DNA of 64,000 nucleotides from Rhodobacteraceae bacterium IMCC1909 (GTDB lineage Bacteria > Pseudomonadota > Alphaproteobacteria > Rhodobacterales > Rhodobacteraceae). A program made the position numbers and the translations under genes. The first letter of the stretch is position 1. Every line of letters starts with the position of its first letter. Positions 1 to 64,000 of this stretch are shown here, in pieces. The stretch lies in assembly GCA_030704425.1 (NCBI GenBank), contig JAPDHM010000002.1, positions 496,001 through 560,000 of the forward strand. The letters run 5' to 3'. Under the pieces are notes generated by a model. It was not told the origin of the DNA. It ran no database searches and was given only the letters and a program-made list of their open reading frames with translations.

Positions 1-207
1 CGAACGAGGAATATAAATTCCTTTGAGGAGGACAATCAACGCCAATATTGGCAAAGCCCACAATACCCGGTGTAGAGTTATGGTGAGCGGCGGAATTTCA
101 CGCAAAGCAATTTCCCCGAAGAAAAACGAACCACCCCAAACGGCTGCGAGCATCAACAGCATGATCATCGAGTTTAAATCCAAGGTCAGCGCGGCGGATT
201 TGGTCAT
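1..207 (-). CDS. EamA/DMT-family permease, N-terminal part (cut by window edge)
   Basis: Reading the minus strand from an ATG at 207 gives 69 codons open to the window edge. The product starts MTKSAALTLDL and continues with a hydrophobic segment containing AAVWGGSFFFGEIAL and then EIPPLTITLHRVLWALPI, which is the typical first helix and following segment of drug/metabolite transporter (EamA) permeases. Such inner-membrane proteins export or import small metabolites; the substrate cannot be told from this fragment. The gene reads out of the window and has no visible link to its neighbours. The family assignment rests on the first 65 residues only. Confidence 0.7.
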   Translation of the reverse strand, partial: MTKSAALTLDLNSMIMLLMLAAVWGGSFFFGEIALREIPPLTITLHRVLWALPILALIVLLKGIYIPRS

Positions 208-460
208 GTCGAATGGATCCAATTATTCTAATTGTTGTTTTTCGTACCCTAGCAGGACTACGTAAGTCGACCCAATTCATTAGGATATGGTCAAACCAAA
301 CTTTATTCACGTACAAGAGATAGGGCCTTTAAGCCAGACCTTGGCGCAATCGCAACTAATTGGTGTTTTGGCCGCATAGAAAACCTAGGACACTGACTCC
401 GTGAACGTCCAGTTTTGGGAGCGAGCCACAAATTATCACTCGGATCTGGTACATAAATCG

Positions 461-804
461 GGACCGCTTTCGGGACCGCTTTTTAATTTAAAATAAAAAT
501 TAAGTAACTGTAATTAAATCAAATTATGGAAAGTTCGACGTCCCCTTCTGGGCACCAATAAATAATTCAAAGCATTGTAATACCTCACTAATTAGACTCA
601 GTAAGTGAGCCGTAGACCATGCTGGCAACCAAATCTAATAGCTACACGTTCCAAAAGGATGGAATCTGGTATTTCTCCCGTAGAGTTCCTGCTGATTTAC
701 GTCGGCATTATTGGACGGGCAGGATTGCTTATTCTTTGAGGACTAAGTCCATTAGGGATGCTCGTGTTAGGGCAATGAGTGATGCTGCTAAGTTAGACAG
801 GCAT
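461..804 (+). repeat. Left arm of 344-bp inverted repeat (recombinase upstream region plus gene start)
   Basis: This segment is nearly identical to the reverse complement of 5392-5735. It begins with two direct copies of a GGGACCGCTTT-like motif about 12 bp apart, continues through an AT-rich stretch, and runs into the first about 62 codons of the recombinase gene, stopping just after GACAGGCAT. The arms enclose a 4.6-kb cargo. Apart from this arm I see nothing between the EamA start (207) and 460. Confidence 0.85.
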
Positions 805-819
805 ATCGCTGGGATCTAA
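619..819 (+). pseudogene. Truncated tyrosine recombinase, N-terminal fragment
   Basis: The 66-residue frame is the same as the first about 62 residues of the intact recombinase at 4414-5577, with one visible substitution (HYW versus HYR near residue 31), then diverges after LDRH and stops within four residues. It contains only the N-terminal DUF6538-like DNA-binding segment and no catalytic domain, so it cannot recombine DNA. It is probably a duplicate made when the cargo was captured or inverted. It could still be translated, since its start region is the same as that of the intact gene. Confidence 0.8.
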
Positions 820-1275
820 GTGCAAAGATCGCAAACGATCGGTTAACTCTTTTGAATACTGAGATTGGGGGCGTTCCATACCCGATGGAAGTGCGATTGG
901 CTCCTTAGATGGCGAAGTATGTGTCAGCGCCCAAGCTGACATGTCCACTAAAATCGGTACAAGATCTATTGCAGCGAGGCTTAAACAATAGATCTTTCGT
1001 TGTGAATGCGCAGAATCATCCTTGAAGTATAACAATCCAATGTCAGTCAACCGTTTTAAACGGCCAGCTAACACACCACTAGAAATCCTTTCGTTATTAT
1101 TTGCTAAAATTGATCGAAAGGTTCTTTGATTGCATATGGCAATATCACGCAGCACAATTATCGACCAATGGTCAGCAATCACTGCGGCGCATGTTGAAAT
1201 TGGACAATAGTTTTGCGCTTTTGAAGTAATATTGGATCTATTTGAAGTAATATTGGATCTAATAGTTTGGTTCAT
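793..1275 (-). CDS. HxlR-family winged-helix regulator
   Basis: A 160-residue protein whose residues about 24-115 match the HxlR pattern: CPISTCAAVIADHWSIIVLRD followed by the winged helix with SGVLAGRLKRL. HxlR regulators are cytoplasmic dimers that often sense reactive or electrophilic compounds through a cysteine near the N terminus; a Cys is present at about residue 24. It is divergent from the small operon starting at 1446, with a 170-bp shared promoter region, so autoregulation and control of that operon are likely (inference). Two oddities: the N terminus holds a seven-residue duplication made by a perfect 21-bp tandem repeat, and the last codons run into the recombinase repeat arm, so the original C terminus was probably replaced at the junction. 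Confidence 0.75.
   Translation of the reverse strand: MNQTIRSNITSNRSNITSKAQNYCPISTCAAVIADHWSIIVLRDIAICNQRTFRSILANNNERISSGVLAGRLKRLTDIGLLYFKDDSAHSQRKIYCLSLAAIDLVPILVDMSAWALTHTSPSKEPIALPSGMERPQSQYSKELTDRLRSLHLDPSDMPV
1220..1261 (+). repeat. Two perfect 21-bp tandem copies inside the HxlR gene
   Basis: TTTGAAGTAATATTGGATCT(A) occurs twice without a gap. In the regulator gene it encodes RSNITSN followed by RSNITSK, an in-frame seven-residue duplication just before the HxlR domain. Confidence 0.9.
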
Positions 1276-1445
1276 TTTTTGCCTTCCAAATAATCATTAT
1301 TGTCAAAGTTGATGTAATATCCTCCTAAACCATACGAAATTCAAGAGCGGTTTAAGGCTTATTGTAGTTATTATTTTTGATGTGTTTCTTATTTTACTAG
1401 CCAGATGAATGTCTGGCTGAACAATCTAACTTAAGGAACAACTTC

Positions 1446-1913
1446 ATGAAAAACATCATTTTGGCAGCAGCCATTTCACTACTTCCAGTTACAGCTTTCG
1501 CTGGTGGTCACTTAAAAGTTTGGAACATGGCAGGCTTAGCGAACGCACCGTCGTCTTCTAAGATGATGGAAGGCACAACTGGATCGATTATGATCAACAG
1601 TACAACCGATTTATGGGATTGGTCAGAAGCGCCTGAAGGCTTTCCAACACTCGTAACTGCAGAATGTAATCAATCAATTGCACTGACGGCTGAAGGCGCT
1701 CCGTTCGGAGGCGTGGGCGTTTGTAGTATGATGGACCCCGATGGCGATTTGGCCATTTATTTTGGCGAGATCACTCCACAACTTGAGTACGTGGGTTCAC
1801 TAACCGCTGGCAGTGGTAAGTATGAGGCATATGTCGGCCAGAAATTTGTTGGGACTGTAACAGGCATGCTGAGTACAGGTCAGCAAATGTACCACGTAGT
1901 CGCTGCAGATTGA
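1446..1913 (+). CDS. Secreted protein of unknown function (155 aa)
   Basis: The protein starts with a clear signal peptide (MKNIILAAAISLLPVTAFAGG, cleavage probably after AFA), so it should be exported to the periplasm. The mature part has about 135 residues, is acidic, rich in Gly, Ser, Thr and Met, and holds two Cys (in TAECNQS and GVCSMMD) that could form a disulfide. No family was recognised. The start has AAGGAACAACTTC upstream of ATG. It is first in a same-strand series with the DUF3764-like, cupin and SnoaL-like genes and divergent from the HxlR regulator. Joint induction in response to a small toxic or redox-active compound is a guess from that context. Confidence 0.65.
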   Translation: MKNIILAAAISLLPVTAFAGGHLKVWNMAGLANAPSSSKMMEGTTGSIMINSTTDLWDWSEAPEGFPTLVTAECNQSIALTAEGAPFGGVGVCSMMDPDGDLAIYFGEITPQLEYVGSLTAGSGKYEAYVGQKFVGTVTGMLSTGQQMYHVVAAD

Positions 1914-1969
1914 GATCAAACAAAAACTTGTGGACTGTATTACATCCCAAAAAATAAAGGAAATCCATC

Positions 1970-2254
1970 ATGATGGTAAAACTTACGCAAGACCTGGCTC
2001 GTGGCTTTAAACCTTGGAAAGACATGTTTCTCGAAAATGAGGCAACTTTAAATGCGCTTGGAGCGAAGCTAGTTTTCGCAGGGACCGAAAAAGATAATGA
2101 TAACAAGTTAACAGTTATTATCGATTTTGAATCACCTGAAGCCATGAAAGCTTTTGCTGGCCATGAGGAACTCAAAGCGAAAAGAGCTGCCGCAGGCGCT
2201 ATCTTGGAAACTACCGTGATAACACCAATGAGTGGGGAGTCCTTTACTCGGTGA
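1970..2254 (+). CDS. DUF3764-family-like small protein
   Basis: A 94-residue cytoplasmic protein with the layout of a ferredoxin-like (dimeric alpha-beta barrel) fold: a front segment with W-K-D, a strand LVFAGTEK, then LTVIIDFESPEAMKAF and a tail ETTVITPMSGESF. The last motif resembles the DUF3764 family as I remember it. Members have no firm function; the fold is shared with antibiotic-biosynthesis monooxygenases and EthD-type proteins. An AAAGGAAAT motif lies ahead of the ATG. The gene is 56 bp downstream of the secreted-protein gene and is probably cotranscribed. Confidence 0.55.
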   Translation: MMVKLTQDLARGFKPWKDMFLENEATLNALGAKLVFAGTEKDNDNKLTVIIDFESPEAMKAFAGHEELKAKRAAAGAILETTVITPMSGESFTR

Positions 2255-2343
2255 CGCACAGCTAATTGGGGTGAACACAATAGTACTGGTTGGCTTTGGT
2301 TCATGCCAAATTATTCAATTTACAAAAAATAAGGAAAACAAAT

Positions 2344-2691
2344 ATGCCAATTGAAGTAAAAAGCTTCGCAACTCAAGCCGACGAGGCCAAGGACATGCCG
2401 AACGCTCGTATGGAGGCTGTAAACGTTCTAGGTCAGCGGGTGATGAAGCTGACGCTTGCGCCAGATTGGAAATGGTCTACGGACATTAAACCAATTGTCG
2501 GTACACCAAGCTGTCAAGCTACGCATACCGGGATCATAATCGAAGGAACTATTCATTGCGTTTGTGATGACGGGTCAGAAGCCACCTATTCTGCTGGTGA
2601 TGCATATGCGATTTCACCAAATCATGACGCATGGTGCGTCGGTGGAAAACGAGCGGTTGTGTACGAGTTTGCCGGAGCATGGGGGGAATAG
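2344..2691 (+). CDS. Cupin-domain protein (115 aa)
   Basis: A single small beta-barrel: THTGIIIEGTIHCVCDDG, then EATYSAGDAYAISPNHDAWCVGG, which fits the two cupin motifs (G-x5-H-x-H-like first part, G-D-x-x-x-x-P-x-x-H second part). The ATG at 2344 is preceded by AAGGAAAAC; an upstream TTG at 2290 is less likely. Cupins this size bind a metal and act as small enzymes or sensors; the reaction cannot be told. The following gene starts 2 bp after its stop, so the two are cotranscribed and probably translationally linked. Confidence 0.65.
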   Translation: MPIEVKSFATQADEAKDMPNARMEAVNVLGQRVMKLTLAPDWKWSTDIKPIVGTPSCQATHTGIIIEGTIHCVCDDGSEATYSAGDAYAISPNHDAWCVGGKRAVVYEFAGAWGE

Positions 2692-2693
2692 AA

Positions 2694-3023
2694 ATGTCGT
2701 TATACCAAAAACTAACAAAAGTCATGGATGACCGGGATGTCGAGGGTTATGTTGCACTTATTCATGAAGATGCAGAAATTGTATTTCATAAATCAGGTAA
2801 CAAATTCACAAAAGATGAATGGGCATCGATGGTTGTCGGAATGATGGGTAACCCAAAGTTTGTGAACGATGCATCTCGTTGTGTTTATGAAAATGATGAG
2901 ATTTTGGTTTCGCATGACTTCATGTCTTACCCCGACGATACTAAAGAAGCGGTTATGCTGGTTTGCATGCTAAAAGATGGACAAATTATTCGCATGGAAA
3001 CTGGAGCAACACCTCTTGCCTGA
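2694..3023 (+). CDS. SnoaL-like (NTF2-fold) protein
   Basis: A 109-residue protein starting MSLYQKLTKVMDDRDVEGYV and continuing LIHEDAEIVFH, the classic opening of SnoaL-like/NTF2-fold proteins (helix with paired acids, then a strand with H-x-D-A). The ATG sits 2 bp after the cupin stop and has GGGGGGA about 6 bp upstream. Members of this fold are isomerases, hydrolases or ligand binders, so function remains open. It is last in the small operon; 80 bp downstream is a recombinase relic, a possible edge of the inserted segment. Confidence 0.65.
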   Translation: MSLYQKLTKVMDDRDVEGYVALIHEDAEIVFHKSGNKFTKDEWASMVVGMMGNPKFVNDASRCVYENDEILVSHDFMSYPDDTKEAVMLVCMLKDGQIIRMETGATPLA

Positions 3024-3099
3024 TGAGTGATGGTAGAAACGCATATAGCAAGCTTTAGAACTTGATAATTAAAAAAAGAAGGTGGGGCCTCTGTTTAGT

Positions 3100-3250
3100 C
3101 GCCTCGCCCTCTGAGGGCTGTCGAGTGCCCGACAGAATGATTGATCAAATAGGTGGATGGAGTTCTATCAATTCTGCTGGCAGCTCTTATGGACACGGCT
3201 TTAATTTAGAGATCGTTACTAAATACGTGCTTAGATCATGTATATTAGGC
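3100..3250 (+). pseudogene. Tyrosine recombinase C-terminal relic with frameshift
   Basis: Around 3108 one frame reads LRAVECP, and from about 3137 the next frame reads MIDQIGGWSSINSAGSSYGHG. Together they match LRAVECPSDVIDQSGGW and the active-site Tyr segment of the intact recombinase at 4414-5577. Divergence is clear, so this is a relic of a related recombinase rather than a recent copy. It separates the small operon from the reductase gene. Confidence 0.65.
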
Positions 3251-3322
3251 TTAGAGGTTGAAAACCCTACAAGAGTGATCATCTCATAGTGAAGAATTCA
3301 ATTTAGAAGGTTGCTCGAGCAG

Positions 3323-4387
3323 ATGGAAATAAAAATAAATAAAAAGAAAAAAGCCCTAGTGACCGGTGGTACTGGATTTGTTGCTGGTTGGATAATCAAA
3401 AAATTGGTTGAGGCAGGCGTGAATGTACATGCTACTGTGCGAGATCCATCTGATAAAAATAAAGTTGGGCATTTGTTGGAACTCTCCCAGAACGGTCCTG
3501 GCAGTGTAACCTTATTCCAAGCAGACCTATTAGAAGCTGGTAGCTTTAATGCTGCCGTTGAAGGGTGTAGTTTTGTATTCCACACTGCGTCACCTTTCAT
3601 ATTGAAGTTTAATGATCCACAACGAGATTTGATTGATCCTGCTTTGAAAGGCACTCAAAATATTCTTGAAGCTGTGAGTTCATCAGACAGTGTTGAAAGA
3701 GTGGTACTTACAAGTTCATGCGTTGCTATTTATGGTGATGCTGATGAGTGTGCATTTGTACCAAATAACATGCTGAATGAGAGCATTTGGAATACTACAT
3801 CCTCTGCCTTCCATCAGCCTTATTCTTATTCGAAAACAGTTGCTGAGAAAGAAGCATGGAAAATAGCAGAGGCTCAAGAAAAATGGTCTTTAGTCGTTAT
3901 TAATCCATCGTTGGTGTTAGGGCCTACAGTATCAGGTAAATCTACGTCTGCGAGCCATGACATCTGTTTGCAGATGGGCGATGGAACTATGAAGGCTGGT
4001 GCGCCTCCCTTTGAAATAGGTATGGTGGACGTCAGGGATGTTGCTGATGCACACATAAGAGCTGCATATATTCCTGATGCTAGTGGTCGACATATCGTAT
4101 CTAACGAGAGCTGTACGCCATTGAAGCTTTCGAAAATGTTACAAGGTGAGTTTGAGCAATATCCACTACCAAATAAAGAGTTGCCTAAGTGGTTGGTTTG
4201 GTTGGTTGGACCAATCATGGATAAATCAATGACAAGAAAAATGATTGCAAAGAACATGGGGCACAGCTGGAAAGCTGATAACTCAAAGAGCAAAGAAAAG
4301 CTTGGGATAGAATATCGATCTCTGAAAAGCTCCATAATTGAAATGTTCCAACAGATGATTGACGAGGGATCTTTCAAGAAATCGTGA
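3323..4387 (+). CDS. NAD(P)-dependent epimerase/dehydratase, dihydroflavonol reductase-like
   Basis: A 354-residue extended SDR: KALVTGGTGFVAGWI is the TGxxGxxG nucleotide-binding motif near the N terminus; PYSYSKTVAEKEAW contains the catalytic YxxxK; LTSSCVAIYG provides the preceding Ser segment. Overall it resembles the dihydroflavonol-4-reductase/cinnamoyl-CoA reductase group, which reduces carbonyl groups with NADPH. The ATG at 3323 was chosen because the fold starts right after it and AGAAGG lies 13 bp upstream; a TTG at 3311 is an alternative. The gene is AT-rich relative to the catabolic clusters to the right, as is the rest of the cargo, which supports foreign origin. Confidence 0.75.
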   Translation: MEIKINKKKKALVTGGTGFVAGWIIKKLVEAGVNVHATVRDPSDKNKVGHLLELSQNGPGSVTLFQADLLEAGSFNAAVEGCSFVFHTASPFILKFNDPQRDLIDPALKGTQNILEAVSSSDSVERVVLTSSCVAIYGDADECAFVPNNMLNESIWNTTSSAFHQPYSYSKTVAEKEAWKIAEAQEKWSLVVINPSLVLGPTVSGKSTSASHDICLQMGDGTMKAGAPPFEIGMVDVRDVADAHIRAAYIPDASGRHIVSNESCTPLKLSKMLQGEFEQYPLPNKELPKWLVWLVGPIMDKSMTRKMIAKNMGHSWKADNSKSKEKLGIEYRSLKSSIIEMFQQMIDEGSFKKS

Positions 4388-4413
4388 TACTTAACTGGAT
4401 TATTCTTTGGTTT

Positions 4414-5577
4414 TTAGGTTCTGATTAAAGAAATCATCCACTTGTTTAGAGTGTTATAGTCGTACCCATTCCCATAGCTGTTCCCCACGCCGTGCGTTAG
4501 CCAGCCACCGCTTTGATCAATCACATCACTGGGACATTCAACTGCCCTAAGCCTGTCTCGCATTGAATGCCTGAAGCTATGAATAGTATAGTCTGGTCCA
4601 CTCTTAACTTTCAGCCACTTATTCAAAGCAGCACTAGCTGAGTTTGCGTTAGTGCGTTGACCATCGTTGTAGTTGGGGAATGCAAACTCACTGCCATCAG
4701 GCTGTACTAATATGCGTTCTGCTGCCCACTTAGCTGATCCAACCAGCGGAATTAGTCTATCACTACTTGCAGTCTTAAGGGAGCGCCACGGATGAGGCCT
4801 GATTTTGACGCACAAGATGCCGTCTTGCTCAATGAAGTCTGATCTTAGCAGGCCAGCGCCTTCAGCTAATCGCATCCCTGTGTCAGCTATCAGGGCTATC
4901 AGCCATCGCTTCTCATCATCAGCCTTATAGCACTCTGCCTGAACCTGCTTGATGTCCTCAGGCTTTATGGGCAGCCGTTTCTTAACCCCAACATTGTGAT
5001 CAAAATAAACGTTTGAAAAAGGGTTGACGATAGCCAGCCCAAACTCACTTAGGGCTAAGTTTATAACGGCCCTTACAGTGCCAAATATCCTTGCTACAGA
5101 AGCCCCGTTCAGGCCTTTAGCAAACAGGTAATCACGGAACTTGGTAGCGTCAGACCGAACATAATCATGGAGATCTTTCATCCCACAACAATCGATCAGG
5201 TAGCCACAGGAACGCCTCACAGCAGCCTCAAAGGTCGGTGGCCGATCATTTCCTTTCAGCCTCAGATAAACCGCAACAGCAGCCTTCAACGAATGATATT
5301 CAATGGAAGCCTCAGCTGCTGGCTCCTGAGTAGCATCAGCTAGTAAATGCTTCCCTGGTAAATCATCAGAAGAAATCCGCAGGATGTGCCAATGCCTGTC
5401 TAACTTAGCAGCATCACTCATTGCCCTAACACGGGCATCCCTAATGGATTTAGTCCTCAAAGAATAAGCAATCCTGCCTGTACGATAATGCCGACGTAAA
5501 TCAGCAGGAACTCTACGGGAGAAATACCAGATTCCATCCTTTTGGAACGTGTAGCTATTAGATTTGGTTGCCAGCAT
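4414..5577 (-). CDS. Tyrosine recombinase / integrase (intact)
   Basis: A 387-residue site-specific recombinase. Residues 1-65 form a DUF6538-like N-terminal arm-binding segment, 95-180 the core-binding domain, 200-387 the catalytic domain. Catalytic residues visible: Arg236 (TGMRLAEG), Lys268 (SLKTASSDR), His333 and Arg336 (HSFRH), Trp359 in GGW where many family members have His, and Tyr368 (GNSYG). It would cut and rejoin DNA through a 3'-phosphotyrosine bond. The first 62 codons and the upstream region are repeated in inverted orientation at 461-804, and more distant relics of the family occur at 3.1, 18.0 and 19.0 kb. It is probably the enzyme that mobilised the 0.8-4.4 kb cargo (inference). 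Confidence 0.9.
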   Translation of the reverse strand: MLATKSNSYTFQKDGIWYFSRRVPADLRRHYRTGRIAYSLRTKSIRDARVRAMSDAAKLDRHWHILRISSDDLPGKHLLADATQEPAAEASIEYHSLKAAVAVYLRLKGNDRPPTFEAAVRRSCGYLIDCCGMKDLHDYVRSDATKFRDYLFAKGLNGASVARIFGTVRAVINLALSEFGLAIVNPFSNVYFDHNVGVKKRLPIKPEDIKQVQAECYKADDEKRWLIALIADTGMRLAEGAGLLRSDFIEQDGILCVKIRPHPWRSLKTASSDRLIPLVGSAKWAAERILVQPDGSEFAFPNYNDGQRTNANSASAALNKWLKVKSGPDYTIHSFRHSMRDRLRAVECPSDVIDQSGGWLTHGVGNSYGNGYDYNTLNKWMISLIRT

Positions 5578-5735
5578 GGTCTACGGCTCACTTACTGAGT
5601 CTAATTAGTGAGGTATTACAATGCTTTGAATTATTTATTGGCGCCCAGAAGAGAACGTCGAACTTTCCATAATTTGATTTAATTACAGTTACTTAATTTT
5701 TATTTTAAATTAAAAAGCGGTCCCAAAAGCGGTCC
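5392..5735 (-). repeat. Right arm of 344-bp inverted repeat
   Basis: This is the partner of 461-804. It covers the first codons of the intact recombinase and its upstream region up to two direct GCGGTCC motifs 11 bp apart (5717-5735). The doubled motif is a candidate binding site for the recombinase arm domain; a similar doubled motif is found twice near 17.65-17.83 kb. Confidence 0.85.
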
Positions 5736-5749
5736 TCTTAGATCGGAGG

Positions 5750-5882
5750 GAAGCCACCTCTATTCACGTACCAATATCAAGCTAACCCGTGCCGCTGCTC
5801 TCGCTGAGTGGCTCAATTATTGAGCGCATAGATTTAGGCTGTGCTAGAAATCTGACGCGTGTTCTCATTAGTTTGGCAGTTC
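5750..5882 (+). mobile_element. IS6-family-like 3'-end relic (copy A)
   Basis: One frame reads a decayed IKLTRAAALAEW, matching the C terminus of alphaproteobacterial IS6-family transposases (NFKLNRAAALAEWRQL), followed by about 60 bp of terminal sequence ending near TTTGGCAG. Five other copies in this window share the same order of motifs. It lies between the recombinase arm and the end of quiC. Only the last 130 bp of the element remain. Confidence 0.6.
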
Positions 5883-5886
5883 CTGC

Positions 5887-7773
5887 CTAAATCTTAGGCA
5901 TACCTTTTTGCCGCATCAGGCGCTTTTGCGCAGCGATACGGAATGGAGCATTCGGCCCCCCATACCCCCCATATCCGTCTGTTCTTTGTATAATCTCAAA
6001 GAACATGCCACCTGCGAAAGGCCGCGAGTAGAGTTGGAAAAATTTCCCCTGCGCGTCTTCATCATAGAGGATGTTACTCATGCGGAGTTGTGCCAACCTG
6101 TCTGAGCTGATGTCAAACCGTGCAGCAAGATCTGCGTAGTAGTTGGCCGGAATTGGCAATGACGAGAAACCATTTTTATCCAAACTCTTGGCCGTTGAGA
6201 AAATATCATCCGTCGCGAAGGCAATGTGCTGAACAGAGGCATGGAAACTTTCTGTAAGAAAGCTACCCGCCATGGTCTTATGAGTTTCGGCCCCGTTCAG
6301 TGTAACGCGTAAGCGTCCGTCCGGTGTTTCAAGAGCTTGTGATCGGACCAGACCATCTGGATCGACAACGTCAACCATCGCTGATTTGCCCATATCGAAT
6401 AGGGTCGTGTAGAACAGTGACCAGCTGAGCATATCTTCGTAACTCATGGTCTGCCCGATATGATCTATGCAGGTGAGACCCGTTCCAAGGTTCTTTTCGT
6501 CTATGGAGGTAAACTCAACGTCCCAGACATCTGAAAGGCCACTCTTCTCATCGATGAAATGCAAAATGCTACCGCTTTGTCCGTGGATCGCGGGAATGTT
6601 CAATTGTCCGGGATCAATTGGCTGTTTGAAGGGGTTGGCACCCAGCAATTTGGCGCGCTCGATTGCCGCTTTTGCATCGTCCACATCGATCCCAATATCG
6701 CACACACTGGTTCCGTGCACAGCAAATGCGCTACTAGCATAACCCTTAGTTTCACGGTTCACCAAGATGCGGATATCCCCCTGTGTCCAAAGGGTTAGAT
6801 TCATGCTAAAATGGTTAGCGGAATGGTTGAAGCCGAGACTGCAGAGCAAGACGTCTAGCGCATCTGCTTCCTCTGCCTTACTGGCGAATTCGATGAAGGA
6901 AGTGCCCCGTGCCTTGACCCGGTCTGGCGTGTCCGGCACGTCGAGTGCAAGCGTGGGTTCGACCCGATTGACATCATCCATCAGCGCCACCAGCGACCGA
7001 TAGCCATCCTTGGCGATACTCTTGGGGCGACCGCCTCTAAACTGATCATTAAATATCTCAAGTGAGATCGGCCCAGAGTACCCCGTAGCCATTACAGCGC
7101 GCGTGAATTTAATCATATCTAGGTCGCCTTCCCCCGGCATATTACGAAAGTGACGCGACCAGTACAGTAGGTCCATTTCAATAGCTGGCGCATCGGCAAA
7201 GTGGACGAAAAAGATTTTATCGCCGGGAATGCGGCGGATGGTGTCCGGATCAATCTTGCGAGCCAAAGTATGAAAACTATCTAAGATAAGACCAACATTT
7301 TTATGATCGGCCCTCCGCACTATTTCCCAGGCGTCGCGGTGATCGTTCACATAACGGCCCCAGGCCAACGCTTCATAGCCGACGCGTAGACCCCGCTTTG
7401 CTGCGCGTTCGCCAAGTTCGTAGAAATCAGCAGCGGCTCTGTCGATTCCGCCAAGCGCCTCTGGGTGGCACGAAGAACAAATCAGTATGAGATCAGTACC
7501 TAATTCTTGCATAAGGTCGAACTTCTGTTCCGCACGATCTAAGGCTTTGGTACGCAGTTGTTTGGGCAGGCCTTCAAAATCACGAAACGGTTGAAATAGT
7601 GTAATTTCAAGACCCATTGCGCGGATCATCTCGCCGACTTCGCGGGGATCGCCATCATGGGCGATAAAGTCCTGCTCAAAAATTTCGATTCCGTCGAAAC
7701 CAGCTGTGGCGATGGCTTCGAGCTTTTCTGAAAAGTTGCCAGAGATGGATACGGTGGCAATAGAGGTTTTCAT
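5887..7773 (-). CDS. quiC: 3-dehydroshikimate dehydratase, QuiC-type two-domain protein
   Basis: A 628-residue fusion. Residues 1-270 are a sugar-phosphate isomerase-like TIM barrel (FDGIEIFEQDF, LILDSFHTLA, IFFVHFADAP, GPISLEIFNDQF), the dehydratase part that converts 3-dehydroshikimate to protocatechuate. Residues 290-628 are a 4-hydroxyphenylpyruvate dioxygenase-like VOC domain with the usual metal triad in place: His438 (IDHIG), His516 (VQHIAF) and Glu593 (FFEIIQR). This domain order and length are those of bacterial QuiC1 proteins. It acts in the cytoplasm on the quinate/shikimate route. The dehydrogenase gene at 7931-9016 lies upstream on the same strand. Protocatechuate ring-cleavage genes are not in the window. 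Confidence 0.85.
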   Translation of the reverse strand: MKTSIATVSISGNFSEKLEAIATAGFDGIEIFEQDFIAHDGDPREVGEMIRAMGLEITLFQPFRDFEGLPKQLRTKALDRAEQKFDLMQELGTDLILICSSCHPEALGGIDRAAADFYELGERAAKRGLRVGYEALAWGRYVNDHRDAWEIVRRADHKNVGLILDSFHTLARKIDPDTIRRIPGDKIFFVHFADAPAIEMDLLYWSRHFRNMPGEGDLDMIKFTRAVMATGYSGPISLEIFNDQFRGGRPKSIAKDGYRSLVALMDDVNRVEPTLALDVPDTPDRVKARGTSFIEFASKAEEADALDVLLCSLGFNHSANHFSMNLTLWTQGDIRILVNRETKGYASSAFAVHGTSVCDIGIDVDDAKAAIERAKLLGANPFKQPIDPGQLNIPAIHGQSGSILHFIDEKSGLSDVWDVEFTSIDEKNLGTGLTCIDHIGQTMSYEDMLSWSLFYTTLFDMGKSAMVDVVDPDGLVRSQALETPDGRLRVTLNGAETHKTMAGSFLTESFHASVQHIAFATDDIFSTAKSLDKNGFSSLPIPANYYADLAARFDISSDRLAQLRMSNILYDEDAQGKFFQLYSRPFAGGMFFEIIQRTDGYGGYGGPNAPFRIAAQKRLMRQKGMPKI

Positions 7774-7930
7774 GTCGGATCCTCTTAAATGGTCTGACCT
7801 AGGGCTGCATAATCAAATACGTTTCCTGTGAAGGTGTTCAACGAGTTGAGCCTCAATCTCAAAAATAGAAACTGTCAAATGCACTGTTGTTCGCCTTCAG
7901 GAAAGCATTGCACGATATCCACAACCGCGT

Positions 7931-9016
7931 TCATAATGACGCTGTGGCGTGTTTGGTCGGCTGTGCATCGTAGATGTTTGCGACGCGGACAGATTTGCCT
8001 GAACTTGCCGCGGTGGTAACTGCTTCGACAATTTCAAGGGACTTCAGCCCCTCTAAACCTGACACCAAAGGGGCTGCACGACCACTGATCACATCAGAGA
8101 AATGCCGCACCTGCACGGCCAAAGGATCTTCTATCGAACAGGTTAAAGTCGTGGCGGAAATCGGCGTCCACCAATCGGGCTTTGACGCGTGACGCCACAC
8201 CCGGAGATCGGGAAGTGACAGGCCGCCTTGCGATCCGCCAATCAGATAGCAGCTTTCATTTGTTGCCGGGTAAGCGGGGTTCTCACGCGCTGTTAGTTCC
8301 CAACTCCAGGGCGCGACAATGCTATCGGACACGGAAATCGAAGCTATGGCACCAGACGCGAATGACAAAATGGCAGTGGCGAGATCTTCGTTCTCAAAAC
8401 CTCGAATAGACGGAACTGCAATGGCGCGCACTTCGGTGACCTCACCGCAAAAGTGCCGCAGAAGATCGACATCGTGCACAAGATTTACAGATATCGGCCC
8501 CGCACCTTTTTGGGTGCGCCAGGGTGCAAGGTCAAAATAATGGTCGGGCTTGTAAAACCAGCATGTGGCCTGAACAGATCGCACGGATCCGATCATTCCA
8601 TCGTCAATTGCCTGTTTTGCTGAACGTACCATGCCATTGTAACGGCGATGATGCCCGACCAACAGAGGCACTCCTGCCGCAGCCGCGGCATCGGTCAGCA
8701 ATTTGGCTTCGCCGGCAGTTACAGCGATTGGTTTCTCGATAAGAACCGGGCATTCATTCGCGATGCAAGCCAGCCCCTGATCAACATGGAGAGGCGTAGG
8801 CGTCGCCAGTATAATCCCGTCTGAACCGCCGTTCGACAACAGCTCATCCAATGACGCAAATACGGGAACACCAAGAAGACGGGCCTCTTGTTGTCCACCT
8901 TCGCTTTGCTCGACGACGCCGGACAATTCCACGCCGGGCGTTCTGCACAGAATATTCGCATGGCGCTTCCCAATAAGGCCGAGGCCGACAACTGCAATTC
9001 GCGTGATATCCGACAA
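7931..9016 (-). CDS. Gfo/Idh/MocA-family NAD(P)-dependent dehydrogenase
   Basis: A 361-residue oxidoreductase with an N-terminal Rossmann fold (IAVVGLGLIGKRH), the EKPIAV signature with the conserved Lys, and a C-terminal alpha/beta domain. The start is a TTG at 9016, with AAAGGA 8 bp upstream. Family members oxidise cyclitols, sugars or similar polyols. Next to quiC it could oxidise a cyclic polyol acid such as a quinate or shikimate derivative towards dehydroshikimate (inference; classical quinate dehydrogenases belong to other families). The 157-bp gap to quiC has no terminator I could see, so cotranscription is plausible. Confidence 0.8.
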   Translation of the reverse strand: MSDITRIAVVGLGLIGKRHANILCRTPGVELSGVVEQSEGGQQEARLLGVPVFASLDELLSNGGSDGIILATPTPLHVDQGLACIANECPVLIEKPIAVTAGEAKLLTDAAAAAGVPLLVGHHRRYNGMVRSAKQAIDDGMIGSVRSVQATCWFYKPDHYFDLAPWRTQKGAGPISVNLVHDVDLLRHFCGEVTEVRAIAVPSIRGFENEDLATAILSFASGAIASISVSDSIVAPWSWELTARENPAYPATNESCYLIGGSQGGLSLPDLRVWRHASKPDWWTPISATTLTCSIEDPLAVQVRHFSDVISGRAAPLVSGLEGLKSLEIVEAVTTAASSGKSVRVANIYDAQPTKHATASL

Positions 9017-9127
9017 CGTTGGAATCCTTTCTGGTATCGGATGTACTTAGCCTAATTTTTTTGATAATATCAATATCATCAGACGTTTTTTATTTTAACC
9101 GATGTATTTTTGGTTTGCGGTGCCGCC

Positions 9128-9139
9128 TATACCGGTATA
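9128..9139. promoter_or_regulatory. Palindrome TATACCGGTATA, candidate GntR operator
   Basis: A perfect 12-bp palindrome lies between the divergent Gfo/Idh and GntR genes, 38 bp before the GntR start. FCD-type GntR regulators bind short palindromes, often in such divergent promoters. The link to this regulator is inferred from position only. Confidence 0.45.
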
Positions 9140-9176
9140 AAATGACAAGCGGAAATTAAGGTATCACACAAAGCCC

Positions 9177-9863
9177 ATGGCAAAATCGCGCAACATAGTC
9201 GGCTCCACAACTTATCAAAATATTAAACGTGACATTATATTTGGAAAACTGGCGCCTGCGTCCAAGCTGAAGCTGGAAGCGTTGCGAGAGCGTTATTCGG
9301 CCAGCATGTCCACTTTACGAGAGACTTTGAACCGTTTGGCAAGCGAGGGGTTTGTCGATGCTGAAGAGCAACGCGGGTTTTTCGTTTCGGCTGTGTCGTC
9401 GGAAGATCTTGTGGAAATCGCGAACTTGCGCGTTCTGCTCGAATGCCACGCTCTGCTTTTGTCGATTAAAAACGGGGACGCAGATTGGGAAGGTAATCTG
9501 GTGGCAGCGCATCACAAGCTGCACATCATGGAAAAGAAAATGCTGAATGGTGAATTGACCGCTGCGGAAGATTGGAAGCGCTACGACTGGGAATTCCACA
9601 AAGCACTGATCGCTGCCTGCGGGTCACAAAATCTTTTGTCACTTCATTCGGTGCTTTTTGATAAATATCTGCGATACCAGATGCTTGTACTGACCCATCG
9701 CGGAGAGAAAGCAGTTCATGAGCATAGCGAACTGCTGGATGCTGCCCTAAGGCGGGACGAAACCCGCGCCACAGATATCCTTCGACTGCATATTGAACGC
9801 GGGCTTAACCACTCGGCCGCTGTGTTCCAAAGTGCGGGTGCTGAATCTACCCAACCGGTTTGA
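9177..9863 (+). CDS. GntR-family regulator, FCD subfamily
   Basis: A 228-residue protein with an N-terminal winged helix (about residues 10-75, with the recognition part YSASMSTLRETLNRLASEGFV) and an all-helical FCD ligand domain (about 85-215). In the FCD domain the metal- or ligand-binding pattern is seen in YDWEFHKAL, then HSVLFDKY and HSELLDAAL. FCD regulators are usually repressors released by a pathway acid. It diverges from the Gfo/Idh-quiC pair and precedes the TRAP-sulfatase operon, so it probably controls both and senses the transported acid or an intermediate. The ribosome site is weak. Confidence 0.85.
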   Translation: MAKSRNIVGSTTYQNIKRDIIFGKLAPASKLKLEALRERYSASMSTLRETLNRLASEGFVDAEEQRGFFVSAVSSEDLVEIANLRVLLECHALLLSIKNGDADWEGNLVAAHHKLHIMEKKMLNGELTAAEDWKRYDWEFHKALIAACGSQNLLSLHSVLFDKYLRYQMLVLTHRGEKAVHEHSELLDAALRRDETRATDILRLHIERGLNHSAAVFQSAGAESTQPV

Positions 9864-9987
9864 GCGATGATCCCGACAAGATTTGACCTTCGGCAAATTC
9901 ATCTAGATTCCACAATTACCACCCGCAACCACTTTGCAATCATCGCATTGAATCTTATTGGATTCTGCAGCGCAGATAATAATAGTT

Positions 9988-10005
9988 GGTATTTTTAAAA
10001 ATATC
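9988..10005. promoter_or_regulatory. AT-rich near-palindrome upstream of the TRAP operon
   Basis: GGTATTTTTAAAAATATC is an 18-bp near-perfect palindrome (one mismatched pair) about 110 bp before the TRAP binding-protein gene. It could be an operator or promoter element. It differs from the palindrome at 9128, so a shared regulator is not shown. Confidence 0.3.
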
Positions 10006-10114
10006 TGGTACTTTTAATTCTATCATTTATGGAGAGGTGTATAGGCCAATTTAGCCTTGTTAAAATGGCTGCAACGTCAATTACCGCTCAAGAAAACAAG
10101 GGAGATACCAAATA

Positions 10115-11101
10115 ATGACGCCATCAATCATCAAAAATGTCGCTTCCGGCTTATGTGCCGCTGCCATGCTGGCCACACCCGGCATAGCGCAGGAGAAAGT
10201 TGAACTTATCTGGTCAAGCACGATGTCGGCCACGCACTATCGCGCAACGATGCTCGACACCGTCTTCGGCGCATGTCTGGGCGACGAGTTCGAATTCACG
10301 CCATACCATGGCGCAACATTGTTCAAGCAGGGCACCGAACTGACCGCGATGCAGCGCGGCAACCTCGATATGGCCCCGATTGCCATTCCTGACCTATATA
10401 ATCAGGTTCCGGAATCGAGCATTCTTTCAACTGCCTATTTGTATTCCGACTATGACCACATGCGCAGAGTTTGGGCTTCGGGTGTGCTTGAGGATCTCCT
10501 CGCCACAATTCAGGACAAGGCTGGTATCGTCGTTCTAGACAACAACTATATTGGCACGCGCCAAGTCAATCTGAAAGGCGACAAGGTTATCAAAACACCT
10601 GAAGACATGGCCGGCATCAAGCTCCGCATGCCTGGCGGCGAAGTCTGGCAGTTCATTGGCGAAGCTTTGGGTGCCAATCCGACGCCAGTTGCATTTACAG
10701 AGGTTTACACTGCTCTTCAAACCGGCGCAGTTGACGGTCAGGACAATCCCTATACCGGCACCCAGCGGATGAAATTCTACGAAGTGACGGATCAGATTGT
10801 TTTGACCAACCACCTGGTCGCTAACAACTTGTTTTCTGTCTCCCGTTCCAAGTGGGATTCATTGACTGAGGCGCAACAAACCAAACTGCGTTCCTGTGCT
10901 GTCGAGTATCGCAAGGCGTTCGAGGGACGCATTCTTGAAGATGAGCAGTCCTTGCGCGCTTTCTTCGAAGGCGAAGGTCTAAATGTATACGACCCGGATC
11001 GCGATGCATTCCGCAACCACGTTCTTGGCGTCTACATGGACTCCAAATACGCGTCAGACTGGCCTGAAGGCCTTATCGACGCGATCAACGCGGTCGAGTA
11101 G
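10115..11101 (+). CDS. TRAP transporter solute-binding protein (DctP family)
   Basis: A 328-residue periplasmic protein. The signal peptide is residues 1-25 (ATPGIAQE, cleavage after IAQ). The DctP fold shows in TPEDMAGIKLRMPGG, with an Arg that normally grips the carboxylate of the ligand, and in EVYTALQTGAVDGQDNP, the family signature around the hinge. It binds an organic acid and hands it to the QM permease encoded next. GGGAG precedes the ATG. Context with quiC suggests a cyclic acid ligand such as quinate, shikimate or a sulfated derivative. A strong hairpin follows the gene. Confidence 0.9.
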   Translation: MTPSIIKNVASGLCAAAMLATPGIAQEKVELIWSSTMSATHYRATMLDTVFGACLGDEFEFTPYHGATLFKQGTELTAMQRGNLDMAPIAIPDLYNQVPESSILSTAYLYSDYDHMRRVWASGVLEDLLATIQDKAGIVVLDNNYIGTRQVNLKGDKVIKTPEDMAGIKLRMPGGEVWQFIGEALGANPTPVAFTEVYTALQTGAVDGQDNPYTGTQRMKFYEVTDQIVLTNHLVANNLFSVSRSKWDSLTEAQQTKLRSCAVEYRKAFEGRILEDEQSLRAFFEGEGLNVYDPDRDAFRNHVLGVYMDSKYASDWPEGLIDAINAVE

Positions 11102-11114
11102 TATCGATTAGGAT

Positions 11115-11140
11115 GGGGCGGCTAATACGCCGCCCCTTTT
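11115..11140 (+). terminator. Hairpin with T-run between TRAP P and Q genes
   Basis: GGGGCGGC and GCCGCCCC form an 8-bp stem with a six-base loop (11115-11136), directly followed by TTTT. It looks like a rho-independent or partial terminator that lets the binding protein be made in excess over the membrane subunits. Confidence 0.8.
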
Positions 11141-11165
11141 CAATTCGGTTAGGGGCGAAACCACG

Positions 11166-11681
11166 ATGATAAAGGCGATTGAGAAGGGGCGGCAATTTGC
11201 GGAAGGCATTGCTGCGCTTATGCTTGGTTCAATGTTCGTCTGCTTCCTTACCCAGATTGGGTTCAGATATATTCTGGGTTGGCCGGTAGGCTGGACCATT
11301 GAGTACGTGTCCATGACGTGGCTTTGGGGCATCCTTTTTGGCTACGCCTTCGTTGTTCGCAACCCCGAAATCATTCGGTTGGACATTGTCTATACGGCGA
11401 TGCCGCGAAACATTCAGCGTGCAATGGACGTGATCGCCCAGACTTTTTGTGCCGCGGTTATGCTTTGGTCGCTTCCCCAAGCAATCGATTATATTAACTT
11501 TATGCAGATCGAAAGAACTGCCTATATGCGGGTCAATTTCGCTCTGCTTTTCTCGATATACGTGCCGTTCTCAATCGCGGTCAGCATTCGCTGCCTGATG
11601 TCGGCTTGGGATGCGCTGCGCGGCCACCCTGATGATCCGGCGGTTTTGGGCGAGACGAAAGAATGCGACTGCAATGTTTGA
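11166..11681 (+). CDS. TRAP transporter small membrane subunit (DctQ family)
   Basis: A 171-residue inner-membrane protein with four predicted helices (about 15-37, 48-68, 90-110, 128-150). The segment WPVGWTIEYVSMTWLWGILFG contains the typical W-x-E-x-x-S pattern of DctQ proteins around the second helix. It pairs with the large DctM subunit to form the sodium-driven permease. Its 3' end overlaps the DctM start by 8 bp, indicating coupled translation. Confidence 0.88.
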   Translation: MIKAIEKGRQFAEGIAALMLGSMFVCFLTQIGFRYILGWPVGWTIEYVSMTWLWGILFGYAFVVRNPEIIRLDIVYTAMPRNIQRAMDVIAQTFCAAVMLWSLPQAIDYINFMQIERTAYMRVNFALLFSIYVPFSIAVSIRCLMSAWDALRGHPDDPAVLGETKECDCNV

Positions 11682-12969
11682 GCCATTCACACTGTCAATT
11701 ATCCTGATGGTCGTTCTGACGGTCTTTGGGCTGTCGATCGGCATCGCGATGCTGATTGGAACCATCATGTACCTGGCCCTTGCAGGCTGGGATACCTCAA
11801 TCGCCACGGAAACCGTGCTGCAAGGACTGTTCAACACGTACACCCTTTTAGCCATCCCACTCTTCATCCTTGCTGCCGATATAATGAATGTTGGCTCTTT
11901 ATCGGATCGCCTGCTGCGGTTTGCCGAGGCGCTGGTCGGCCGGTTCCGGGGTGGGCTGGGGCATGTGAACGTGGTGTCCAGCCTTATCTTTTCTGGCATG
12001 TCCGGTTCTGCCGTCGCCGACGCCGTTGGCATGGGCAAAATCGTTATCAACATGATGACCAAGGACGGAAAATATACCAAATCCTACGCTGCCGCTATAA
12101 CTGCAGCGACGGCCACCGTCGGCCCGATCATTCCGCCATCACTACCGATGATTATGTACGCTCTTGTCTCGGACGCCTCGATCGGTTTTCTATTCGCCGC
12201 CGGCATCTTGCCAGGGCTGCTGATGGGCCTGATGATGGCGGGCACCAATGCCTATATTGCACACAAGCGGGATTTCCCGGTGGAAGAACCAACGCCATTG
12301 CGTGACATTCCCCGCCTAACCTGGGAGGCCTTTCCGGCTCTGATGCTGCCAGTTATTCTGCTAGGCGGTATCTATGGCGGTGTCATGACCCCGACCGAGG
12401 CCGCCGCAGTAGCGGCGTTTTACGCTTTGCTGATCTCAGTCTTGTTTTACAGGTCAGTCAGTTTCAAAGCATTCTTTGGTGCACTACGCAGCAGCTCGCG
12501 GTCAACCGCAGCAGTCGGAGTGCTGATTATGGGCGCGATGGCGTTCAACTATGTCATCACGCGCGAGAACATACCCGGCTCTCTCGCCGCGTTCATGGCA
12601 CAATTCGAACTGTCCCCAATCTGGTTCCTGATTGCACTCAACGCCCTGTTCCTGCTGTTGGGTGCCGTCCTTGAACCCGGCCCAATCTTATTGATCGTCG
12701 TGCCGATCTTCATTCCAACGGTTGATGCCATGGATATTGATCTGGTGCATTTCGGGGTGATCGTTGTCATCAACGCAATGATTGGGCTGGTCACGCCGCC
12801 GGTGGGGATGCTGTTATTCATCGTCACAAATGTCACCGGGGCAAAAGTTGGCCACATCATTCGTGATGTCCTACCGTTTCTGTTCATTCTGATCTGCGCG
12901 TTGCTGATCGTCACGATCTGGGAGGACTTCGTACTCTTCGTCCCGCGTCTGCTTGGTTACACCGGATGA
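11674..12969 (+). CDS. TRAP transporter large membrane subunit (DctM family)
   Basis: A 431-residue inner-membrane protein with about twelve hydrophobic segments. Hallmarks are the repeated pattern seen in AIPLFILAADIMNVG, MSGSAVADAVGMGKI, GPIIPPSLPMIMYAL and, in the second half, GGIYGGVMTPTEAAAV and GLVTPPVGMLLFIV. It forms the translocation path of the transporter. The start was set at 11674 (MFEPFTLSI) because the longer frame only adds a charged stretch lying inside the Q gene. The first sulfatase gene overlaps its stop by 4 bp, so transporter and sulfatases are one operon. Confidence 0.9.
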   Translation: MFEPFTLSIILMVVLTVFGLSIGIAMLIGTIMYLALAGWDTSIATETVLQGLFNTYTLLAIPLFILAADIMNVGSLSDRLLRFAEALVGRFRGGLGHVNVVSSLIFSGMSGSAVADAVGMGKIVINMMTKDGKYTKSYAAAITAATATVGPIIPPSLPMIMYALVSDASIGFLFAAGILPGLLMGLMMAGTNAYIAHKRDFPVEEPTPLRDIPRLTWEAFPALMLPVILLGGIYGGVMTPTEAAAVAAFYALLISVLFYRSVSFKAFFGALRSSSRSTAAVGVLIMGAMAFNYVITRENIPGSLAAFMAQFELSPIWFLIALNALFLLLGAVLEPGPILLIVVPIFIPTVDAMDIDLVHFGVIVVINAMIGLVTPPVGMLLFIVTNVTGAKVGHIIRDVLPFLFILICALLIVTIWEDFVLFVPRLLGYTG

Positions 12970-14414
12970 GAGTGAAAGAGCGGCCAAATGTTCTTTTGAT
13001 CTGCGCCGATCACTGGCCCGCTGAATTGCTGGGTGTTGCGGGCCACCCGATCATCAAGACACCTGGCCTGGACGAAATCGCTTTTACCGGGACCCGGTTC
13101 ACGAATTGCTATACTGAATGTCCAGTGTGCATTCCTGCCCGCCGCACTTTGATGACCGGCCAATCGCCGCGCAGCCATGGCGACAGAACGTTTTCTGAAA
13201 AGATGCCGATACCGGATGTCACGACGCTTCCCCAAGCGTTCCGCGATGCCGGGTATCAGGCAGACGCCGTGGGCAAGCTGCACGTTTACCCCCAGCGGGA
13301 TCGCATCGGTTTTGACAGCGTCCTTCTGGACGAAGAAGGCCGGACGCAATTCGGGATGGTTGATGACTATGACATGTTTCTTGGGGATCTTGGCCACACC
13401 GGGCGTCAATACGATCATGGGATGTCGACAAACCAATATGACTGGCGGCCCTGGCACCTTGATGAAGACCTGCATGTAACGAACTGGGCGACGCGCAACA
13501 TGGCGCGGACTATCAAACGGCGCGATCCGACCCGTCCAGCCTTTTGGTACCTTGGGTACCGCCACCCGCACCCCCCGCTCGTGCCTTTGCAGGCCTATGT
13601 GGATTTATACCGCGATATCGGGATCGACCCGCCATATTGCGGTGATTGGGTACACGCGAATGACAACGACCCGCCGTACGCCCTGGCTGCGATGCAAGGT
13701 CGGGTGCGGCTGCACTCTGATCCTGCCATTCTAGAGGCGCGGCGCGCTTTTTACGCGCTATGCACGCAGATCGACCATCAAATCCGCTGGCTGATTGGAA
13801 CGTTGCAACAGGAAGGTATTCTGGACAACACAATCATCGTATTCATGTCCGATCACGGGGACATGCTGGGCAACCACGGCACCGTGGCCAAGCGATTGTT
13901 CTATGAAAGCTCTGCAAATGTCCCGATGATCATTATGGGCACGAAGGAATCTCCGCAGTTATTCGAAAGTGGGACAGACGACCGCCTGATGGGGCTTGCC
14001 GATGTGATGCCCACATTGCTGAACATGTGCGGAATTGACGTCCCCGCGTCAGTCGACGGTACGTCGATGGCTTCCGGTGACACCAAGGACCATATATATG
14101 GCGAATGGGGCGAAGACGACACCGCGTGCCGAATGGTCCGAGATGAGCGGTTCAAACTGATTTACTATGCCGTTGGAAATCACTTTCAGCTCTTCGATTT
14201 GCAGGAAGATCCGCAAGAGCTAGTGAACCTTGGGGGCCAATCGCAGGTGGCCGATGTGCAGGCGCGCCTGACAGAAACCCTTCGCGGCGAACTTTATGGG
14301 TCAGACCTGGAATGGCTCGACGGGCGTGAGTTTATTGGGCGGCCGAACCAGCCTTATACGTGGCAAGCGCACCGACACCTGCATTTTCAAAGAGGCGAGG
14401 GCTGGCCGCGTTGA
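12966..14414 (+). CDS. Cytoplasmic type I sulfatase (482 aa)
   Basis: An alkaline-phosphatase-fold hydrolase with the formylglycine motif C-I-P-A-R at Cys55, the N-terminal metal segment NVLLICADHW, the conserved SDHGDMLGNHG block, and a conserved Lys-containing segment after it (TVAKRLFYE). It should remove sulfate from an organic ester after Cys55 is converted to formylglycine. There is no signal peptide, so it acts in the cytoplasm. The gene overlaps the TRAP M gene by 4 bp, which couples uptake to desulfation. A phosphonate or phosphodiester hydrolase of the same superfamily is an alternative, but the CxPxR motif favours sulfatase. Confidence 0.85.
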   Translation: MRVKERPNVLLICADHWPAELLGVAGHPIIKTPGLDEIAFTGTRFTNCYTECPVCIPARRTLMTGQSPRSHGDRTFSEKMPIPDVTTLPQAFRDAGYQADAVGKLHVYPQRDRIGFDSVLLDEEGRTQFGMVDDYDMFLGDLGHTGRQYDHGMSTNQYDWRPWHLDEDLHVTNWATRNMARTIKRRDPTRPAFWYLGYRHPHPPLVPLQAYVDLYRDIGIDPPYCGDWVHANDNDPPYALAAMQGRVRLHSDPAILEARRAFYALCTQIDHQIRWLIGTLQQEGILDNTIIVFMSDHGDMLGNHGTVAKRLFYESSANVPMIIMGTKESPQLFESGTDDRLMGLADVMPTLLNMCGIDVPASVDGTSMASGDTKDHIYGEWGEDDTACRMVRDERFKLIYYAVGNHFQLFDLQEDPQELVNLGGQSQVADVQARLTETLRGELYGSDLEWLDGREFIGRPNQPYTWQAHRHLHFQRGEGWPR

Positions 14415-14445
14415 AAGGCGTGTCGGCCCTAAAGGAGACATAATA

Positions 14446-15972
14446 ATGCGTACAATTTTTGTTCTGTTTGACAGCCTCAACCGATCGGCGCTTGGTTGCT
14501 ACGGCGGATCGATCGATACGCCCAACTTCAACCGCCTCGCCGCAAAAAGTGCAGTGTTCGACAACCACTATGTCGGGTCAATGCCCTGTATGCCCGCGCG
14601 TCGTGACATGCATACGGGGCGGTTGAATTTTCTGCACCGAAGCTGGGGCCCGCTAGAGCCTTTTGACGATAGTTTTGTTGCGAAACTTCGGGAAAACGGC
14701 ATCTACACGCACCTGACCAGCGACCATAATCATTATTTTGAGGACGGTGGCGCGACCTATCACAACCGATTTAACACCTATGATTTCATCCGTGGGCAGG
14801 AAAGCGATACCTGGGTCGCCATGGTGAAACCGCCGCTGCAACGGTTCCGCGAGCAGTACCACGAAAAGCAATTTGGCGGTGCACGTTCACCGATGCGTAT
14901 TCAGGGGATGATTAACGAAACACGGTTCAAGGCGGACAAGGATTTTCCGGTTCATAAATGCTTCGACGCGGCGTTGGAATTCCTTGATACGAATGGAGAA
15001 GAGGATAACTGGTTTCTGCAACTTGAATGCTTTGATCCACACGAACCCTTCGCAGCGCCAGGAAGCTTTCGGGAAGCGTTCCCGACCACGTATTCTGGCC
15101 CAATTTATACATGGCCACAGTATAGAAATTCATCCGAAGATTCCAAAACTGAGGTCGCGGAAATACGTGCCAACTATGGGGCATTGGTGGCGTTTTGTGA
15201 TCAGCAGCTTGGACGGCTTCTCGACCATCTTGATGACCATGACATGTGGCGTGACACGACAATTGTGCTGACAACCGATCACGGCTTTATGCTTGGCGAA
15301 CACGAGTGGTGGGGCAAATTAAGGATGCCGTTCTTCAACGAAATCGCGCACATTCCGCTTTTGATCCATGACCCTGTGATGCCAGACAGTTGGGGCCTGA
15401 GAATTGGTGCTTTGACCCAGACGACCGATTTAGCGCCGACCTTTCTGGACATCTTTGGAATTTCCAAAGACAAGCATATTTGTGGGTCGTCTTTTATGCC
15501 TTTGATCCGGGGAGAGACAGCCTCTATCAGAGAGCTTGCGATCTACGGCGTCTTTGGCGCGGCGGTAAATGCAACCGATGGTCGCCATACCTATTTCCTC
15601 TACCCCGATGAGATGGACGAAACACCGCTTTTTGAGTACACGCTCATGCCAATGCACTCTACCAGTCTATTTGCGATGCGCGAGCTGGAGGATGCAGAAC
15701 TGGTCCGTGGTTTCGACTTTACCAAAGGTGCGCCAGTACTGAAAGTTCCTGCCTTAAGCGATGCAAATCGCCCACCGATGCAGGGTGGGGGTTTCGCGGA
15801 TGTCAGAACGCGGCTTTATGATCTGTCAACTGACCCCAAACAGGAAAAACCATTTCGCGATAACAAAATTGAAGCGGGCATGAACGCGAGCATTGCAAAG
15901 GAGTTGATGCGCCACGAAGCACCAGCCGAAATCTATGATCGCTTTGGTCTGAATCAGGGCTCCGCGGCATGA
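14446..15972 (+). CDS. Sulfatase-family hydrolase (508 aa, paralogue 1)
   Basis: Formylglycine motif C-M-P-A-R at Cys48, N-terminal FVLFDSLNRSALGCYGG, and LTTDHGFMLGEHEWWGK as the distal metal and substrate block. No signal peptide. The ATG at 14446 follows AAAGGAGA and gives exactly the same length as the next gene, its paralogue; the longer open frame starting at 14296 lies within the previous sulfatase gene and was rejected. Expected to hydrolyse a sulfate ester in the cytoplasm. The two paralogues keep the same order of motifs but differ throughout, so the duplication is not recent and they may act on different positions of one substrate (inference). Confidence 0.85.
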   Translation: MRTIFVLFDSLNRSALGCYGGSIDTPNFNRLAAKSAVFDNHYVGSMPCMPARRDMHTGRLNFLHRSWGPLEPFDDSFVAKLRENGIYTHLTSDHNHYFEDGGATYHNRFNTYDFIRGQESDTWVAMVKPPLQRFREQYHEKQFGGARSPMRIQGMINETRFKADKDFPVHKCFDAALEFLDTNGEEDNWFLQLECFDPHEPFAAPGSFREAFPTTYSGPIYTWPQYRNSSEDSKTEVAEIRANYGALVAFCDQQLGRLLDHLDDHDMWRDTTIVLTTDHGFMLGEHEWWGKLRMPFFNEIAHIPLLIHDPVMPDSWGLRIGALTQTTDLAPTFLDIFGISKDKHICGSSFMPLIRGETASIRELAIYGVFGAAVNATDGRHTYFLYPDEMDETPLFEYTLMPMHSTSLFAMRELEDAELVRGFDFTKGAPVLKVPALSDANRPPMQGGGFADVRTRLYDLSTDPKQEKPFRDNKIEAGMNASIAKELMRHEAPAEIYDRFGLNQGSAA

Positions 15973-16033
15973 TCTTGCTAGCTTTCAATCCGCGCATGAT
16001 TTGTGCGCCACTTAAACCCAGAAGACAGCGTCC

Positions 16034-17560
16034 ATGAAAGTCGTCTTTGCCCTTTTTGATACGCTCAACCGGCGTTCGCTGGAATGCTATGGTGGAACCA
16101 GTGTAAAAACGCCGAATTTCAAACGGTTGTCCGACCGGTCTGTGACATTTGACAATCACTATGTCGGCAGTCTGCCCTGTATGCCCGCGCGACGCGAACT
16201 GATGACAGGGCGGTATAATTTTCTACACCGGTCTTGGGGCCCGTGCGAACCCTTTGATCATGCGTTTCCTGAAATACTGTTCCGCGAAAACGGCGTCTAT
16301 TCCCATCTAGTCACGGATCATTCGCATTATTGGAAAGACGGCGGCGCAACATATCATTCGCGCTATGACAGCTTTGAGTTCATCCGCGGTCAGGAAATGG
16401 ACCCTTGGAAAGGCTACGTCGACCCGCCTTTCGATGAGTGGCGACAAGAATACCATCCGATCCAGTTCGACGATACACCACGCAGTAAGCATCGCCGCAA
16501 TATGGTGAACCGGCACTTTATCCGAGACTATGAAGATTTCCCTGCGGTCCAGACCGTTGACGCGGGTCTGGATTTCATCGCGCTGAACAAGCAAGCCGAC
16601 AACTGGCTGTTGCAGATCGAAACATTCGATCCGCACGAACCCTTTGACGTGCCCGAAGCCTTTCGCGCTGGCTATCCCACCGATTACAGTGGCCCGGTGC
16701 TTGATTACCCGCCCTATGGTACCTTCGAAGGCGATCCGGGCGAGATTGCCGAATTGCGCGCCGCCTATGCCGCCACGCTGGCCCATTGCGACTTCCAACT
16801 TGGCCGCATTTTGGACGTCTTCGATGCCAACGATCTGTGGGAGGACACAGCCCTTATCGTCACCACTGACCATGGGTTTCTTTTGGGCGAACATGACCTT
16901 TGGGCGAAGAATATCATGCCCGTATACAACGAAGTCGCACATATTCCCCTGATCATGTTTCACCCAGACCATGCGGATTGTGGCGGTCAACGGCGCGAGG
17001 GGCTTACCCAAACCACCGACCTGATGCCCACGTTTCTTGAGCTGTTCGGCGTGGCACCACCGCCGGAGGTTCGGGGAATGTCGCTGATGTCACTCGTCGC
17101 AACCGACGCTCCCGGTCACGAGACGATCCTATACGGACAGCATGGCGCGGCAATCAACATCACTGACGGACGTTACACCTATTTCCGCTATCCAACGGAC
17201 ATATTCGACGGAAACCTCAACCAATACACGCTGATGCCGACGCATATCATATCGATGTTTTCGGTCGAAGAATTGCAGAATACCACATTGGCCGACCCCT
17301 TCGACTTCACCCAAGGCGTACCGGTCATGAAGGTTCCGGTGATCCCGGAAAGCCCGTTCTTCAAGCGTCATGGCCCGGGTGTGCTGATCGACTGTCACAC
17401 ACGACTCTTCGACCTTTCTGTAGACCCTAAACAAACCAGCCCTATCGATAATCCAGAGGTCGAAGAAAGGCTGTCGCGGAAGATGGCCGAGACCATGATG
17501 GCCAATGATGCGCCCAACGAACTCTATGACCGTTTCGGCCTAACGGCGTATCTGCAATAG
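16034..17560 (+). CDS. Sulfatase-family hydrolase (508 aa, paralogue 2)
   Basis: Formylglycine motif C-M-P-A-R at Cys49, N-terminal FALFDTLNRRSLECYGG, distal block TTDHGFLLGEHDLWAKN, and DPHEPFDVPEAF shared with the upstream paralogue. It is 508 residues long, as is its neighbour, lacks a signal peptide and follows it by 61 bp. It ends the operon GntR-TRAP-sulfatases. A formylglycine-generating enzyme is not encoded in the window and must be supplied elsewhere if these enzymes are active. After its stop the sequence turns into recombinase-upstream and IS6-like relics. Confidence 0.85.
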   Translation: MKVVFALFDTLNRRSLECYGGTSVKTPNFKRLSDRSVTFDNHYVGSLPCMPARRELMTGRYNFLHRSWGPCEPFDHAFPEILFRENGVYSHLVTDHSHYWKDGGATYHSRYDSFEFIRGQEMDPWKGYVDPPFDEWRQEYHPIQFDDTPRSKHRRNMVNRHFIRDYEDFPAVQTVDAGLDFIALNKQADNWLLQIETFDPHEPFDVPEAFRAGYPTDYSGPVLDYPPYGTFEGDPGEIAELRAAYAATLAHCDFQLGRILDVFDANDLWEDTALIVTTDHGFLLGEHDLWAKNIMPVYNEVAHIPLIMFHPDHADCGGQRREGLTQTTDLMPTFLELFGVAPPPEVRGMSLMSLVATDAPGHETILYGQHGAAINITDGRYTYFRYPTDIFDGNLNQYTLMPTHIISMFSVEELQNTTLADPFDFTQGVPVMKVPVIPESPFFKRHGPGVLIDCHTRLFDLSVDPKQTSPIDNPEVEERLSRKMAETMMANDAPNELYDRFGLTAYLQ

Positions 17561-17647
17561 TATTTTACCCGAAGTCGCCCACTACGAAGGGTCACAACGT
17601 AACAAACTGCAGCTTTGGCTCGTCAGGACATCTGCTTACGCAATGCG

Positions 17648-17826
17648 CCGAAAACGGTCCCAAAAGTGGTCCTGTGGAAATCTATACTACTGTATTTTTC
17701 TGTTTTGTTCGCAATTTCAGGGAGATCTCGGTGCCCAGAAAAGGACGTCGAACTTTATATATTTTGATTTAATTACAGTTATTTATTTTAAGATTGAAAT
17801 TAAAAAGTGGTCCCGAAAGCGGTCCT
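17648..17826 (+). repeat. Relic of recombinase upstream region with doubled GGTCC motifs
   Basis: From about 17729 the sequence follows the upstream region of the recombinase (compare 5640-5735), including the AT-rich core and the doubled GGTCC motif (AGTGGTCCCGAAAGCGGTCC). A second doubled motif, ACGGTCCCAAAAGTGGTCC, lies at 17650-17668. The two doubled sites, 140-160 bp apart, may mark old recombination sites. Confidence 0.6.
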
Positions 17827-17839
17827 TCTGAGTAAGATC

Positions 17840-17972
17840 AGGCGACCTATTAAGCACATCAATTTCAAGCCAAACCGTACTGACACTCTCTCTGGGTGGC
17901 GTCGATTATTGAGCGCATAGATTTAGGCTGTGGCAGCAATCCGATGCGAATTCTCATTTGTCTGACAGCACC
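17840..17972 (+). mobile_element. IS6-family-like 3'-end relic (copy B)
   Basis: One frame reads INFKPNRTDTLSGWRRLLSA and a stop, a decayed version of the transposase C terminus, followed by the shared terminal stretch ending GTCTGACAGCACC. Same orientation as copy A. Copies A and B bracket the quiC-TRAP-sulfatase module. Confidence 0.65.
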
Positions 17973-18010
17973 ATCTGGTGATTTTTCTGGCAAGTCTGGA
18001 TCTGGCTGGA

Positions 18011-18127
18011 CTGAGAGCTGTTGATTGTCCATGCGAAGTCATCGACCAAATCGGTGGGTGGCTCACGCAAGGTGTTGGTAGTAGCTACGGCACTGTTTAT
18101 CCTGACTCCATACTATGGAAATGGTAA
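18011..18127 (+). pseudogene. Tyrosine recombinase C-terminal relic
   Basis: The frame reads LRAVDCPCEVIDQIGGWLT then QGVGSSYG and stops shortly after. This equals residues 343-369 of the intact recombinase (LRAVECPSDVIDQSGGW and the Tyr segment). The catalytic core before it is gone. Its end overlaps the convergent methyltransferase gene by 15 bp, so the junction may have altered that gene's 3' end. Confidence 0.7.
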
Positions 18128-18949
18128 AGAATTATTGGGAAAACAAACAAATAATTTTCTTTTAACAAGCCCCGACTCAATCACTTCTAATTTGGATATC
18201 CAGTTACCCATCCGATCCAAGGCTTGCTTTTCACCTAACAGTTTAATTAGCTCTTCTTGATGTAAATCATCAGCTTCTATCTGCAATCGGCAAGTTTCCT
18301 GATAATCTTTGGAAAGGTCAATTTGCTCATCAATATGCCACCCGCTCTTCCTCAACATCGTTTCATATTCTGGGTCTGCTTGAATAAAATCAGGAGAGTT
18401 TAAGACCGCCCGTTCATAATCTATTTTATTCAGTCCGGGGGTTATATAAATCACTGAGAACACCATTTTTCCTTGCTCACGAATTATTCGGCGACATTCA
18501 GTTAGCACTTTTTCTTTTGAAAAAAGGCAGCACAATAAATCACTGTGGCTCAATGCGTCAAAACTTTGGTCCTCAAACGGAAGTTCAGCGGCATCAGCGA
18601 CGATAGTTGTCACCCTTTCTGAAATTTTGTCTTGGATTGAGCGGTCTGCGGCAAGCTTTAAGCCTGTTTCCGGTAAATCTACCAAAGTTAAAGAACAACC
18701 GCTTAATGATGACAAATACAGTCCAGGCCAACCAGCGCCTGCACCAATATCGATTAAAGATGATTGAGGTGAAAGCCTCAATTTCTGACTCATAAAGCTT
18801 GCTTGCTTTTCAGTAGTCCAACTGTTGCCACCATAACAACAGCCGCAAGTGTGCCTTTCTATTCTCCGCAAAACATCATGTGTCGAGAGTTGATAAAAAT
18901 TATCGAATTTAGCTATTTGTTCACGTTCAGCTTTGGTGCAATTCGTCAA
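18113..18949 (-). CDS. SAM-dependent methyltransferase (class I)
   Basis: A 278-residue protein with the class I fold: motif I LIDIGAGAGWPGLYLSSL (about 65-82), an acidic end of strand 2 (LTLVDLPETGL), motif with ADAAELPFEDQSFDALSHSD, and a C-terminal extension. It looks like a Methyltransf_11-type enzyme; the substrate is unknown. The N-terminal region is rich in Cys (HTCGCCYGG), which could bind metal. It stands alone, AT-rich, between two recombinase relics (18011-18127 and 18985-19060), the same layout as the 0.8-4.4 kb cargo, and is therefore probably a captured gene. Confidence 0.75.
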   Translation of the reverse strand: MTNCTKAEREQIAKFDNFYQLSTHDVLRRIERHTCGCCYGGNSWTTEKQASFMSQKLRLSPQSSLIDIGAGAGWPGLYLSSLSGCSLTLVDLPETGLKLAADRSIQDKISERVTTIVADAAELPFEDQSFDALSHSDLLCCLFSKEKVLTECRRIIREQGKMVFSVIYITPGLNKIDYERAVLNSPDFIQADPEYETMLRKSGWHIDEQIDLSKDYQETCRLQIEADDLHQEELIKLLGEKQALDRMGNWISKLEVIESGLVKRKLFVCFPNNSLPFP

Positions 18950-18984
18950 CTTAAATTACCTTTTGCTGTGCTTATACGTCACTT

Positions 18985-19060
18985 TAAACCCGTGCTCAGA
19001 GGATTTAGTCCTTAAAGAGTAAGCAATCCTGCCTATGCTATACTAAGGCGTACTTTGGTC
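18985..19060 (-). pseudogene. Tyrosine recombinase N-terminal relic
   Basis: The segment GGATTTAGTCCTTAAAGAGT and the following bases match the start of the recombinase gene in minus orientation (compare 5448-5500, codons for RIAYSLRTKSI). Only about 70 bp remain. It is followed immediately by an IS6-like relic. Confidence 0.55.
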
Positions 19061-19180
19061 ACGCCTCAGTTTCAAGCTAAACCGAGCTGCTACTCTCGCT
19101 AAGTGGCGCCAATTGTTGAGCGCACAGATTTAGTCTGCACTAGCAATTTGATGCATGCAATCGTTAGTCTGACAGCACCA
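19056..19180 (+). mobile_element. IS6-family-like 3'-end relic (copy C)
   Basis: Nucleotide match to the other copies: TTTCAAGCTAAACC, CTAAGTGGCGCCAATTGTTG, AGCGCACAGATTTAG, then CTAGCAAT and TTAGTCTGACAGCACC. The transposase frame is no longer intact. Same orientation as the other copies. It sits 40 bp before the end of the gamma-glutamyltransferase gene. Confidence 0.6.
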
Positions 19181-19220
19181 AACTGTGGGTTTAAGACTTT
19201 GCTCCGCGCCCTCAAGCCAC

Positions 19221-20816
19221 TCAAAATCCAGCGGCAAGCCCGTCTTTGCGCGGATCAGATCCTGATGCATACCCGCCCTCAGGCAAGTGGCAAATCAATT
19301 GCGTACCGCCAAAGCCAAAGGCATTGTCTGGCGCTTCAAGTTCAATCTTGTGGCCAATTACTGCCAAAGCCTTCAAGGTCGCATCAGGCATCGTATCCTC
19401 ACAGGCCAACACTAACCCCTCAACAAAGCGCCAACGTGGCGCATCCGCTGCCATCTGTGGATCTTGTCCCCACACTTGGGTCCGCAGTACCATTTGAACA
19501 TGGCCTTGTGCCTGCATTGGCCCGCCCATGACGCCAAAGCTCATTAATGGTCCATCAGGGCCCATCACAAATCCAGGAATAATTGTATGAAACGGGCGTT
19601 TGTTAGGCCCGACCAGATTTGGACTATCGGGGTCGAGTGAAAACCCAGCACCGCGATTTTGCATTGAAATACCTGTTCCGGGAATAGCTACGCCAGACCC
19701 GAACCCTGCATAGTTTGATTGAATGAACGACACCATCATTCCAGACGCATCCGCAGCTGTTAGATAGACAGTGCCGCCGTTTTTAGGCGCGCCAGCGTTG
19801 AAATCTTGCGCGCGGGTCTCGTCAATCAGGCTTGCGCGGCTGGCCAAATAGGTTTCATCCAGCAAAGCCTCAGATGTCACATCTGTCATATGATCGCCAT
19901 CTGCGACATAAGTTTCTGCGTCCACAAGGGCCAGCTTCATCGCTTCAACTTGCAAATGGATTGCCAGAGGATTATCCGCGTCCAGCTCGCGAATGCGGGT
20001 ATGCGAGAGAATTCCCAAAGCCATCAGCGCTGCTATCCCTTGGCCATTTGGTGGAATTTCGTGTAACTCCATATCGTCGAATTTTTTCGAGATCGTACCG
20101 CACCAGTCAGCTTTATGTGCAGCCATGTCCTCACGACTTAAGGCCGCTCCGTGTTCCGCTGCAAAATCACAAATCGTGTCGGCTAGCTCACCTTTATAGA
20201 ACGCCTCGCCTTTGGTCTGTGCTATCAGTTTAAAGGTCTTTGCTAGTGGCACATTCACAAACCGTTCGCCTGCTTTGGGTGCCTCTCCATTTGGCAGAAA
20301 CGTTTCTGCAAATCCTGGATGATGGCCAAGGTCTGTCGCCGCGCGCCGCCATAATTCTGCGATAACAGGCGTGACAATAAATCCGTTTTGCGCATAGCCA
20401 ATCGCTGGGCCAAATAAATCGGCAAACGGCAACTTTCCAAACCGACCTGACAAGGCCACCCATGCGGATACCGCACCTGGTACGGTCACGCTTTCCCAGC
20501 CACGAAAGGGCATCTGATCATATGCGGCAAACCTTTCAGGGTTCCAGCCTGCGGGAGAGCGACCAGAGGCATTTAGGCCGTGCAATCGCTTTCCATCCCA
20601 GAGGATCGCAAAGGCGTCAGATCCCATGCCATTGCCTGTTGGCTCCACCAGTGTCAGGGTAATGGCCGTGGCAATCGCGGCGTCGACCGCGTTGCCACCT
20701 TTTGCGAGCATCGAAAGCCCCGCTTGCGCTGCCAGCGGGTGCGAGGTTGTCACTACGTTGTCAGCCAAAACAGCAGAGCGACGCGAAGGGTAGAGATTGT
20801 GGGCGCGGAATTTCAT
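19221..20816 (-). CDS. Gamma-glutamyltransferase-family Ntn hydrolase (first of two)
   Basis: A 531-residue member of the gamma-glutamyltranspeptidase family. The GGNAVDAAIATAITL motif follows the N terminus, the autocleavage and nucleophile Thr is at about 349 (GGTVYLTAAD), and GGPMQAQGHVQMVL and the C-terminal DPRKDG fit the small subunit. No signal peptide is apparent, so a cytoplasmic location is likely, unlike the classic periplasmic enzyme. It would release gamma-glutamyl groups or open related amides. The start at 20816 (MKFRAHNLYPS) was chosen; ATG at 20834 or 20882 are alternatives, the last overlapping the upstream gene. It is the third gene of a minus-strand operon. Confidence 0.8.
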   Translation of the reverse strand: MKFRAHNLYPSRRSAVLADNVVTTSHPLAAQAGLSMLAKGGNAVDAAIATAITLTLVEPTGNGMGSDAFAILWDGKRLHGLNASGRSPAGWNPERFAAYDQMPFRGWESVTVPGAVSAWVALSGRFGKLPFADLFGPAIGYAQNGFIVTPVIAELWRRAATDLGHHPGFAETFLPNGEAPKAGERFVNVPLAKTFKLIAQTKGEAFYKGELADTICDFAAEHGAALSREDMAAHKADWCGTISKKFDDMELHEIPPNGQGIAALMALGILSHTRIRELDADNPLAIHLQVEAMKLALVDAETYVADGDHMTDVTSEALLDETYLASRASLIDETRAQDFNAGAPKNGGTVYLTAADASGMMVSFIQSNYAGFGSGVAIPGTGISMQNRGAGFSLDPDSPNLVGPNKRPFHTIIPGFVMGPDGPLMSFGVMGGPMQAQGHVQMVLRTQVWGQDPQMAADAPRWRFVEGLVLACEDTMPDATLKALAVIGHKIELEAPDNAFGFGGTQLICHLPEGGYASGSDPRKDGLAAGF

Positions 20817-20868
20817 GGGTGCGTCTTCTTTCATGTCTAGATCAAAGTAAGGCGGAATTTGAGAGGGG

Positions 20869-21810
20869 TTAAGCCGTATCAAGTAGATTTTTCGCCATCA
20901 TCATATGCACACCTTTTTCGCGGTTAACAGTCTGTGTGATGCGCAAATCACCCGCAAGGCTACACAGCATATAGGCGTCTTCGCGGCTGATCTGGGCACG
21001 CTGGGAAACTAGTGTGATCATGTCGCGCAATGCCATTTCGACACAGCGATCAAGGTCAGCATCCATGCCCATCGTGATGTAATGGGTCGGCGTTTCGGCT
21101 TGGGGATAGATCAGCTTGCGATCTTTGAGAACGCTCAACCGGAATCTACCTTGTAGCGCAGTTTCAATCGCTGTGACGCAAACCTCGCCATCGCCTTGTG
21201 CGCCGTGCCCGTCGCCACACGAGAATAACGCGCCTTCCATTTGAACTGGCAGATACAGCGTTGTGCCTGCCACCAATTCCTTGTTGTCGATATTACCGCC
21301 ATGCACCCGAGGCTCTATTGTTGAAATACGTCCCCACGTGGGCGGCGGTGCGACACCCATCACGCCAAAAAATGGGGCCAGTTTGAGCTCAAGCCCCCAT
21401 GGCAATGTCGCAATACCGCGCTCTGTATCTAGCGGAATGATCGTATGGTGCACGTTTGGAAAATCTTGTGGTAATGTCCCTTTAAGGGGGCTAAGATAAT
21501 TAAACCCCCAATCCTGTCGTAAAGACACACACAAGATATCAATCTGCAAAACATCGCCCGGCATCGCGCCTTGCACCGCAACCGGTCCAGTTAAGATATG
21601 CCCTGGCATTGTAGGCAGCCCGGCGGCGTGAAGGTCCAGCAATTCTTGTGGCACATGGAACCCAGGGCCCGGTAGGTTTTGGGGTCCACCAGAGACGGTA
21701 TTGATCACCACTTCATCACCACTCGAAATGGTCATGGCAGGTGGTAGTGTTGCATCAAAGTAACCCCAGTGACAGGTTTTGAGCGATGTGCCTAGCACGT
21801 TCTGTGTCAT
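20869..21810 (-). CDS. Acetamidase/formamidase family protein
   Basis: A 313-residue FmdA/AmdA-family hydrolase: an N-terminal beta domain with SGDEVVINTVSGG, GHILTGPVAVQGAMPGDVLQIDI, the block WGRISTIEPRVHGGNID, and the signature GDGHGAQGDGEVCVTAIET holding the conserved acids and His. Such enzymes split simple amides to acid and ammonia in the cytoplasm. It lies 24 bp after the Gfo/Idh gene and 52 bp before the gamma-glutamyltransferase, so the three are an operon that probably degrades one amide-containing compound. Confidence 0.87.
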   Translation of the reverse strand: MTQNVLGTSLKTCHWGYFDATLPPAMTISSGDEVVINTVSGGPQNLPGPGFHVPQELLDLHAAGLPTMPGHILTGPVAVQGAMPGDVLQIDILCVSLRQDWGFNYLSPLKGTLPQDFPNVHHTIIPLDTERGIATLPWGLELKLAPFFGVMGVAPPPTWGRISTIEPRVHGGNIDNKELVAGTTLYLPVQMEGALFSCGDGHGAQGDGEVCVTAIETALQGRFRLSVLKDRKLIYPQAETPTHYITMGMDADLDRCVEMALRDMITLVSQRAQISREDAYMLCSLAGDLRITQTVNREKGVHMMMAKNLLDTA

Positions 21811-21834
21811 AGTATGCCTCCGTTAGGATATTGA

Positions 21835-22803
21835 TCAGCTAGCGCGCTGGCCTGACAAAATACCCTCGATCAAGATTTGCACACGAAGCGCCTCTTGGAT
21901 CGTGGCGAGGCGGTTCGGTTTGCCATTCATCAAAAGAACCATGTCATCCAATTGCGCCTTCAACCCTGTCGCACGCGTATCTGTCGGGGCTGAGGACGAG
22001 GGTTCAAATTGACCGCCCGATGATACGGTGTCGATGGTAAATTCTGAAATCCTTCGGCTCGTTTTAGATCCCTTTATCGTGACCTCTTGGCGATCAGGCT
22101 GCGCGCCGCCAACACTGCCCATGATCGTCACGGGTAGGCCCGCACCATTTACCAATCGCGCGGCAACATGGGTTTCGCACAAATCCCCTTGTGGAGGATA
22201 TTCTGGCTCTGCCCAGACCAATTCAAGCGGCCCTAAAATGCGTTCGCTCAAAAATAGGAAGTGCGAGATCACTTCGCGAGTCATGCCGCCCTCATCGCGA
22301 AACCGTAGCCAGTCTGCCGTCTGTTGCCATGCGCGCGGCCAATGCGGATAGGTCACGATAATGTCGACGCCCATTAAATCACCCAATGCACCGACTTTGG
22401 ACCCTGCTGAAACATCCGTGAGCGCGCGCCCAGCCGCTTGGGTAAAGTTCACTGCGCTCGGCACGCCAGCAGCCGTCAATTCACGCACCAATACACGGCT
22501 TTCAGCTACATCTACGCCCAACGGTTTTTCTAGAAAAACAGCTTTGCCCTGCGCTGATGCCGTTAGAGCATAGGCCTTGCGCGGCGCAGGAGGACAGGCA
22601 AGATATACCAAGTCAACGTTGCTGAACGCCGCCTCGGCATTGGAGGCTATCAGAGCATCAGGTGCCAGTTTTTGCGCGCTTTGACAGGCGGCGGAATCTG
22701 GATCCCAGATCGTATCGACCACAAATTCAGGATGAAGGAACATATGCTCAAGCATGCGTTGACCCATGATACCCAAGCCAATAATTGCTGTTTTAAACGC
22801 CAT
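21835..22803 (-). CDS. Gfo/Idh/MocA-family dehydrogenase
   Basis: A 322-residue oxidoreductase with the Rossmann start MAFKTAIIGLGIMGQRML and the conserved EKPLGV block with the catalytic-type Lys. The ATG at 22803 has AAGGAAAAGAG just upstream; the longer frame from 22851 adds a positively charged leader without similarity. It is the first gene of the minus-strand operon with the acetamidase and gamma-glutamyltransferase. The substrate is unknown; NAD(P)-dependent oxidation of a hydroxyl group is the usual family reaction. Confidence 0.8.
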   Translation of the reverse strand: MAFKTAIIGLGIMGQRMLEHMFLHPEFVVDTIWDPDSAACQSAQKLAPDALIASNAEAAFSNVDLVYLACPPAPRKAYALTASAQGKAVFLEKPLGVDVAESRVLVRELTAAGVPSAVNFTQAAGRALTDVSAGSKVGALGDLMGVDIIVTYPHWPRAWQQTADWLRFRDEGGMTREVISHFLFLSERILGPLELVWAEPEYPPQGDLCETHVAARLVNGAGLPVTIMGSVGGAQPDRQEVTIKGSKTSRRISEFTIDTVSSGGQFEPSSSAPTDTRATGLKAQLDDMVLLMNGKPNRLATIQEALRVQILIEGILSGQRAS

Positions 22804-23064
22804 CACTCTTTTCCTTGGAATGCCACCAGTAAGACGGTGAGTTTTGTACAAGCCCGTACAGGCTATATTTTCAACGATAGTATAGACAATGAATATTCCT
22901 GATTCACAACTGCAACGAAATTAATTTGGCCCAGTGAGATGAGGCTGCGCAACCACACCTCAGCTATACTGTGTGACAAATCAGTGACTCTCCAAAAGAG
23001 ACTTAAGTAAAACCTTTGTGCGAATCTGAAGCTTCGTAGAACCTCGAGAGTATCGGGAGAAACT

Positions 23065-23310
23065 ATGATGTTTGCTTATAGCGAAGATGGACAGCATTTT
23101 TTAGGCTTTCGCACGAACGCCGTTGGGAAAATGCAAATTGTCTATGACTATGAAGGTAAGATGCATCGGATCTATGATGTTGAAACACCTAACGTAAAAA
23201 CGAAGGTGATAAGCACTGCAATAACTAACGCCGTTAAACATAGAATGGTGGTTCCGACACTTTTTGCAACGCTTTCATCACAAAACATTAGTTTGAAAGA
23301 ACTTGTCTAA
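23065..23310 (+). CDS. Small protein of unknown function (81 aa)
   Basis: The frame starts with ATGATG, 5 bp after a good ribosome site (GGGAGAAACT), and encodes a soluble protein with alternating polar and hydrophobic residues (FAYSEDGQHFLGFRTNAVGK, then MQIVYDYEGKMHRIYDVE). No family was recognised. It sits alone between the Gfo/Idh promoter and an IS6-like relic. The ribosome site and protein-like composition favour a real gene, but without homologues it remains tentative. Confidence 0.4.
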   Translation: MMFAYSEDGQHFLGFRTNAVGKMQIVYDYEGKMHRIYDVETPNVKTKVISTAITNAVKHRMVVPTLFATLSSQNISLKELV

Positions 23311-23376
23311 ACTTTCATTCTAACACTCTGCTGCTTTAAAAGCCGTATTTGATGGTAGAATAGGTGTGCAGTTATC

Positions 23377-23568
23377 ATGGAGATTGTATTAGAAAAAAGC
23401 CAAGTCGTAGACCTGCGGCTGGACCTGCACAACCAAGGGACAAGCATTGGCGATGATTTGGATTTAGTCGTAAATGATCAAGATCAGTTCATATTATACT
23501 TTGAACCCAAGCGAACAACCTGGTCCCGCTTTTTAATAAATTGGCACCAAAAGTATTTGGCCAGCTGA
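23377..23568 (+). CDS. Small protein of unknown function (63 aa)
   Basis: The frame encodes an acidic front half (QVVDLRLDLHNQGTSIGDDL) and a basic end rich in aromatic residues (FLINWHQKYLAS). The ribosome site is weak (AATAGGTG). It stops right where the IS6-like left end begins, so its 3' end may have been cut by that insertion. No family recognised. Confidence 0.3.
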   Translation: MEIVLEKSQVVDLRLDLHNQGTSIGDDLDLVVNDQDQFILYFEPKRTTWSRFLINWHQKYLAS

Positions 23569-23830
23569 TACTGTCAGACAAAACTAACTTGAGACGGGGC
23601 GGGCGGTTTCGTAGCCTCGCCGTATGACAAAACACTCCCCATTTAGGTACTTTAAAACGAGCCCTGAGATTATCGGCTTGGCTGTGATGCTTTATGTTCG
23701 GTTTCCGCTCTCACTCTGTAATGTGGAAGATCTTTTGCACGAACGAGGCATTGAGGTTGGCCTCACACAAGTTGCCAATGTCGCCATATATAACGAGCGC
23801 ATACTTCTTCCTCTCTGATGCTGCGCTCCA
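23569..23830 (+). mobile_element. IS6-family-like 5'-end relic with transposase N terminus
   Basis: After a terminal-like stretch (GATACTGTCAGACAAAACTA) an ATG at 23624 opens TKHSPFRYFKTSPEIIGLAV and continues LYVRFPLSLCNVEDLLHERG, the usual N terminus of IS6-family transposases of Alphaproteobacteria. The frame departs from the family after about residue 48 and stops at 23818; the DDE catalytic core is absent. The end sequence shares CTGTCAGAC with the reversed 3' ends of copies A-F, as expected of terminal inverted repeats. The 140 bp after it hold only a loose 11-bp inverted repeat. Confidence 0.8.
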
Positions 23831-23972
23831 TTTTGAGGCAATGCTCTGCCCAGTCAAATGCTGACAAGCTTCGAGGTACCCATTAGAAACTTGTGGCCAC
23901 CGGTTAGCGTCAAACTTTTACTGCAATCCAATACAAGTTTCTAGTTGGCTGAAAGCACCGTTTTTATAAAGC

Positions 23973-25103
23973 CTACTCAAGACGCATAATTAAAGCGGAC
24001 ATGAGTTTGGCGCGTTCAACCAAACTTGAAACTTCGATATGCTCGGTAAGTGTGTGCAAACCTTCACCGCGGACACCCAAAGAGTCCAACGTTGGAACGC
24101 CCAAATATCCCGTAAAGTTCCCATCAGACCCGCCGCCTTGACTGCGGCCGATCAGATCGAAACCAAGTTCGGTGCAAATATCTTTGGCAATGTCAAACAA
24201 CGCCATCGTTCCGGGTTGATTTGGATCCCAAACTGGACGGGTCACACCGCGAGTGATATGAAATTCCACACCATTTTCGTCCCCTTGCAAGGCCATTATT
24301 CGCGCTATTCCATCGTCTAAATCTTTTTGAGTTTTTGCCATTGACAATGCTTCGGCATCACAGTGCGACGACACACAATTGACCCATTGGCCTGCATGGA
24401 TCACCCCAATGCTAAAGGTGCAATCGGGTCCAGACATTGCTTCTATCTCAAGAACCTTGCGAGCCATATGGGCTATAGCGGACTTGCCGTCACCTAGCCG
24501 AGCACCAGCGTGACTGGGTCGTCCAACAGTGTGCAAATTGAACCGAGCGATTGCATACCGTCCAATTGTGGCACCGCCATCGCTATGGGCAGGTTCTGGT
24601 ACCAAAACGTATTTGTTGCGTTTAGCTTCAGCCTCTATCAAGCTGCGGGTCGACGGGGTTCCAACCTCTTCATCAGGCGTGAAAAGAATCGTAACCGGCA
24701 AAGGCGACTGCAGTCCAGCAATAAGAAGCTGCCGCATGGCCTCAACGCAAGCGTAGTTGCCGCCCTTCATATCCATGATGCCTGGACCATAACAGAGATC
24801 CCCGTCCAGTTTAAAAGGCAGCGCATCCAATGTTCCAATGGGATGAACCGTATCCATATGACCGGAAATTAAGATTCCACGCTTACCGAAGTTTGGATGC
24901 GGGAACCGCGCTCGGAGACTATCACCAAAGCCCATACGTCCAGGAATGCGCTCAATTGTTGCCGCACCTGCCAAATCATAAGCTGCTAAGTTCATCATCC
25001 GGTTGACGGCAGCAGCATCATGGGTTGGGCTTTCGCATTCTATCCAAGGCTTTAACCCCGCTAGCATTTGATCTGTGTCAAAAGGCAAATCCAATGGGTT
25101 CAT
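23973..25103 (-). CDS. M20-family metallopeptidase (glutamate carboxypeptidase-like)
   Basis: A 376-residue peptidase. Zinc site elements visible: ISGHMDTVHPIG (His and the Asp two residues on), YGPGIMDMKGGNYA (bridging Asp), FTPDEEVGTPS (paired Glu, catalytic base and ligand), and a C-terminal His in GLHTLTEHIE. The dimerisation domain sits between. The pattern resembles carboxypeptidase G2-type enzymes that cut a C-terminal glutamate or an N-acyl group. ATG at 25103 has GGAG 8 bp upstream and was preferred to 25121. It is last in a four-gene minus-strand operon with another M20 enzyme, a gamma-glutamyltransferase and an M81 enzyme. Confidence 0.85.
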   Translation of the reverse strand: MNPLDLPFDTDQMLAGLKPWIECESPTHDAAAVNRMMNLAAYDLAGAATIERIPGRMGFGDSLRARFPHPNFGKRGILISGHMDTVHPIGTLDALPFKLDGDLCYGPGIMDMKGGNYACVEAMRQLLIAGLQSPLPVTILFTPDEEVGTPSTRSLIEAEAKRNKYVLVPEPAHSDGGATIGRYAIARFNLHTVGRPSHAGARLGDGKSAIAHMARKVLEIEAMSGPDCTFSIGVIHAGQWVNCVSSHCDAEALSMAKTQKDLDDGIARIMALQGDENGVEFHITRGVTRPVWDPNQPGTMALFDIAKDICTELGFDLIGRSQGGGSDGNFTGYLGVPTLDSLGVRGEGLHTLTEHIEVSSLVERAKLMSALIMRLE

Positions 25104-25156
25104 TTTATGGCTCCAATTCATTTGTGGGTCTTAGGAACCCAACTCGTACCTCGCTA

Positions 25157-26320
25157 TTAACCTAATTGCGCAGTACGTGTTTCGGCTATCCGAGCCAGCA
25201 ATGTGGCTCCTAGCGGCAGAATTCGATCATCGAAGGTGAACGCTGAATTATGTAAAGCGGCGGTTCCCTGATGTCCAATTGTGAAATAGGCTCCTGGCAC
25301 AACGTTCAGCATATCTGCAAAATCTTCGCTACCGGTGACGGGATCGCCGCCCACAGTAACTTTGGCATCACCAACAATATCGCGCGCAAGATCTGCGAAA
25401 GCTTTGGATAAAGTTGTATCATTGATCAACGGTGTGAAGATATTGCGAATATCCACTTCGACTTTTACACCATACATGGCTGCGACGCCCTCGGAAATCT
25501 CATTTATTCGAGTTCGTATGATAGCCCGCAATTCGTCAGAAAACATACGCACAGTGCCTGATATGATTGCCTCACCCGGGATCACGTTATATGCAGATCC
25601 GCTGTGAAACTGAGTAACGGACACTACGACAGGATCATTTGGGTCTAGATTGCGGCTGACAATGCTTTGCAAGCCTTGCACCAAGGCCGTGGTGGCAAGT
25701 ATCGGGTCCCGGCAGTCTTGCGGTCTTGCGCCATGGCTACCTAAGCCAATTACCTTGATATCAAAGAAGTCTGCTCCCGCCATGGCTTTGCCGGGTTTGA
25801 TACCCACCTGATATTGCGATGCGCCCGGCCAGTTGTGAAGCCCATAAACCTCATCACAAGGAAAGCGTTCAAAAAGCTTGTCGGCCAACATCGCGCGCGC
25901 GCCACCTAGGCCTTCTTCGGCGGGTTGAAAGATTAGAACCACTTTTCCGTCAAAGTCTTTGGTGTCCGCTAGGTAGCGTGCGGCACCCAGCAACATAGTA
26001 GTGTGGCCGTCGTGGCCGCAAGCATGCATGACTCCTGGGTTTTTAGAGCCATAGGCCAGATTGGTTTCTTCCTGAATTGGCAGGGCGTCCATATCCGCTC
26101 GTAAGCCAATTGTGCGCCCCGGTTTTGCGCCATGGATCACGCCGATCACGCCTGTTTTTCCAATGCCCCGGTGGGTATCAATTCCCCAGCTTTCCAATAG
26201 ATCGGCCACCACACTGGATGTGCGTTCTTCTTGGAACCCTAATTCTGGGTGGGCGTGCAAATCCTGGCGAATGTTGGTCAGCTCATCTGCAAATTCTTCG
26301 ATTTGGTCGATCAAGTTCAT
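25157..26320 (-). CDS. M20-family amidohydrolase (hippurate hydrolase-like)
   Basis: A 387-residue amidohydrolase of the M20D group: LHAHPELGFQEERTS near the N terminus, GLRADMDALPIQEE, the metal block HACGHDGHTTMLLGAA, and FQPAEEGLGGA with the paired Glu. These cytoplasmic enzymes hydrolyse N-acyl amino acids such as hippurate or indole-acetyl conjugates. The ATG at 26320 lies 14 bp beyond the stop of the upstream gamma-glutamyltransferase and has AGAGG at the right distance. Part of the operon 29842-23973. Confidence 0.87.
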   Translation of the reverse strand: MNLIDQIEEFADELTNIRQDLHAHPELGFQEERTSSVVADLLESWGIDTHRGIGKTGVIGVIHGAKPGRTIGLRADMDALPIQEETNLAYGSKNPGVMHACGHDGHTTMLLGAARYLADTKDFDGKVVLIFQPAEEGLGGARAMLADKLFERFPCDEVYGLHNWPGASQYQVGIKPGKAMAGADFFDIKVIGLGSHGARPQDCRDPILATTALVQGLQSIVSRNLDPNDPVVVSVTQFHSGSAYNVIPGEAIISGTVRMFSDELRAIIRTRINEISEGVAAMYGVKVEVDIRNIFTPLINDTTLSKAFADLARDIVGDAKVTVGGDPVTGSEDFADMLNVVPGAYFTIGHQGTAALHNSAFTFDDRILPLGATLLARIAETRTAQLG

Positions 26321-26333
26321 TTTGGCCTCTTTT

Positions 26334-27950
26334 TTAAATGTTGATGCCCAGAGACACGCCATCATGTCCTGGATCTGCGCCACCACTTAGCGTTTTGCCA
26401 TCAATCCTAATCCCGTGTACGGCGCCTATGCCAAATGTTTCTGCAGACCTGATTATTTGGTAGCCATTCGCTTGAAGCGGCTCAACTGCATAACCTGGGA
26501 TTCGATTGGTGATGTCGATAGCGTTTGATGTGGCCGAAAAACGTGGGGCGGAAACAGCCTCAACCATCGACATATTGAAATCCATTACGTTCAACATAGC
26601 TTGCAAAACTCCCATAACGATCTGCGTTCCCCCCGGTGCTCCTAGGACAATGTGTGGTGCACCGTCTCGAAATGCGATAGTGGGCACAACTGAACTAAAC
26701 CGAGATTTTCCGGGGGCAATAGAGCCCGCGCGCCCGGGGCGTGGGTCAAACACAGCCATGCAGCCATTGTACATAAAACCCAAGCCGTCGCTTATCACAC
26801 CCGAAGGCATCCCCAAAGAATGCGTCATCGTTACGCACATCCCGGCTTTGTCAACCACCACCACATGGGTTGTATCTTTTGGTTCTGGTTGGCCCAAACG
26901 GGTGACCAACATTCGTTCACCGGACCGGATGCGGTCAGCGATTTCAGCCGCATAGACCTTTTCAACCAAGTAATCTGGTATATTTACGAAGGACGGATCA
27001 CCCACGCGGGTGTCCTTGTCCGCGGTGGCCGCTTTCATCGCTTCAGCAACGATTCTAATGTATTCTGTGCTGTTGTGACCAATCGCAGATAGATCGAAGT
27101 TCTCGAGAATGTTTAACATCTCGACCAGCATGATACCACCACCCGGTGGGTGGTTGGTGGCGATGTCAAATCCACGATAGGATCCCCTCAAAGGATCGAC
27201 TTTTGTAGTGTGATAAGCCTCGAGATCCGCACGGCGGATTAAGCCACCATTCTTGCGCATATCAGAATCAATTTTATCAGCAATCTCACCTCGATAAAAT
27301 ACGTCCGCTCCATCGCGCGCTATCATAGCAAGGCTGCGGGCTAAATCTGGGTTGGCCACATGATCGCCTATTCTTTTCACGCTGCCATCTGCGCGGAAAT
27401 AGGCGGCGCGTCCTGTTTTGGAGAATCCAAGTCGTTCGGTGACTTCGGCACGGCCCAAATTAGCACCCGACGTCCACCAATGATATACATGCGGGCGTAC
27501 GTAAAATCCTGCGGCTGCCTGGGTCACTGCCGGCTCACAAATGTCCGACCAATCCCAGCTTCCAAAGTCGCGCACTGCCTCAAAATACGCTAATAAAGAA
27601 CCTGGTGTGGTAACCGCCTGGTATCCAATATCATTAACATTGCCCTTTAGAACAAAGCCAAACCCGTCTCGCGTTTCGCCCATTAGCAAGTCCAGCCACA
27701 TGTCTGGTGTTGCCGATAGCGGTGTTTTGCCATGGAAGTCGATGCAAGTATGTGTGCCCTTTGGATCATAGATCTGCATCGATCCAAAGCCTGCAACACC
27801 ACACATCTGTGGGTCAACGACGCCCTGTACTAAGGCGGCTGCCATCGCAGCATCGACGGCATTACCCCCGCGCATCAAAACACGGGCTCCGGCCTCAGAC
27901 GCTTCGGGTTGCGCTGTGACGATCATCGCATTTGGCGACTTGTTGGACAT
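26334..27950 (-). CDS. Gamma-glutamyltransferase-family Ntn hydrolase (second of two)
   Basis: A 538-residue protein of the same family as 19221-20816 but only distantly similar to it. Visible: RGGNAVDAAMAAALVQG, HPPGGGIMLVEMLNIL, the nucleophile region KDTTHVVVVDKAG (Thr360/361) and GAPGGTQIVMGVLQ. No signal peptide, so it is probably cytoplasmic. In this operon (M81, gamma-glutamyltransferase, two M20 enzymes, divergent from a Dpp transporter) it most likely cleaves gamma-glutamyl or other amide bonds of imported peptides (inference). Confidence 0.82.
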   Translation of the reverse strand: MSNKSPNAMIVTAQPEASEAGARVLMRGGNAVDAAMAAALVQGVVDPQMCGVAGFGSMQIYDPKGTHTCIDFHGKTPLSATPDMWLDLLMGETRDGFGFVLKGNVNDIGYQAVTTPGSLLAYFEAVRDFGSWDWSDICEPAVTQAAAGFYVRPHVYHWWTSGANLGRAEVTERLGFSKTGRAAYFRADGSVKRIGDHVANPDLARSLAMIARDGADVFYRGEIADKIDSDMRKNGGLIRRADLEAYHTTKVDPLRGSYRGFDIATNHPPGGGIMLVEMLNILENFDLSAIGHNSTEYIRIVAEAMKAATADKDTRVGDPSFVNIPDYLVEKVYAAEIADRIRSGERMLVTRLGQPEPKDTTHVVVVDKAGMCVTMTHSLGMPSGVISDGLGFMYNGCMAVFDPRPGRAGSIAPGKSRFSSVVPTIAFRDGAPHIVLGAPGGTQIVMGVLQAMLNVMDFNMSMVEAVSAPRFSATSNAIDITNRIPGYAVEPLQANGYQIIRSAETFGIGAVHGIRIDGKTLSGGADPGHDGVSLGINI

Positions 27951-27965
27951 CTGTTTAATTCCTAT

Positions 27966-28319
27966 TTAAGCTTCACATTTTGTAAAAATGAAGTGCGATG
28001 ATTTTGGTGACTGGATGCAATAAAGACATGCCAATTTTGTCGTTAAACCTGTAAAGATTCTGCTATTTTGGACGATCGTCCAGCTTTCTGTAACTATGCA
28101 AAAAGCATGAAAGCGCGACCAACGAGGTGTCTGGTGGACGTGCAACCATTTAAGTCTGCATCGTATAAGTCTGCATCGTAAAGCATTTCCTAATCTGTGT
28201 ATCATTGGCTCCACAGCCGATGACTGGCGCTTCTTGTTTTGCAGCGAAGTCATTTTTTTGGCCGATCTTTCATCAACTATCGGTAAAGCCTTTTTGGTAA
28301 ATTTTGCATTCAAGCTCAT
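27966..28319 (-). CDS. Doubtful 117-residue frame between M81 and gamma-glutamyltransferase genes
   Basis: An open frame whose ATG overlaps the stop of the M81 gene (ATGA), which would allow coupled translation. The product is basic, rich in Cys, Trp and Arg, with no recognisable domain, and the DNA contains short repeats (two copies of TAAGTCTGCATCGTA at 28150-28181). It may be an untranslated spacer or a decayed gene. I see nothing else in this 365-bp stretch. Confidence 0.2.
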   Translation of the reverse strand: MSLNAKFTKKALPIVDERSAKKMTSLQNKKRQSSAVEPMIHRLGNALRCRLIRCRLKWLHVHQTPRWSRFHAFCIVTESWTIVQNSRIFTGLTTKLACLYCIQSPKSSHFIFTKCEA

Positions 28320-29842
28320 GGGTTTGCTTTAAATATTGGTCCATTTGGACCAAGCCTAATGCCAGGGCGAAGGCGAGTGTAAGGAATGGCGTCAATCCGA
28401 CAAGGATTAGCTCCAGGGGATTCTGAAAATATCACTTCCTGCGCGATGGGTTCGTAATCAGCAAGAAAGTGAATTGCGCTTTTGACAGCCACGACTTTAT
28501 AGTCCTCAGGGTTTGCCCCTATATGGCGGAAAATAGCCTGATCTGCATTTTGCGTTCGGTTCGAGCCCACAACAATTGTTACATCTGCTCCGCCGTCCGT
28601 CACTCGCAATCTGGCGCAAGGGCCAAGATTTGCAGTCACACCACAGAACATAGGACCTGTGCACTGAAATATACCCTCGCTCAGCTGTTCTACACTTGCG
28701 CGTACTGCTATTGCGGGGCCACCAATCTCAGGAAACATGCCGCCGATTTGTACGTCAATCATCGCACCAATGCCAGCCGCATGGGCCTGGGAAGCAGTCT
28801 TTTCATCCCAAATCATACCGATCACGCCACGGACATTACCATCAAGCATTGCTGCCAGCAATCCAGTTGCATCACCCGGAGCTCCTGCGCCGGGGTTATC
28901 TTGTGGATCAGCGATAATGACGGGCTTGGCGCCACTGGCGCCCATAGCGCGTCGCACGGCAACATCCGCCGGAATCAGCTCAGAACTGAAATGGTCTTCA
29001 GCGTCTTTCAGCGCGGATAAAAGAGTATCAGCGGCAGCGTCAACTGCATCCTGATCCGTGCCACAGGCATAAATTGACGTACCGCAATTGTAAATATCTG
29101 CCGGTGGGAATCCAAAAGCAAAATCAATGGACGACACGCCCGGACCTGTTAGGTCATCTAGCATGCCATAAAGTCGACGACCGGGTTCGCGTCGGGTTGT
29201 TTGCGACGTGATAGGAATGATGTAATCTAATTGTCGAAATGCGCTTGCGAAAGGCGTAGCTAAATTCAGTAGTTCTCCAAGCAGACGTGCAGCACGAGCG
29301 CCCGTCGCGCCCATGTCAATGTGTGGATAGGTGCGATAAATCACTATGCAAGATGAGAGTTTGATAAATTCTGGTGATAAATTTCCGTGCAAATCAAGAC
29401 TGACTGCAATTGGCAAATCTGGTCCAACCACGTTGCGCACTCGGCGAAGAATTTCTGCTTCACCATCCTCAAAATCTTTTGTAACCATGGCACCATGAAG
29501 GTCTAAATATACACCATCTATGTCGGTTGCGTTGGCAAGTCTTTGACACAACTGGTTTGTGATTCGGTCAAACGCGGCAGATGAAACCAACCCACCGGGC
29601 TCAGCAGCAGCGTAAAGTAGCGGTACTAATTCGAAACCTGTTGCTGCATCTGTGAACCCACCCAGCGGAACGTTCAATCCGCGGACTTGCGCGATACATT
29701 CTGGGCCTTCGCAATAAGGTGGCCATGATCCGGGTTTTAAGAAATGCGACAATTCTGTGGGAAAAGGGGCAAAAGTATTTGTTTCATGCTGAAACCCTGC
29801 AACAGCAATTCGTGGCAGTTTTACTGGATGGTTTGGTCCCAT
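28316..29842 (-). CDS. M81-family metallopeptidase (MlrC/microcystinase C-like)
   Basis: A 508-residue member of the M81 group. The N-terminal RIAVAGFQHETNTFAPF holds the conserved H-E-T-N-T-F motif, followed by DGVYLDLHGAMV and DLPIAVSLDLHGNLSPE with the Asp/His zinc ligands; the C-terminal MlrC domain starts near DNPGAGAPGDATGLL. The founding member opens linearised microcystin fragments; most members act on unknown amide substrates. ATG at 29842 was chosen since the family starts a few residues later; the longer frame from 29980 adds a hydrophobic, unrelated leader. It diverges from the Dpp-type transporter with 158 bp between starts, which suggests joint regulation. Confidence 0.87.
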   Translation of the reverse strand: MGPNHPVKLPRIAVAGFQHETNTFAPFPTELSHFLKPGSWPPYCEGPECIAQVRGLNVPLGGFTDAATGFELVPLLYAAAEPGGLVSSAAFDRITNQLCQRLANATDIDGVYLDLHGAMVTKDFEDGEAEILRRVRNVVGPDLPIAVSLDLHGNLSPEFIKLSSCIVIYRTYPHIDMGATGARAARLLGELLNLATPFASAFRQLDYIIPITSQTTRREPGRRLYGMLDDLTGPGVSSIDFAFGFPPADIYNCGTSIYACGTDQDAVDAAADTLLSALKDAEDHFSSELIPADVAVRRAMGASGAKPVIIADPQDNPGAGAPGDATGLLAAMLDGNVRGVIGMIWDEKTASQAHAAGIGAMIDVQIGGMFPEIGGPAIAVRASVEQLSEGIFQCTGPMFCGVTANLGPCARLRVTDGGADVTIVVGSNRTQNADQAIFRHIGANPEDYKVVAVKSAIHFLADYEPIAQEVIFSESPGANPCRIDAIPYTRLRPGIRLGPNGPIFKANP

Positions 29843-30000
29843 TTCATACCCACATTGTGCGAAAAAAATTGTGATCAGAACTTTTCGTTTAGTCAAGAAC
29901 AATATTCTTGTTGACAAAAGTAGCATCATTTTTGTTAGATTTAGGTTCGAACTGAACCTGGAAAAAGCATGAATTTGCATATAAATTAGGGAGTTTCAAT

Positions 30001-31590
30001 ATGTTAAAATGGTTTAAACCCCGCACTCTGTCAGCGATCGCGTTAGCGTTTTCTGTTTGTCTTGGAGGTATGGCCTCTACTGACGCAAGAGCGGAAAGCG
30101 TTCTAAAGGTTATCCCCCATGCGGATTTGAAGAACCTTGATCCAATTTGGACGACTGCTTACATCACGCGAAATCATGGGTATATGATCTATGACACCTT
30201 GTTCGCGATGGATGAGAGCTTTACGCCCCAACCACAAATGGTTGAGGACTGGACAACATCCGAAGATGGTCTGACTTGGACATTTAATTTGCGTGCTGGG
30301 CTAAAATGGCATGACGGCGCGGATGTAACTGCAGCTGATTGTGTTGCGTCTCTGGAACGTTGGGGCAAACGCGATGGCATGGGCCAACAATTGTTTGGCG
30401 CGATGGAAAGCCTGACTGCGGAAGATGCCGATACAATTGTAATGAAGCTGTCCGAGCCATATGGACTTGTGCTTGAGTCTATAGGGAAAATATCGTCTAA
30501 TGTGCCGTTTATGATGCCTGCACGTGTTGCAGCCACCGATGCGTTTGAGCAAATCGATGATTATACTGGCTCTGGTCCATTTGTATTCCAAAAAGACGAA
30601 TGGGTTCCAGGCTCAACCGTAGTATACACCAAGTTTGATGATTATGTTCCACGCTCTGAACCTGCATCAGCTGCATCTGGCGGCAAAATTGCCAAGGTCG
30701 ACAAAGTGATCTGGACATATTTCCCGGATCAGACTACGGCGATGAATGCCTTAATGGCAGGTGAAATAGACTTCTTTGAATCACCGTCAAACGATCTGAT
30801 GCCAATCTTAGAAGCAAACCCGGACGTAACGGCTGAAATCAACGATCCGTTAGGCAATATCGGCTTTTCACGGTTCAACCATCTGCTGCCGCCATTCAAT
30901 GACGTAGATGTGCGCCGCGCCGCGATTATGGCGATGAAACAAGAAGACTATTTGGCCGGCGCTTTTGGTGATCAGAAGTTCTGGAAAACATGCTACTCTG
31001 TATTTCCTTGTGGCACGCCTTTGACCAATGATGTTGGTTCTGACCTGATGCGAACCGGCGACATCGAAGCGGCAAAAGCAGCGCTGGCTGCGACATCTTA
31101 TGATGGTACGCCTGTTGTTATTATGCAGCCAACTGACATTCCTGCATTGTCGGCGTTTTCGCTAATCACAGCAGAAAAGCTGCGTGACATTGGTATGACG
31201 GTTGAGGTGCAAGCGATGGATTGGTCGACCCTGACATCACGTCGTGCTCTGCGTGATCCAGTTGCTGATGGCGGTTGGAACATCTTTCACACATGGTGGA
31301 TCGGCGCAGACGTGATTGACCCTATGGCGATTGCATTTTCTGGTAATCCAGATGCTGGTTGGTTCGGTTGGCCAACAGATGCTGAGCTTGAAACAGCACG
31401 GACAGCTTTTGCAAAAGCTAGTACTTTGGACGAAAAGCAGAAACTTGGTGCAAAAGTTCAAGAGCGTCTTTGGGCGATTGGTGCATCTGGTCAATTGGGA
31501 CAGTTCTTTACACCAGTTGCATACCGCAACAACGTAGAGGGTCTTATAAAGTCGCCAGTGCAATTCTTCTGGAACATGTCGGTCGAGTAG
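30001..31590 (+). CDS. ABC transporter solute-binding protein, family 5 (peptide/nickel type)
   Basis: A 529-residue periplasmic binding protein. The signal peptide spans about residues 1-32 (ending STDARAES). SBP family 5 features: LKNLDPIWTTAYITRNHGYMIYD, TWTFNLRAGLKWHDGADVTA, and VDKVIWTYFPDQTTAMNAL. It collects peptides or similar solutes for the permease and ATPase genes that follow. In context with two M20 enzymes, M81 and gamma-glutamyltransferase, modified peptides are the likely cargo. Its stop is followed by a hairpin at 31612. Confidence 0.9.
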   Translation: MLKWFKPRTLSAIALAFSVCLGGMASTDARAESVLKVIPHADLKNLDPIWTTAYITRNHGYMIYDTLFAMDESFTPQPQMVEDWTTSEDGLTWTFNLRAGLKWHDGADVTAADCVASLERWGKRDGMGQQLFGAMESLTAEDADTIVMKLSEPYGLVLESIGKISSNVPFMMPARVAATDAFEQIDDYTGSGPFVFQKDEWVPGSTVVYTKFDDYVPRSEPASAASGGKIAKVDKVIWTYFPDQTTAMNALMAGEIDFFESPSNDLMPILEANPDVTAEINDPLGNIGFSRFNHLLPPFNDVDVRRAAIMAMKQEDYLAGAFGDQKFWKTCYSVFPCGTPLTNDVGSDLMRTGDIEAAKAALAATSYDGTPVVIMQPTDIPALSAFSLITAEKLRDIGMTVEVQAMDWSTLTSRRALRDPVADGGWNIFHTWWIGADVIDPMAIAFSGNPDAGWFGWPTDAELETARTAFAKASTLDEKQKLGAKVQERLWAIGASGQLGQFFTPVAYRNNVEGLIKSPVQFFWNMSVE

Positions 31591-31611
31591 ATTGCTGCTA
31601 CTCTTGGAACC

Positions 31612-31635
31612 TGATCGCGCTTAATGGCGCGGTCA
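31612..31635 (+). terminator. Hairpin between binding-protein and permease genes
   Basis: TGATCGCGC and GCGCGGTCA pair over 9 bp (one G-T) around a six-base loop. No T-run follows, so it may be an mRNA-stabilising or processing hairpin rather than a full terminator; it would favour binding-protein expression. Confidence 0.6.
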
Positions 31636-31657
31636 GTATCTCTAATAAGGCTCAAAA

Positions 31658-32602
31658 ATGTACCTATACATCCTGAAACGTGTTTTATCGACTATACCAG
31701 TTGTGGTCATTGTTGTCTTATTTGTTTTTTTGATGTTGCGACTGGCACCAGGCGATCCCGCCGCAGTTATTGCGGGTGACTACGCAACGGCCGAAGATGT
31801 TGAACGGATCCGCGAACAGCTTGGCTTGAACGATGCAATTCCGGTTCAGATGTATCGGTGGATTGCGCAGCTCGGAAGCGGAGACTTGGGCACTGCGATC
31901 TTCTCAAAACTTCCAGTTACGACGCTAATTGGACAGCGGCTGGAACCAACGCTTTTACTTTCGCTCACAACCATTGTTTTCACTGTTTTGATTGCTGTTC
32001 CGTTAGGAACCCTAGCAGCCTATAAAGCAGGTAGTTGGATTGATCGATTTGTCATGCTCTTTTCCGTGGCTGGGTTTTCGGTACCAGTCTTTGTGCTAGG
32101 CTACATCCTGATTTATGTGCTGGCGATGCAGCTACAAATATTACCAGTTCAGGGTTACAAAAGCCCGTTTGAACATGGGTTTTGGGTATTTTTAAGACAT
32201 ATGGTCCTGCCCACAATGACCCTAAGCGTGATCTATATTGCCTTAATTGCGCGTATGACCCGCGCCTCGGTCCAAGAGATTTTGCAGGAAGATTATGTGC
32301 GTACTGCGCGAGCAAAGGGTCAAAGTGAATTTAAGATATTGATGCGCCATGCATTGCGCAACGCCGCTGTGCCGATTGTTACCGTGATTGGCCTGGGCAT
32401 TGCATTAATGATTGGCGGTGTTGTTGTGACTGAAAGTGTTTATAATATTCCCGGCTTGGGGCGGTTGGTTCTAGATGCAGTTTTGGCACGCGACTACCCA
32501 GTTATCCAAGGTTTGATCCTATTTTTCAGTTTTGTTTACATTCTGATTAATCTGTTAATCGACCTCAGTTACACCTTCTTCGATCCACGGATACGATACT
32601 AA
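31658..32602 (+). CDS. ABC transporter permease, DppB type
   Basis: A 314-residue inner-membrane permease with six helices. The DppB/OppB N terminus (MYLYILKRVLSTIPVVVIVV) is followed by FLMLRLAPGDPAAVIAG. The EAA-type loop facing the ATPase is EDYVRTARAKGQSEFKILMR (about 211-230). Its stop overlaps the next start by 1 bp. It forms the pore together with the DppC-type protein. Confidence 0.92.
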   Translation: MYLYILKRVLSTIPVVVIVVLFVFLMLRLAPGDPAAVIAGDYATAEDVERIREQLGLNDAIPVQMYRWIAQLGSGDLGTAIFSKLPVTTLIGQRLEPTLLLSLTTIVFTVLIAVPLGTLAAYKAGSWIDRFVMLFSVAGFSVPVFVLGYILIYVLAMQLQILPVQGYKSPFEHGFWVFLRHMVLPTMTLSVIYIALIARMTRASVQEILQEDYVRTARAKGQSEFKILMRHALRNAAVPIVTVIGLGIALMIGGVVVTESVYNIPGLGRLVLDAVLARDYPVIQGLILFFSFVYILINLLIDLSYTFFDPRIRY

Positions 32603-33489
32603 TGACTGATCATGCTCAAGACGCAATAATGGCAGACGCGGTGCTTTCCGAACATGAAGATCCCAGCCTACTGGCTGGAATGCTTAATAATCGAGCGATC
32701 TTTTGGGGTGGTGGTTTGTTAATTTTGTTTGCTCTAATTGCGGCAATTGGGCCGTTTTTAACACTAGATCCAACAGAACTAAATCCAATTAAGCGATTAA
32801 AGTCTCCTTCTGCAGAGGCTTGGTTTGGATCTGATTTCTTGGGTCGGGATATTTTTTCCCGAGTCATCTACGGCGCGCGAGTTTCATTGGTTGTTGGCAT
32901 TGCTGTAGCGTTAATTTCTGTGGGGATCGGTTTAATTCTTGGCTTGGTGGCGGGCTATGTTCGCGTTTTAGACGCAGTCATCATGCGGACAATGGACGGG
33001 TTAATGTCAATCCCCGCAATCTTGCTGGCGATTGCGCTGATCTCTTTGTCTGGAGCAACGCTTGGCACAGTCATACTTGCGATTGTAATCCCAGAAGTTC
33101 CGCGCGTTGTGAGGCTGGTCCGCGCTGTGGTTTTGACGGTGCGCGAAGAACCTTACGTCGAAGCAGCCATTGCAGCAGGCACACGTTTACCTTTGATTTT
33201 GAAACGGCATATCTTACCCAACACAATCGCGCCTCTGATAGTACAAGCAACTTATGTCTGTGCCTCTGCGATGCTGACCGAATCCATTCTTGGGTTCTTA
33301 GGCGCTGGGATCCCGCCGGAAATTCCAAGTTGGGGCAATATCATGTCTGAAGGACGCACGTATTTTCAGATTAGCCCTTGGATTATATTTTTTCCAGGTA
33401 TCGGGCTGGCCCTAACAGTGCTGGCTGTAAACATTGTTGGCGATGGCTTGCGCGACACACTTGACCCTAGAATTGCGAGAAAGATTTGA
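32602..33489 (+). CDS. ABC transporter permease, DppC type
   Basis: A 295-residue membrane permease: soluble N terminus, first helix near residue 30-50, the segment WFGSDFLGRDIFSRVIYGAR that is highly typical of DppC/OppC proteins, and an EAA loop EEPYVEAAIAAGTRLPLILK. The gene overlaps the preceding permease by 1 bp and the ATPase gene by 4 bp. It completes the membrane channel of the peptide transporter. Confidence 0.92.
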   Translation: MTDHAQDAIMADAVLSEHEDPSLLAGMLNNRAIFWGGGLLILFALIAAIGPFLTLDPTELNPIKRLKSPSAEAWFGSDFLGRDIFSRVIYGARVSLVVGIAVALISVGIGLILGLVAGYVRVLDAVIMRTMDGLMSIPAILLAIALISLSGATLGTVILAIVIPEVPRVVRLVRAVVLTVREEPYVEAAIAAGTRLPLILKRHILPNTIAPLIVQATYVCASAMLTESILGFLGAGIPPEIPSWGNIMSEGRTYFQISPWIIFFPGIGLALTVLAVNIVGDGLRDTLDPRIARKI

Positions 33490-35111
33490 ACGAAATATCC
33501 GATACGCCAGTCCTGGAAATTAAAGGGCTATCAGTGCTCCTACCGGATGGGGCGGACCGTGAATTTGCGATCGAAGAGGTTTCTTTCAGTATTGGTCGAT
33601 CAGAAATCGTATGCATCGTGGGCGAATCTGGATCTGGAAAGTCGGTCACGGCGTTCACTGTGATGGGATTGATCCCTAAAAAAGATCTGGTACCGGTAGC
33701 TGGTGAAATTCTGCTGCATGGCGAAAATTTGTTGGGCAAGTCTGACCGTCAAATGCGCAGGTTGCGTGGCGAGAAGATGGGAATGGTGTTTCAGGAGCCA
33801 ATGACGGCTTTAAACCCAGTAATCAAAGTCGGCGATCAAATCGCAGAGATTCTGGAAATTCATGCCAATATGTCGGCATCCGCTCGCAAAAAGCGAGTGA
33901 TTGAGACCATGGAGGATGTCAGCCTACCTGAGCCCGTGAAGATGTATAACTCCTACCCGCATCAATTGTCTGGTGGACAACGACAACGGATAATGATCGC
34001 AATGGCTTTAGTCTTGGAACCTGGACTGCTAATTGCGGATGAACCTACGACCGCCTTGGACGTGACGACGCAAGCCGAAGTTCTGGAGCTAATCAGGGAT
34101 ATTCAAGCGCGCCACGGCACAGGGGTGATGTTCATCACCCATGATTTCGGTGTTGTGGCTGATATCGCAGACCGCGTAGTGGTAATGCAGAACGGCAAGG
34201 TGGTCGAACAAGGAACGCGGGATGAAATTCTAAGTGCGCCTTCGCATCCCTATACGAAAATGTTGATTGGATCAGTCCCAAGCCTGACGCCGCCAGTTCG
34301 CCCTATTCCTGAGATCGCCGAGACAGCACTAGAAGCCAAGGCTTTGAATAAAACTTACGGGCGTGTTGGATTCTTCGAAAAAGGTCGTTTGGTAAAGGCC
34401 GCGCAAAATGTGGAACTGATCTTGCGTCGGGGTGAAACTTTAGGCGTCGTTGGAGAATCTGGCTCAGGTAAGTCCACGGTTGCGCGCTGTGTGGTTCGGC
34501 TGATTGACCCAACTAGCGGTGATATTAATGTAGCAGGGACCAATATTGCGCAGATGGCTGAGAGTGAATTGCGGGCCTATCGCCAAAAAATCCAGATCGT
34601 TTTCCAAGACCCGTACCGATCACTGAATCCGCGACGGACTGTTGGGCAATCCATCGTAGAGGGTCCGATGAATTTTGGCCTTAGTGGCACCGAAGCTCAG
34701 TCTCGGGCCGAAAATCTGATGCGTATTGTGGGCTTAGCCCCAGAAGCGCTGACGCGCTTTCCACATCAGTTTTCTGGTGGGCAGCGGCAACGCATATGTA
34801 TTGCCAGAGCTCTCGCGATGGAGCCTAGGGTTCTAATTGCAGACGAAGCCGTTTCTGCATTGGATGTTTCGGTTCAGGCACAGGTGCTTAGGCTGCTACA
34901 AGATGTACGTGAACGTTATGATTTGGCGATGTTATTTATCACCCATGATCTGCGCGTAGCTGCACAGATTTGCGATAGGATCATGGTGATGCAACGCGGT
35001 GTGGTGGTTGAAGAAGGCCGAACTTCCGAAGTTTATGCAAATCCGCAACATCCCTATACACGAAGCTTATTGAATGCGGCTCCCGGGCGTGAAACCAATT
35101 TCGCTCGATAG
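33486..35111 (+). CDS. ABC transporter ATPase, fused DppD-DppF type
   Basis: A 541-residue protein with two complete ABC domains. Domain 1: Walker A GESGSGKS (46-53), signature LSGGQRQRIMIA, Walker B LLIADEPTTALD. Domain 2 from about residue 285: Walker A GESGSGKS, signature FSGGQRQRICIA, Walker B VLIADEAVSALD. In most Dpp systems these are two genes; here they are one chain, as in several proteobacterial oligopeptide systems. It powers transport by ATP hydrolysis at the inner membrane. The start is a TTG overlapping the DppC stop (TTGA). Confidence 0.92.
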   Translation: MNEISDTPVLEIKGLSVLLPDGADREFAIEEVSFSIGRSEIVCIVGESGSGKSVTAFTVMGLIPKKDLVPVAGEILLHGENLLGKSDRQMRRLRGEKMGMVFQEPMTALNPVIKVGDQIAEILEIHANMSASARKKRVIETMEDVSLPEPVKMYNSYPHQLSGGQRQRIMIAMALVLEPGLLIADEPTTALDVTTQAEVLELIRDIQARHGTGVMFITHDFGVVADIADRVVVMQNGKVVEQGTRDEILSAPSHPYTKMLIGSVPSLTPPVRPIPEIAETALEAKALNKTYGRVGFFEKGRLVKAAQNVELILRRGETLGVVGESGSGKSTVARCVVRLIDPTSGDINVAGTNIAQMAESELRAYRQKIQIVFQDPYRSLNPRRTVGQSIVEGPMNFGLSGTEAQSRAENLMRIVGLAPEALTRFPHQFSGGQRQRICIARALAMEPRVLIADEAVSALDVSVQAQVLRLLQDVRERYDLAMLFITHDLRVAAQICDRIMVMQRGVVVEEGRTSEVYANPQHPYTRSLLNAAPGRETNFAR

Positions 35112-35443
35112 AGCTAATTTGCACTGTAATGTGTGGACGCCTACTTTATGAAAGGGTTAATTTGAGTAACTTTGATGTTTGCAGTTTGCGGTCATGTATC
35201 CAGCCTTTTGATACGGATATTAGTGCTGGCCTTGATGAAGTTTGCGCGGCAGGTCCCAAAACAGACTAGCGAGCTTTTGGATCCAGATCGTGACCCGTCC
35301 ACACAATGAGACTAGACTTGGTAAAGTGGGTAGGATGCAACATTGTTTCGGCTGCGAGGTCTCCACCGTTATCCTAAAACATAGGCGAAACAACCAAATC
35401 CTGCCAGGCTCATTATAAAGATTTTCTACGTGGAGTTTCTTCA
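35112..35443. other. Intergenic stretch without recognised gene
   Basis: 332 bp between the fused ATPase and the amidase. Reading both strands I found no protein-like frame with a ribosome site, no clear terminator and no IS6-like relic. It may contain the promoter of the amidase gene; cotranscription with the transporter is not ruled out. Confidence 0.5.
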
Positions 35444-36838
35444 ATGATGGATATAGTGAAAATGTCAGCGACAGAAATTGCAGAATCTGTTCGGTCAAAA
35501 AAATTATCTGCAACTGAGGTGACACGCGCGCACTTAGAAAGAATCGAGTGTATCAACGGGTCGATTAACGCCGTCGTACAAGAATTTCCTGATGAAGCGC
35601 TTGCAGCGGCTGAATCGGTGGATGAGCTAATTTCACAAGGGAAAGATCCAGGGGTTTTGTGTGGAGTTCCCATAACTATTAAAGTGAATGTAGATCAGAT
35701 TGGACAAGCAACCACTAATGGTTTGACTATACAAAGAAATTTAATTGCACAAAGTGACAGCCCGGTAGTTTCAAATGTTCGACTCGCCGGAGGTATTATT
35801 GTTGGCCGTACAAACACTCCTGCATTTTCATTGCGGTGGTTCACTAAGAATGACTTGCACGGTCAAACGCTTAATCCTCGTGACTACTCTATTACACCAG
35901 GTGGTTCGTCTGGTGGTGCTGCAGCTGCTGTGGCCAGCGGGATGTGCGCGTTAGGACATGGCACCGACATTGCTGGATCAATTCGTTACCCGGCTTTTGC
36001 CTGTGGATTACATGGTCTCCGCCCAACTTTAGGAAGGATAGCCGCATACAATGCTTCTGGCAAAGATCGTCACATTGGAGCGCAATTGATGGCGGTATCA
36101 GGACCTATTTGCAGAACTATTTCTGATATCAAGATTGGTTTGGAAGCTATGTCAGTGGGCAACAAAAATGATCCATGGTATGTTCCAACTCCTATTAATC
36201 AGGGCGAATTCCCACGACGGGCGGCCCTAACGATTGCGCCCGATGGTATGCCCGTCTGTCGAGAAATTGAATTAGCTCTGCGTGATGCTGGTCAACGATT
36301 GAAGGATGCTGGTTGGGTTGTAGATGAGGTCTCGTGTCCACCTTTGCGCCCAGCTGCAAAAATTAATGAAGAATTGTGGATGACTGAAATGCGGACTAGC
36401 GCTGATTTAATGGTCGAACAGGAAGCGGAAGCCGACTCTGTTTTTGTTTATGAACAAATGAAAAACCGAGTGGCTCCTTTGGAAATTGAGCAACTTTTAA
36501 TAGCGTTACAAGTTCGAGCAGGTATCATACGAGAATGGCAAGAGTTTTTAGAAAAATATCCTGTTTTGATCTGTCCTGTGTCTGGTGAGTTGCCGTTTTT
36601 ACAACAAGAGGACGTAAGGTCAGAAACGGCATTTGAAAGAATTATGGAAGCACAGCTGACGCAACGCGCATTGCCTGTATTAGGTCTACCTGCAATGGCA
36701 GTCGCTACTGGAGCTGTTGGTAAAATACCAATGGGAGTCCAATTGGTCGCAGGACGGTTCAGGGAAGATATATTGTTTTCTGCTGGTGCGGATATCGAGA
36801 CTGCAGGTCCTAAAATAGAGATTGCTAATCCAGTCTGA
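35444..36838 (+). CDS. Amidase-signature family hydrolase (464 aa)
   Basis: Carries the full amidase-signature triad: Lys80 (PITIKVNVD), cis-Ser155 (TPGGSSGGAAAA) and nucleophile Ser179 (GTDIAGSIRYPA), with the correct 24-residue spacing between the two Ser. It hydrolyses a carboxamide to acid and ammonia in the cytoplasm. The sequence is clearly similar to the amidase at 42248-43705 (for example GVPxTIKxNVDQ and GRTNTPxFS). The gene follows the peptide transporter and is richer in A+T than it. GGAG lies 9 bp before the ATG. Confidence 0.88.
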   Translation: MMDIVKMSATEIAESVRSKKLSATEVTRAHLERIECINGSINAVVQEFPDEALAAAESVDELISQGKDPGVLCGVPITIKVNVDQIGQATTNGLTIQRNLIAQSDSPVVSNVRLAGGIIVGRTNTPAFSLRWFTKNDLHGQTLNPRDYSITPGGSSGGAAAAVASGMCALGHGTDIAGSIRYPAFACGLHGLRPTLGRIAAYNASGKDRHIGAQLMAVSGPICRTISDIKIGLEAMSVGNKNDPWYVPTPINQGEFPRRAALTIAPDGMPVCREIELALRDAGQRLKDAGWVVDEVSCPPLRPAAKINEELWMTEMRTSADLMVEQEAEADSVFVYEQMKNRVAPLEIEQLLIALQVRAGIIREWQEFLEKYPVLICPVSGELPFLQQEDVRSETAFERIMEAQLTQRALPVLGLPAMAVATGAVGKIPMGVQLVAGRFREDILFSAGADIETAGPKIEIANPV

Positions 36839-37010
36839 TTGGCGAACTTGCCTAGGAAAATTTGGCGCAGTGAACCTTTCTAAAGTTTTGAAAATTAATC
36901 TTAAAAATTTTAAAATCTTACTGTTTGCGTTGGACAATATTCTTGCTTTTTGATCTGGCCATCGGGAGTGTGTACTGGCTATATTTTATCTTAGATTGCA
37001 AGGCTGGCAG

Positions 37011-37080
37011 GATTTAAATTGAGTACATAGATCAAGGCCGCGCTAGTATTCCGATGCGAGCTTCATTTGTCTGACAGAAT
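37011..37080 (+). mobile_element. IS6-family-like 3'-end relic (copy D, short)
   Basis: Only the terminal part remains: TTGAGTACATAGATCAAGGC, CGCGCTAG, CCGATGCGAGC and CATTTGTCTGACAGAA, in the same order and orientation as in copies A-F. An IS3-family relic follows about 60 bp later. Between the amidase (36838) and here I see no gene. Confidence 0.55.
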
Positions 37081-37129
37081 TGCTGCGGCAAATCAGCGAG
37101 AATTGGTCTAGCTAAATCTTTAGAAGCTT

Positions 37130-37460
37130 TGCCAAATGGCTGAAAGACAGGCATATGAAGCACTCTCGCCGCGCGCCATATTATCCGCAAACTCAAGGCA
37201 AAATAGAACGTTTACGTCAGACATAAAAGAACCGCATCATATTAAAAATCTATTACCTGCCAATTGATTTAAATTTAATATCAAAGCCTTCGTCGATCGT
37301 TACAATCATCAAAACCACCATAAGATCATCCACAAAGTGACACCCGCTGAAGTTTACTTCGGGCGTTACAAAGCCATTCTAGACCACTGACAAAGGATCA
37401 AACGAACGCCACTTGAAACGCTGCTTGCATCACAGGCAGCGCGCTGCATAATCTTAGCAA
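37130..37460 (+). mobile_element. IS3-family transposase relic (C-terminal part)
   Basis: Frames broken by stops and shifts read MKHSRRAPYYPQTQGKIER, then NHHKIIHKVTPAEVYFGRY followed by KAIL, and finally LETLLASQAA. This is the C-terminal end of IS3-family OrfB transposases (GAPYHPQTQGKIERW, SLNNLTPADVYFGR). The Glu of the DDE triad lies in the GKIER segment; the rest of the core is missing. The element is dead. Nothing else is recognised up to the racemase gene at 37659. Confidence 0.75.
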
Positions 37461-37658
37461 TCAGATTCGCCAAACTTTCCATTAGTTTAAGCGGCCTGTG
37501 TACCAAGGACTCTGACGACGGACAAACGCGGCATCATACCCTAACTGAATTGTCTGAGCAAAAAAACTATAACGGCCTGCATACTCCAGGCTGTAGTTGA
37601 ACACTGCATTTATTCTGGGTCGTGTGACTTATCGCGGATATGGTATAAGGTTAAAGCA

Positions 37659-38711
37659 ATGAAAACGAGTAGACTTATCACAACAGTGGATGCACATATT
37701 GGTGGCGAAGTCAGCCGCGTGATCACAGGTGGTGTGATTGATCTGCCCGGCAAAACAATGTCAGAAAAGCTTCACTACATTAACAATGTTGATGACAGCC
37801 TGCGCCGGTTTGTCCTTCATGAACCGCGCGGGGGCGTTGACAAAACTACTAACCTTGTGGTGCCGCCAACACGCGATGACGCTGACGTGGGATTCTTTCC
37901 AATGGAGGCTAATGGTTGCTATCCGATGTCAGGAGCCAATGCAATTTGCGTCGTAACTGCGTTACTAGAAACAGGCGCTTTGCCGATGGTAGAACCTGAA
38001 ACGCTGGTTCGATTGGATACGGCAGCGGGACTGATTGATGTGAAAGTTCGATGTGAGAACGGCAATGCAATTGCATGCACCGTAAGCGCCCCCGCTTCTT
38101 TTCCGGTCCACCTTGACCACCCAATAGAAGTAGAAGGTCTCGGTACCTTGTTCACTGACGTTGGGTGGGGTGGTTGGTATTATGGTTTTGTAGATGCCCG
38201 TAAACTTGGATTTTCGATTCAACCGGACGAAGCGCGAGACATCGCAGCGGTGTTGCGCGAGGTTGGCACTGCTTTACAAGAGCAGGTCAGCATCAGCCAT
38301 CCCTATGATGAGACGATCAACAAAATTAATCTCGGCGCTTTTCCATTTATGACCCTTGATCCAGAGGAAGGATCCAACGTCCATCGTTTTGCTAATATGA
38401 TGCCCGGCGGTCGCATCGATCGTTCCCCTTGTGGGACCGGAGCTGCCGCACGGGCGGCTATTTTGCATTCACGTGGGAAAATGAAGTTGAACGAAGAACA
38501 TATCGCTCTGTCCATTACCGAAGGCGAATTCAAAATGCTCCTACGGGAACAAAAAACTATTCAAGGAACTCAGGTCGTGATGCCAGAAATTACCGGACGC
38601 GCGTTCATCTATGGCACTAGTCAATTATTTTTGAATCCCGAAGATCCATATCAGATGGGAATCAGCCTGTCGGATATGTGGGGTGAAGCGGCACGTGGCG
38701 TTAATTGTTGA
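37659..38711 (+). CDS. Proline racemase-family enzyme, Ser/Cys type (probable hydroxyproline epimerase)
   Basis: A 350-residue protein of the proline racemase superfamily. The two acid/base positions are Ser91 (CYPMSGANAI), where classic racemases and 4-hydroxyproline epimerases have Cys, and Cys258 (DRSPCGTGAAAR). A Cys at the second site argues against trans-3-hydroxyproline dehydratases, which have Thr there. Members epimerise or dehydrate proline and hydroxyproline in the cytoplasm. The hydroxyproline-like cluster at 48.5-56.1 kb and the aldehyde dehydrogenase at 40002 would fit a 4-hydroxyproline route, but the Ser/Cys variant makes the exact reaction uncertain. It stands alone, flanked by mobile relics on both sides. 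Confidence 0.8.
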   Translation: MKTSRLITTVDAHIGGEVSRVITGGVIDLPGKTMSEKLHYINNVDDSLRRFVLHEPRGGVDKTTNLVVPPTRDDADVGFFPMEANGCYPMSGANAICVVTALLETGALPMVEPETLVRLDTAAGLIDVKVRCENGNAIACTVSAPASFPVHLDHPIEVEGLGTLFTDVGWGGWYYGFVDARKLGFSIQPDEARDIAAVLREVGTALQEQVSISHPYDETINKINLGAFPFMTLDPEEGSNVHRFANMMPGGRIDRSPCGTGAAARAAILHSRGKMKLNEEHIALSITEGEFKMLLREQKTIQGTQVVMPEITGRAFIYGTSQLFLNPEDPYQMGISLSDMWGEAARGVNC

Positions 38712-38770
38712 GCGCTTAGATACTGGCGGCACTAGCAATCTAAGGCGAGTTCTCATTCGTCTGACAGCAC
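38700..38770 (+). mobile_element. IS6-family-like 3'-end relic (copy E, short)
   Basis: GTTAATTGTTGAGCGCTTAG, then CACTAGCAATCTAAGGCGAG and TCTCATTCGTCTGACAGCACC follow the shared 3'-end sequence. The relic starts inside the last codons of the racemase gene, so its final residues (RGVNC) may be encoded by IS DNA. The next 200 bp up to 38982 contain only the promoter region of the peptidase operon. Confidence 0.65.
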
Positions 38771-38982
38771 CTAACAAATTCCTAGGCCCACCGCTCCTCT
38801 ACGTCTAGTATACGATAGAAACTGAAACTGGCCTGAAGTAGCGTAATCGCCGCGGTAAGATTAATCTGACCTGATGTGGATAATTTTTGCATTACTCCGA
38901 GCCTATTTGAATGGATTTTAAAATGGCAAATGAAAATCTTGATCGCTTAAGCCCCACAACTGCCCGAACTTGAGGTGGTACA

Positions 38983-40005
38983 ATGAAACCTGGGCCAAGA
39001 AACCTTTTGACCGACGTGGCCGGCCTTTTAGTCGGCAACGCAGAGGTTCAAGATCTGAAATCTGGCGTGACGGTTGTAACGAGTGATGTACCCTTCGTCG
39101 CAAGTGTGCATGTTATGGGCGGCGCACCGGGCACGCGCGAAACGGATCTTTTGGCACCGGATAAAACCGTCGCTGGCATTGATGCCTTGGTGCTGTCGGG
39201 TGGGTCCGCCTTTGGTTTGGCGGCCTGTGATGGGGTTGTAGACGGTTTGCGGCGCGCGAAACGCGGGTTCCCCGTGGGACCAGTGACTGTACCGATTGTT
39301 CCCGGTGCGATTCTCTTTGATATGGTCAATGGTGGGAACAAAGATTGGGCCGACAACCCCTATCTGAAACTCGGACGGGCTGCCTTCGACGCAGCTGGAG
39401 TGGACTTCAATCTTGGGTCCACAGGGGCTGGAACCGGTGCGTTGGACAGCTGTTTTAAGGGTGGTCTGGGATCTGCGTCTGTGACGTTGGACAGCGGACG
39501 GACAGTTGCGGCCTTGATGGCTGTTAATCCTATTGGGTCGGTCACAACACCAGGTGGCAATCATTTCTGGGCCGCGCCACATGAGATGGGCGATGAATTT
39601 GGTGGCGTTGGTCCCGACCCAAGAAGCGATCTGGTCACCCCAGATCCAAGCCAAAAAATGGCGATGATCGCCGCAGCGGGTCAAGACCGAGCCAACACGA
39701 CAATCGGGGTCATTGCCACCGATGCCGCACTCACCAAAGCACAGTGTCACCGACTAGCGGTGGCCGCGCATGACGGAATTGCACGCGCCATACAACCGGC
39801 ACATTCACCCTTTGATGGCGACTTGCTGTTTGCGGTTTCCACCGGCGCTGGTCCGGTCTTGGATGATATGGCGTTGTTTGAACTTGGCCATGCGGCATCT
39901 GTCTGCGTCGCCCGGGCCATCGCGCGCGGGGTTTTTGAAGCAACGCCTCGGCCCGGTGATTTATTGCCCACTTGGAATGATAGAAAGAGGAAAGCCCAAA
40001 GATGA
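38983..40005 (+). CDS. P1-family peptidase (DmpA/beta-aminopeptidase-like)
   Basis: A 340-residue Ntn-type peptidase of the P1 (S58) family. It starts MKPGPRNLLTDVAGLLVGNAE, the usual NxxTDVxGVxVGH-like opening, then GGAPGTRETDLL, LSGGSAFGLAACDGVVDGL and STGAGTGALDSCFKGGLGSAS. Family members remove N-terminal L- or D-residues or beta-amino acids and mature by self-cleavage before a Ser or Thr. A GAGGTGG ribosome site is present. The aldehyde dehydrogenase gene overlaps its stop by 4 bp. Together with the amidase at the end of the operon it suggests processing of a peptide-like or amide substrate. Confidence 0.87.
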   Translation: MKPGPRNLLTDVAGLLVGNAEVQDLKSGVTVVTSDVPFVASVHVMGGAPGTRETDLLAPDKTVAGIDALVLSGGSAFGLAACDGVVDGLRRAKRGFPVGPVTVPIVPGAILFDMVNGGNKDWADNPYLKLGRAAFDAAGVDFNLGSTGAGTGALDSCFKGGLGSASVTLDSGRTVAALMAVNPIGSVTTPGGNHFWAAPHEMGDEFGGVGPDPRSDLVTPDPSQKMAMIAAAGQDRANTTIGVIATDAALTKAQCHRLAVAAHDGIARAIQPAHSPFDGDLLFAVSTGAGPVLDDMALFELGHAASVCVARAIARGVFEATPRPGDLLPTWNDRKRKAQR

Positions 40006-41456
40006 TCGAAATGCCGAATGGGATTGCGCCACATCAGTGCCTCATTGGTGGCCAGTGGCGGCCACCTGCGGGCGGCGAATACCTCGACCTACTCAACCCG
40101 TCTGATGGATCAACACTCTGCGCTATTGCGCGCGGAACGTCTGCGGACGTCGATGCAGCTGTTGATTCGGCAAAGGCTGCATTGAACGGTGATTGGGGGG
40201 CGGCCACGGCGGTGGAGCGCGGACGCATCCTCACTAAAATCAGCCAGCATGTCCTGAAGCATGTCGATCTATTGGCGACACTTGAGGCGCAGGACGTTGG
40301 TAAACCCCTGACACAGGCGCGCAACGATGCCATCGCCTTGGCGCGCTATTTGGAGTTTTACGGTGGAGCAGCCGACAAGGTTCATGGTCAGACCATCCCA
40401 TATATGGAGGGATACACCGTCTATACCCTGCGCGAGCCGCATGGGGTTACGGGCCATATCGTCCCTTGGAACTATCCAATGCAGATCATCGGCCGATCTG
40501 TTGGCGCGGCGTTGGCCATGGGCAACGCCTGCGTTTTGAAACCCGCGGAGGAGGCATGCCTAACAGCACTCGCCTTTGCCGAAATTGCGCGCGACGCTGG
40601 TTTGCCTGATGGTGCACTAAACGTTGTTTCGGGGCTTGGTGCAGAGGCAGGCGCAGCGCTCTCAACGCACAAAGATGTCCATCATATTTCCTTCACGGGC
40701 TCCGTCGGCGTTGGAAAGCTTATCCAGAAAGCGGCCGCAGAAAACATCGTGCCTGTCACGCTCGAACTTGGCGGGAAATCACCGCAGGTCGTTTTTGCAG
40801 ACGCAGATTTGGACGCGGCCCTGCCATTCCTTGTCAACGCAGGTATCCAGAACGCCGGGCAAACGTGCTCGGCATCTTCACGGATACTGGTTCAGGACAG
40901 CCTGTTGGACGAAGTCACAACCAGAATGACCGAGGCCTATGGAGCCCTAATTGCAGCGCCAGCCTTAGAAGACAAACATGTCGGGCCTTTGGTGTCCCAT
41001 CGCCAAAAGGCTATCGTTAATAGCTTCTTCGAGAGGGGTGCCGATCTCACTATCGCGGCACAGGGCGTGATTTCAGACAGCGCGCCTGATACAGGGGCTT
41101 ATGTGGCGCCCACACTTTTCGCAGATGTCGCGCCCGACCATAGCCTCGCGCAGGATGAAATCTTCGGTCCGGTTCAGGTTATCATTCCGTTCAAGGACGA
41201 AAACGAGGCCATCGCAATCGCAAACGGAACCGACTACGGGCTTGTCGCCTCTTGCTGGAGCCGTGATGGCGCGCGTCAGATGCGTATGGCGAAAAAGCTG
41301 CGCGCGGGGCAGGTCTTTGTAAACAACTACGGCGCAGGCGGTGGCGTTGAACTCCCTTTCGGTGGATCTGGCCATTCAGGACATGGGCGCGAAAAAGGGT
41401 TCGAGGCGCTCTTCGGTTTCTCGACGGTCAAAACAGTTGCCACTTATCACGGTTAG
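40002..41456 (+). CDS. NAD(P)-dependent aldehyde dehydrogenase
   Basis: A 484-residue ALDH with all core motifs: PWNYPMQI, the cofactor-binding FTGSVGVGK, general base Glu255 (LELGGKSP), catalytic Cys289 (NAGQTCSASSR), and EIFGPVQVIIPF near the C terminus. It oxidises an aldehyde to the acid. The GQTCSASSR type is seen in betaine-aldehyde and gamma-aminobutyraldehyde-like dehydrogenases, so an amino-aldehyde substrate is plausible; alpha-ketoglutarate semialdehyde, the hydroxyproline intermediate, is another possibility. It overlaps the peptidase gene (ATGA) and precedes the SDR gene by 8 bp. Confidence 0.88.
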   Translation: MIEMPNGIAPHQCLIGGQWRPPAGGEYLDLLNPSDGSTLCAIARGTSADVDAAVDSAKAALNGDWGAATAVERGRILTKISQHVLKHVDLLATLEAQDVGKPLTQARNDAIALARYLEFYGGAADKVHGQTIPYMEGYTVYTLREPHGVTGHIVPWNYPMQIIGRSVGAALAMGNACVLKPAEEACLTALAFAEIARDAGLPDGALNVVSGLGAEAGAALSTHKDVHHISFTGSVGVGKLIQKAAAENIVPVTLELGGKSPQVVFADADLDAALPFLVNAGIQNAGQTCSASSRILVQDSLLDEVTTRMTEAYGALIAAPALEDKHVGPLVSHRQKAIVNSFFERGADLTIAAQGVISDSAPDTGAYVAPTLFADVAPDHSLAQDEIFGPVQVIIPFKDENEAIAIANGTDYGLVASCWSRDGARQMRMAKKLRAGQVFVNNYGAGGGVELPFGGSGHSGHGREKGFEALFGFSTVKTVATYHG

Positions 41457-41464
41457 GACAGAAC

Positions 41465-42205
41465 ATGAGATTACAAGACAAAGTAGCCGTTGTAACCGGA
41501 GGCGCATCTGGGTTCGGAGCCGGGATTGTCCGCAAGTTCGCAGAAGAAGGCGCACGCGTTGTTGTCGCGGATTTGAACGTAAATGGCACACATGAGATCG
41601 CGGCAGAGGTCAAAGGCCTTGGGATACAGGTCGACGTCGCAGATGGCGCTTCGGTGGCTGCGATGGTGGACGCGACGCTCGGTGCCTATGGCCGTTTGGA
41701 CATCTTGATAAACAACGCAGGAATCACGCATTACCCGGCGCCATTGGAAGAAGTGACCGAGCAGAACTTTGATAAAGTTTTTGCCGTGAATTGCAAATCA
41801 GTTTTCCTAACAGCACAGAACATTGTTCCCGTGATGAAAAAGCAGGGCCAGGGCGCAATTTTGAACGTGGCCTCTACGGCTGGGGTCAGCCCGCGCCCGC
41901 GCCTGAATTGGTACAACGCATCTAAAGGCTGGATGAACACGGCAACCAAGGCGATGGCCATCGAATTGGCACCGCAAGGTATCCGAGTCAACGCGATCAA
42001 TCCCGTCGCTGGGGAAACGCCTCTGCTCAAGGTCTTTATGGGTGAAGACACACCGGAAATCCGTGCAAAGTTCCTGTCCACAATTCCAATTGGCCGGTTT
42101 TCCACGCCAAGCGATATGGGGAATGCCGCCTGCTTCTTGTGCTCGGACGAGGCCAGCATGGTCACGGGCGTCTGCATGGAAGTGGACGGTGGCCGGTGTA
42201 TTTAA
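41465..42205 (+). CDS. Short-chain dehydrogenase/reductase
   Basis: A 246-residue classical SDR: cofactor motif TGGASGFGAGI, NNAG at about 83, catalytic Ser137, Tyr150 and Lys154 (YNASK), and the C-terminal DGG. Asp36 at the end of the second strand (VVADLN) predicts NAD rather than NADP. It oxidises an alcohol or reduces a carbonyl. The gene is 8 bp after the aldehyde dehydrogenase, so alcohol to aldehyde to acid steps may follow each other, although the substrate is unknown. Confidence 0.9.
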   Translation: MRLQDKVAVVTGGASGFGAGIVRKFAEEGARVVVADLNVNGTHEIAAEVKGLGIQVDVADGASVAAMVDATLGAYGRLDILINNAGITHYPAPLEEVTEQNFDKVFAVNCKSVFLTAQNIVPVMKKQGQGAILNVASTAGVSPRPRLNWYNASKGWMNTATKAMAIELAPQGIRVNAINPVAGETPLLKVFMGEDTPEIRAKFLSTIPIGRFSTPSDMGNAACFLCSDEASMVTGVCMEVDGGRCI

Positions 42206-42247
42206 TGCGCGCAGCACAAGACCAAAAAACGCAAACAAGGGTACAAT

Positions 42248-43705
42248 ATGACACAGAATGATAAGTCTTCTGATCCTCGTCCGCTTTGGCAATGGAGCGC
42301 GAGAGAGATTGCGACCGCGACACACAGAGGTGCGTTGAGCGCGTCTGAAGTTGTGGAAGCTGCCTTGGATCGCCTGGATGCCGTGAACCCCGATTTGAAT
42401 GCCGTCGTTGAGGTCTGCGTAGACGCCGCCCGTGCCGAAGCGAAAGCGTTGGATGCCAGCGACGCACCCAAGGGGCCGCTGCACGGTGTGCCGGTCACGA
42501 TCAAGATCAATGTCGACCAGAAAGGCCATGTGACAAGCAATGGCGTCGCTGCCTTCAAAGATGTAATCGCGCCAGATGATGCTCCCGTTGTGGCCAACCT
42601 AAGAGCCGCCGGTGCAGTCATCATAGGGCGCACCAACACACCAGAATTTTCATTCCGAGCAGACACCGACAATCCGCTATTCGGGCGCACGCACAACCCG
42701 TGGGGCCACCATGTTTCGGCAGGCGGATCATCAGGGGGCGCTGGCGCCTCTGTGATGGCTGGCATCGGAGCATTGGCGCATGGAAACGACATTGGTGGCT
42801 CTCTTCGGTTTCCGGCATCTGCAAACGGGGCTGTGACAGTCAAACCAGGGCTTGGTCGTGTGCCCGCTTGGAACCCAAGCCAAACCCGCGAAAGGGGCCT
42901 ATTGGCGCAATCCATGTCGGTGCAGGGGGTCATCGCACGAACCGCTGATGACCTGCACCTGTCGATGCCAACGCTGATTGCAGCAGATATCCGTGATCCC
43001 CTTCATGTCCCATTCCCATGGACTGGGACTGCGCCAAAGACGCCTATCAAAGTTGCTGTCAGCAAAGATGACTTTGGCTTTGGCCTGCATCAAGACGTCG
43101 CACTCGCCATCGACCGTGCGGCGTCCGCACTCACCAATGCTGGATACGTGGTCGAAGAAGTAGAACCGCCCATGGTACGTGAAACTGGTGAAATTGGGTA
43201 TAGGTCATTGTTGGGTGAAGTGAAAACCTTGCTTGGACCGGATATCCAAGAACATGGATCAGACATCCTGCAAGCAATATTCGATGACTACCATAAAGTC
43301 TTTCCGCCTTTTGAAGGTACAGAGCTTGTTTCGATGTTGGGGCAACGGTCCCGATACGCACGGGCATGGGCAGAGTTTATGGAAACCTATCCATTGGTTT
43401 TGTCGCCGTTCCTACTGCAACCCTTCTTCGCACCCGCCAGAGATACCGAAGGTGTTGAAGGCGTGACCGAGGTGTTGGGGCAGGCCCATTGGTCGTTTAT
43501 TATGAGTTACCTTGGTCTACCCGCCGGGAACATTCCAACCCATGTTGCTCAATTGCCGTATGGCCCTGTGCCCATAGGTGTTCAAATCGCTGGTCAAAGA
43601 TGGCGAGAGGATTTGATCGTGGACGCGATGCAAGCGATTGAGCGAGAAATTCCGCCAATGTGTACGACACTCTGGACTCAAGTCATGAGTGACCGTTGCA
43701 CGTGA
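42248..43705 (+). CDS. Amidase-signature family hydrolase (485 aa)
   Basis: Catalytic triad Lys86 (PVTIKINVD), cis-Ser161 (SAGGSSGGAGAS) and Ser185 (GNDIGGSLRFPA), again with 24 residues between the Ser. It is related to the amidase at 35444-36838 and distinct in base composition, being more GC-rich. It ends the operon P1 peptidase, aldehyde dehydrogenase, SDR, amidase. The product of amide hydrolysis could feed the dehydrogenases, or the amidase could free an amine (inference). It is followed by 600 bp without a gene. Confidence 0.88.
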   Translation: MTQNDKSSDPRPLWQWSAREIATATHRGALSASEVVEAALDRLDAVNPDLNAVVEVCVDAARAEAKALDASDAPKGPLHGVPVTIKINVDQKGHVTSNGVAAFKDVIAPDDAPVVANLRAAGAVIIGRTNTPEFSFRADTDNPLFGRTHNPWGHHVSAGGSSGGAGASVMAGIGALAHGNDIGGSLRFPASANGAVTVKPGLGRVPAWNPSQTRERGLLAQSMSVQGVIARTADDLHLSMPTLIAADIRDPLHVPFPWTGTAPKTPIKVAVSKDDFGFGLHQDVALAIDRAASALTNAGYVVEEVEPPMVRETGEIGYRSLLGEVKTLLGPDIQEHGSDILQAIFDDYHKVFPPFEGTELVSMLGQRSRYARAWAEFMETYPLVLSPFLLQPFFAPARDTEGVEGVTEVLGQAHWSFIMSYLGLPAGNIPTHVAQLPYGPVPIGVQIAGQRWREDLIVDAMQAIEREIPPMCTTLWTQVMSDRCT

Positions 43706-43883
43706 TTTTTCTCAGTATAAAAAGGTGGATAATTAATTTACGATACACGCATGGACACATAAAAACAGTATGTTAGTGCCTCCCCCGGGCACCACAACTT
43801 CAACGAAAATAGAAGTTTAACCTAAGTGGTCACACCAAGTTATACTTGGAGTATTTTGTCTGAATATAACCTTTTTGTCAAAG

Positions 43884-43905
43884 AGTGTGTGACCAGTGTG
43901 TGACC
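43884..43905 (+). repeat. Tandem 11-bp repeat AGTGTGTGACC (two copies)
   Basis: Two exact copies of AGTGTGTGACC follow each other, i.e. one DNA helical turn apart. The doubled 11-bp layout is the same as that of the GCGGTCC motifs in front of the recombinase, so it may be an arm-type binding site of another integrase. No integrase gene is next to it now. Confidence 0.5.
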
Positions 43906-43934
43906 GTGAATGTGCGGACGATCGCGTAAAGCGT

Positions 43935-44045
43935 GGGGTTACTGTGCCTGATCGCTACAGTTGAGCCGCAGGACCACGGACCGGGCCCCCCTATCATAGG
44001 GCCCCGCGTCTCGGACCACGGGCCTTTAGTGTTAGCCCTATAAAT
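43935..44045 (+). repeat. Dispersed GGACCACGG-type repeat (copy 1)
   Basis: Contains GTGGGGTTACTGTG, then GGACCACGG twice (43971 and 44013) around a GC-rich inverted segment (GGGCCC at both sides of a short loop), and ends TTAGTGTTAGCCC. The same order of motifs recurs at 58945-59040 and partly at 58365-58475. It lies in the 600-bp gap between the amidase and Lrp genes; I found no gene there. Confidence 0.5.
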
Positions 44046-44075
44046 TCATTCGGGGGTAATTTTGTTGGGGGGGAG

Positions 44076-44217
44076 CTCGCCATCTCTACTCACACACCAA
44101 TTTTAAGCTGAACCGTGCCGCTGCTCTCGCCGAGTGGCGCCAACTATTGAGCGCATAGATTCAGGCTGCGCTAGCAATCTGCAATCTGATGTGAGTTCTC
44201 ATTCGTCTGACAGCACC
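44076..44217 (+). mobile_element. IS6-family-like 3'-end relic (copy F, best preserved)
   Basis: One frame reads LYSHTNFKLNRAAALAEWRQ then LLSA and a stop, the cleanest version of the transposase C terminus among the six copies, followed by the terminal stretch ending GTCTGACAGCACC. The rest of the element is missing. Copies E and F bracket the peptidase-dehydrogenase-amidase operon. Confidence 0.7.
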
Positions 44218-44308
44218 CCCTGAAGGGTTAAGATCGCCGTTAAATGACAAAGTCAAACGTCTAAGTTAAACTTTGTTTGATTTAGTATCCATAGAAGCTG
44301 GTAATCGT

Positions 44309-44734
44309 TTAGAACTCTTTGGAGAGAGCCATGATCGTTTTGGTACGCTTGACACCATCGATTTTATAGATCTGCTCAAGCACGAAATTCAGACGCTGCT
44401 TTTCGATGGGATTGATGAGCAGCGCGAAGTCGTGGTCTCCTATGACTCTTAGACAACTTGCAATCTCTGGCATGGTTACAAATTGGCGTGTTGCTGCTTC
44501 CCCTTTACTACGGATTTCCATGCTTATCAGTACAATTGCCCCTATGCCGCCCGTTTCAGCGGTCGAAGGTTCCTTAATTGTATAGCCAAGAATTTGTTGA
44601 CTTTGCTCCAGTCTTGAAAGTCGTGCCTGCACCGCAGTGCGTGAACGATTAACCTTCCTCGAAAGATCGGTGATGGGCACACGTGAGTCCCTGCGCAGTT
44701 CTTCAAGTATTTGCTCATCGATCTTATCACGCAT
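44309..44734 (-). CDS. Lrp/AsnC-family regulator
   Basis: A 141-residue regulator: N-terminal helix-turn-helix (MRDKIDEQILEELRRDSRVP, with VNRSRTAVQARLSRLE as recognition part) and a C-terminal RAM domain (about 65-141) that binds amino acids. Such proteins form octamers and usually control a neighbouring amino-acid gene. It diverges from the aminotransferase at 44848 with 113 bp between starts, so it probably regulates that operon in response to its amino-acid substrate. Confidence 0.88.
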   Translation of the reverse strand: MRDKIDEQILEELRRDSRVPITDLSRKVNRSRTAVQARLSRLEQSQQILGYTIKEPSTAETGGIGAIVLISMEIRSKGEAATRQFVTMPEIASCLRVIGDHDFALLINPIEKQRLNFVLEQIYKIDGVKRTKTIMALSKEF

Positions 44735-44847
44735 GGATATTCAAGCCTGTCCCAAGTTTCATATTGTCTAGTTTGTAGGCATATTGCATATTATTTCAAT
44801 CGATTTAACAGTCGACAGAACGGGCTGTTTCGGCTGACATCTTTGTT

Positions 44848-46020
44848 ATGGTTGACGCAAAAATATTGAATTCCATTTCGTCCCGTGCGCGGGCATTGGA
44901 AGCCTCCAAGATCCGCGAGGTTGCAGAGCTTGGCATGAAGAAAGATGGCGTGTTGCCACTCTGGTTCGGTGAAGGCGCATGGTCGACCAACCCACTGATT
45001 GTGGACGCTGCAATTGCTTCGCTCAAGGCCGGCAATCATATGTATCAGCCGAATAATGGCATGATGGCACTGCGGCAAGCGATTTGTACTTACAGTAATG
45101 AACTTCTAAGTAGTCGTCTTAATCCCGCTCAGGTCACAGTCACTCCTTCCGGTATGCAAGGCCTCATGCTAACGGCTGAGTTTCTAGTGTCGCCTGGCGA
45201 TCGAATTGTCGCAGTGGAGCCAGGCTGGCCCAATCTCATCGGTGCTTTCAAGGCGACTGGTGCAGAGATTACGAGCGTGACGATTGTGCCGAAGGATGGT
45301 CATTGGACGCTCGACGTGGACGGGCTAATCGCAGAGCTTACACCGGGGACCAAGGCGGTGGTGATTAACTCACCCAACAACCCTACCGGCTGGATAATGT
45401 CGGACGAGGAGCAGTGCCTGGTGCTGGAGCATTGCCGCAGGTTTGGTATCTGGATCGTTGCTGACGACGTCTATACCCGGCTTTACCGCCACGGGCGACA
45501 CGCGCCTTCTTTTCTTTCAATTACAGAGCCTGAGGATCTGCTGATCTCTGTTAACTCATTTTCAAAGTGCTGGTCGATGACGGGATGGCGGCTTGGCTGG
45601 ATCGTAGCTCCTGCCGTGTTTGAGGGGAAGCTGGGCCAGTTGACTGAGTTCAATACTTCCTGCACTGCTGGCTTTGTCCAGGAAGCGGGTATTACGGCTC
45701 TGCGTGACGGCGAGGAGGAAATTGCCAGCCTGCTCGAAAAGATACAAACTGGTTATGAACTCTCAGCTGAGCGCCTCAATACCTTCTCGCGGGTAGAGTT
45801 CATTGAGCCTGATGGCGCCTTCTATTGCTTCTTTCGAGTTGACGGGCTGACCAATAGCTTCGCCGCGGCGGTCGAAATTCTTGAGCAAACTAAAGTCGGG
45901 CTGGCGCCCGGTGTGGCGTTCGGCCCCCAGGGGGAAGGTTATCTGCGGCTCTGCTACGCGCAACCTGTCGATGTTCTCGAAGAAGCCTTCGTGCGGCTCG
46001 AACCATTTCTTTCAAAATGA
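44848..46020 (+). CDS. PLP-dependent aminotransferase, class I/II
   Basis: A 390-residue fold-type I aminotransferase. The cofactor Lys is Lys240 (VNSFSKCWSMTGWRLGW); NSPNNPTG gives the conserved Asn, and ADDVYTRL the Asp that binds the pyridine nitrogen with the Tyr after it. It transfers an amino group between an amino acid and a keto acid in the cytoplasm. GC content is high compared with the flanks. It is followed by a short SDR gene and an RraA-like gene, which together may form an amino-acid degradation route ending in an aldol cleavage or decarboxylation (inference). Confidence 0.88.
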   Translation: MVDAKILNSISSRARALEASKIREVAELGMKKDGVLPLWFGEGAWSTNPLIVDAAIASLKAGNHMYQPNNGMMALRQAICTYSNELLSSRLNPAQVTVTPSGMQGLMLTAEFLVSPGDRIVAVEPGWPNLIGAFKATGAEITSVTIVPKDGHWTLDVDGLIAELTPGTKAVVINSPNNPTGWIMSDEEQCLVLEHCRRFGIWIVADDVYTRLYRHGRHAPSFLSITEPEDLLISVNSFSKCWSMTGWRLGWIVAPAVFEGKLGQLTEFNTSCTAGFVQEAGITALRDGEEEIASLLEKIQTGYELSAERLNTFSRVEFIEPDGAFYCFFRVDGLTNSFAAAVEILEQTKVGLAPGVAFGPQGEGYLRLCYAQPVDVLEEAFVRLEPFLSK

Positions 46021-46044
46021 TTTATAGAAACTGGGATCAATATA

Positions 46045-46404
46045 ATGACATATGAACTTAGCCTTGAGGGTAAGACCGCTTTGATAACTGCCGCCGGGCA
46101 GGGCATCGGGCGCGCTAGTGCTGAGGCTTTCGCCGATGCCGGGGCCTTGGTCATTGCCACCGACATTAATGAGACTGCTCTTACTGAGCTCGAACGTTAT
46201 GACGGCATTACAGCATTGAAGCTAGATGCTACCAAGCCAGAAGACATCAAGCGAGTACTGGCAGAAGCTGGTGGGCTGGATGTTTTGTTCAACTGCGCTG
46301 GGGTTGAAGAGGCCGCGGAGATGCTGGTTTGGGCGGTATCACCTGAAAACTCGTTCACCACGGGCGCTGTGTTCGATTTGTCAGGCGGCCGGTCTACCTA
46401 CTAA
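46045..46404 (+). pseudogene. SDR gene with in-frame internal deletion (119 aa)
   Basis: The N-terminal half is a normal SDR start (LEGKTALITAAGQGIGRASA, then VIATDIN and LFNCAGVE). Right after residue 93 the sequence jumps to what is normally the extreme C terminus of such proteins (SPENSFTTGAVFDLSGG). About 120-130 residues with the catalytic Ser and YxxxK are missing, yet the frame is kept and ends with a normal stop. The product could fold at most as a partial Rossmann unit and should not catalyse. Neighbours on both sides are intact. Confidence 0.8.
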
Positions 46405-46437
46405 CTCTCGGAAATTAAATCATTTGGAGAAAAACCC

Positions 46438-47103
46438 ATGACAGATAATGACAAAAAAGCCGCTCTCACCGAACGCCTTGCAAAATGCTACAGCGGTGCA
46501 GTTTATGACGCCCTGCGCGAGAGAGGGATCGACAATACTGTTCTGCCCAAAGACATCCGGCCGATTGACGATATTCATGTTCTTGCTGGTCCCGTTTTCA
46601 CAATTTCAGGAACACCAAAACCTGGGATCAGTGCTGATGATGCCCTGCTGGCTTGGACGGGTTTCCTTTCAACAGCGCCATCTGGCCATGTCGTAGTTTG
46701 CAATGGCCACACCGACGACATCGCGATGATGGGGGAACTGTCTGCTGAGACGCTCCAGATGCGCGGTGTGCGCGGATATGTGACCAATGGCGGGTGTCGG
46801 GATAGCAATTTCATTCGCAACATTGGTTTCCCCGTTTTTCACCGCTTCTACACACCACGCGATGTAGTGGGGGCATGGTCTGTTGATGATATTGAAGTCT
46901 CTGTGCAGATCGGTGAGGTTGTGGTTAAGCCTGGAGACTTTCTGATTGCTGATATTGATGGGGCCATCCTTATCCCGGGTGAAATCGCTGAAGAGATCGT
47001 GGCTGAGGTTGAGGAAGTGATGAACACCGAGAACAAGGTCCGATCGGCTATCCGTAGCGGGACGGATCCGAAAGAAGCCTACTTGACCTACGGGCGTTTT
47101 TGA
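46438..47103 (+). CDS. RraA-like protein (HMG/CHA aldolase family)
   Basis: A 221-residue protein of the RraA fold, which includes 4-hydroxy-4-methyl-2-oxoglutarate aldolases and oxaloacetate decarboxylases as well as RNase E inhibitors. The metal and substrate segment is seen in TNGGCRDSNFIRNIGFPVF (the G-x-x-R-D motif) and in DFLIADIDGAILIP. The enzyme type keeps the Arg-Asp pair, and the metabolic neighbours favour a catalytic role. It starts after GGAG and lies 33 bp downstream of the broken SDR. Confidence 0.82.
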   Translation: MTDNDKKAALTERLAKCYSGAVYDALRERGIDNTVLPKDIRPIDDIHVLAGPVFTISGTPKPGISADDALLAWTGFLSTAPSGHVVVCNGHTDDIAMMGELSAETLQMRGVRGYVTNGGCRDSNFIRNIGFPVFHRFYTPRDVVGAWSVDDIEVSVQIGEVVVKPGDFLIADIDGAILIPGEIAEEIVAEVEEVMNTENKVRSAIRSGTDPKEAYLTYGRF

Positions 47104-47194
47104 GCGGTCAAACTGGCGTAACGGCACTTGGAGATACGAATATGGATAGCGGTTTGCCTTACCAGCGCTGGTTTGTTCTGTAAATCTGGCATCC

Positions 47195-47325
47195 AGCGGT
47201 TTTACGTCCTTGCGTTTTATTCGCCCGATACGCAGATATTAGGTACGCTTACACCTGCCCTATGGCGGGTGAAAGCATCAGTCTTTGGTCAAAATCAATT
47301 CGAAAGAGTAGGAAATGCTCTAACG
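47195..47325 (+). repeat. Short dispersed element, copy 1 (MITE-like)
   Basis: The stretch with TTCGCCCGATACGCAGATAT, CACCTGCCCTATGGCGGGTG and GAAATGCTCTAA matches 56154-56277 in order and orientation, with many substitutions. The central part is a hairpin (CACCTGCC/GGCGGGTG). The 3' end overlaps the last codons of the LacI-family gene. The two copies bracket the 47.3-56.1 kb cluster. Confidence 0.55.
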
Positions 47326-48330
47326 ACGTGGGCTAACGCTATCAGTTAGGATTAATTCCGTCGGAACCAGAGTGAGTTTAGTTGGCGTTGTCGGATCCGA
47401 GATACGGCTTAGCAGTTGTTGAATTACAACTCTTCCCATCTCTTTTAGGTCAATGCTTGTCGTACTCAGCGGTGGATGGGTGTGTTGCAATTCATCGATC
47501 CCCTCGCTCGCGATCAATGAGAAATTATCTCCGATTTTTTTTCCCAAACTCTGCAAACCGGCTTTCAGTCCAAGAGTGACGATAGCATTATATCCGATGG
47601 CAGCAGTTGGCGGATTTTCGAAACCCAGAATTCTCGCCGCTGCTTCGTATCCCTGAGCACGAACAGGGCGGCATTCGAAAATAAGCGCATGATCAAACTC
47701 TTGCCCCACTTCGTCAAATGCTTGTCTGATACCTTTCATGCGACGGTTGAATGGGGAAATATCGACGGTTCCGCCAACAGCAGCAATGCGTCTGTGACCT
47801 TGGTTAAGCAGATGTTTTGCCGCCGTGTAACCCGCAAGTGTCTCGTCAGCCACGACTGAGTCGATGGAATAGCCACTAATCTCTCGTGATAAACACACTA
47901 TTGGGGGGCTGAATTTCTCCATCTCTTCCAAGTCGGTCGCCTGAGTTCCCATCGCTGGAACCAGGACGATGCCATCTGCATTGTACTCAGACATTTTCCT
48001 GATAAATTCAGATTGTCTGTCCACTTTTTCATCCGTATTGCAAAGAAAGACGGTTTTCCCGCATTTGGCAAGTTCACGTTCAATCGATCCAAGAAGCTTG
48101 CTGAAGGAGGGGTCAGACACGTTGTTAAGTACGATACCCACTGTGTCGGTCTTTGACTTTCTCAACCCTGCTGCGGAACGCTGATAGACATAGCCTGAGT
48201 CGCTCAGTGCTTCTTTGACCGAGGCTCTGGTCTTTTCTGAGATTCTGCTGTTTTCCTTCATGGCTAAAGAGACAGTTGCAGTAGAAAGTCCTAACTGTTT
48301 CGCAATTTGACTAAGGGTTGGCTTCCGCAT
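47320..48330 (-). CDS. LacI-family transcriptional regulator
   Basis: A 336-residue repressor type protein. The helix-turn-helix is at residues 4-25 (TLSQIAKQLGLSTATVSLAM) with the hinge helix RSAAGLRKSKT; residues 60-336 form the periplasmic-binding-protein-like ligand domain (VGIVLNNVSDPSFSKLL). ATG at 48330 was chosen since the DNA-binding domain begins directly after it; the longer frame from 48606 runs across the promoter region. It diverges from the TRAP operon at 48524, and a perfect palindrome at 48440 is its probable operator. The ligand is presumably the transported compound or an intermediate. Confidence 0.88.
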   Translation of the reverse strand: MRKPTLSQIAKQLGLSTATVSLAMKENSRISEKTRASVKEALSDSGYVYQRSAAGLRKSKTDTVGIVLNNVSDPSFSKLLGSIERELAKCGKTVFLCNTDEKVDRQSEFIRKMSEYNADGIVLVPAMGTQATDLEEMEKFSPPIVCLSREISGYSIDSVVADETLAGYTAAKHLLNQGHRRIAAVGGTVDISPFNRRMKGIRQAFDEVGQEFDHALIFECRPVRAQGYEAAARILGFENPPTAAIGYNAIVTLGLKAGLQSLGKKIGDNFSLIASEGIDELQHTHPPLSTTSIDLKEMGRVVIQQLLSRISDPTTPTKLTLVPTELILTDSVSPRR

Positions 48331-48439
48331 TCTTATATTTTCCCTGTAGTTATGGTTGCCTCGGTCAAGATTTTCAGAGTTGTTTCGGGCAAACCGCTTT
48401 AGATCTGTACATGTAGTAGTTTTTATTTGATTTGCAAAA

Positions 48440-48453
48440 GTTAATCGATTAAC
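48440..48453. promoter_or_regulatory. LacI-type operator GTTAATCGATTAAC
   Basis: A perfect 14-bp palindrome with the central CG typical of LacI-family sites. It lies between the divergent regulator and TRAP genes. The same sequence occurs at 56595-56610, in front of the FAD oxidoreductase region. Confidence 0.8.
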
Positions 48454-48523
48454 CTGAGTGAGCGCCATCGAATAATATTTTTTGCATTCTGGAGCGCAAG
48501 CGAAATTTTGATAGGAGAGAACT

Positions 48524-49525
48524 ATGAAATTCAACAGATACGCACTTAGCGCGATGTCGGGGCTTGCACTATCGAGCCTGATGGTAACTGCGTCTATTGC
48601 GGACACAGTGAGATTAAAAATGGCTGGTACTTACCCAGCAACGCATTTTGGCCACGAAATTGTGGAAAATATGGTCAAAGAAATTGAGGATGCAGGCGTA
48701 GGAATTAAAATATCTTATTTTCCAGCATCTCAATTGGGATCGGGTGAGGAACTAGTGGAAGATGCGATTCGAGGTAATGTCGATTTGGTTCAAGCGTTTA
48801 TATATGCTCAAACTGATCCCCGTTTGGAAATGATGAATCTTCCCGGATTAGTAACTACTTTTGACGAGCTAAAATCAGTTTACGCAAACCCCGAGTCTAA
48901 TATGAATAAAATCCTAGCTGAGATAATGGATGACCTGGGATTGGTATACCTTGGTAACACTGGCGAGGGACTTATTGGTATTGTAGCAAATAAAAAACCT
49001 AATGACCCAAACGGCTTCGGTGATAAGGGTATGAATATTCGCGTTTGGAGTTCTGAGGTTGCCAAGAAAACTACTGAAAGTCTGGGATACCGGACAACGA
49101 CGATGAATTGGGCGGAGGTTCTGCCGGCGCTGCAGGCCGGCGTTATTGACGGTGCTATATGCTGTACACCAGAATGGGCTTATTCGACGTTTGCGACCGC
49201 AGGAGTGGGAAAATATTTTATTCCTGTGAATACAGCTATCGAAGCATCATCTTTTTACGCTAGTGGCAAAAGCTGGGAAAAGCTAAATCAAGAACAGCGA
49301 GACGTTATCAGAGATGCAGCGGAGAAGGCTGCCTTGGCTGCTATCGATAAATCGTGGGATCGAAACGAAGGTTTTATCGACAAGCTGAAAGAAGCGGGCT
49401 GGGAAATTCTTGAATACAATACTGAAGAGCGTGCCGCTTTGGTTGCTCATATTCAGAACAATGTATGGCCGGATTTGGCAGATATGATTGGGCAAGATAT
49501 TATGGACGTACTTACAGAAAAATAG
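48524..49525 (+). CDS. TRAP transporter solute-binding protein (DctP family)
   Basis: A 333-residue periplasmic binding protein with signal peptide 1-26 (MVTASIADT). DctP hallmarks: GTYPATHFGHEIVENMVKEI, GDKGMNIRVWSSEV with the ligand-binding Arg, and WAEVLPALQAGVIDGAICC. AGGAGA stands 5 bp before the ATG. The cluster that follows codes for enzymes of hydroxyproline-like degradation, so the ligand may be a hydroxyproline, its betaine or another cyclic amino acid (inference). Regulated by the LacI-type palindrome about 70 bp upstream. Confidence 0.9.
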   Translation: MKFNRYALSAMSGLALSSLMVTASIADTVRLKMAGTYPATHFGHEIVENMVKEIEDAGVGIKISYFPASQLGSGEELVEDAIRGNVDLVQAFIYAQTDPRLEMMNLPGLVTTFDELKSVYANPESNMNKILAEIMDDLGLVYLGNTGEGLIGIVANKKPNDPNGFGDKGMNIRVWSSEVAKKTTESLGYRTTTMNWAEVLPALQAGVIDGAICCTPEWAYSTFATAGVGKYFIPVNTAIEASSFYASGKSWEKLNQEQRDVIRDAAEKAALAAIDKSWDRNEGFIDKLKEAGWEILEYNTEERAALVAHIQNNVWPDLADMIGQDIMDVLTEK

Positions 49526-49552
49526 TGTATTTGCCTTGAGAAACTCCCACGT

Positions 49553-49576
49553 GGATGCCTGCGCAGTCAGGCATCC
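49553..49576 (+). terminator. Hairpin between TRAP P and Q genes (second transporter)
   Basis: GGATGCCTG and CAGGCATCC form a perfect 9-bp stem with a six-base loop, 27 bp after the binding-protein stop. No clear T-run follows, so partial termination or protection of the upstream mRNA is the likely role. Confidence 0.7.
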
Positions 49577-49603
49577 CAATTTAAAATTAGAATTGGAACT
49601 TTG

Positions 49604-50188
49604 ATGCTTTTAATTGACAACGGTTTGCCCTCTTCGATGGTTCGATTTGTTAGGGCAATGGTGCAAATAAAATCAATACTTGTTGCTATAACTCTTCCAA
49701 TTTTGCCAATTACTTTTTTCTTTGTTGTCATATTTCGTTATATTTTGCATTGGGATCTATTCGCCTACGAAGAATGGCTAATGCCAATTTGTTTCTGGAT
49801 CTTCTTTTTGGGAAGCGCGCTTGGGACATACTATGACAGGCAGATCAACGCTGATCTTCTTGATACAATCACTGATAATCTTACACTGATATGGCTTCGT
49901 AAGCTTATAATCCAAATTATAGAGTTATTTATAACTTTCGTACTTATCTATTGGGCTTGGCTGATGATCTCAGATGAGATCGCCGCCTATCCCAATTGGA
50001 AAACTACCATCGCACTCAAAATCCCATTTTTATATCCGCGGCTAGGCATTTTTATGGGTTTTGCATTCATGGGATTTTATAATGCTCTATCTGTTTTCTT
50101 GATGTTAAGGGCGGGCCCTAATGGATACGCTGAGGCATTAAAAACCAAGAATAAAATAAAAGCTGAACAAGAGGGAGATGCATATTGA
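49604..50188 (+). CDS. TRAP transporter small membrane subunit (DctQ family)
   Basis: A 194-residue inner-membrane protein with four hydrophobic segments. The pattern LFAYEEWLMPICFWIFFLGS corresponds to the typical W/Y-x-E-E segment of DctQ proteins. The ATG at 49604 was preferred to the TTG just before it. The end overlaps the DctM start (TTGA). It is more AT-rich than the first TRAP operon at 10-13 kb, so the two transporters are of different origin. Confidence 0.85.
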   Translation: MLLIDNGLPSSMVRFVRAMVQIKSILVAITLPILPITFFFVVIFRYILHWDLFAYEEWLMPICFWIFFLGSALGTYYDRQINADLLDTITDNLTLIWLRKLIIQIIELFITFVLIYWAWLMISDEIAAYPNWKTTIALKIPFLYPRLGIFMGFAFMGFYNALSVFLMLRAGPNGYAEALKTKNKIKAEQEGDAY

Positions 50189-51477
50189 CTATCCTGATTG
50201 CAATTATTTTAATCTGCGTTCTTCTAACGATTGGTGTCTCCGTACCTTTAGCCTTTGGGGGGATATTAATTCTTCTCGTATATACGGGTGGTTATGACCC
50301 ATCAGGTTTCTTTGCAACTGGCCACTGGAAGTTGAATTCAGTAATATTATTAGCCATTCCCCTCTTTATTATGGCTGGTGATATAATGCAGAGGGGTAAA
50401 ATTGCTAAACCCATTGTTGAGATCGCTGAATTATTGTTTGGTCACCTTCGAGGCGGGCTTAGTGCAGCATCAGTAGTCGCAAGCGGAATGTTTGGAGCAA
50501 TCTCTGGCAGTGGTGCGGCGACCTTGACATGCATCGGCTCGATTATCATGCCCCATTTACGGAAGGCGCAATACCCAGCGGGCATTTCCGGTGCCATCGT
50601 TATTAGTGCAAGTCCTCTTGGCTTGCTAATTCCACCCAGTGGAGCACAATTGCTTTATGCGTGGGTTGGGCAGTTATCTGTTCTTAAATGTTTCCTTGCT
50701 ACAGTAGTTCCCGGTATCATTCTTATGATTATGTTGATCATCGTAAACTTCATAATTCTCCGCAAAGATAACAATATTCTTATAACAGATGTGCCAGATA
50801 AGTTCTTCAATGTTTTAGCGCGCAAATCAGCAATTGCTACTCCTGCAATCCTAATGCCAGTGATCATTCTTGGAGGAATTTATGGGGGCATTATGACGCC
50901 TACAGAGGCAGCTGGCGTAGCAGTAATTTATGCTATACCGGTAGGCTTTTTTATATATCGCGGGCTAACACTTAAAGTTTTATACGAAAGTTTGAAGGAA
51001 TCTTCAATTACCATTGGCGTGGTAATGGTCATGATTTTTACTGTTCTTGTAGCAAGCCGTTTTTTGATTTTTGAAGATATACCAGGAATAGCTGAGGACC
51101 TTATTTATTCTATATCGGACGATCCGTTAGTGATATTTCTAATGTTAAATCTGGTTATGCTTATGATTGGTATGCTAATGGATGATATCAGTGGTATTCT
51201 GCTGAGTGCTTCACTTCTCCTTCCAATTGCTCAAAATGCTGGCATGGACCCGATCCACTTTGCTGCAGTGCTTGGAGTAAATTTGGGAATGGGTAACATA
51301 ACGCCGCCTACTGCTCCTCTTCTTTACCTTGGAGCTCAAGTTACAAATGTTCCCGTCAGGAAGCTAATCTGGCCGACACTGATCTTCATTGTATTTGCGT
51401 GGATGCCTACACTGATACTGACAACATTTTTTCCACAGATCGCCCTTTGGCTGCCGAATATGGTCTTCGGCCCCTAG
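50185..51477 (+). CDS. TRAP transporter large membrane subunit (DctM family)
   Basis: A 430-residue inner-membrane protein with about twelve helices. Motifs: AIPLFIMAGDIMQRGKIAKP, FGAISGSGAATLTCIGSI, ISASPLGLLIPPSGAQLLYA, GGIYGGIMTPTEAAGVAV, and NITPPTAPLLYLG. It forms the sodium-coupled path for the solute bound by the 48524 protein. Translation starts at a TTG overlapping the DctQ stop by 4 bp. Confidence 0.9.
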   Translation: MTILIAIILICVLLTIGVSVPLAFGGILILLVYTGGYDPSGFFATGHWKLNSVILLAIPLFIMAGDIMQRGKIAKPIVEIAELLFGHLRGGLSAASVVASGMFGAISGSGAATLTCIGSIIMPHLRKAQYPAGISGAIVISASPLGLLIPPSGAQLLYAWVGQLSVLKCFLATVVPGIILMIMLIIVNFIILRKDNNILITDVPDKFFNVLARKSAIATPAILMPVIILGGIYGGIMTPTEAAGVAVIYAIPVGFFIYRGLTLKVLYESLKESSITIGVVMVMIFTVLVASRFLIFEDIPGIAEDLIYSISDDPLVIFLMLNLVMLMIGMLMDDISGILLSASLLLPIAQNAGMDPIHFAAVLGVNLGMGNITPPTAPLLYLGAQVTNVPVRKLIWPTLIFIVFAWMPTLILTTFFPQIALWLPNMVFGP

Positions 51478-51514
51478 CAACACGAAAACACTTGCGAGAA
51501 TAGAAGGGTTTGGA

Positions 51515-51625
51515 ATGCAAAACTTTGTTTCTTTAAACTGGGCGACGGTCGTCGTGGCTGAAACTCCGGTTCCGAAAGTCAATGTTAACTTCGCTGCCAA
51601 TGCTAATATCGCGGACAAGTCGTGA
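51515..51625 (+). CDS. Mini-gene for a 36-residue peptide between DctM and D-amino-acid dehydrogenase
   Basis: ATG at 51515 follows AGAAGGG at a good distance; the frame encodes MQNFVSLNWATVVVAETPVP and ends NIADKS, with its TGA overlapping the GTG start of the next gene. The peptide has no known family and a low-complexity Val/Asn/Ala tail. The most likely role is translational coupling for the dehydrogenase, whose own GTG lacks an obvious ribosome site. It could also be a leftover of a deleted gene. Confidence 0.45.
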   Translation: MQNFVSLNWATVVVAETPVPKVNVNFAANANIADKS

Positions 51626-52890
51626 AGGCGGACGCGCTCATAATCGGTGGTGGGCTAATTGGCATCACAACAGCCCACCGTTTGGCCAAACGCGGCTGCA
51701 CGGTTGTCTTGGTAGAGGCCAACGTGGATGTCGGTCTTGGTGCCAATTTTGCAAACGGTGCGATGCTGGTGCCTTCACAGACTATGCCATGGAATTCACC
51801 AGGGATATTGTCCACGCTTTTGAGGTCACTCTTTACACAAAATTCCGCAGTGCGGATCAATCCGCGAGCTATCCCGTCCCTGTTCAAATGGGGCCTGCAC
51901 TTTCTTAAGAACTCAAGGACGCATCTGCACGAACTTCATACGCGTCGATTGCTCGAGCTGGCGCTCTTCTCCATGGATGTTTTTGAGGAATACTTCAAAG
52001 AATACAGGGACCAATTCGAAGCCAAAAAATGTGGAACCATCAAAATCTACCGTGACCAACCAAGTCTAGAAGCTCAGATCAGATCCAATCGTCATCTCAG
52101 TGAGATTGGGCTAGATTGGGAGGCGCTAACGCCTGATCAAACTGTTCAGGCTGAGCCACACCTCCAAGCGCTTGAACCGCAGCTTGCAGGAGGAATTCGT
52201 TTTTCCGCCGATGTGGTAGCGGACTCGCGAAAATTCTGCCAAACCCTCCGCGATGACCTGGTTGCGGCTGGTCAGATCATACATGTTGGTTGCCAAGCCA
52301 ATAAACTGCTGATGTCAGGCGACAGGGTAATTGGCGCACGTACAAAGATCGGAGATATTCGGGCCAAAAATACCATTCTGGCCCTTGGGACCAATACAAG
52401 AAAACTGGCTGCAAAAGACGCAAGATCAATCTTGGTGCACCCCGTGAAAGGGTACTCGGTTACATACGATACAACCAGCGTCAACGACCTACCTTCGCAT
52501 CCCATTATCGACGAAGGGCGGCATGTCGGGGTTGTTCCAATAAATGGCAAATTGCGCGTTGTTGGAATTGCCGAATTCGCCGGGCATGATTGCACTCTAA
52601 ACCCCAAAATAGTCCGGCAACTCGATCGCCTGACCAAATCTGTTTACCCCAACCTTGCGCAAATGATTGACGGTTGCAAGCGCGAGCCGTGGACTGGGTT
52701 CCGCCCGATGACTCCTGACGGTCTGCCCTATATCGGTGAAACATCCAACAAGGGGCTTTGGGTTAATACCGGGCACGGCCATCTGGGTTGGACTCTCGCC
52801 ACTGGGTCGGCAGAGTTGCTTGCTGATCTCATCATGGACAAGCCAACAGCCTTGGACGCATCCATCTATTCAATAACTCGATCACACTAG
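51622..52890 (+). CDS. FAD-dependent D-amino-acid dehydrogenase (DadA-like)
   Basis: A 422-residue flavoprotein of the DAO family. The N-terminal ALIIGGGLIGITTAHRLAKRG is the FAD-binding GxGxxG motif; LVEANVDVGLGANFANGAML matches the DadA N-terminal signature; the C-terminal GFRPMTPDGLPYIGETSNKG and NTGHGHLGWTLATGS close the FAD site. These membrane-linked enzymes oxidise D-amino acids, and close relatives oxidise cis-4-hydroxy-D-proline to a pyrroline. The start is a GTG overlapping the mini-gene stop. In this cluster it would act after the racemase-type step. Confidence 0.88.
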   Translation: MKADALIIGGGLIGITTAHRLAKRGCTVVLVEANVDVGLGANFANGAMLVPSQTMPWNSPGILSTLLRSLFTQNSAVRINPRAIPSLFKWGLHFLKNSRTHLHELHTRRLLELALFSMDVFEEYFKEYRDQFEAKKCGTIKIYRDQPSLEAQIRSNRHLSEIGLDWEALTPDQTVQAEPHLQALEPQLAGGIRFSADVVADSRKFCQTLRDDLVAAGQIIHVGCQANKLLMSGDRVIGARTKIGDIRAKNTILALGTNTRKLAAKDARSILVHPVKGYSVTYDTTSVNDLPSHPIIDEGRHVGVVPINGKLRVVGIAEFAGHDCTLNPKIVRQLDRLTKSVYPNLAQMIDGCKREPWTGFRPMTPDGLPYIGETSNKGLWVNTGHGHLGWTLATGSAELLADLIMDKPTALDASIYSITRSH

Positions 52891-52921
52891 GCAGAAGATA
52901 AACCTAACGTAGGACAAGACC

Positions 52922-54070
52922 ATGAAAATAATAGATATTCGCCTCACGCCGCTCTTTTCTGAGTTCAAGACGCCCTATGTCTGGGCAATGGGTAAGAATC
53001 TTGGTCAAACAACAATCCTGATTGAGGTCGAAACGGATGTGGGCGTCGTCGGCTATGGCGAAACCGCCCCAACGATGACGTCCCCAGAGGCGATCCATGC
53101 GCTCTTACTAACCACTAAAACGGTCTTGCTGGGGCAGCCCATCAGTCAGATCGCCGATTTAATGAAACAGCTCTTTACGCAAAATTTTGGACATCACTAC
53201 GCCAGCCAATCTCATCCAAGAATAGGCAATATTGCGTTTGCAGGTGTTGAATTGGCCCTTTGGGATGCACTTGGCAAATCGGTGGGCCTGCCAGTTCATG
53301 CCCTGTTGGGTGGGAAGATCCATGACACGGTAAGTTTCATGGGGTTTGTGCAGGGAGACAGTACGGACGAGGTTGCAGCACATGCCGGTCAGTTGGCGCT
53401 GAACGGCTTTGAAGTGATTTACCTCAAGGCCGGATACACCAAAGATAAAGATATAGCCAATGTCGAAGCTGTCAGAAAGGCAATTGGCAACAAGCGACTT
53501 CGGATCGATCCGAATGAGGCCTGGGACTTGATGGAGGCCCAAGTGATGATCAATAAGCTCGCCAAGTATGATCTCGAGATGGTTGAACAGCCGGTGTCGG
53601 CGGTTGCTGGCGTTCCGGCATTGAAGGCATTAAAACAGTCTTGCTCAGTTCCGATTGCAGCAGATCAGTCCGTATTCACACTAGAGGAGGCTCACTCGAT
53701 GTGCTCCAGCGGTGCGGTAAGCCTGCTGACTGTGGGTCTGCACGAAACTGGAGGTATTCTTGGGTTCCGCCGCGTTGCTGCGATAGCTCAGGTTTTCGAC
53801 ATCAACGTGTGTATTCACGGTGTTTGGGAGACCGGAATTTCCACCTGCGCCTCGATACAAGCTGCGTCGGGTGTTCCTAATTTGGATGATGGCAATCAGA
53901 TCATGTGGCAGCTCCTTCAAGAGGACATCGTCGAAAGCCCGGATCTAACGCCAAATGCCGGGAAAATTCCGGTCATGTCCGCCCCTGGTCTTGGATTTAC
54001 CCTGAACGAGGACGCCGTTGGTCGGGCCGCAGAAGCCTACGGCAAGAAGAATGGTTTGGAGGTAACATGA
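52922..54070 (+). CDS. Enolase-superfamily enzyme (mandelate racemase/muconate lactonizing type)
   Basis: A 382-residue protein with the capping domain (1-130, ending with LWDALGKSVGLPVHALLGGK) and the barrel. Metal ligands are present: Asp195 (RIDPNEAW), Glu222 (MVEQP) and Asp248 (AADQS). Lys169 (YLKAG) is kept, but the first Lys of the usual KxK pair is Tyr167 and the Lys expected near residue 270 is absent (LLTVGLHETGG), so it is not a standard muconate lactonizing or dipeptide epimerase enzyme. Enolase-superfamily cis-3-hydroxyproline dehydratases are known from marine Alphaproteobacteria, and the neighbours fit that route, but this is inference. Confidence 0.82.
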   Translation: MKIIDIRLTPLFSEFKTPYVWAMGKNLGQTTILIEVETDVGVVGYGETAPTMTSPEAIHALLLTTKTVLLGQPISQIADLMKQLFTQNFGHHYASQSHPRIGNIAFAGVELALWDALGKSVGLPVHALLGGKIHDTVSFMGFVQGDSTDEVAAHAGQLALNGFEVIYLKAGYTKDKDIANVEAVRKAIGNKRLRIDPNEAWDLMEAQVMINKLAKYDLEMVEQPVSAVAGVPALKALKQSCSVPIAADQSVFTLEEAHSMCSSGAVSLLTVGLHETGGILGFRRVAAIAQVFDINVCIHGVWETGISTCASIQAASGVPNLDDGNQIMWQLLQEDIVESPDLTPNAGKIPVMSAPGLGFTLNEDAVGRAAEAYGKKNGLEVT

Positions 54071-54981
54071 TAGCACTGCACGACAATTCACCTGCGGTCG
54101 TAGTGCCCGGCATTTATCCAATGCTCTATGCGTTCTTTGACGATCGCGGTGTATTGCGCCAGGATCCGTTTCGGCGTCAGGTGGATGCGGCTTTGGGCAC
54201 CCAGGCTGCCGGAGTTGCGATTCTGGGGCTGGGTACGGAGGTCTCGAAGCTGACATTCGATGAGCGCGTCGAGGTCCTTGAAGTCGTCGCGAAGCGCATT
54301 GATGGATGCAAACCGCTCTTGGTGACCGTCTATGGCGATACGATCACCGAGCAGATTGAGTTTTCGAAGCGAGCAATTCAAAGCGGCGCGTCGGCACTGA
54401 TGCTTCAGCCTCCATCGCAGAAAATGGACGATGCAAAGCTGGCGGGCTTCTTCTCCGAGATTATCTCGGCGGTCGATTGCCCGGTTGGGATTCAGAATGC
54501 GCCGGAATTCCTTGGCTTCGGACTAAGTAACCAGAGCTTGATCGCGCTTGCGAATGACCACGAAAATTTCACCATCGCGAAACTGGAATGCAACGCCGTC
54601 AATCTTGAGTCTGTTGCGTCAGAGCTTGGGAGTAGCGTGATGCTTTTCAATGGCCGCTGCGGACTGGAATTACCTGACAACCTGCGCGCGGGTGCCAGTG
54701 GGCTGATCCCGGCGATTGATACGGTAGATAAGACTAGCGAAATTTTCGCTGAATTCACTGCTGGGACTGAAGAGCGGGCCGATAAGCTATATGCCGATCT
54801 ATTGCCAGTTCTCTACTTTATCATGCAGGGAATTCCACATTTCCTGACCTATGGAAAGATGCTGGCCGCAGCGCGTTTGGGAATTGAGCTTGGCGGCAGC
54901 CGAGAACCCTCATTGCCAGAGACTGATTTCGGCGCAGCATGCATCTACCGGTTCTCGAAACACTTGGGACCGTTGAATTGA
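54067..54981 (+). CDS. Dihydrodipicolinate synthase-family lyase/deaminase
   Basis: A 304-residue TIM-barrel of the DapA/NanA family. The Schiff-base Lys is Lys172 (TIAKLECNA) and the GTEVSKLTFDERVEVLE segment follows the family GTTGE-x-x-L-x-x-x-E pattern. The Tyr of the DapA proton relay is replaced in GIQNAPEFLG, as happens in non-biosynthetic members. The ATG at 54067 overlaps the previous stop (ATGA). In hydroxyproline catabolism a family member deaminates pyrroline-4-hydroxy-2-carboxylate to ketoglutarate semialdehyde; the neighbours suggest that role here. Confidence 0.85.
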   Translation: MIALHDNSPAVVVPGIYPMLYAFFDDRGVLRQDPFRRQVDAALGTQAAGVAILGLGTEVSKLTFDERVEVLEVVAKRIDGCKPLLVTVYGDTITEQIEFSKRAIQSGASALMLQPPSQKMDDAKLAGFFSEIISAVDCPVGIQNAPEFLGFGLSNQSLIALANDHENFTIAKLECNAVNLESVASELGSSVMLFNGRCGLELPDNLRAGASGLIPAIDTVDKTSEIFAEFTAGTEERADKLYADLLPVLYFIMQGIPHFLTYGKMLAAARLGIELGGSREPSLPETDFGAACIYRFSKHLGPLN

Positions 54982-55101
54982 GATATTCCGCAACATCACC
55001 AGCCATGAACAATGGCCCAGACACCAAAAGAAGAAAATCATGAATAATACTGCGCTACACAATTCGATTTCGATCCCTGCCGGGCTGAGGAGGCTTTTTT
55101 A

Positions 55102-56112
55102 ATGACCATCGTAAACCTATCGCTGAGTGAGATACATGATCTCGCACTAGAAGCATTCACCCAAAATGGATGCGACCCTCAAAACGCCGGGGCCCTGACC
55201 CGGACGGTTGTTGCTGCTGAGCGAGACGGGTCTCATTCCCACGGCTTGTTCAGGGTGCCCGGATATGTGGCATCCCTACGTAGTGGGAAGGTCAACGGCG
55301 CCGCCGATCCGCAAATTTCCAACAAATCACCTGTAATTGTTAACGCGAATGGTGACGATGGGTATGCCCCCTTAGCAATCGAGCGAGGTATTCCAGCGCT
55401 GGCGAAAGCAGCGAGTGAGTTCGGTATCGCAGTAATGACTCTTACCCACACGCATCATTTTGCCGCCCTTTGGCCAGAAGTTGAGGCATTGGCCGAACAA
55501 AATTTGGCAGGGATGGCTTGTGTAAGTTATATGCCAAATGTTGCACCTCATGGTTCAAACAAGCCTTTATTTGGTACCAATCCGCTCGCCTTTGCCTGGC
55601 CACGGAAAAACAAACCACCATTTGTATTCGACATGGCAACCTCCGCAATGGCAGGCGGCGATATTGCAATTGCCGCAAGAGATGGACATTCGGTCCCCCT
55701 TGGAACTGGATTGGATGAAAATGGCAATGAAACCACCGATCCGGCGGCAATCTTGAAAGGCGTGATGCTTCCCTTCGGAGGGCACAAGGGTTCTGCTATT
55801 GCAACGATGGTTGAACTCTTGGCGGCTGGTGCGACCGGTGAACGGTTTAGCTTTGAAGCGCAAGATGCCGACAATGGTGATGGTGGCCCTCCCCGTGGGG
55901 GAGAGTTTTTCCTGGCATTTTCGCCATCACTACTGGCCGGTGAAGGTTGGGAGGACCATTGCGAAAAGTTTTTTGACAAATACGAGGCAATTCCGGGATC
56001 GCGTCTGCCGGGCGCAAGGCGCCACAACAACCGCAATGATACAACCAACCGTGCCGTAGACGCGAAACTTATCGCCACAATTCAAGAGCTTTGTAGTCGG
56101 CCGGATTCGTGA
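55102..56112 (+). CDS. Ldh/MDH2-family oxidoreductase (DpkA-like imino-acid reductase)
   Basis: A 336-residue NAD(P)-dependent reductase of the type 2 malate/lactate dehydrogenase family. Visible: AAERDGSHSHGLFRVPGY (conserved Ser-His-Gly), THTHHFAALWPEVEALAEQ, GTNPLAFAWPR and LPFGGHKGSAIATMVELLA. The H-F-A-A-L-W variant near the active site is typical of delta1-piperideine/pyrroline-2-carboxylate reductases, which turn the cyclic imine into L-proline or L-pipecolate. GAGGAGG precedes the ATG; a 20-residue frame (55040-55102) ends on the start codon (TAATG) and might couple translation. Last gene of the TRAP operon. Confidence 0.85.
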   Translation: MTIVNLSLSEIHDLALEAFTQNGCDPQNAGALTRTVVAAERDGSHSHGLFRVPGYVASLRSGKVNGAADPQISNKSPVIVNANGDDGYAPLAIERGIPALAKAASEFGIAVMTLTHTHHFAALWPEVEALAEQNLAGMACVSYMPNVAPHGSNKPLFGTNPLAFAWPRKNKPPFVFDMATSAMAGGDIAIAARDGHSVPLGTGLDENGNETTDPAAILKGVMLPFGGHKGSAIATMVELLAAGATGERFSFEAQDADNGDGGPPRGGEFFLAFSPSLLAGEGWEDHCEKFFDKYEAIPGSRLPGARRHNNRNDTTNRAVDAKLIATIQELCSRPDS

Positions 56113-56153
56113 ATCAGGCACAAGATCGCCATTTGGTTGCCTGAGTTACCTTT

Positions 56154-56277
56154 TAGAGCGTGCCGCGTTTGATCGCGTTCATCCGCCCGATACGCAAGTA
56201 TTGGGCACGCGTCCGCCCACCCGGGCGAACGCCCAGCACTTGGTCGAAATGACTTTTATAAAATACGACACGCTCTA
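56154..56277 (+). repeat. Short dispersed element, copy 2 (MITE-like, 124 bp)
   Basis: Ends are a perfect 9-bp inverted repeat (TAGAGCGTG at 56154-56162 and CACGCTCTA at 56269-56277). The interior has CGCCCGATACGCAAGTATTG and the hairpin CGCCCACCCGGGCG. It carries no gene. A diverged copy lies at 47195-47325 in the same orientation. Confidence 0.6.
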
Positions 56278-56594
56278 GAGCTAATGATTTCGCCAACGCA
56301 AAAAAAGAGTCGACGAACACTTCATCGGCTCTGTTATTTTTTCCTTTACGTTGACCTTCACGGATCATCTGAAATTGAATGTCGCTTGATACCACCAATA
56401 CAATCTGCCCAGGGTTTCTGACAACACAATCGAAGATTATTTAATGCCTTACGTGTGCCATTCATCTGTTGGTTTCCCATTAAGCGACCTTCGACGCTTC
56501 ATCTATTGGGTCACTCATCGTTTTCGAAACACCGCAGATATTTCATGTCCGATATTTCAATTGTGCAAGTGTTGAAAGTAGTTGACGAAATATT

Positions 56595-56610
56595 GGTTAA
56601 TCGATTAACC
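56595..56610. promoter_or_regulatory. LacI-type operator GGTTAATCGATTAACC
   Basis: A perfect 16-bp palindrome whose inner 14 bp equal the operator at 48440. It lies about 120 bp before the sarcosine-oxidase-like relic and 340 bp before the intact FAD oxidoreductase gene, which would place that gene under the same repressor. Confidence 0.75.
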
Positions 56611-56728
56611 TATTAATGTTAGGTTCCTCAGAATATAGGATTCTGGCATTGCCCATATCAACGTTGAAACTTATCAGTTCCACGAATTGGTTGCCAAATG
56701 GACGCCAAGTAATAAAGGAAAAAATGCC

Positions 56729-56912
56729 ATGAGCTACTCAAGGCTAAAAGTCAGTAGAAAGGCCTTTAATGGTCAAAATAGAGGTTGGAAGCCTGCTTGG
56801 CGCAATGGGATCCAAGCCTAATTACGACATCATTTTCATTGGCGGCGGAGACCTTCAACAAACCGGCCGCTTACGAGCTGTCTTATATGCTGAAGTAACT
56901 ATTGGCCGCTAA
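56729..56912 (+). pseudogene. Sarcosine oxidase beta-subunit-like N-terminal relic
   Basis: After a good ribosome site (AAAGGAAA) an ATG opens MSYSRLKVSRKAFNGQNRGW and continues KPAWRNGIQA before a stop. Shifting the frame by one base gives KPNYDIIFIGGG. Together these follow the start of SoxB proteins (RYS..L-x-R.., GWKPAWR-x-P-x-P-K-x-x-YDVIIVGGG). After the GGG the match ends, so only about 50 codons remain. It stands directly behind the second LacI-type operator, which suggests the operator first served this gene. The remaining 840-bp gap has only the MITE-like repeat. Confidence 0.6.
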
Positions 56913-56951
56913 TCCAGATTCAAAAGATAAACTAGGTAATTGGAAAACAAG

Positions 56952-58256
56952 ATGAAAGAAAGTTATGACGCAATTATAATTGGTGCTGGTGTAATTGGTG
57001 CAGCCATTACACTTGAACTTGCAAGGAAAGGTCTCAAATCAATTTGCGTGGATAAAGTCGGCGAAGCCGGCCATGGGTCTACTGCCGGATCCTGCGCCCT
57101 GATCCGGCCATTTTATTCTACTCTGGATGGAGCTGCAATTGCTTGGGAGTCTCATTACTACTGGTTAAAATGGGCTGAACACCTTGGTGTGGAAGATGAA
57201 CGGGGACTGATACGTTACGTTAATTGTGGTAACCTGGTTTTTAAGAGTGAATTAAACAATAACATGGTGCCAGTGATGTCGATCCTTGACCAGCTTGGTT
57301 GTCCGTACGATGAACTTAGTATGGATGAAGTCGTTGCACGCTATCCATTTGTCTCGCGCAGCTCTTTTGCCCCTGTAAGGAAACTTGATGATCCAGATTT
57401 TGGTTCGCCCAATGGTGAAGAACTAGATGGGGCAGTGTTCTTTCCGCATGGAGGCTATGTTACGGACCCTGCTTTGTCAGCCCATAATTTGCTTCGTGCA
57501 GCCGAGGCTGCCGGAGCTACATTTCGCCTAAATACTAAAGTGACCGCGATCTGCAAAGCCCAAGGACGTGTCTCAGGGGTAAAGATAGACGGTGGTCAAG
57601 AGATAGTTGCACCGGTTGTCGTGAATGTGGCAGGTCCACATTCATTCAAGATAAACGCAATGGCCGGGGTGGAAGACGACATGGCGATCAAGACCCGCGC
57701 GCTGCGCCATGAGGTTGCTCATGTCCCATCTCCCATTGGACTGGATTTTGAAACCCATGGTGGCCATCTCTCAGACTCTGATACTTCTGTCTATTGTCGA
57801 CCCGAAAGTGGCAATCACATTCTTATTGGTTCCGAGGATCCAGAATGTGATGAACGCATTTGGGTAGATCCTGATGACTTTGATCGTTCGTTTTCTAACC
57901 AGTGGCAATTGCAGGTCATGCGGCTAGCACAACGTATCCCTGAACTAAAAATTCCTACTAAGCTAAAGGGCGTAGTCGAGCTTTATGATGTGTCAGATGA
58001 TTGGATTCCGATCTACGACAAATCTGGGTTGCCAGGGTTCTATATGGCAATTGGGACCAGTGGTAACCAATTCAAAAACGCACCAATTGTTGGAGAGATG
58101 ATGGCCGATCTGATCACTGCTTGCGAAACTGGTCACGACCATGATGCCAATCCTGTTACGTTTCATCTCAAAAATATTGACCGTACAATAAGTATGGGTT
58201 TTTATTCGCGAAAACGGGAAGTGAACCAACAAAGTAGTTTTTCGGTTCGTGGCTAG
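56952..58256 (+). CDS. FAD-dependent oxidoreductase, DAO family (sarcosine/dimethylglycine oxidase-like)
   Basis: A 434-residue flavoprotein with AIIIGAGVIGAAITLELARKG as FAD motif, GSTAGSCALIRPFYS as the start of the substrate domain, and the C-terminal GLPGFYMAIGTSGNQFKNAP. The family oxidises N-methyl or secondary amines with transfer of electrons to oxygen or the respiratory chain. Start at ATG 56952 (GGAAAACAAG upstream); a TTG at 56940 is possible. It is the only intact gene behind the second LacI-type operator. Oxidation of an N-methylated or cyclic amino acid would fit the neighbouring pathway. Confidence 0.82.
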   Translation: MKESYDAIIIGAGVIGAAITLELARKGLKSICVDKVGEAGHGSTAGSCALIRPFYSTLDGAAIAWESHYYWLKWAEHLGVEDERGLIRYVNCGNLVFKSELNNNMVPVMSILDQLGCPYDELSMDEVVARYPFVSRSSFAPVRKLDDPDFGSPNGEELDGAVFFPHGGYVTDPALSAHNLLRAAEAAGATFRLNTKVTAICKAQGRVSGVKIDGGQEIVAPVVVNVAGPHSFKINAMAGVEDDMAIKTRALRHEVAHVPSPIGLDFETHGGHLSDSDTSVYCRPESGNHILIGSEDPECDERIWVDPDDFDRSFSNQWQLQVMRLAQRIPELKIPTKLKGVVELYDVSDDWIPIYDKSGLPGFYMAIGTSGNQFKNAPIVGEMMADLITACETGHDHDANPVTFHLKNIDRTISMGFYSRKREVNQQSSFSVRG

Positions 58257-58271
58257 CAGTCTTTTTATTAT

Positions 58272-58360
58272 CAGTGTCAGAGGAAACTAGCTGTAGACAT
58301 AAAAGACTACTTTGTCGGCTCTCGTGATAACAAAACACTCCCCATTTCGCTACATGAAAC
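58272..58360 (+). mobile_element. IS6-family-like 5'-end relic (second copy, short)
   Basis: ATCAGTGTCAGAGGAAACTA, then a spacer of the same length as at 23.57 kb, then ACAAAACACTCCCCATTTCG followed by CTACATGAAA. This follows the left end and first codons (TKHSPFRYMK) seen at 23569-23656. The start codon has decayed to ATAA and the rest is gone. Confidence 0.6.
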
Positions 58361-58364
58361 CCGG

Positions 58365-58475
58365 CCCGTGGTTCCTGGACCATCGTGCTTAGGTCTGTGG
58401 ACTGGGGATCAAGAGCCACGGTCCACGGATAGTAGAGCACCCACCCACGTTTCCGCCTTCAGTGTTACCTATGCA
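58365..58475 (+). repeat. Dispersed GGACCACGG-type repeat (copy 2, partial)
   Basis: Contains CCGTGGTTCCTGGACC, CCACGGTCCACGG and TTCAGTGTTACC in a 110-bp stretch; a related near-palindrome GGTCCGTGGACC follows at 58501. It borders the integrated element at 58.5-63.6 kb on the left. No gene is seen between 58256 and 58588 other than the IS relic. Confidence 0.45.
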
Positions 58476-58587
58476 CAGCTGGCGCAGGATAGTTTTGCTC
58501 GGTCCGTGGACCAAGCCACGCATGCCTAGCCAAGCCATCTAAAATGGGGTATAATAAAACCCCATAAACCGATGATATGTGAGCACA

Positions 58588-58929
58588 ATGAAAGCCAACC
58601 CCAAACCATGGCTCTACGGCCCAAACTGGCAGGGTATTCGGTGCGAGGCCCGGACCCGTCGCGGGACCTTATGCCAGCGTCCCGCCAGACTCCCTGTGGG
58701 CCGCTGTAAGCTCCATGGAGGGGCTTCCACCGGTCCAAGGACCAAGGACGGCCTTGCGCGACTCACAGAGGCTAAAATCAAGCACGGTCGCTTTACCAAA
58801 GAGAAGCGAGCAGCGGCTAGACTCTTTGCTGAACAGGGGCGGCAGATGCGCGGCGAACTGAAGGAGCTGGAGGCATGGTTCGTGGACCACGGTCATCTGT
58901 CCAAGGACTGGCGCAACCAATTCAAGTGA
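58588..58929 (+). CDS. HGGxSTG-domain protein (113 aa)
   Basis: A small basic protein: a Cys-containing front part (GIRCEARTRRGTLCQRPARL, then GRCKLHGGASTGPRTKDGLA) that carries the HGG-x-STG signature, followed by a helical, charged tail (AARLFAEQGRQMRGELKELE). Three or more Cys and a His suggest a small zinc-binding unit. The family is frequent in phage-like and integrative elements of Alphaproteobacteria and has no established function. ATG at 58588 was chosen over GTG at 58579. It is convergent with the large P-loop gene. Confidence 0.7.
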   Translation: MKANPKPWLYGPNWQGIRCEARTRRGTLCQRPARLPVGRCKLHGGASTGPRTKDGLARLTEAKIKHGRFTKEKRAAARLFAEQGRQMRGELKELEAWFVDHGHLSKDWRNQFK

Positions 58930-58944
58930 GTCCTGCACCCTCAG

Positions 58945-59040
58945 TTGTGGGGGTTACTGTGGCAAAACGTGATAGTAGCCATTTAAGATATAGAAGACGG
59001 TACCCTTTTTAAGGACCACGGTTCTTGGCCCGCAGTCCTT
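58945..59040 (+). repeat. Dispersed GGACCACGG-type repeat (copy 3)
   Basis: GTGGGGGTTACTGTGG, then AAGGACCACGG, and an AAGGAC/GTCCTT inverted pair ending before AAGTATTAGCCC. The order equals that of copy 1 at 43935-44045. It lies between the convergent HGGxSTG and P-loop genes. Confidence 0.5.
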
Positions 59041-59045
59041 AAGTA

Positions 59046-61478
59046 TTAGCCCAACGATTTCAGTTGGGTGTGATTTAATTTGGGTTTGACTTCGATGTGC
59101 CTCATTTCATCACCGAGTATCCGCTGCAGAGCCTCTTCAGGAATCTCGTTTTCGTTAACGCGGACGTACACTTGAGCGAAGTACCGTGATCCTCGGATCT
59201 TGGCTTTGATTGGTTGGAAAGCGCCGAGAGGAAACGGCGCGAAAAGTAAATCGATCGAGCCAGAACTGGTTTCGAGTTTCCGATTAACTCGCGCTACTAA
59301 CCGCGCGATCTCATAATTGTCAGCTATTTGATCTTTGCGCCATTTAGCGGCCCTTTCGGGGCTCTCAAAGGCGGGATCACCTATAGTATATTCTAAGAGG
59401 CATTCCCGCCTTTGAGAGCAGATTCCGCGGAATATGGGTTGTAAAATCCCTTGGCCTTTACCGTCTCGTACCCAAACACCTGCAAGCAGTAGTTCTCCAA
59501 CCCAACCAGCGACTGCCTCGAGCTGAGCTCTTGTGAAAGTACCATCTACAGGCCGCGAGGTTGCTGCGTTTGTAAGAACGTATTCGTGTAGAGGCTTATT
59601 TTCATCACGTCTGACATTGCGGCCTCTGGCTAATGCTTGTTCAAGCCCAGCCTCTGTGATTGAGCGGCGAGCACATTCAACGAGAGGGTCGGGGTGGAAG
59701 TCTCGACGAACTGGCCAACCTGCATCTTGGTTGCGCAAAACGATGAAGCCGTCTTTTTTAGGGTACCAACGCTGCTCTCTTGCAAGCCGCTGGACTGGAG
59801 CCTCAGTTAGCACAGTGGTCATGTCTTCTAGAAACGACGGATGTTTTGCGAGCCGACTGACTACGGCCAGTGACGCCACTGTTTCAAGAGAGTTGTCTCC
59901 CCTCTCAGCGCCAAAGTGGAGCATGCTAACAGATGGGCTAAGACTTGCTTCAATCTGTTTTTCAATTTTCAACGGAACGACCAACCCAGCAGACCCGTGG
60001 ATAAGCTCTTGTATCTCAGCGAGAAGCCTGATGCGTCGGGCCCAGTTCGGGTTGTCAAGTTGGCTGTATGTTATGGTCTCGTCGCGCAGCTGGTAGCGCT
60101 TTACCCCTGAGCCGTCTACTGCGGTGCGGTGATAGGTATCTTCGATGGTGCCGAATGTATGTTCGAGCAGCTGCGCCTCTCCGGTGGCGTCAAACAACAT
60201 GGTTGGTATCTTATCATAGTGATAGTTAATCTTGGACTTTCTTCGAACGTGCAGTCCTTGACCAGCGTCGCTTCGCACTACTTCAAGGTGTGCAAGCTGA
60301 TCCGACTTCGTATTGTGCCCGAATATCATAGCTTCGCAGATCCATTGGATCCTAAGCAGCACCGACCTAAGAACAATTAGGTCTCCTGAACTATCCATTA
60401 TCTTTTTGCCGTTATCTTGAGAAAGCCCACTTTTTGATTCAGCCTTGCTTTCAGCTAGTTTGAGGGCTTCGGTAGCGACCTCGTGAACACATTGCAGGAT
60501 ATCGAGCGACGCACCAACTTTGTCAAAGTCGTCAGCTGTTTGAAAAATGCAAGGGCTGAGATGCTGTCCTTTTTGGACAGAAGTAGCCCAAGTGATTTCA
60601 TGCAAAAACCCAGACAAGATGATCTGAATGTCGTCTTGCTCAGCAAACGAAAGGTTAGCATTGTCTTTTGGAAAAAACGGACGCTCGTCGTCAAATCCTT
60701 TCAGTAAAGAAAATGGGTTGGTCTCGTCGACTAGCAAAAGATCAAAGTGATCGCCACTTTTTATATTGTGTGCACCCTTTTTCGTTCGTGTTTTTGGCAG
60801 GCCTTGTATTTCCGTTTGTTGTTTTGTTTGCTTGTTGGCGTAGCGTCGCCAGTTCTTCCCTCTCTGAATTTTTTTGTTTGGCGCTAGCTCTAGCATAGAT
60901 CCGCCAGCGATAACTACGATTGGCGCCTGACTAAGATCTTGCTGACGGTATGCACAAGGGAAAGAGCGCCCGACCTTCGGACGATGTTTGCAAAACCCAC
61001 TTTTCTTTGTCCCACAGGCAGCAGAGGGTCGCAGACCTAGCTTGTGAGCCGCATATGCTGCATCATGCCTGGGGCACATCCTTTGCTTTGGGTTGTTTGG
61101 GTCTTGTTGTTCTCGCCCAAGCCATACTCCTGATGCCCCAGGTAGCTGTTTCTCAATTTCTCGTTGGATGTCGAAACCTAACCTAGTCGTGGGTACAGAG
61201 ATTACGACTCTTAGCCCTTTCTTTACGCCGTGCACGGCGGCGGCTGCCATAACGCGGGTCTTACCGACGCCTGCGCTAACATTGAAAAGCCATTTTGGTG
61301 GAGATGGGATGGGTTCTGAGGATGAGGGTGCCGCTCGTCTTTTGACATAAGGAAGTACTTGTTGAGCAATGAACCCCAAAGCAATCCTGTGCATTTCTCC
61401 TGCGATACTGTCTGCATGCTGCAGAGTATGGGGAAGAATTGTAGTGCGGGCAGCGGAAGACGTCGGTTTTTTGATCAT
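59046..61478 (-). CDS. Large P-loop NTPase, probable helicase of an integrated element (810 aa)
   Basis: Walker A is NVSAGVGKT (66-74) and the likely Walker B is FDLLLVDET (245-253, acids Asp251/Glu252). Between them four Cys at 135, 155, 163 and 175 form a cluster (C-x19-C-x7-C-x11-C), a position where XPD/DinG-type helicases hold an iron-sulfur cluster; zinc is another possibility. The C-terminal 500 residues were not recognised. A DNA-unwinding role is inferred from the P-loop followed by VVISVPTTRLGFD and from the next-door primase-like gene. The start has AAAGGAACC upstream. It is last in the minus-strand set alpA, primase-like, helicase-like. Confidence 0.7.
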   Translation of the reverse strand: MIKKPTSSAARTTILPHTLQHADSIAGEMHRIALGFIAQQVLPYVKRRAAPSSSEPIPSPPKWLFNVSAGVGKTRVMAAAAVHGVKKGLRVVISVPTTRLGFDIQREIEKQLPGASGVWLGREQQDPNNPKQRMCPRHDAAYAAHKLGLRPSAACGTKKSGFCKHRPKVGRSFPCAYRQQDLSQAPIVVIAGGSMLELAPNKKIQRGKNWRRYANKQTKQQTEIQGLPKTRTKKGAHNIKSGDHFDLLLVDETNPFSLLKGFDDERPFFPKDNANLSFAEQDDIQIILSGFLHEITWATSVQKGQHLSPCIFQTADDFDKVGASLDILQCVHEVATEALKLAESKAESKSGLSQDNGKKIMDSSGDLIVLRSVLLRIQWICEAMIFGHNTKSDQLAHLEVVRSDAGQGLHVRRKSKINYHYDKIPTMLFDATGEAQLLEHTFGTIEDTYHRTAVDGSGVKRYQLRDETITYSQLDNPNWARRIRLLAEIQELIHGSAGLVVPLKIEKQIEASLSPSVSMLHFGAERGDNSLETVASLAVVSRLAKHPSFLEDMTTVLTEAPVQRLAREQRWYPKKDGFIVLRNQDAGWPVRRDFHPDPLVECARRSITEAGLEQALARGRNVRRDENKPLHEYVLTNAATSRPVDGTFTRAQLEAVAGWVGELLLAGVWVRDGKGQGILQPIFRGICSQRRECLLEYTIGDPAFESPERAAKWRKDQIADNYEIARLVARVNRKLETSSGSIDLLFAPFPLGAFQPIKAKIRGSRYFAQVYVRVNENEIPEEALQRILGDEMRHIEVKPKLNHTQLKSLG

Positions 61479-61579
61479 CGGTTGGTTCCTTTTTAACTCA
61501 CGCTTCTTAGGTCCAAAGATTGTGGGTGAGGTTTTTTAGGGGGCGCGGAGAGGCGTTGTTCATCTACGGGCCGCAGCAC

Positions 61580-61988
61580 TTACTGCCGTGGCAACCAAAC
61601 TAAGCCCTGTAAGTGCCGGTACCGCTCAAACGTGAACTCGGTGATGTTGCCATGGGCAAAAGAAATAATTCGTGGATATGGTCTATGATCATCCACCGGA
61701 TAGAAATAAGCAGTGGACAACCCATAATCACTCCCTTCGATGGGGCATGGCATTCCGACTGACCTAGGTGCATTATCCAAAAAGTCAGAAACTTTCTCGA
61801 ACCTGTTTCTGCTAGTTTCTAAGATGTCGTGTTCAGAAAACTCACGACCTTCAAGACGCTGCCGCACAATTTTAGAAGCCTTGGCTTTCGATAGACCAGT
61901 TTCAGTCATAAGATTGACAGCTTTGTCTTCAACGTGCCGACGCTTCGTTTTCTGTGCTTCTGGTTTTATTAGTTCACGGGCCTCATTT
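61580..61988 (-). pseudogene. C-terminal part of the primase-like protein, separated by a frameshift
   Basis: This frame continues the protein of 61969-62802 after a -1 shift: at CTGAAAATGAG the first frame reads KMRPVN and stops, while the shifted frame reads NEARELIKPEAQKTKRRHVE and goes on without a break through LSKAKASKIVRQRLEGREFS to a stop at 61580. An internal ATG at 61909 could start a 109-residue product, but no good ribosome site is seen. The continuity argues for one ancestral gene of about 407 codons, broken by loss of one A, or read through by programmed slippage. Confidence 0.6.
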
Positions 61989-62802
61989 TCAGATGATAGA
62001 CCTGCTCATAATTTGGTTCCTTGATGCACTTCAATACGCCGCCACTGAAGACTTCATCAGGAATATGTCGCTTTATTAGCGGTGGTAACACGTTCGGCTT
62101 TGCTTCAAACACCAACCGTTCTGGCCCATGGACTGCTGTGTCGACCAGGGAGCGTTCTAATAGAGTCCCATTGCTTGCCAACGCGAAGAAACCATAACCA
62201 GCTTCCCAGCATCGGTCATGCATTAGCTTTAGTAATCTTTGACTTTGTGTTTGATCAGCAACTTTTACATAAATGTGCAGTCCTGTTACTTCTTGCTCTA
62301 AACCATCAGGGTTAATGATGCCTGCTGATGAAGACGGGCGCACGAGGATCTCTGACAATAGTAGTTCAGGAAGTATCTCAAACACCAAATCAAGCATCGA
62401 GCGACCTTCTAGCATGTCTTTCAAGAGTGGCGGCAAACCCTTTGTGTCTAAATCGATTAGTAGCCAGCCAATTGAGCAAGCATGATGTAAAAAATCTTGA
62501 GAGCGAGCGATACTTCCTGGTTGCAGCCTCGCTTTTGTAGTTAGCTGAAATGCTTTATTCGGAACTTCTAAGCTGCCCAGCGCGATCGCTTGTTCTTGTC
62601 GCAAATTCTCTATCAGCTTTCTAAGATCTGATGCGGTGTTCGCGGGAACTGTTTTCGCGAACCCCTCGTATATTTGAGCGTTTGGATCCTTGCAGAGCTT
62701 ACCATCTTGGAGATAGATTTTTTTGTTCACTGGCCCTGTAGAAGAAGTAACTATTGTCACGTATAAGGTGTCACTACGGTATTGCTGAAAAGGAGCCGAC
62801 AT
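61969..62802 (-). CDS. Archaeo-eukaryotic primase-like protein, N-terminal part (277 aa)
   Basis: The hydrophobic-D-x-D motif WLLIDLDTKG (Asp117/Asp119) and the later GLHIYVKV (His176) after RPSSSAGI fit the catalytic pattern of AEP primases found in plasmids and phage satellites (DxD, then sxH). Such enzymes lay down primers for element replication. The ATG overlaps the stop of the AlpA-type gene (TAATG). The frame ends early at a shift near 61986; the missing end is encoded in the next frame (61580-61988). Assignment to AEP is by motif reading only. Confidence 0.55.
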   Translation of the reverse strand: MSAPFQQYRSDTLYVTIVTSSTGPVNKKIYLQDGKLCKDPNAQIYEGFAKTVPANTASDLRKLIENLRQEQAIALGSLEVPNKAFQLTTKARLQPGSIARSQDFLHHACSIGWLLIDLDTKGLPPLLKDMLEGRSMLDLVFEILPELLLSEILVRPSSSAGIINPDGLEQEVTGLHIYVKVADQTQSQRLLKLMHDRCWEAGYGFFALASNGTLLERSLVDTAVHGPERLVFEAKPNVLPPLIKRHIPDEVFSGGVLKCIKEPNYEQVYHLKMRPVN

Positions 62803-63041
62803 TATTCTTCTCCCTTCACAATTTGTGCGTCTATCCAGGCTTCTAGGTCCGAAACCCGCCATCCAATAGCGTTAGATCCGATCCTGACTTTGGCAGGAAA
62901 GTCTGGCCGCTTTGCTAGTTCATGCAGATGCTTTGGCGTAATCCCAAGAATAGCTGCCGCTATCTTTATTCGTGCAATTGCCTTGTCCGACATAGCTCTG
63001 GCGAGCTGGATTTCTTTTTCTTCAATTAAAGGGTTTGTCAT
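62802..63041 (-). CDS. AlpA-type helix-turn-helix regulator
   Basis: A 79-residue protein whose C-terminal 45 residues follow the AlpA/MerR-like pattern: IAAAILGITPKHLHELAKRP, then FPAKVRIGSNAIGWRVSDLE and AWIDAQI. AlpA proteins activate excision genes or control early genes of P4-like elements. A perfect ribosome site (AAGGAGG) lies 5 bp before the ATG. First gene of the minus-strand operon with the primase-like and helicase-like genes. Confidence 0.8.
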   Translation of the reverse strand: MTNPLIEEKEIQLARAMSDKAIARIKIAAAILGITPKHLHELAKRPDFPAKVRIGSNAIGWRVSDLEAWIDAQIVKGEE

Positions 63042-63135
63042 TTTGACCTCCTTAAAATGTTAGGAGATCGATTGGCATGCTGGGTCTCCTAACGCGTTAA
63101 CGTTCGAAGACTTCGCCCTTTACCACTCATAGTGC

Positions 63136-63228
63136 CTAGTACTGTGGTCTCTCTGCCGAGAGAGGTGGTCTGCGCTCTTGTCAAGGAGCTGGTAGTATTT
63201 CGGACCTCTTGCCCAGTTACCACACTAG
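63136..63228. ncRNA. Candidate structured RNA or origin: closing stem with internal hairpins
   Basis: CTAG-(3-base bulge)-TGTGGT at 63136-63148 pairs with ACCACACTAG at 63219-63228. Inside are CTCTCT-GCCG-AGAGAG (63149-63164), GCTCTT-GTCA-AAGGAGC-like pairing (63174-63189, one G-T), and CTGG/CCAG (63189-63192 with 63213-63216). This makes a compact multi-branch fold of about 93 nt in a stretch without any gene. It lies 95 bp upstream of alpA. Strand is unknown. It could be a small RNA, an mRNA leader, or the replication origin of the element. An inverted pair TTAGGAGA/TCTCCTAA (63060-63092) lies between it and alpA. Confidence 0.45.
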
Positions 63229-63319
63229 TTCCGCTTCTCTAGGTTGCGGGGTAACTATAGGTGAGACTAAGTGATACTTTCAGATATTTCAACATGTAGT
63301 GGTTTTTTTAATAAAATAT

Positions 63320-63505
63320 CTACATATTGACAGGATTGTTTTCACTCAAATTCACGTATCGAAACAACTGACTCGCTGTCTGATGCCCGCTTATTGCCAT
63401 TACTTGAGGGATGCTGAGGCCACTTTCGAATTGGCGACTAATCGCTTCATGTCTCAGATCATGAAACGTCAGATCTGTAATCCCTGCGCGTCGGCGTACA
63501 TGCAC
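63320..63505 (-). pseudogene. Tyrosine recombinase relic 1 (C-terminal part, minus strand)
   Basis: The frame reads RRAGITDLTFHDLRHEAISR and SIPQVMAISGHQTASQLFRY, which is box II of tyrosine recombinases (HxLRH, then GH and the region before the active Tyr). It belongs to a group other than the 4414-5577 enzyme. The N-terminal two thirds are absent, so it is inactive. Confidence 0.75.
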
Positions 63506-63645
63506 TGGCCATACAGATGGGCACAAGCATTGGCATGATTGAACGCCACTATAGCCATCTCACACCAAGGCTTAAGAAAGACATGCTGACGGGCAAGAGA
63601 TATGAACTCAGCAGAGATGAGTATCAGGAAAAGGCTTTAAAATGA
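63490..63645 (+). pseudogene. Tyrosine recombinase relic 2 (extreme C terminus, plus strand)
   Basis: The frame from 63490 reads VGVHALAIQMGTSIGMIERH, then YSHLTPRLKKDMLTGKRYEL and SRDEYQEKALK with a stop at 63643-63645. HYSHLTPR with the nucleophile Tyr is the typical end of many phage-type integrases. It overlaps relic 1 in the opposite direction, so the two were joined by a rearrangement. Its stop overlaps the ATG of proX. Confidence 0.75.
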
Positions 63646-64000
63646 ACGACACAGCTGATGCCTCGTCTAAATACCAAGACAGCCTGCCAATCTCATCAGA
63701 TGCGATAATGGAACGGCTAGATAATTGGGGAATTGTGTACACACGCGTTGATCATGTGCCTCTAAGGACCGTCGAAGAATCAAAGAAGGTTCAAGGGCAA
63801 TTCCTATCTTCAGAGCAGGGTGGAGGTCATATTAAAAACCTCTATTTGCGAGATAATAAAAAGCGCAACGTACTTTTAGTCGCCGAGCAGGATAGAAAGA
63901 TAGATCTCAAAACTCTGAATACGAAACTAGGAACTGGGCGGCTTTCTTTTGGCTCAGCCGAACGACTGATGGAAAACCTAGGTGTTCGTCCTGGGGCTGT
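63642..64000 (+). CDS. proX: Prolyl-tRNA deacylase, ProX/YbaK family (cut by window edge)
   Basis: An open frame of 119 codons to the window edge. It starts MNDTADASSKYQDSLPISSD, followed by IVYTRVDHVPLRTVEESKKV, KNLYLRDNKKRNVLLVAEQD and GRLSFGSAERLMENLGVRPG. This is the YbaK/aaRS-associated editing fold; the L-R-D and G-R-L-S-F-G-S motifs are typical of ProX-type enzymes that remove Ala wrongly attached to tRNA-Pro. Cytoplasmic quality control. The start codon overlaps the stop of an integrase relic, so the original upstream region has been replaced and expression may depend on it. Confidence 0.82.
   Translation, partial: MNDTADASSKYQDSLPISSDAIMERLDNWGIVYTRVDHVPLRTVEESKKVQGQFLSSEQGGGHIKNLYLRDNKKRNVLLVAEQDRKIDLKTLNTKLGTGRLSFGSAERLMENLGVRPGA

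Follow-up and report, generated by a model that had tools for sequence, protein, structure and literature searches.

Exchange of the IS26 type has been documented chiefly in resistance regions and in laboratory assays. The described systems closest to our locus are the translocatable units and pseudo-compound transposons of IS26 and the IS6 family, with which it shares an IS6 transposase, an element length of ~800 bp and direct copies between cargo (PMC7986276, PMC7885326). The targeted conservative reaction of IS26 joins like ends without target duplication, and we infer the same here (PMC7885326). Unlike in IS26 units, the cargo consists of chromosomal catabolic genes of a marine alphaproteobacterium, many of the ends have diverged or lack a transposase, there is no duplication footprint, and the transposase has an E-SH---R motif. 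A second likeness is to IS6100 in sphingomonads, where IS6-family copies flank catabolic clusters and recruitment has been proposed (PMC2848856); that study concerns IS6100 around the carbazole genes of one strain, whereas here we find dozens of copies, remnants and mini-elements, and module exchange was measured between species. IS6-family MITEs have also been described: ISfinder lists two, of 227 and 336 bp (as given in PMC7986276), and MITEBth2 and MITEHarch3 are named in PMC6807381. Our mini-elements resemble them in having both IS ends, no transposase gene and a similar length (the ISfinder pair is likened by description only), and differ in that several internal forms (M1, M2 and others) occur in one genus. 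Absent duplications at IS copies bordering large rearrangements have likewise been read as recombination or adjacent deletion in PMC11708052, although for other IS families and in laboratory evolution. Among the leading titles of longer literature lists, none dealt with IS6 in Planktomarina or with roseobacter modules bounded by IS6, and the main text of an RCA-cluster genome paper contains none of the terms "transpos", "insertion" and "genomic island" (PMC10675870).

The window analysed here is a stretch of 64,000 nt from Rhodobacteraceae bacterium IMCC1909 (GCA_030704425.1, JAPDHM010000002.1, 496,001-560,000, forward strand). The host is a marine bacterium and kin of Planktomarina. IS6 ends were located by means of a profile built from full-length copies, and block borders were compared between the host genome and one complete relative (G011). 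Neither Rfam (gathering threshold) nor a tRNA scan gave a hit in the window.

Table 1. IS6 ends, genes and modules in the window; E-values refer to the 1.2 Mb searched, model positions to the IS6 profile.
Feature	Position	Strand	Remarks
Tyrosine integrase (DUF6538 + Phage_integrase), adjoining A	4414-5577	-	
Integrase gene start and upstream region, just left of A	5392-5735		
Segment A, IS6 3' end	5747-5879	+	model 680-813, E 2e-27; right part of repeated composite unit ~5639-5879
A-B module: QuiC-like, Gfo/Idh-like dehydrogenase, GntR-type regulator, TRAP transporter, three sulfatase-like genes	5887-17560		
Segment B, IS6 3' end	17855-17972	+	model 700-817, E 5e-25
Segment C, IS6 3' end	19054-19179	+	model 692-817, E 1e-22; exact joint
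Start of module right of C	19213-20290		95.6% identical in G005:C49, to contig end
Block left of 5' IS6 end	22941-23566		96% to G011:2598246-2598872; homology stops at IS6 tip
5' IS6 end	23567-23764	+	23569-23764 = model 3-198, E 4e-55; tip extrapolated by 2 bases
Segment D, IS6 3' end, short and decayed	37019-37077	+	model 754-813, E 2e-6
trans-3-hydroxyproline dehydratase/proline racemase-like gene	37659-38711	+	below families' cut-offs; final codons inside segment E
Segment E, IS6 3' end	38695-38771	+	model 741-817, E 3e-13; exact joint
183-bp unit directly right of IS6 tip of E	38772-38954		
Module: 340-aa protein without NCBIfam match, aldehyde dehydrogenase, SDR, amidase	38940-43707	+	97% identical in G005 and G011, other surroundings
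Segment F, IS6 3' end	44078-44217	+	model 685-817, E 1e-30; in M2 right half 43936-44217
Stretch syntenic with G011:707468-725431, in pieces	44309-56853	+	begins 92 bp right of F; longer gaps in G011
5' IS6 end	58275-58916	+	58275-58367 = model 6-98, E 2e-4; then sequence recurring behind IS6 5' ends in the genus

The six segments A-F in the window are 3' ends of an 817-bp IS6-family element with the terminal inverted repeats GGTACTGTCAGA and TCTGACAGCACC. Full copies with these ends and with intact transposase genes are found in the same genome. PF13610 (DDE) matches the host genome at 19 places (18 above cut-off), five of them in stop-free reading frames of 238 aa, and the one transposase copy scored against the NCBIfam IS6 model NF033587 (L013) reached 184.9 bits at a cut-off of 125. 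The decoded end of the segments, FKLNRAAALAEWRQL, represents the C-terminus of the transposase consensus (FKLNRTAALTEWRQLLSA). By eye, this consensus carries the E-SH---R motif, which is reported for 10 transposases, nine of them from the most diverged clade of PMC6807381. Both the transposase family and the element's build, ~800 bp between short, conserved terminal inverted repeats, agree with the IS6/IS26 family. The 739 kb of host genome covered by our tally hold 72 IS6 3' ends, the window's six among them. Near-identical copies occur (three 3' ends are 99% identical to the consensus).

All six plus-strand 3' ends proposed by the first-pass annotation were recovered by the profile search at about the same places, and the proposed size of 70-140 bp needs correction for D, which measures 59 bp only. 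The two 5' pieces, previously placed at 23569 and 58272, are also present, the first with its tip at 23567 and the second from 58275; the weak E-value of the latter is backed by homology of its downstream sequence to other copies in the genus. All eight ends lie in one orientation. The description as six equal relics had to be abandoned, as several kinds of segment are present. Short IS6-derived elements without a transposase gene contain F and the segment at 58275, and a repeated unit adjoining the tyrosine-integrase gene contains A and B. The region 5392-5735 has an inverted copy at 461-804 (97%), and part of it is repeated before B (17730-17826, 85%).

Transposase-less elements with both IS ends are 182-532 bp long. 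Two forms recur, M1 (339-344 bp, six end pairs) and M2 (527-532 bp, three end pairs); with both IS ends, no transposase and a repeated, fixed structure they correspond to IS6-derived MITEs. Structured RNA in the mini-elements was considered and rejected, as folding the interior of one M1 and of one M2 gave no advantage over shuffled sequences (z 0.5 and 1.0).

Comparison with relatives reveals exact joints in the window at C, at E and at the 5' piece at 23567. F is close to a joint, not exact, and for A, B and D no informative relative was present among the matches listed. At C, a near-full IS6 copy in G005 has the identical right-hand junction and stands between the E-F and C-D modules. At E, 183 of the 183 bp right of the IS6 tip are identical in G002:C3 (100.000%), and the same unit directly follows an IS6 tip in G000:C1 (91.8% over 182 bp). 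With E included the G002 match amounts to 94% over 260 bp, so that by subtraction the IS piece of E is ~80% alike. At the 5' piece, the 96% homology to G011 ends at 23566. In line with the first-pass annotation, two window stretches are present in relatives, 95-97% identical and in other surroundings, in G005 beside IS6 copies, and no relative with all modules in the same order and relic-free borders was met among the matches compared. The notion that relics mark module borders holds for part of the ends of blocks shared between the host genome and G011, and fails for the E-F block of the window, whose homology starts ~170 bp after E and stops ~370 bp before F. Bracketing of a window module by a relic pair, as had been proposed, was not seen in these comparisons. 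Bracketing at both ends by co-oriented IS6-derived ends is seen, in both genomes, for C2:65315-75425 and C1:689199-691667, and these two blocks outside the window modules have their cargo between direct copies, as in a translocatable unit or pseudo-compound transposon.

IS6-derived DNA is found at block borders between the host genome and G011 far more often than expected by chance. In the unmasked comparison (28 blocks), 14/54 block ends in the host genome and 20/54 in G011 lie in or within 20 bp of such DNA; the circular-shift null gave 2.63 and 2.98, with a maximum of 9 each, and none of 1000 shifts reached the observed values. The other 40/54 and 34/54 ends are away from IS6 DNA. A masked version of the test, which placed 16 and 21 of 76 ends inside the 20-bp limit where 0.3 were expected, was discarded as overstating the effect. 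Random masks of equal sizes produced 4-12 of 100-106 and 3-11 of 99-106 hits (masking alone ~3-11%), and since such masks by themselves yield border matches, the unmasked circular-shift test was adopted.

Polarity was assessed at 14 block ends, those for which both genomes have an IS6 edge no more than 70 bp away. A terminal repeat faces nine of these ends, and it is the same tip in 9/9 (5 IRR, 4 IRL), in six of the nine despite differing strand and place. Cut internal IS ends face the other five, with an equal model position in four and a different one in one. The block end at C2:107239 has its counterpart at G011:809534 without nearby IS6 and was left out.

The IS partner has changed in most of the cases compared. 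At nine shared module ends (eight of the nine terminal-repeat ends plus window C versus G005; C2:90570, whose copy begins at model 9, fell outside the applied cut) one pair of abutting IS ends consists of mutual best matches and eight pairs do not. These eight are 67-92% alike, the partner ranking 5 to 102 among 67-116 others, while the adjoining blocks are 93-99.6% alike; a comparison junction with both flanks conserved gave 97% and rank 1. Over its first 40 bp, the module is 92-100% identical at 8/9 ends and 60% identical beside C, where there is an indel. In two G011 joints, remnants of another IS tip, 13 and ~30 bp long, separate the module from the IS. The IS end moved with its flank at one of the nine ends and, outside this set, at C1:715269/G011:1325563 (95%, rank 1) and C1:691845/C2:52375 (99%, rank 1); the last two loci share 1274 bp at 99.9% beginning inside the element. 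That some IS ends travelled with their flank points to crossovers inside elements.

We regard it as probable that the window segments are remnants of a high-copy IS6 element and its transposase-less derivatives, and that blocks are exchanged at like IS6 ends. This reading draws on the elements themselves, the border excess, polarity, change of partner and lack of duplications, and of the scenarios considered, like-end IS6-mediated exchange fits best. Accessory regions of the genus would largely consist of gene blocks, many joined at IS6 ends, which may swap neighbours between species as like ends recombine, left with left and right with right; in this way a block would keep its polarity relative to the element and no target duplication would arise. 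The IS copy beside a block could also be exchanged for a different one, the switch lying in the terminal inverted repeat or close to it. The IS6 transposase is the putative agent, acting as in IS26 by targeted conservative transposition or adjacent deletion, and homologous recombination inside elements may contribute. Treating the window ends A, B, D and F as exchange joints is an extrapolation. Against the transposase, the same polarity and lack of duplication would result if copies simply underwent homologous recombination, and the targeted conservative reaction of IS26-type elements required identical DNA at the reacting end in the laboratory (PMC7885326), whereas present-day identity among the copies we compared is mostly 67-92%. 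The IS ends that moved with their flank and the many block ends away from IS6 DNA, those of the window's E-F block included, also count against this reading.

That IS6 remnants stand at many joints of metabolic blocks whose neighbours differ between species suggests that an IS6 element may have helped to shuffle metabolic genes in the ocean, as its relative IS26 does antibiotic-resistance genes. IS26-like footprints (like ends, no duplications, near-tip partner change) are found here in a marine chromosome and concern catabolic genes. They offer a concrete, testable route for the gain and loss of substrate-use modules in such bacteria, and natural sequence data bearing on whether diverged IS ends can react. 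A broader scenario is possible, if tentative: a trans-acting IS6 transposase might work chromosome-wide on dozens of ends, including diverged and transposase-less ones, with M1 and M2 as portable docking ends, so that catabolic blocks would be exchanged as cassettes at like ends, with fixed polarity and no duplications, within and between species.

It is rather doubtful that RecA-dependent homologous recombination between dispersed co-oriented IS6 copies did the shuffling, the transposase having merely supplied the copies. Near-identical copies are available for it, like-end polarity and missing duplications need no further assumption, and in some cases an IS end travelled with its flank or a crossover within the element is apparent. 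However, partners changed between diverged ends (67-83% in 5/9) beside well-conserved module starts, and this speaks against RecA since a crossover inside the element should carry the module-side part along.

Target duplications were sought at several levels. Later events remove them, so extant copies do not test the outcome of insertion. None of 22 full-length copies exceeded 5/8 matching positions and none of 59 end pairs around single elements had an 8-bp duplication; mini-elements, like the full element, showed none. Between the outer flanks of any two copies, shared 8-bp sequence was at chance level (73 x 111 pairs, none 8/8). The loci of other genomes gave 0/65 delimited copies (some delimitations being doubtful), so that the lack is not special to the genus. 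For IS26, single insertions with duplications are not known to arise directly (PMC7885326).

The first-pass annotation had suggested serial capture by copy-in translocatable units, each module arriving with its own IS and the window being a stack of insertions. This we consider unlikely, and serial capture of the window modules is not supported. IS6 relatives do so with resistance genes (PMC7986276), stretches 95-97% identical are placed elsewhere in G005 and G011, and all eight window ends are co-oriented. Nevertheless, no 8-bp duplications were found at single elements or between copies, and because the footprint of an 8-bp duplication outside a copy pair is missing, the window was not classed as copy-in units; nor was an empty-site relative met among the matches compared, an unsystematic set. 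Co-orientation is general beyond the window: neighbouring copies <50 kb apart agree in 100/117 cases (regions examined, two genomes), and in view of this agreement it is no special trait of the window. A replication-fork bias behind co-orientation is not established, as 47/55 merged G011 copies run with the fork, yet only 7/12 strand runs do (fork direction inferred from sampled GC skew, ten of the 55 copy positions entered by hand). The host genome also shows exceptions to such a bias.

That IS6 merely inserted between genes of islands shuffled by tyrosine integrases or phages, borders coinciding by location, is very improbable: a tyrosine integrase does lie beside A, an integrase-like frame is near one mini-element and borders away from IS6 are common, but only 1.4% of positions outside frames of at least 150 aa are within 20 bp of an IS6 edge, against 14/54 and 20/54 block ends by a slightly wider criterion, and a facing tip kept in 9/9 is not expected from passive insertion.

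Site-specific integration at IS position 680, an idea prompted by a recurrent left border and the integrase beside A, was also rejected, the expected left-hand partners (copies ending just past 680) being absent as a class from our catalogue. The border itself is pronounced: 45/92 truncated 3' ends start at model 675-684 (~5 expected if even), and a junction near position 680 recurs in short derivatives. The integrase-like frame near one mini-element was recognized by eye.

Blocks shared between this genome and one complete relative (G011) end at IS6-derived sequence more often than chance predicts. An unmasked comparison of fetched stretches of this genome with G011 yielded 28 blocks of at least 90% identity and at least 400 bp outside IS. 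An IS6-derived segment covered the block end or lay no more than 20 bp away in 14/54 cases in this genome and 20/54 in G011, two counts that are not independent of each other and that, since the stretches were selected around IS6, describe the islands and not the whole genome. Circular shifts of the IS6 segments gave means of 2.6 and 3.0 with a maximum of 9, and 0/1000 reached the observed values. A masked version of the test gave a bigger contrast but was rejected, a random-mask control having shown it to be inflated. Two blocks are IS6-bracketed at both ends in both genomes: one of 10.1 kb (98%; C2:65315-75425 and G011:1226185-1216075) and one of 2.5 kb (99.6%; C1:689199-691667 and G011:1320523-1322991). 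An IS6 edge lies within 70 bp in both genomes at 14 block ends. Nine of these face a terminal repeat, and in 9/9 the tip is the same one in the two genomes (5 right, 4 left). The remaining five face internal ends left by truncation; their positions on the 817-bp profile agree in four and are 173 vs 712 in one, a pair that the automated tally put in the same class.

The IS copy beside a block can change at these borders. At nine shared module ends the blocks were 93-99.6% alike, and their first 40 bp 92-100% alike at eight, with 60% beside segment C (an indel); the abutting IS ends were mutual best matches at one end only, the partner ranking 5th to 102nd at the other eight. At a junction with both flanks conserved the IS ends were 97% alike and ranked first. 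In two G011 joints, remnants of another IS tip (13 and about 30 bp) persist between module and IS. At two further junctions, however, the IS end had travelled with its flank, so crossovers inside IS6 elements also occur, and homologous recombination possibly accounts for part of the events.

Target duplications were sought and not found. No flank pair exceeded 5/8 matching bases among 59 5'-3' end pairs (some overlapping) or among the 22 full-length ones; in other genomes, chiefly of Rhodobacterales, 65 delimited copies likewise reached 5/8 at best; and the flanks of any two copies matched each other at chance level over 73 x 111 pairs (none at 8/8, three at 7/8 vs 4.8 expected). For IS26, the conservative reaction between two copies is described as joining like ends without duplication and leaving the copies co-oriented (PMC7885326). 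Polarity, lack of duplications and the near-tip change of partner fit such a reaction, or an adjacent deletion directed to old IS ends. In that study the reacting end had to be identical in sequence, which speaks against free use of the diverged IS6 ends.

The first-pass annotation was right that A-F are IS6-family 3' ends: they align with the 3' terminus of an element of 817 bp that has full copies elsewhere in this 3.27-Mb alphaproteobacterial genome (the window covers C2:496001-560000), and its transposase passes NF033587 (184.9 bits vs a cut-off of 125). Open 238-aa frames without stops remain in 5/19 DDE matches. The transposase shares 96-100% identity with four Planktomarina-labelled loci and 92% with the best other among 80 named loci listed, so the host is taken as a member or close relative of that genus. 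The co-orientation that had been read as a sign of capture is real, and is to be expected: neighbours less than 50 kb apart share a strand in 40/44 cases in G011 and 60/73 in this genome (29/38, 29/32, 2/3), so it says little by itself.

Nor are A-F one kind of relic, as had been assumed; parts of mini-elements (F) and an integrase-linked unit (A, B) are among them. A profile built from full copies was run on sequence taken mostly from the surroundings of IS6 hits, 739 kb from this genome (the window among it) and 460 kb from G011. It gave 198 matches, with 124 3' ends (72 and 52) and 88 5' ends (54 and 34). The left border fell at profile position 675-684 in 45/92 truncated 3' ends, about 5 being expected under even spread, and many of these are parts of short elements that lack a transposase gene (M1, M2). 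Additional end pairs measure 182-186 and 424-427 bp. The M2 interior was detected in 5/295 family genomes, at full length only in the sample's two of this genus and weakly in three others. IS6100 near carbazole genes (PMC2848856) is an earlier case of IS6-family elements around catabolic genes, and IS6 MITEs are on record too, two of them in ISfinder (PMC7986276); the finding is therefore a variation on a known phenomenon. On the islands of both genomes, the left border of the right halves of M1 and M2 is constant (CCGCCACGCG.. and GGGTTACTG..), and several flanks recur on its left; some of these carry short tandem repeats which by eye resemble integrase arm sites.

IS6-derived segments of the window and the two mini-elements (profile coordinates under Structure)
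Feature	Window position	Structure	Length
A	5747-5879	3' end; upstream unit common to B and the start region of a tyrosine-integrase gene	
B	17855-17972	3' end; same upstream unit	
C	19054-19179	3' end	
5' piece	23567-23764	5' end, tip at 23567	
D	37019-37077	3' end	
E	38695-38771	3' end	
F	44078-44217	3' end; right half of an M2 copy (43936-44217)	
5' piece	from 58275	left end of a related element	
M1		about 1-127 joined to 679-817, fixed interior	339-344 bp in six end pairs, plus one 442-bp form
M2		about 1-105 joined to 681-817, fixed interior other than that of M1	527-532 bp

At C, the relative G005 has a decayed near-full IS6 copy (1-817, 546 bits) between the E-F module (aldehyde dehydrogenase, SDR and amidase genes) and the module right of C; identity to that module is 95.6% over 1078 bp, the right-hand junction is the same by eye, the left neighbour is not, and the IS ends are 80% alike (mutual ranks 8th and 35th of 108). 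To the right of the E tip, 183 bp match G002 at 100.000% identity, where they immediately follow another IS6 copy (94% over 260 bp with the IS piece included); the joint recurs at C1:73646 (91.8%), with IS ends 81% alike and rank 41 of 118. A racemase-like gene (37659-38711) terminates inside E, IS6 supplying its final codons and stop. At 23567, 96% homology to G011 (22941-23566) extends up to the 5' piece's tip and no further; the closest IS6 match in the corresponding G011 stretch is weak and at the block's opposite end. At F, G011 synteny begins 92 bp right of the segment.

E and F were proposed as borders of a peptidase-dehydrogenase-amidase module, whose homology to relatives ends at neither. 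The module (38940-43707) is 97% identical in G005 and G011 (rpoB 93.0% and 98.6%), and homology begins about 170 bp past E and stops about 370 bp short of F. In both relatives a frame resembling an ABC-transporter ATPase (by eye) leads straight into it; the window copy therefore parted from its left neighbour somewhere other than at E.

For A, B and D, the matches listed include no relative whose flanks are informative. The quiC gene right of A reaches just 75-77% identity (G001, G002, G005, G011). The upstream unit with the IS6 3' end of A recurs in at least G005, G006, G008, G016 and G018. A 344-bp inverted repeat (97%; 461-804 and 5392-5735), comprising the integrase start and upstream region, surrounds about 4.6 kb, and an NAD-dependent epimerase-like gene stretch (3300-4400) is 98% identical to C2:145352-146452 of this genome.

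Within C2:436001-600000, GC skew is positive at 516-576 kb and negative (-0.04 to -0.08) left and right, and the two flanks align with G011 in opposing directions (467177-457857 reversed, 707468-725431 forward), which places the island in an inverted or translocated segment. In G011, the replication fork as inferred from sampled GC skew has the direction of 47/55 merged IS6 copies but of just 7/12 strand runs.

Follow-up and report, generated by a model that had tools for sequence, protein, structure and literature searches.

A gene block in a marine Rhodobacteraceae bacterium suggests feeding on a sulfated quinate- or shikimate-like acid

The window analysed here is a stretch of 64,000 nucleotides from Rhodobacteraceae bacterium IMCC1909 (JAPDHM010000002.1:496001-560000), a Planktomarina/Roseobacter-type marine bacterium, and positions are counted from the first letter of the window. 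Between 5887 and 17560 lies a block that combines a QuiC-type dehydratase, a Gfo-family dehydrogenase, a GntR/FCD regulator, a TRAP transporter and three sulfatase-family genes, here called S1, S2 and S3. Together with the flanking features, the block reads as follows, the identities of genes, motifs and orthologs being taken from sequence:

4414..5577, minus strand: tyrosine-recombinase integrase, left neighbour of the cluster (DUF6538 PF20172 and Phage_integrase PF00589)
5640..5736, plus strand: left copy of a 97-nt att-like direct repeat upstream of the integrase, 85% identical to 17730-17826
5887..7773, minus strand: QuiC-type two-domain 3-dehydroshikimate dehydratase (PF01261, PF14696, PF00903; 39% to 5HMQ)
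7931..9016, minus strand: Gfo/Idh/MocA dehydrogenase, probably of quinate/shikimate type (PF01408/PF22725/PF02894)
9177..9863, plus strand: GntR/FCD regulator, divergent from Gfo (PF00392 and PF07729)
10115..11101, plus strand: TRAP solute-binding protein DctP, with signal peptide (PF03480)
11115..11136, plus strand: strong stem-loop, GGGGCGGCTAATACGCCGCCCC, followed by TTTT, between DctP and DctQ
11166..11681, plus strand: TRAP small permease DctQ (PF04290)
11674..12969, plus strand: TRAP large permease DctM (PF06808), probable start
12966..14414, plus strand: sulfatase S1, CIPAR, canonical GK.H, cytoplasmic (PF00884, PF16347)
14446..15972, plus strand: sulfatase-family hydrolase S2, CMPAR, cytoplasmic (PF00884), start from alignment
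16034..17560, plus strand: sulfatase-family hydrolase S3, CMPAR, cytoplasmic, paralog of S2 (50%; PF00884)
17730..17826, plus strand: right copy of the 97-nt direct repeat, 85% identical to the left copy

Every gene named in the initial annotation was recovered by ORF calling, Pfam and NCBIfam at the place claimed for it, including QuiC and Gfo on the minus strand with the regulator divergent on the plus strand, and the 4-bp overlap between the end of DctM (12969) and the start of S1 (12966). The gene list had, however, left out DctQ, with which all three components of the TRAP transporter are present. DctM probably starts at 11674, and the S2 start was corrected by alignment to 14446, with AGGAG upstream; the longest ORF, from 14296, would overlap S1. 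ORF calls and Pfam revealed no AroQ-type or AroE-type gene within 5887-17560, the one AroE copy of the genome lying outside the locus. A perfect palindrome, TATACCGGTATA, is found at 9128, between GntR and Gfo; it was not found, allowing up to 2 mismatches, in 33 related intergenic regions, in which no conserved operator was seen. The GntR/FCD protein probably controls both divergent arms of the block.

Integrase remnants and repeats flank the block. A further copy of the 97-nt repeat is present at 461-556 on the minus strand, and fragments of the integrase lie at 619-804, 3111-3232, 18011-18124 and 19001-19042. We regard this integrase-associated repeat as a candidate boundary of the island. 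Boundaries formed by 245-bp repeats were considered and rejected, a part of about 125 nt being dispersed, with about 40 copies among the genome matches listed. The block looks assembled from modules, because its parts have different nearest relatives.

The QuiC-type protein fuses an N-terminal sugar-isomerase-like TIM barrel (PF01261, residues 18-261) to an HPPD-like domain (PF14696, 289-421; PF00903, 436-550), and aligns over its full length with Pseudomonas putida QuiC1 (5HMQ) at 39% identity (E 1e-173). Since its score against the NCBIfam QuiC equivalog NF042435 (659 bits) falls below the curated cut-off of 1200 bits, we call it QuiC-type rather than an equivalog. The dehydratase active site of QsuB/QuiC1 consists of R64, L97, E134, L136, D165, H168, Q191, S206, R210 and E239 (PMC7442255). 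Nine of these 10 residues are kept in the window protein, and metal-site Gln191 is replaced by His, a change also present in relatives from the genus and in loci L020 and L037, whose QuiC genes adjoin AroE (and, in L020, AroQ and PcaHG as well). Given the nine conserved residues and the occurrence of Q191H in these AroE-adjacent genes, a dehydratase function appears likely. Orthologs at 67-83% identity are widespread in Rhodobacteraceae, in operons with AroE-like, AroQ and pca genes and with TTT or TRAP genes; in the genus relatives G019 and G014, QuiC has other surroundings, lacking TRAP, Gfo and sulfatases.

Protocatechuate, the expected product, could be used by this genome, because it has an apparently intact lig operon for 4,5-cleavage at C1 ~670-678 kb, in which LigA, LigB, LigK and oxalomesaconate tautomerase reach their NCBIfam cut-offs and LigC-, LigI- and LigJ-like genes adjoin these four. 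At C1 ~222 kb the pca genes for 3,4-cleavage form a decayed cluster that has no pcaH, a fusion of pcaC with pcaG and a frameshift in pcaB, and on these grounds we reject the beta-ketoadipate route for protocatechuate in the home genome. The proposal that QuiC leads to protocatechuate thus gains from orthology, a dehydratase site kept but for Gln191 and a usable downstream route.

The neighbourhoods of related dehydrogenases and transporters speak to the substrate. Of 395 genomes sampled from the family, 69 have a Gfo ortholog (42-70% identity). Among 53 neighbourhoods examined in genomes with such orthologs, the home locus not counted, 41 have a gene for AroQ, AroE or a QuiC-type protein no more than 10 kb away, 38 hold a DctP and 10 have AroQ directly next to Gfo. 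Gfo and GntR recur together as a cassette, in which GntR is 65-76% identical. This company, and the AroQ adjacency in particular, points to a Gfo product that enters the dehydroquinate/dehydroshikimate pool, and the enzyme is a probable quinate/shikimate-type ring dehydrogenase. Several of the nearest Gfo relatives (66-70%) have as neighbour a QuiC paralog in which the dehydratase residues are nearly all lost and the C-terminal His/His/Glu ligands are kept, which leaves room for different chemistry there. In the tree, the window DctP stands apart from the DctP clade of the Gfo cassettes and groups with the binding proteins of AroE-TRAP-QuiC loci (support 99/100 for a clade of ten and 87/92 for an inner node), on a long branch of 0.84. 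Among PDB entries, 4pf6 is its best relative (42% identity across 299 aligned positions, with Z 31.4), and the ligand of 4pf6 we take to be KDO. Plasmid-borne rows were left out of structure prediction. On plasmid CP031587.1, relatives of the transporter lie beside a quinate/shikimate dehydrogenase and QuiC, in the order AroE-siaP-siaP-DctQ-DctM-QuiC, and on a Sagittula plasmid a DctQM relative has AroQ nearby, along with an alpha/beta hydrolase and a lactonase. The DctP clade and the company of the Gfo/GntR cassette thus indicate a quinate/shikimate-type route as the backbone of the locus, and the association of both transporter and dehydrogenase relatives with AroE, AroQ and QuiC supports a quinate/shikimate-like acid as the predicted substrate.

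All three remaining proteins match PF00884 above the Pfam cut-off (E 1e-32 to 4e-42) and, as the initial annotation had stated, carry the formylglycine motif CxPxR (CIPAR in S1, CMPAR in S2 and S3). They also lack signal peptides, as claimed, since each begins directly with the catalytic core, the first metal-ligand Asp being residue 9 in S2 and about residue 15 in S1. The genome holds one match to the formylglycine-generating enzyme (FGE) family PF03781 (E 1.5e-74). Thus, the suggestion that desulfation follows import, by TRAP and then cytoplasmic sulfatases, finds support at this level. The sulfate-binding motif GK.H is present in S1 as GKLH, whereas S2 and S3 have D-H-x-H in its place and therefore lack the motif Lys, and the predicted S2 model fits sulfatases about as well as phosphonate monoester hydrolases (PMH). 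The name sulfatase is for these reasons firmer for S1, and S2 and S3 are classed only as sulfatase-superfamily hydrolases. Many other PF00884 genes exist in the genome (22 matched stretches).

No S2 relative was found in 19 same-genus genomes at E 1e-50; among the 395 family genomes, home genome included, 19 have S2 relatives at E 1e-100 and 12 have S1 relatives at 1e-110. All 21 S2-family neighbourhoods examined contain a small-solute transporter (TTT, ABC or TRAP) within 6 kb, company that fits import followed by cytoplasmic desulfation. In genome G202, a 78% S1 relative directly follows a DctM remnant (81-87%) cut by an insertion sequence; in Paracoccus seriniphilus, a 65% S1 relative has a TTT transporter and threonate genes as neighbours; and in Salipiger abyssi, S2-family members are accompanied by further sulfatases and an FGE gene.

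The initial annotation had named co-occurrence of sulfatases and quiC in other genomes as a test, and by this test the association is nearly unique to the window. Only two distant sulfatase homologues (27-29% identity to S1, one of them choline-sulfatase-like) lie in the flanks covered, up to 10 kb on either side, around the 80 nearest QuiC genes, and sulfatases are nearly absent from the usual cassettes, judging from these 80 and from the 53 Gfo neighbourhoods. Other QuiC-sulfatase neighbours were discarded, that of L045 as choline-sulfatase-like and those of L049 and L185 as unrelated. The link to S2 recurs in G073 alone. There the closest S2 relative (77%) lies 6.7 kb from a GntR/Gfo-TRAP cassette, behind a second TRAP system, and the neighbouring QuiC paralog has no dehydratase site left. 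Five other genomes contain both an S2 relative and a Gfo ortholog, and the two are linked only in G073; by our own estimate, chance linkage is about 0.5% per genome, for a target of 20 kb in some 4 Mb. A conserved sulfatase-quiC system is therefore not what the comparison reveals, since QuiC, Gfo and TRAP cassettes usually do without sulfatases.

Our best explanation, which we put forward tentatively and somewhat short of an even chance, is that the block is a composite island serving the catabolism of an O-sulfated alicyclic hydroxy acid of the quinate/shikimate class. We infer that one substrate would pass through all modules under joint regulation, in the following order. The anion would be bound by DctP and imported intact by DctQM; S1, S2 and S3, activated by FGE, would remove its sulfate ester or esters inside the cytoplasm; Gfo would oxidise the ring alcohol so released, yielding 3-dehydroquinate or 3-dehydroshikimate, the biosynthetic 3-dehydroquinate dehydratase converting the former to the latter if needed; QuiC would dehydrate 3-dehydroshikimate to protocatechuate; and LigAB with the lig operon elsewhere in the genome would cleave this to central metabolites. 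In favour of this scheme, beyond the evidence above on QuiC, Gfo/GntR, DctP, the sulfatases and the lig operon, we count the translational coupling of DctM and S1, echoed in G202, and the linkage of the S2 ortholog to the cassette in G073. Against it stand the usual QuiC/Gfo cassettes, which lack a sulfatase, the missing GK.H Lys of S2 and S3, the S2 model that suits PMH about as well as sulfatases, the want of AroQ and AroE in the locus, the long DctP branch, the lack of a conserved operator and a linkage in only one of five genomes, as well as the literature searched, in which sulfated quinate or shikimate turned up only in a single study, on plant metabolomics. The same searches returned nothing joining quinate, a sulfatase and a TRAP transporter, and a wider one found no such pathway, in agreement with the earlier remark that a route joining these genes was not described.

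The main rival, somewhat unlikely in our judgement, is that two functions came together in one island by accretion: TRAP, Gfo and QuiC would take up and use plain quinate or shikimate, and S1-S3 would act separately, desulfating some other imported compound (a sulfated aldonate, for example) or scavenging sulfate. Related TRAP, Gfo and QuiC modules mostly do without a sulfatase, nearest relatives differ from part to part, S1 relatives keep company with TTT transporters and threonate genes, the genome has its many other PF00884 genes, and the locus is flanked by integrase remnants and repeats. Accretion would, however, leave the DctM-S1 coupling and its recurrence in G202 to be explained, along with the S2 ortholog near the same cassette type in G073, and the block has no second transporter. 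Less probable still is a role for QuiC in which the HPPD-like C-terminal domain is the relevant activity, acting on another keto acid to give a product other than protocatechuate. Such a role would suit the paralog of the closest Gfo/GntR cassettes, with its C-terminal ligands kept and its dehydratase residues nearly gone; the window protein instead keeps 9/10 of these residues and is orthologous to the QuiC of shikimate/pca operons, and the related QsuB works by its N-terminal domain, its C-domain showing no activity on protocatechuate (PMC7442255).

Two further alternatives concern the cargo. We consider it quite improbable that S2 and S3, as hydrolases of the sulfatase superfamily, cleave phosphonate or phosphate esters, so that the imported acid is not, or not only, sulfated. 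In favour of this reading, DH.H replaces GK.H in both, the best sulfatase outscores the PMH structures 2w8s and 4uph by only about 1.3 Z for the S2 model, and the best NCBIfam match is PehA, though sub-threshold; S1, however, has the canonical GK.H motif, and the family members in Salipiger abyssi adjoin other sulfatases and an FGE gene. The least probable is a sulfated phenolic acid of the zosteric-acid type, desulfated and then fed to protocatechuate. Although protocatechuate cleavage is present in the genome, the block lacks a hydroxylase, CoA ligase or demethylase, the transporter relatives accompany AroE/AroQ, and QuiC and Gfo would be left without a role, phenolic sulfates fitting poorly because an already aromatic ring needs no dehydrogenase and dehydroshikimate dehydratase. 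Among the substrates put forward in the initial annotation, the quinate-like acid is thus supported, from the company of transporter, Gfo and QuiC, and phenolic sulfates are disfavoured; that the acid arrives sulfated is what we infer.

The wider claim, that the block serves specifically for the use of a sulfated shikimate/quinate-class acid, a kind of organosulfate on which bacteria are not known to grow, we hold to be possible and rather doubtful. If true, such acids would circulate in the ocean and give carbon and sulfur to abundant Roseobacters, sulfate-ester turnover would be tied to aromatic catabolism, and a class of marine organosulfates would be named for which the literature searched holds no bacterial use; the binding protein and enzyme set could then be used to look for these compounds in seawater. 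If the sulfatases are unrelated, the locus is still a clear case of a catabolic island built from modules with separate histories.

Compared with the quinate/shikimate operons of Corynebacterium glutamicum (qsuABCD) and Pseudomonas putida (QuiC1), the locus shares the two-domain QuiC-type enzyme, a dedicated transporter, a ring dehydrogenase and, as predicted, protocatechuate as product; it has a TRAP transporter in place of a permease and a Gfo-family in place of an AroE/QsuD-type dehydrogenase, lacks AroQ, and adds three sulfatases and Q191H. The GntR/Gfo-DctPQM-QuiC/AroE cassettes of Rhodobacteraceae (L020, L033, L112, L142-L151 and plasmid pMaD4) resemble it in their divergent GntR and Gfo (45-76% identical) beside TRAP and QuiC-type genes, but usually lack a sulfatase, often carry the QuiC paralog without dehydratase residues and have a DctP from a different clade (about 40-47%). 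AroE-TRAP-QuiC loci (L024, L041, L049, L051, L052, L059, L082 and CP031587.1) supply the nearest DctP and DctM and an orthologous QuiC, but have AroE and neither Gfo nor an S1-S3-type sulfatase. Loci that pair a transporter with a cytoplasmic sulfatase (TTT or ABC with S2-type genes, and the Paracoccus seriniphilus S1 locus) share small-solute import and a signal-less CxPxR hydrolase, and differ in the TTT or ABC transporter and in unrelated downstream catabolism. The choline sulfatase BetC is, as proposed for S1, a cytoplasmic type I sulfatase working after import, but S1 scores 209 bits against the choline-sulfatase model (cut-off 433) and its context is not that of choline. Set beside these systems, the locus is one of known parts in a new combination.

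In cassettes that join the divergent GntR regulator and the Gfo/Idh/MocA dehydrogenase (Gfo) with TRAP genes, we found QuiC paralogs in several of the neighbourhoods (L-numbers) read in relatives:
L142:4384-6270, QuiC paralog
L143:13486-15372, QuiC paralog
L151:6627-8519, QuiC paralog
L134:16514-18262, QuiC paralog

In all of these the dehydratase active site is gone and the His/His/Glu of the HPPD-like domain is retained; such paralogs are a natural pointer, hinting that the unexplained C-terminal domain of QuiC has a separate function. Further genes of the L134 cassette (L134:9009-15684), from genome G073, encode a citrate-synthase-like lyase, a TIM-barrel protein, an aldehyde dehydrogenase, a TPP enzyme and an HpaI-type aldolase, and much of this set is present again in L142, L143 and L146. 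As for protocatechuate cleavage, the home genome carries a decayed 3,4-dioxygenase cluster (L173:8900-11800, that is, G000:C1 ~222-225 kb) and an intact 4,5-cleavage operon.

Within the block and beyond it, the window holds the following sequence features:
9128-9139, TATACCGGTATA, a perfect palindrome lying between the Gfo and GntR genes
11115-11136, strong GC-rich stem-loop followed by a T run, between dctP and dctQ
4414-5577, integrase
619-804, 3111-3232, 18011-18124 and 19001-19042, fragments of this integrase
5753-5880, 17842-17969, 19059-19175 and 44079-44213, copies of a ~125-nt interspersed repeat

The stem-loop may keep expression of the permease below that of the binding protein. The palindrome has no other exact copy within the 64 kb, and was not conserved across 33 related intergenic regions searched with up to 2 mismatches. 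The repeat (core TTATTGAGCGCATAGATTTAGGCTGTG) matched nothing in Rfam when the window was searched, and its computed folding energy was not unusual; among the matches listed, the home genome has about 40, its genus relative G019 42 and G018 32. Att-like repeats accompany the integrase and its several fragments around the block, which may together mark an integration hot spot.

Finally, in Paracoccus seriniphilus a relative of sulfatase S1 adjoins TTT and L-threonate degradation genes (L167:8992-17137), which suggests a sulfated C4 sugar acid as its substrate.
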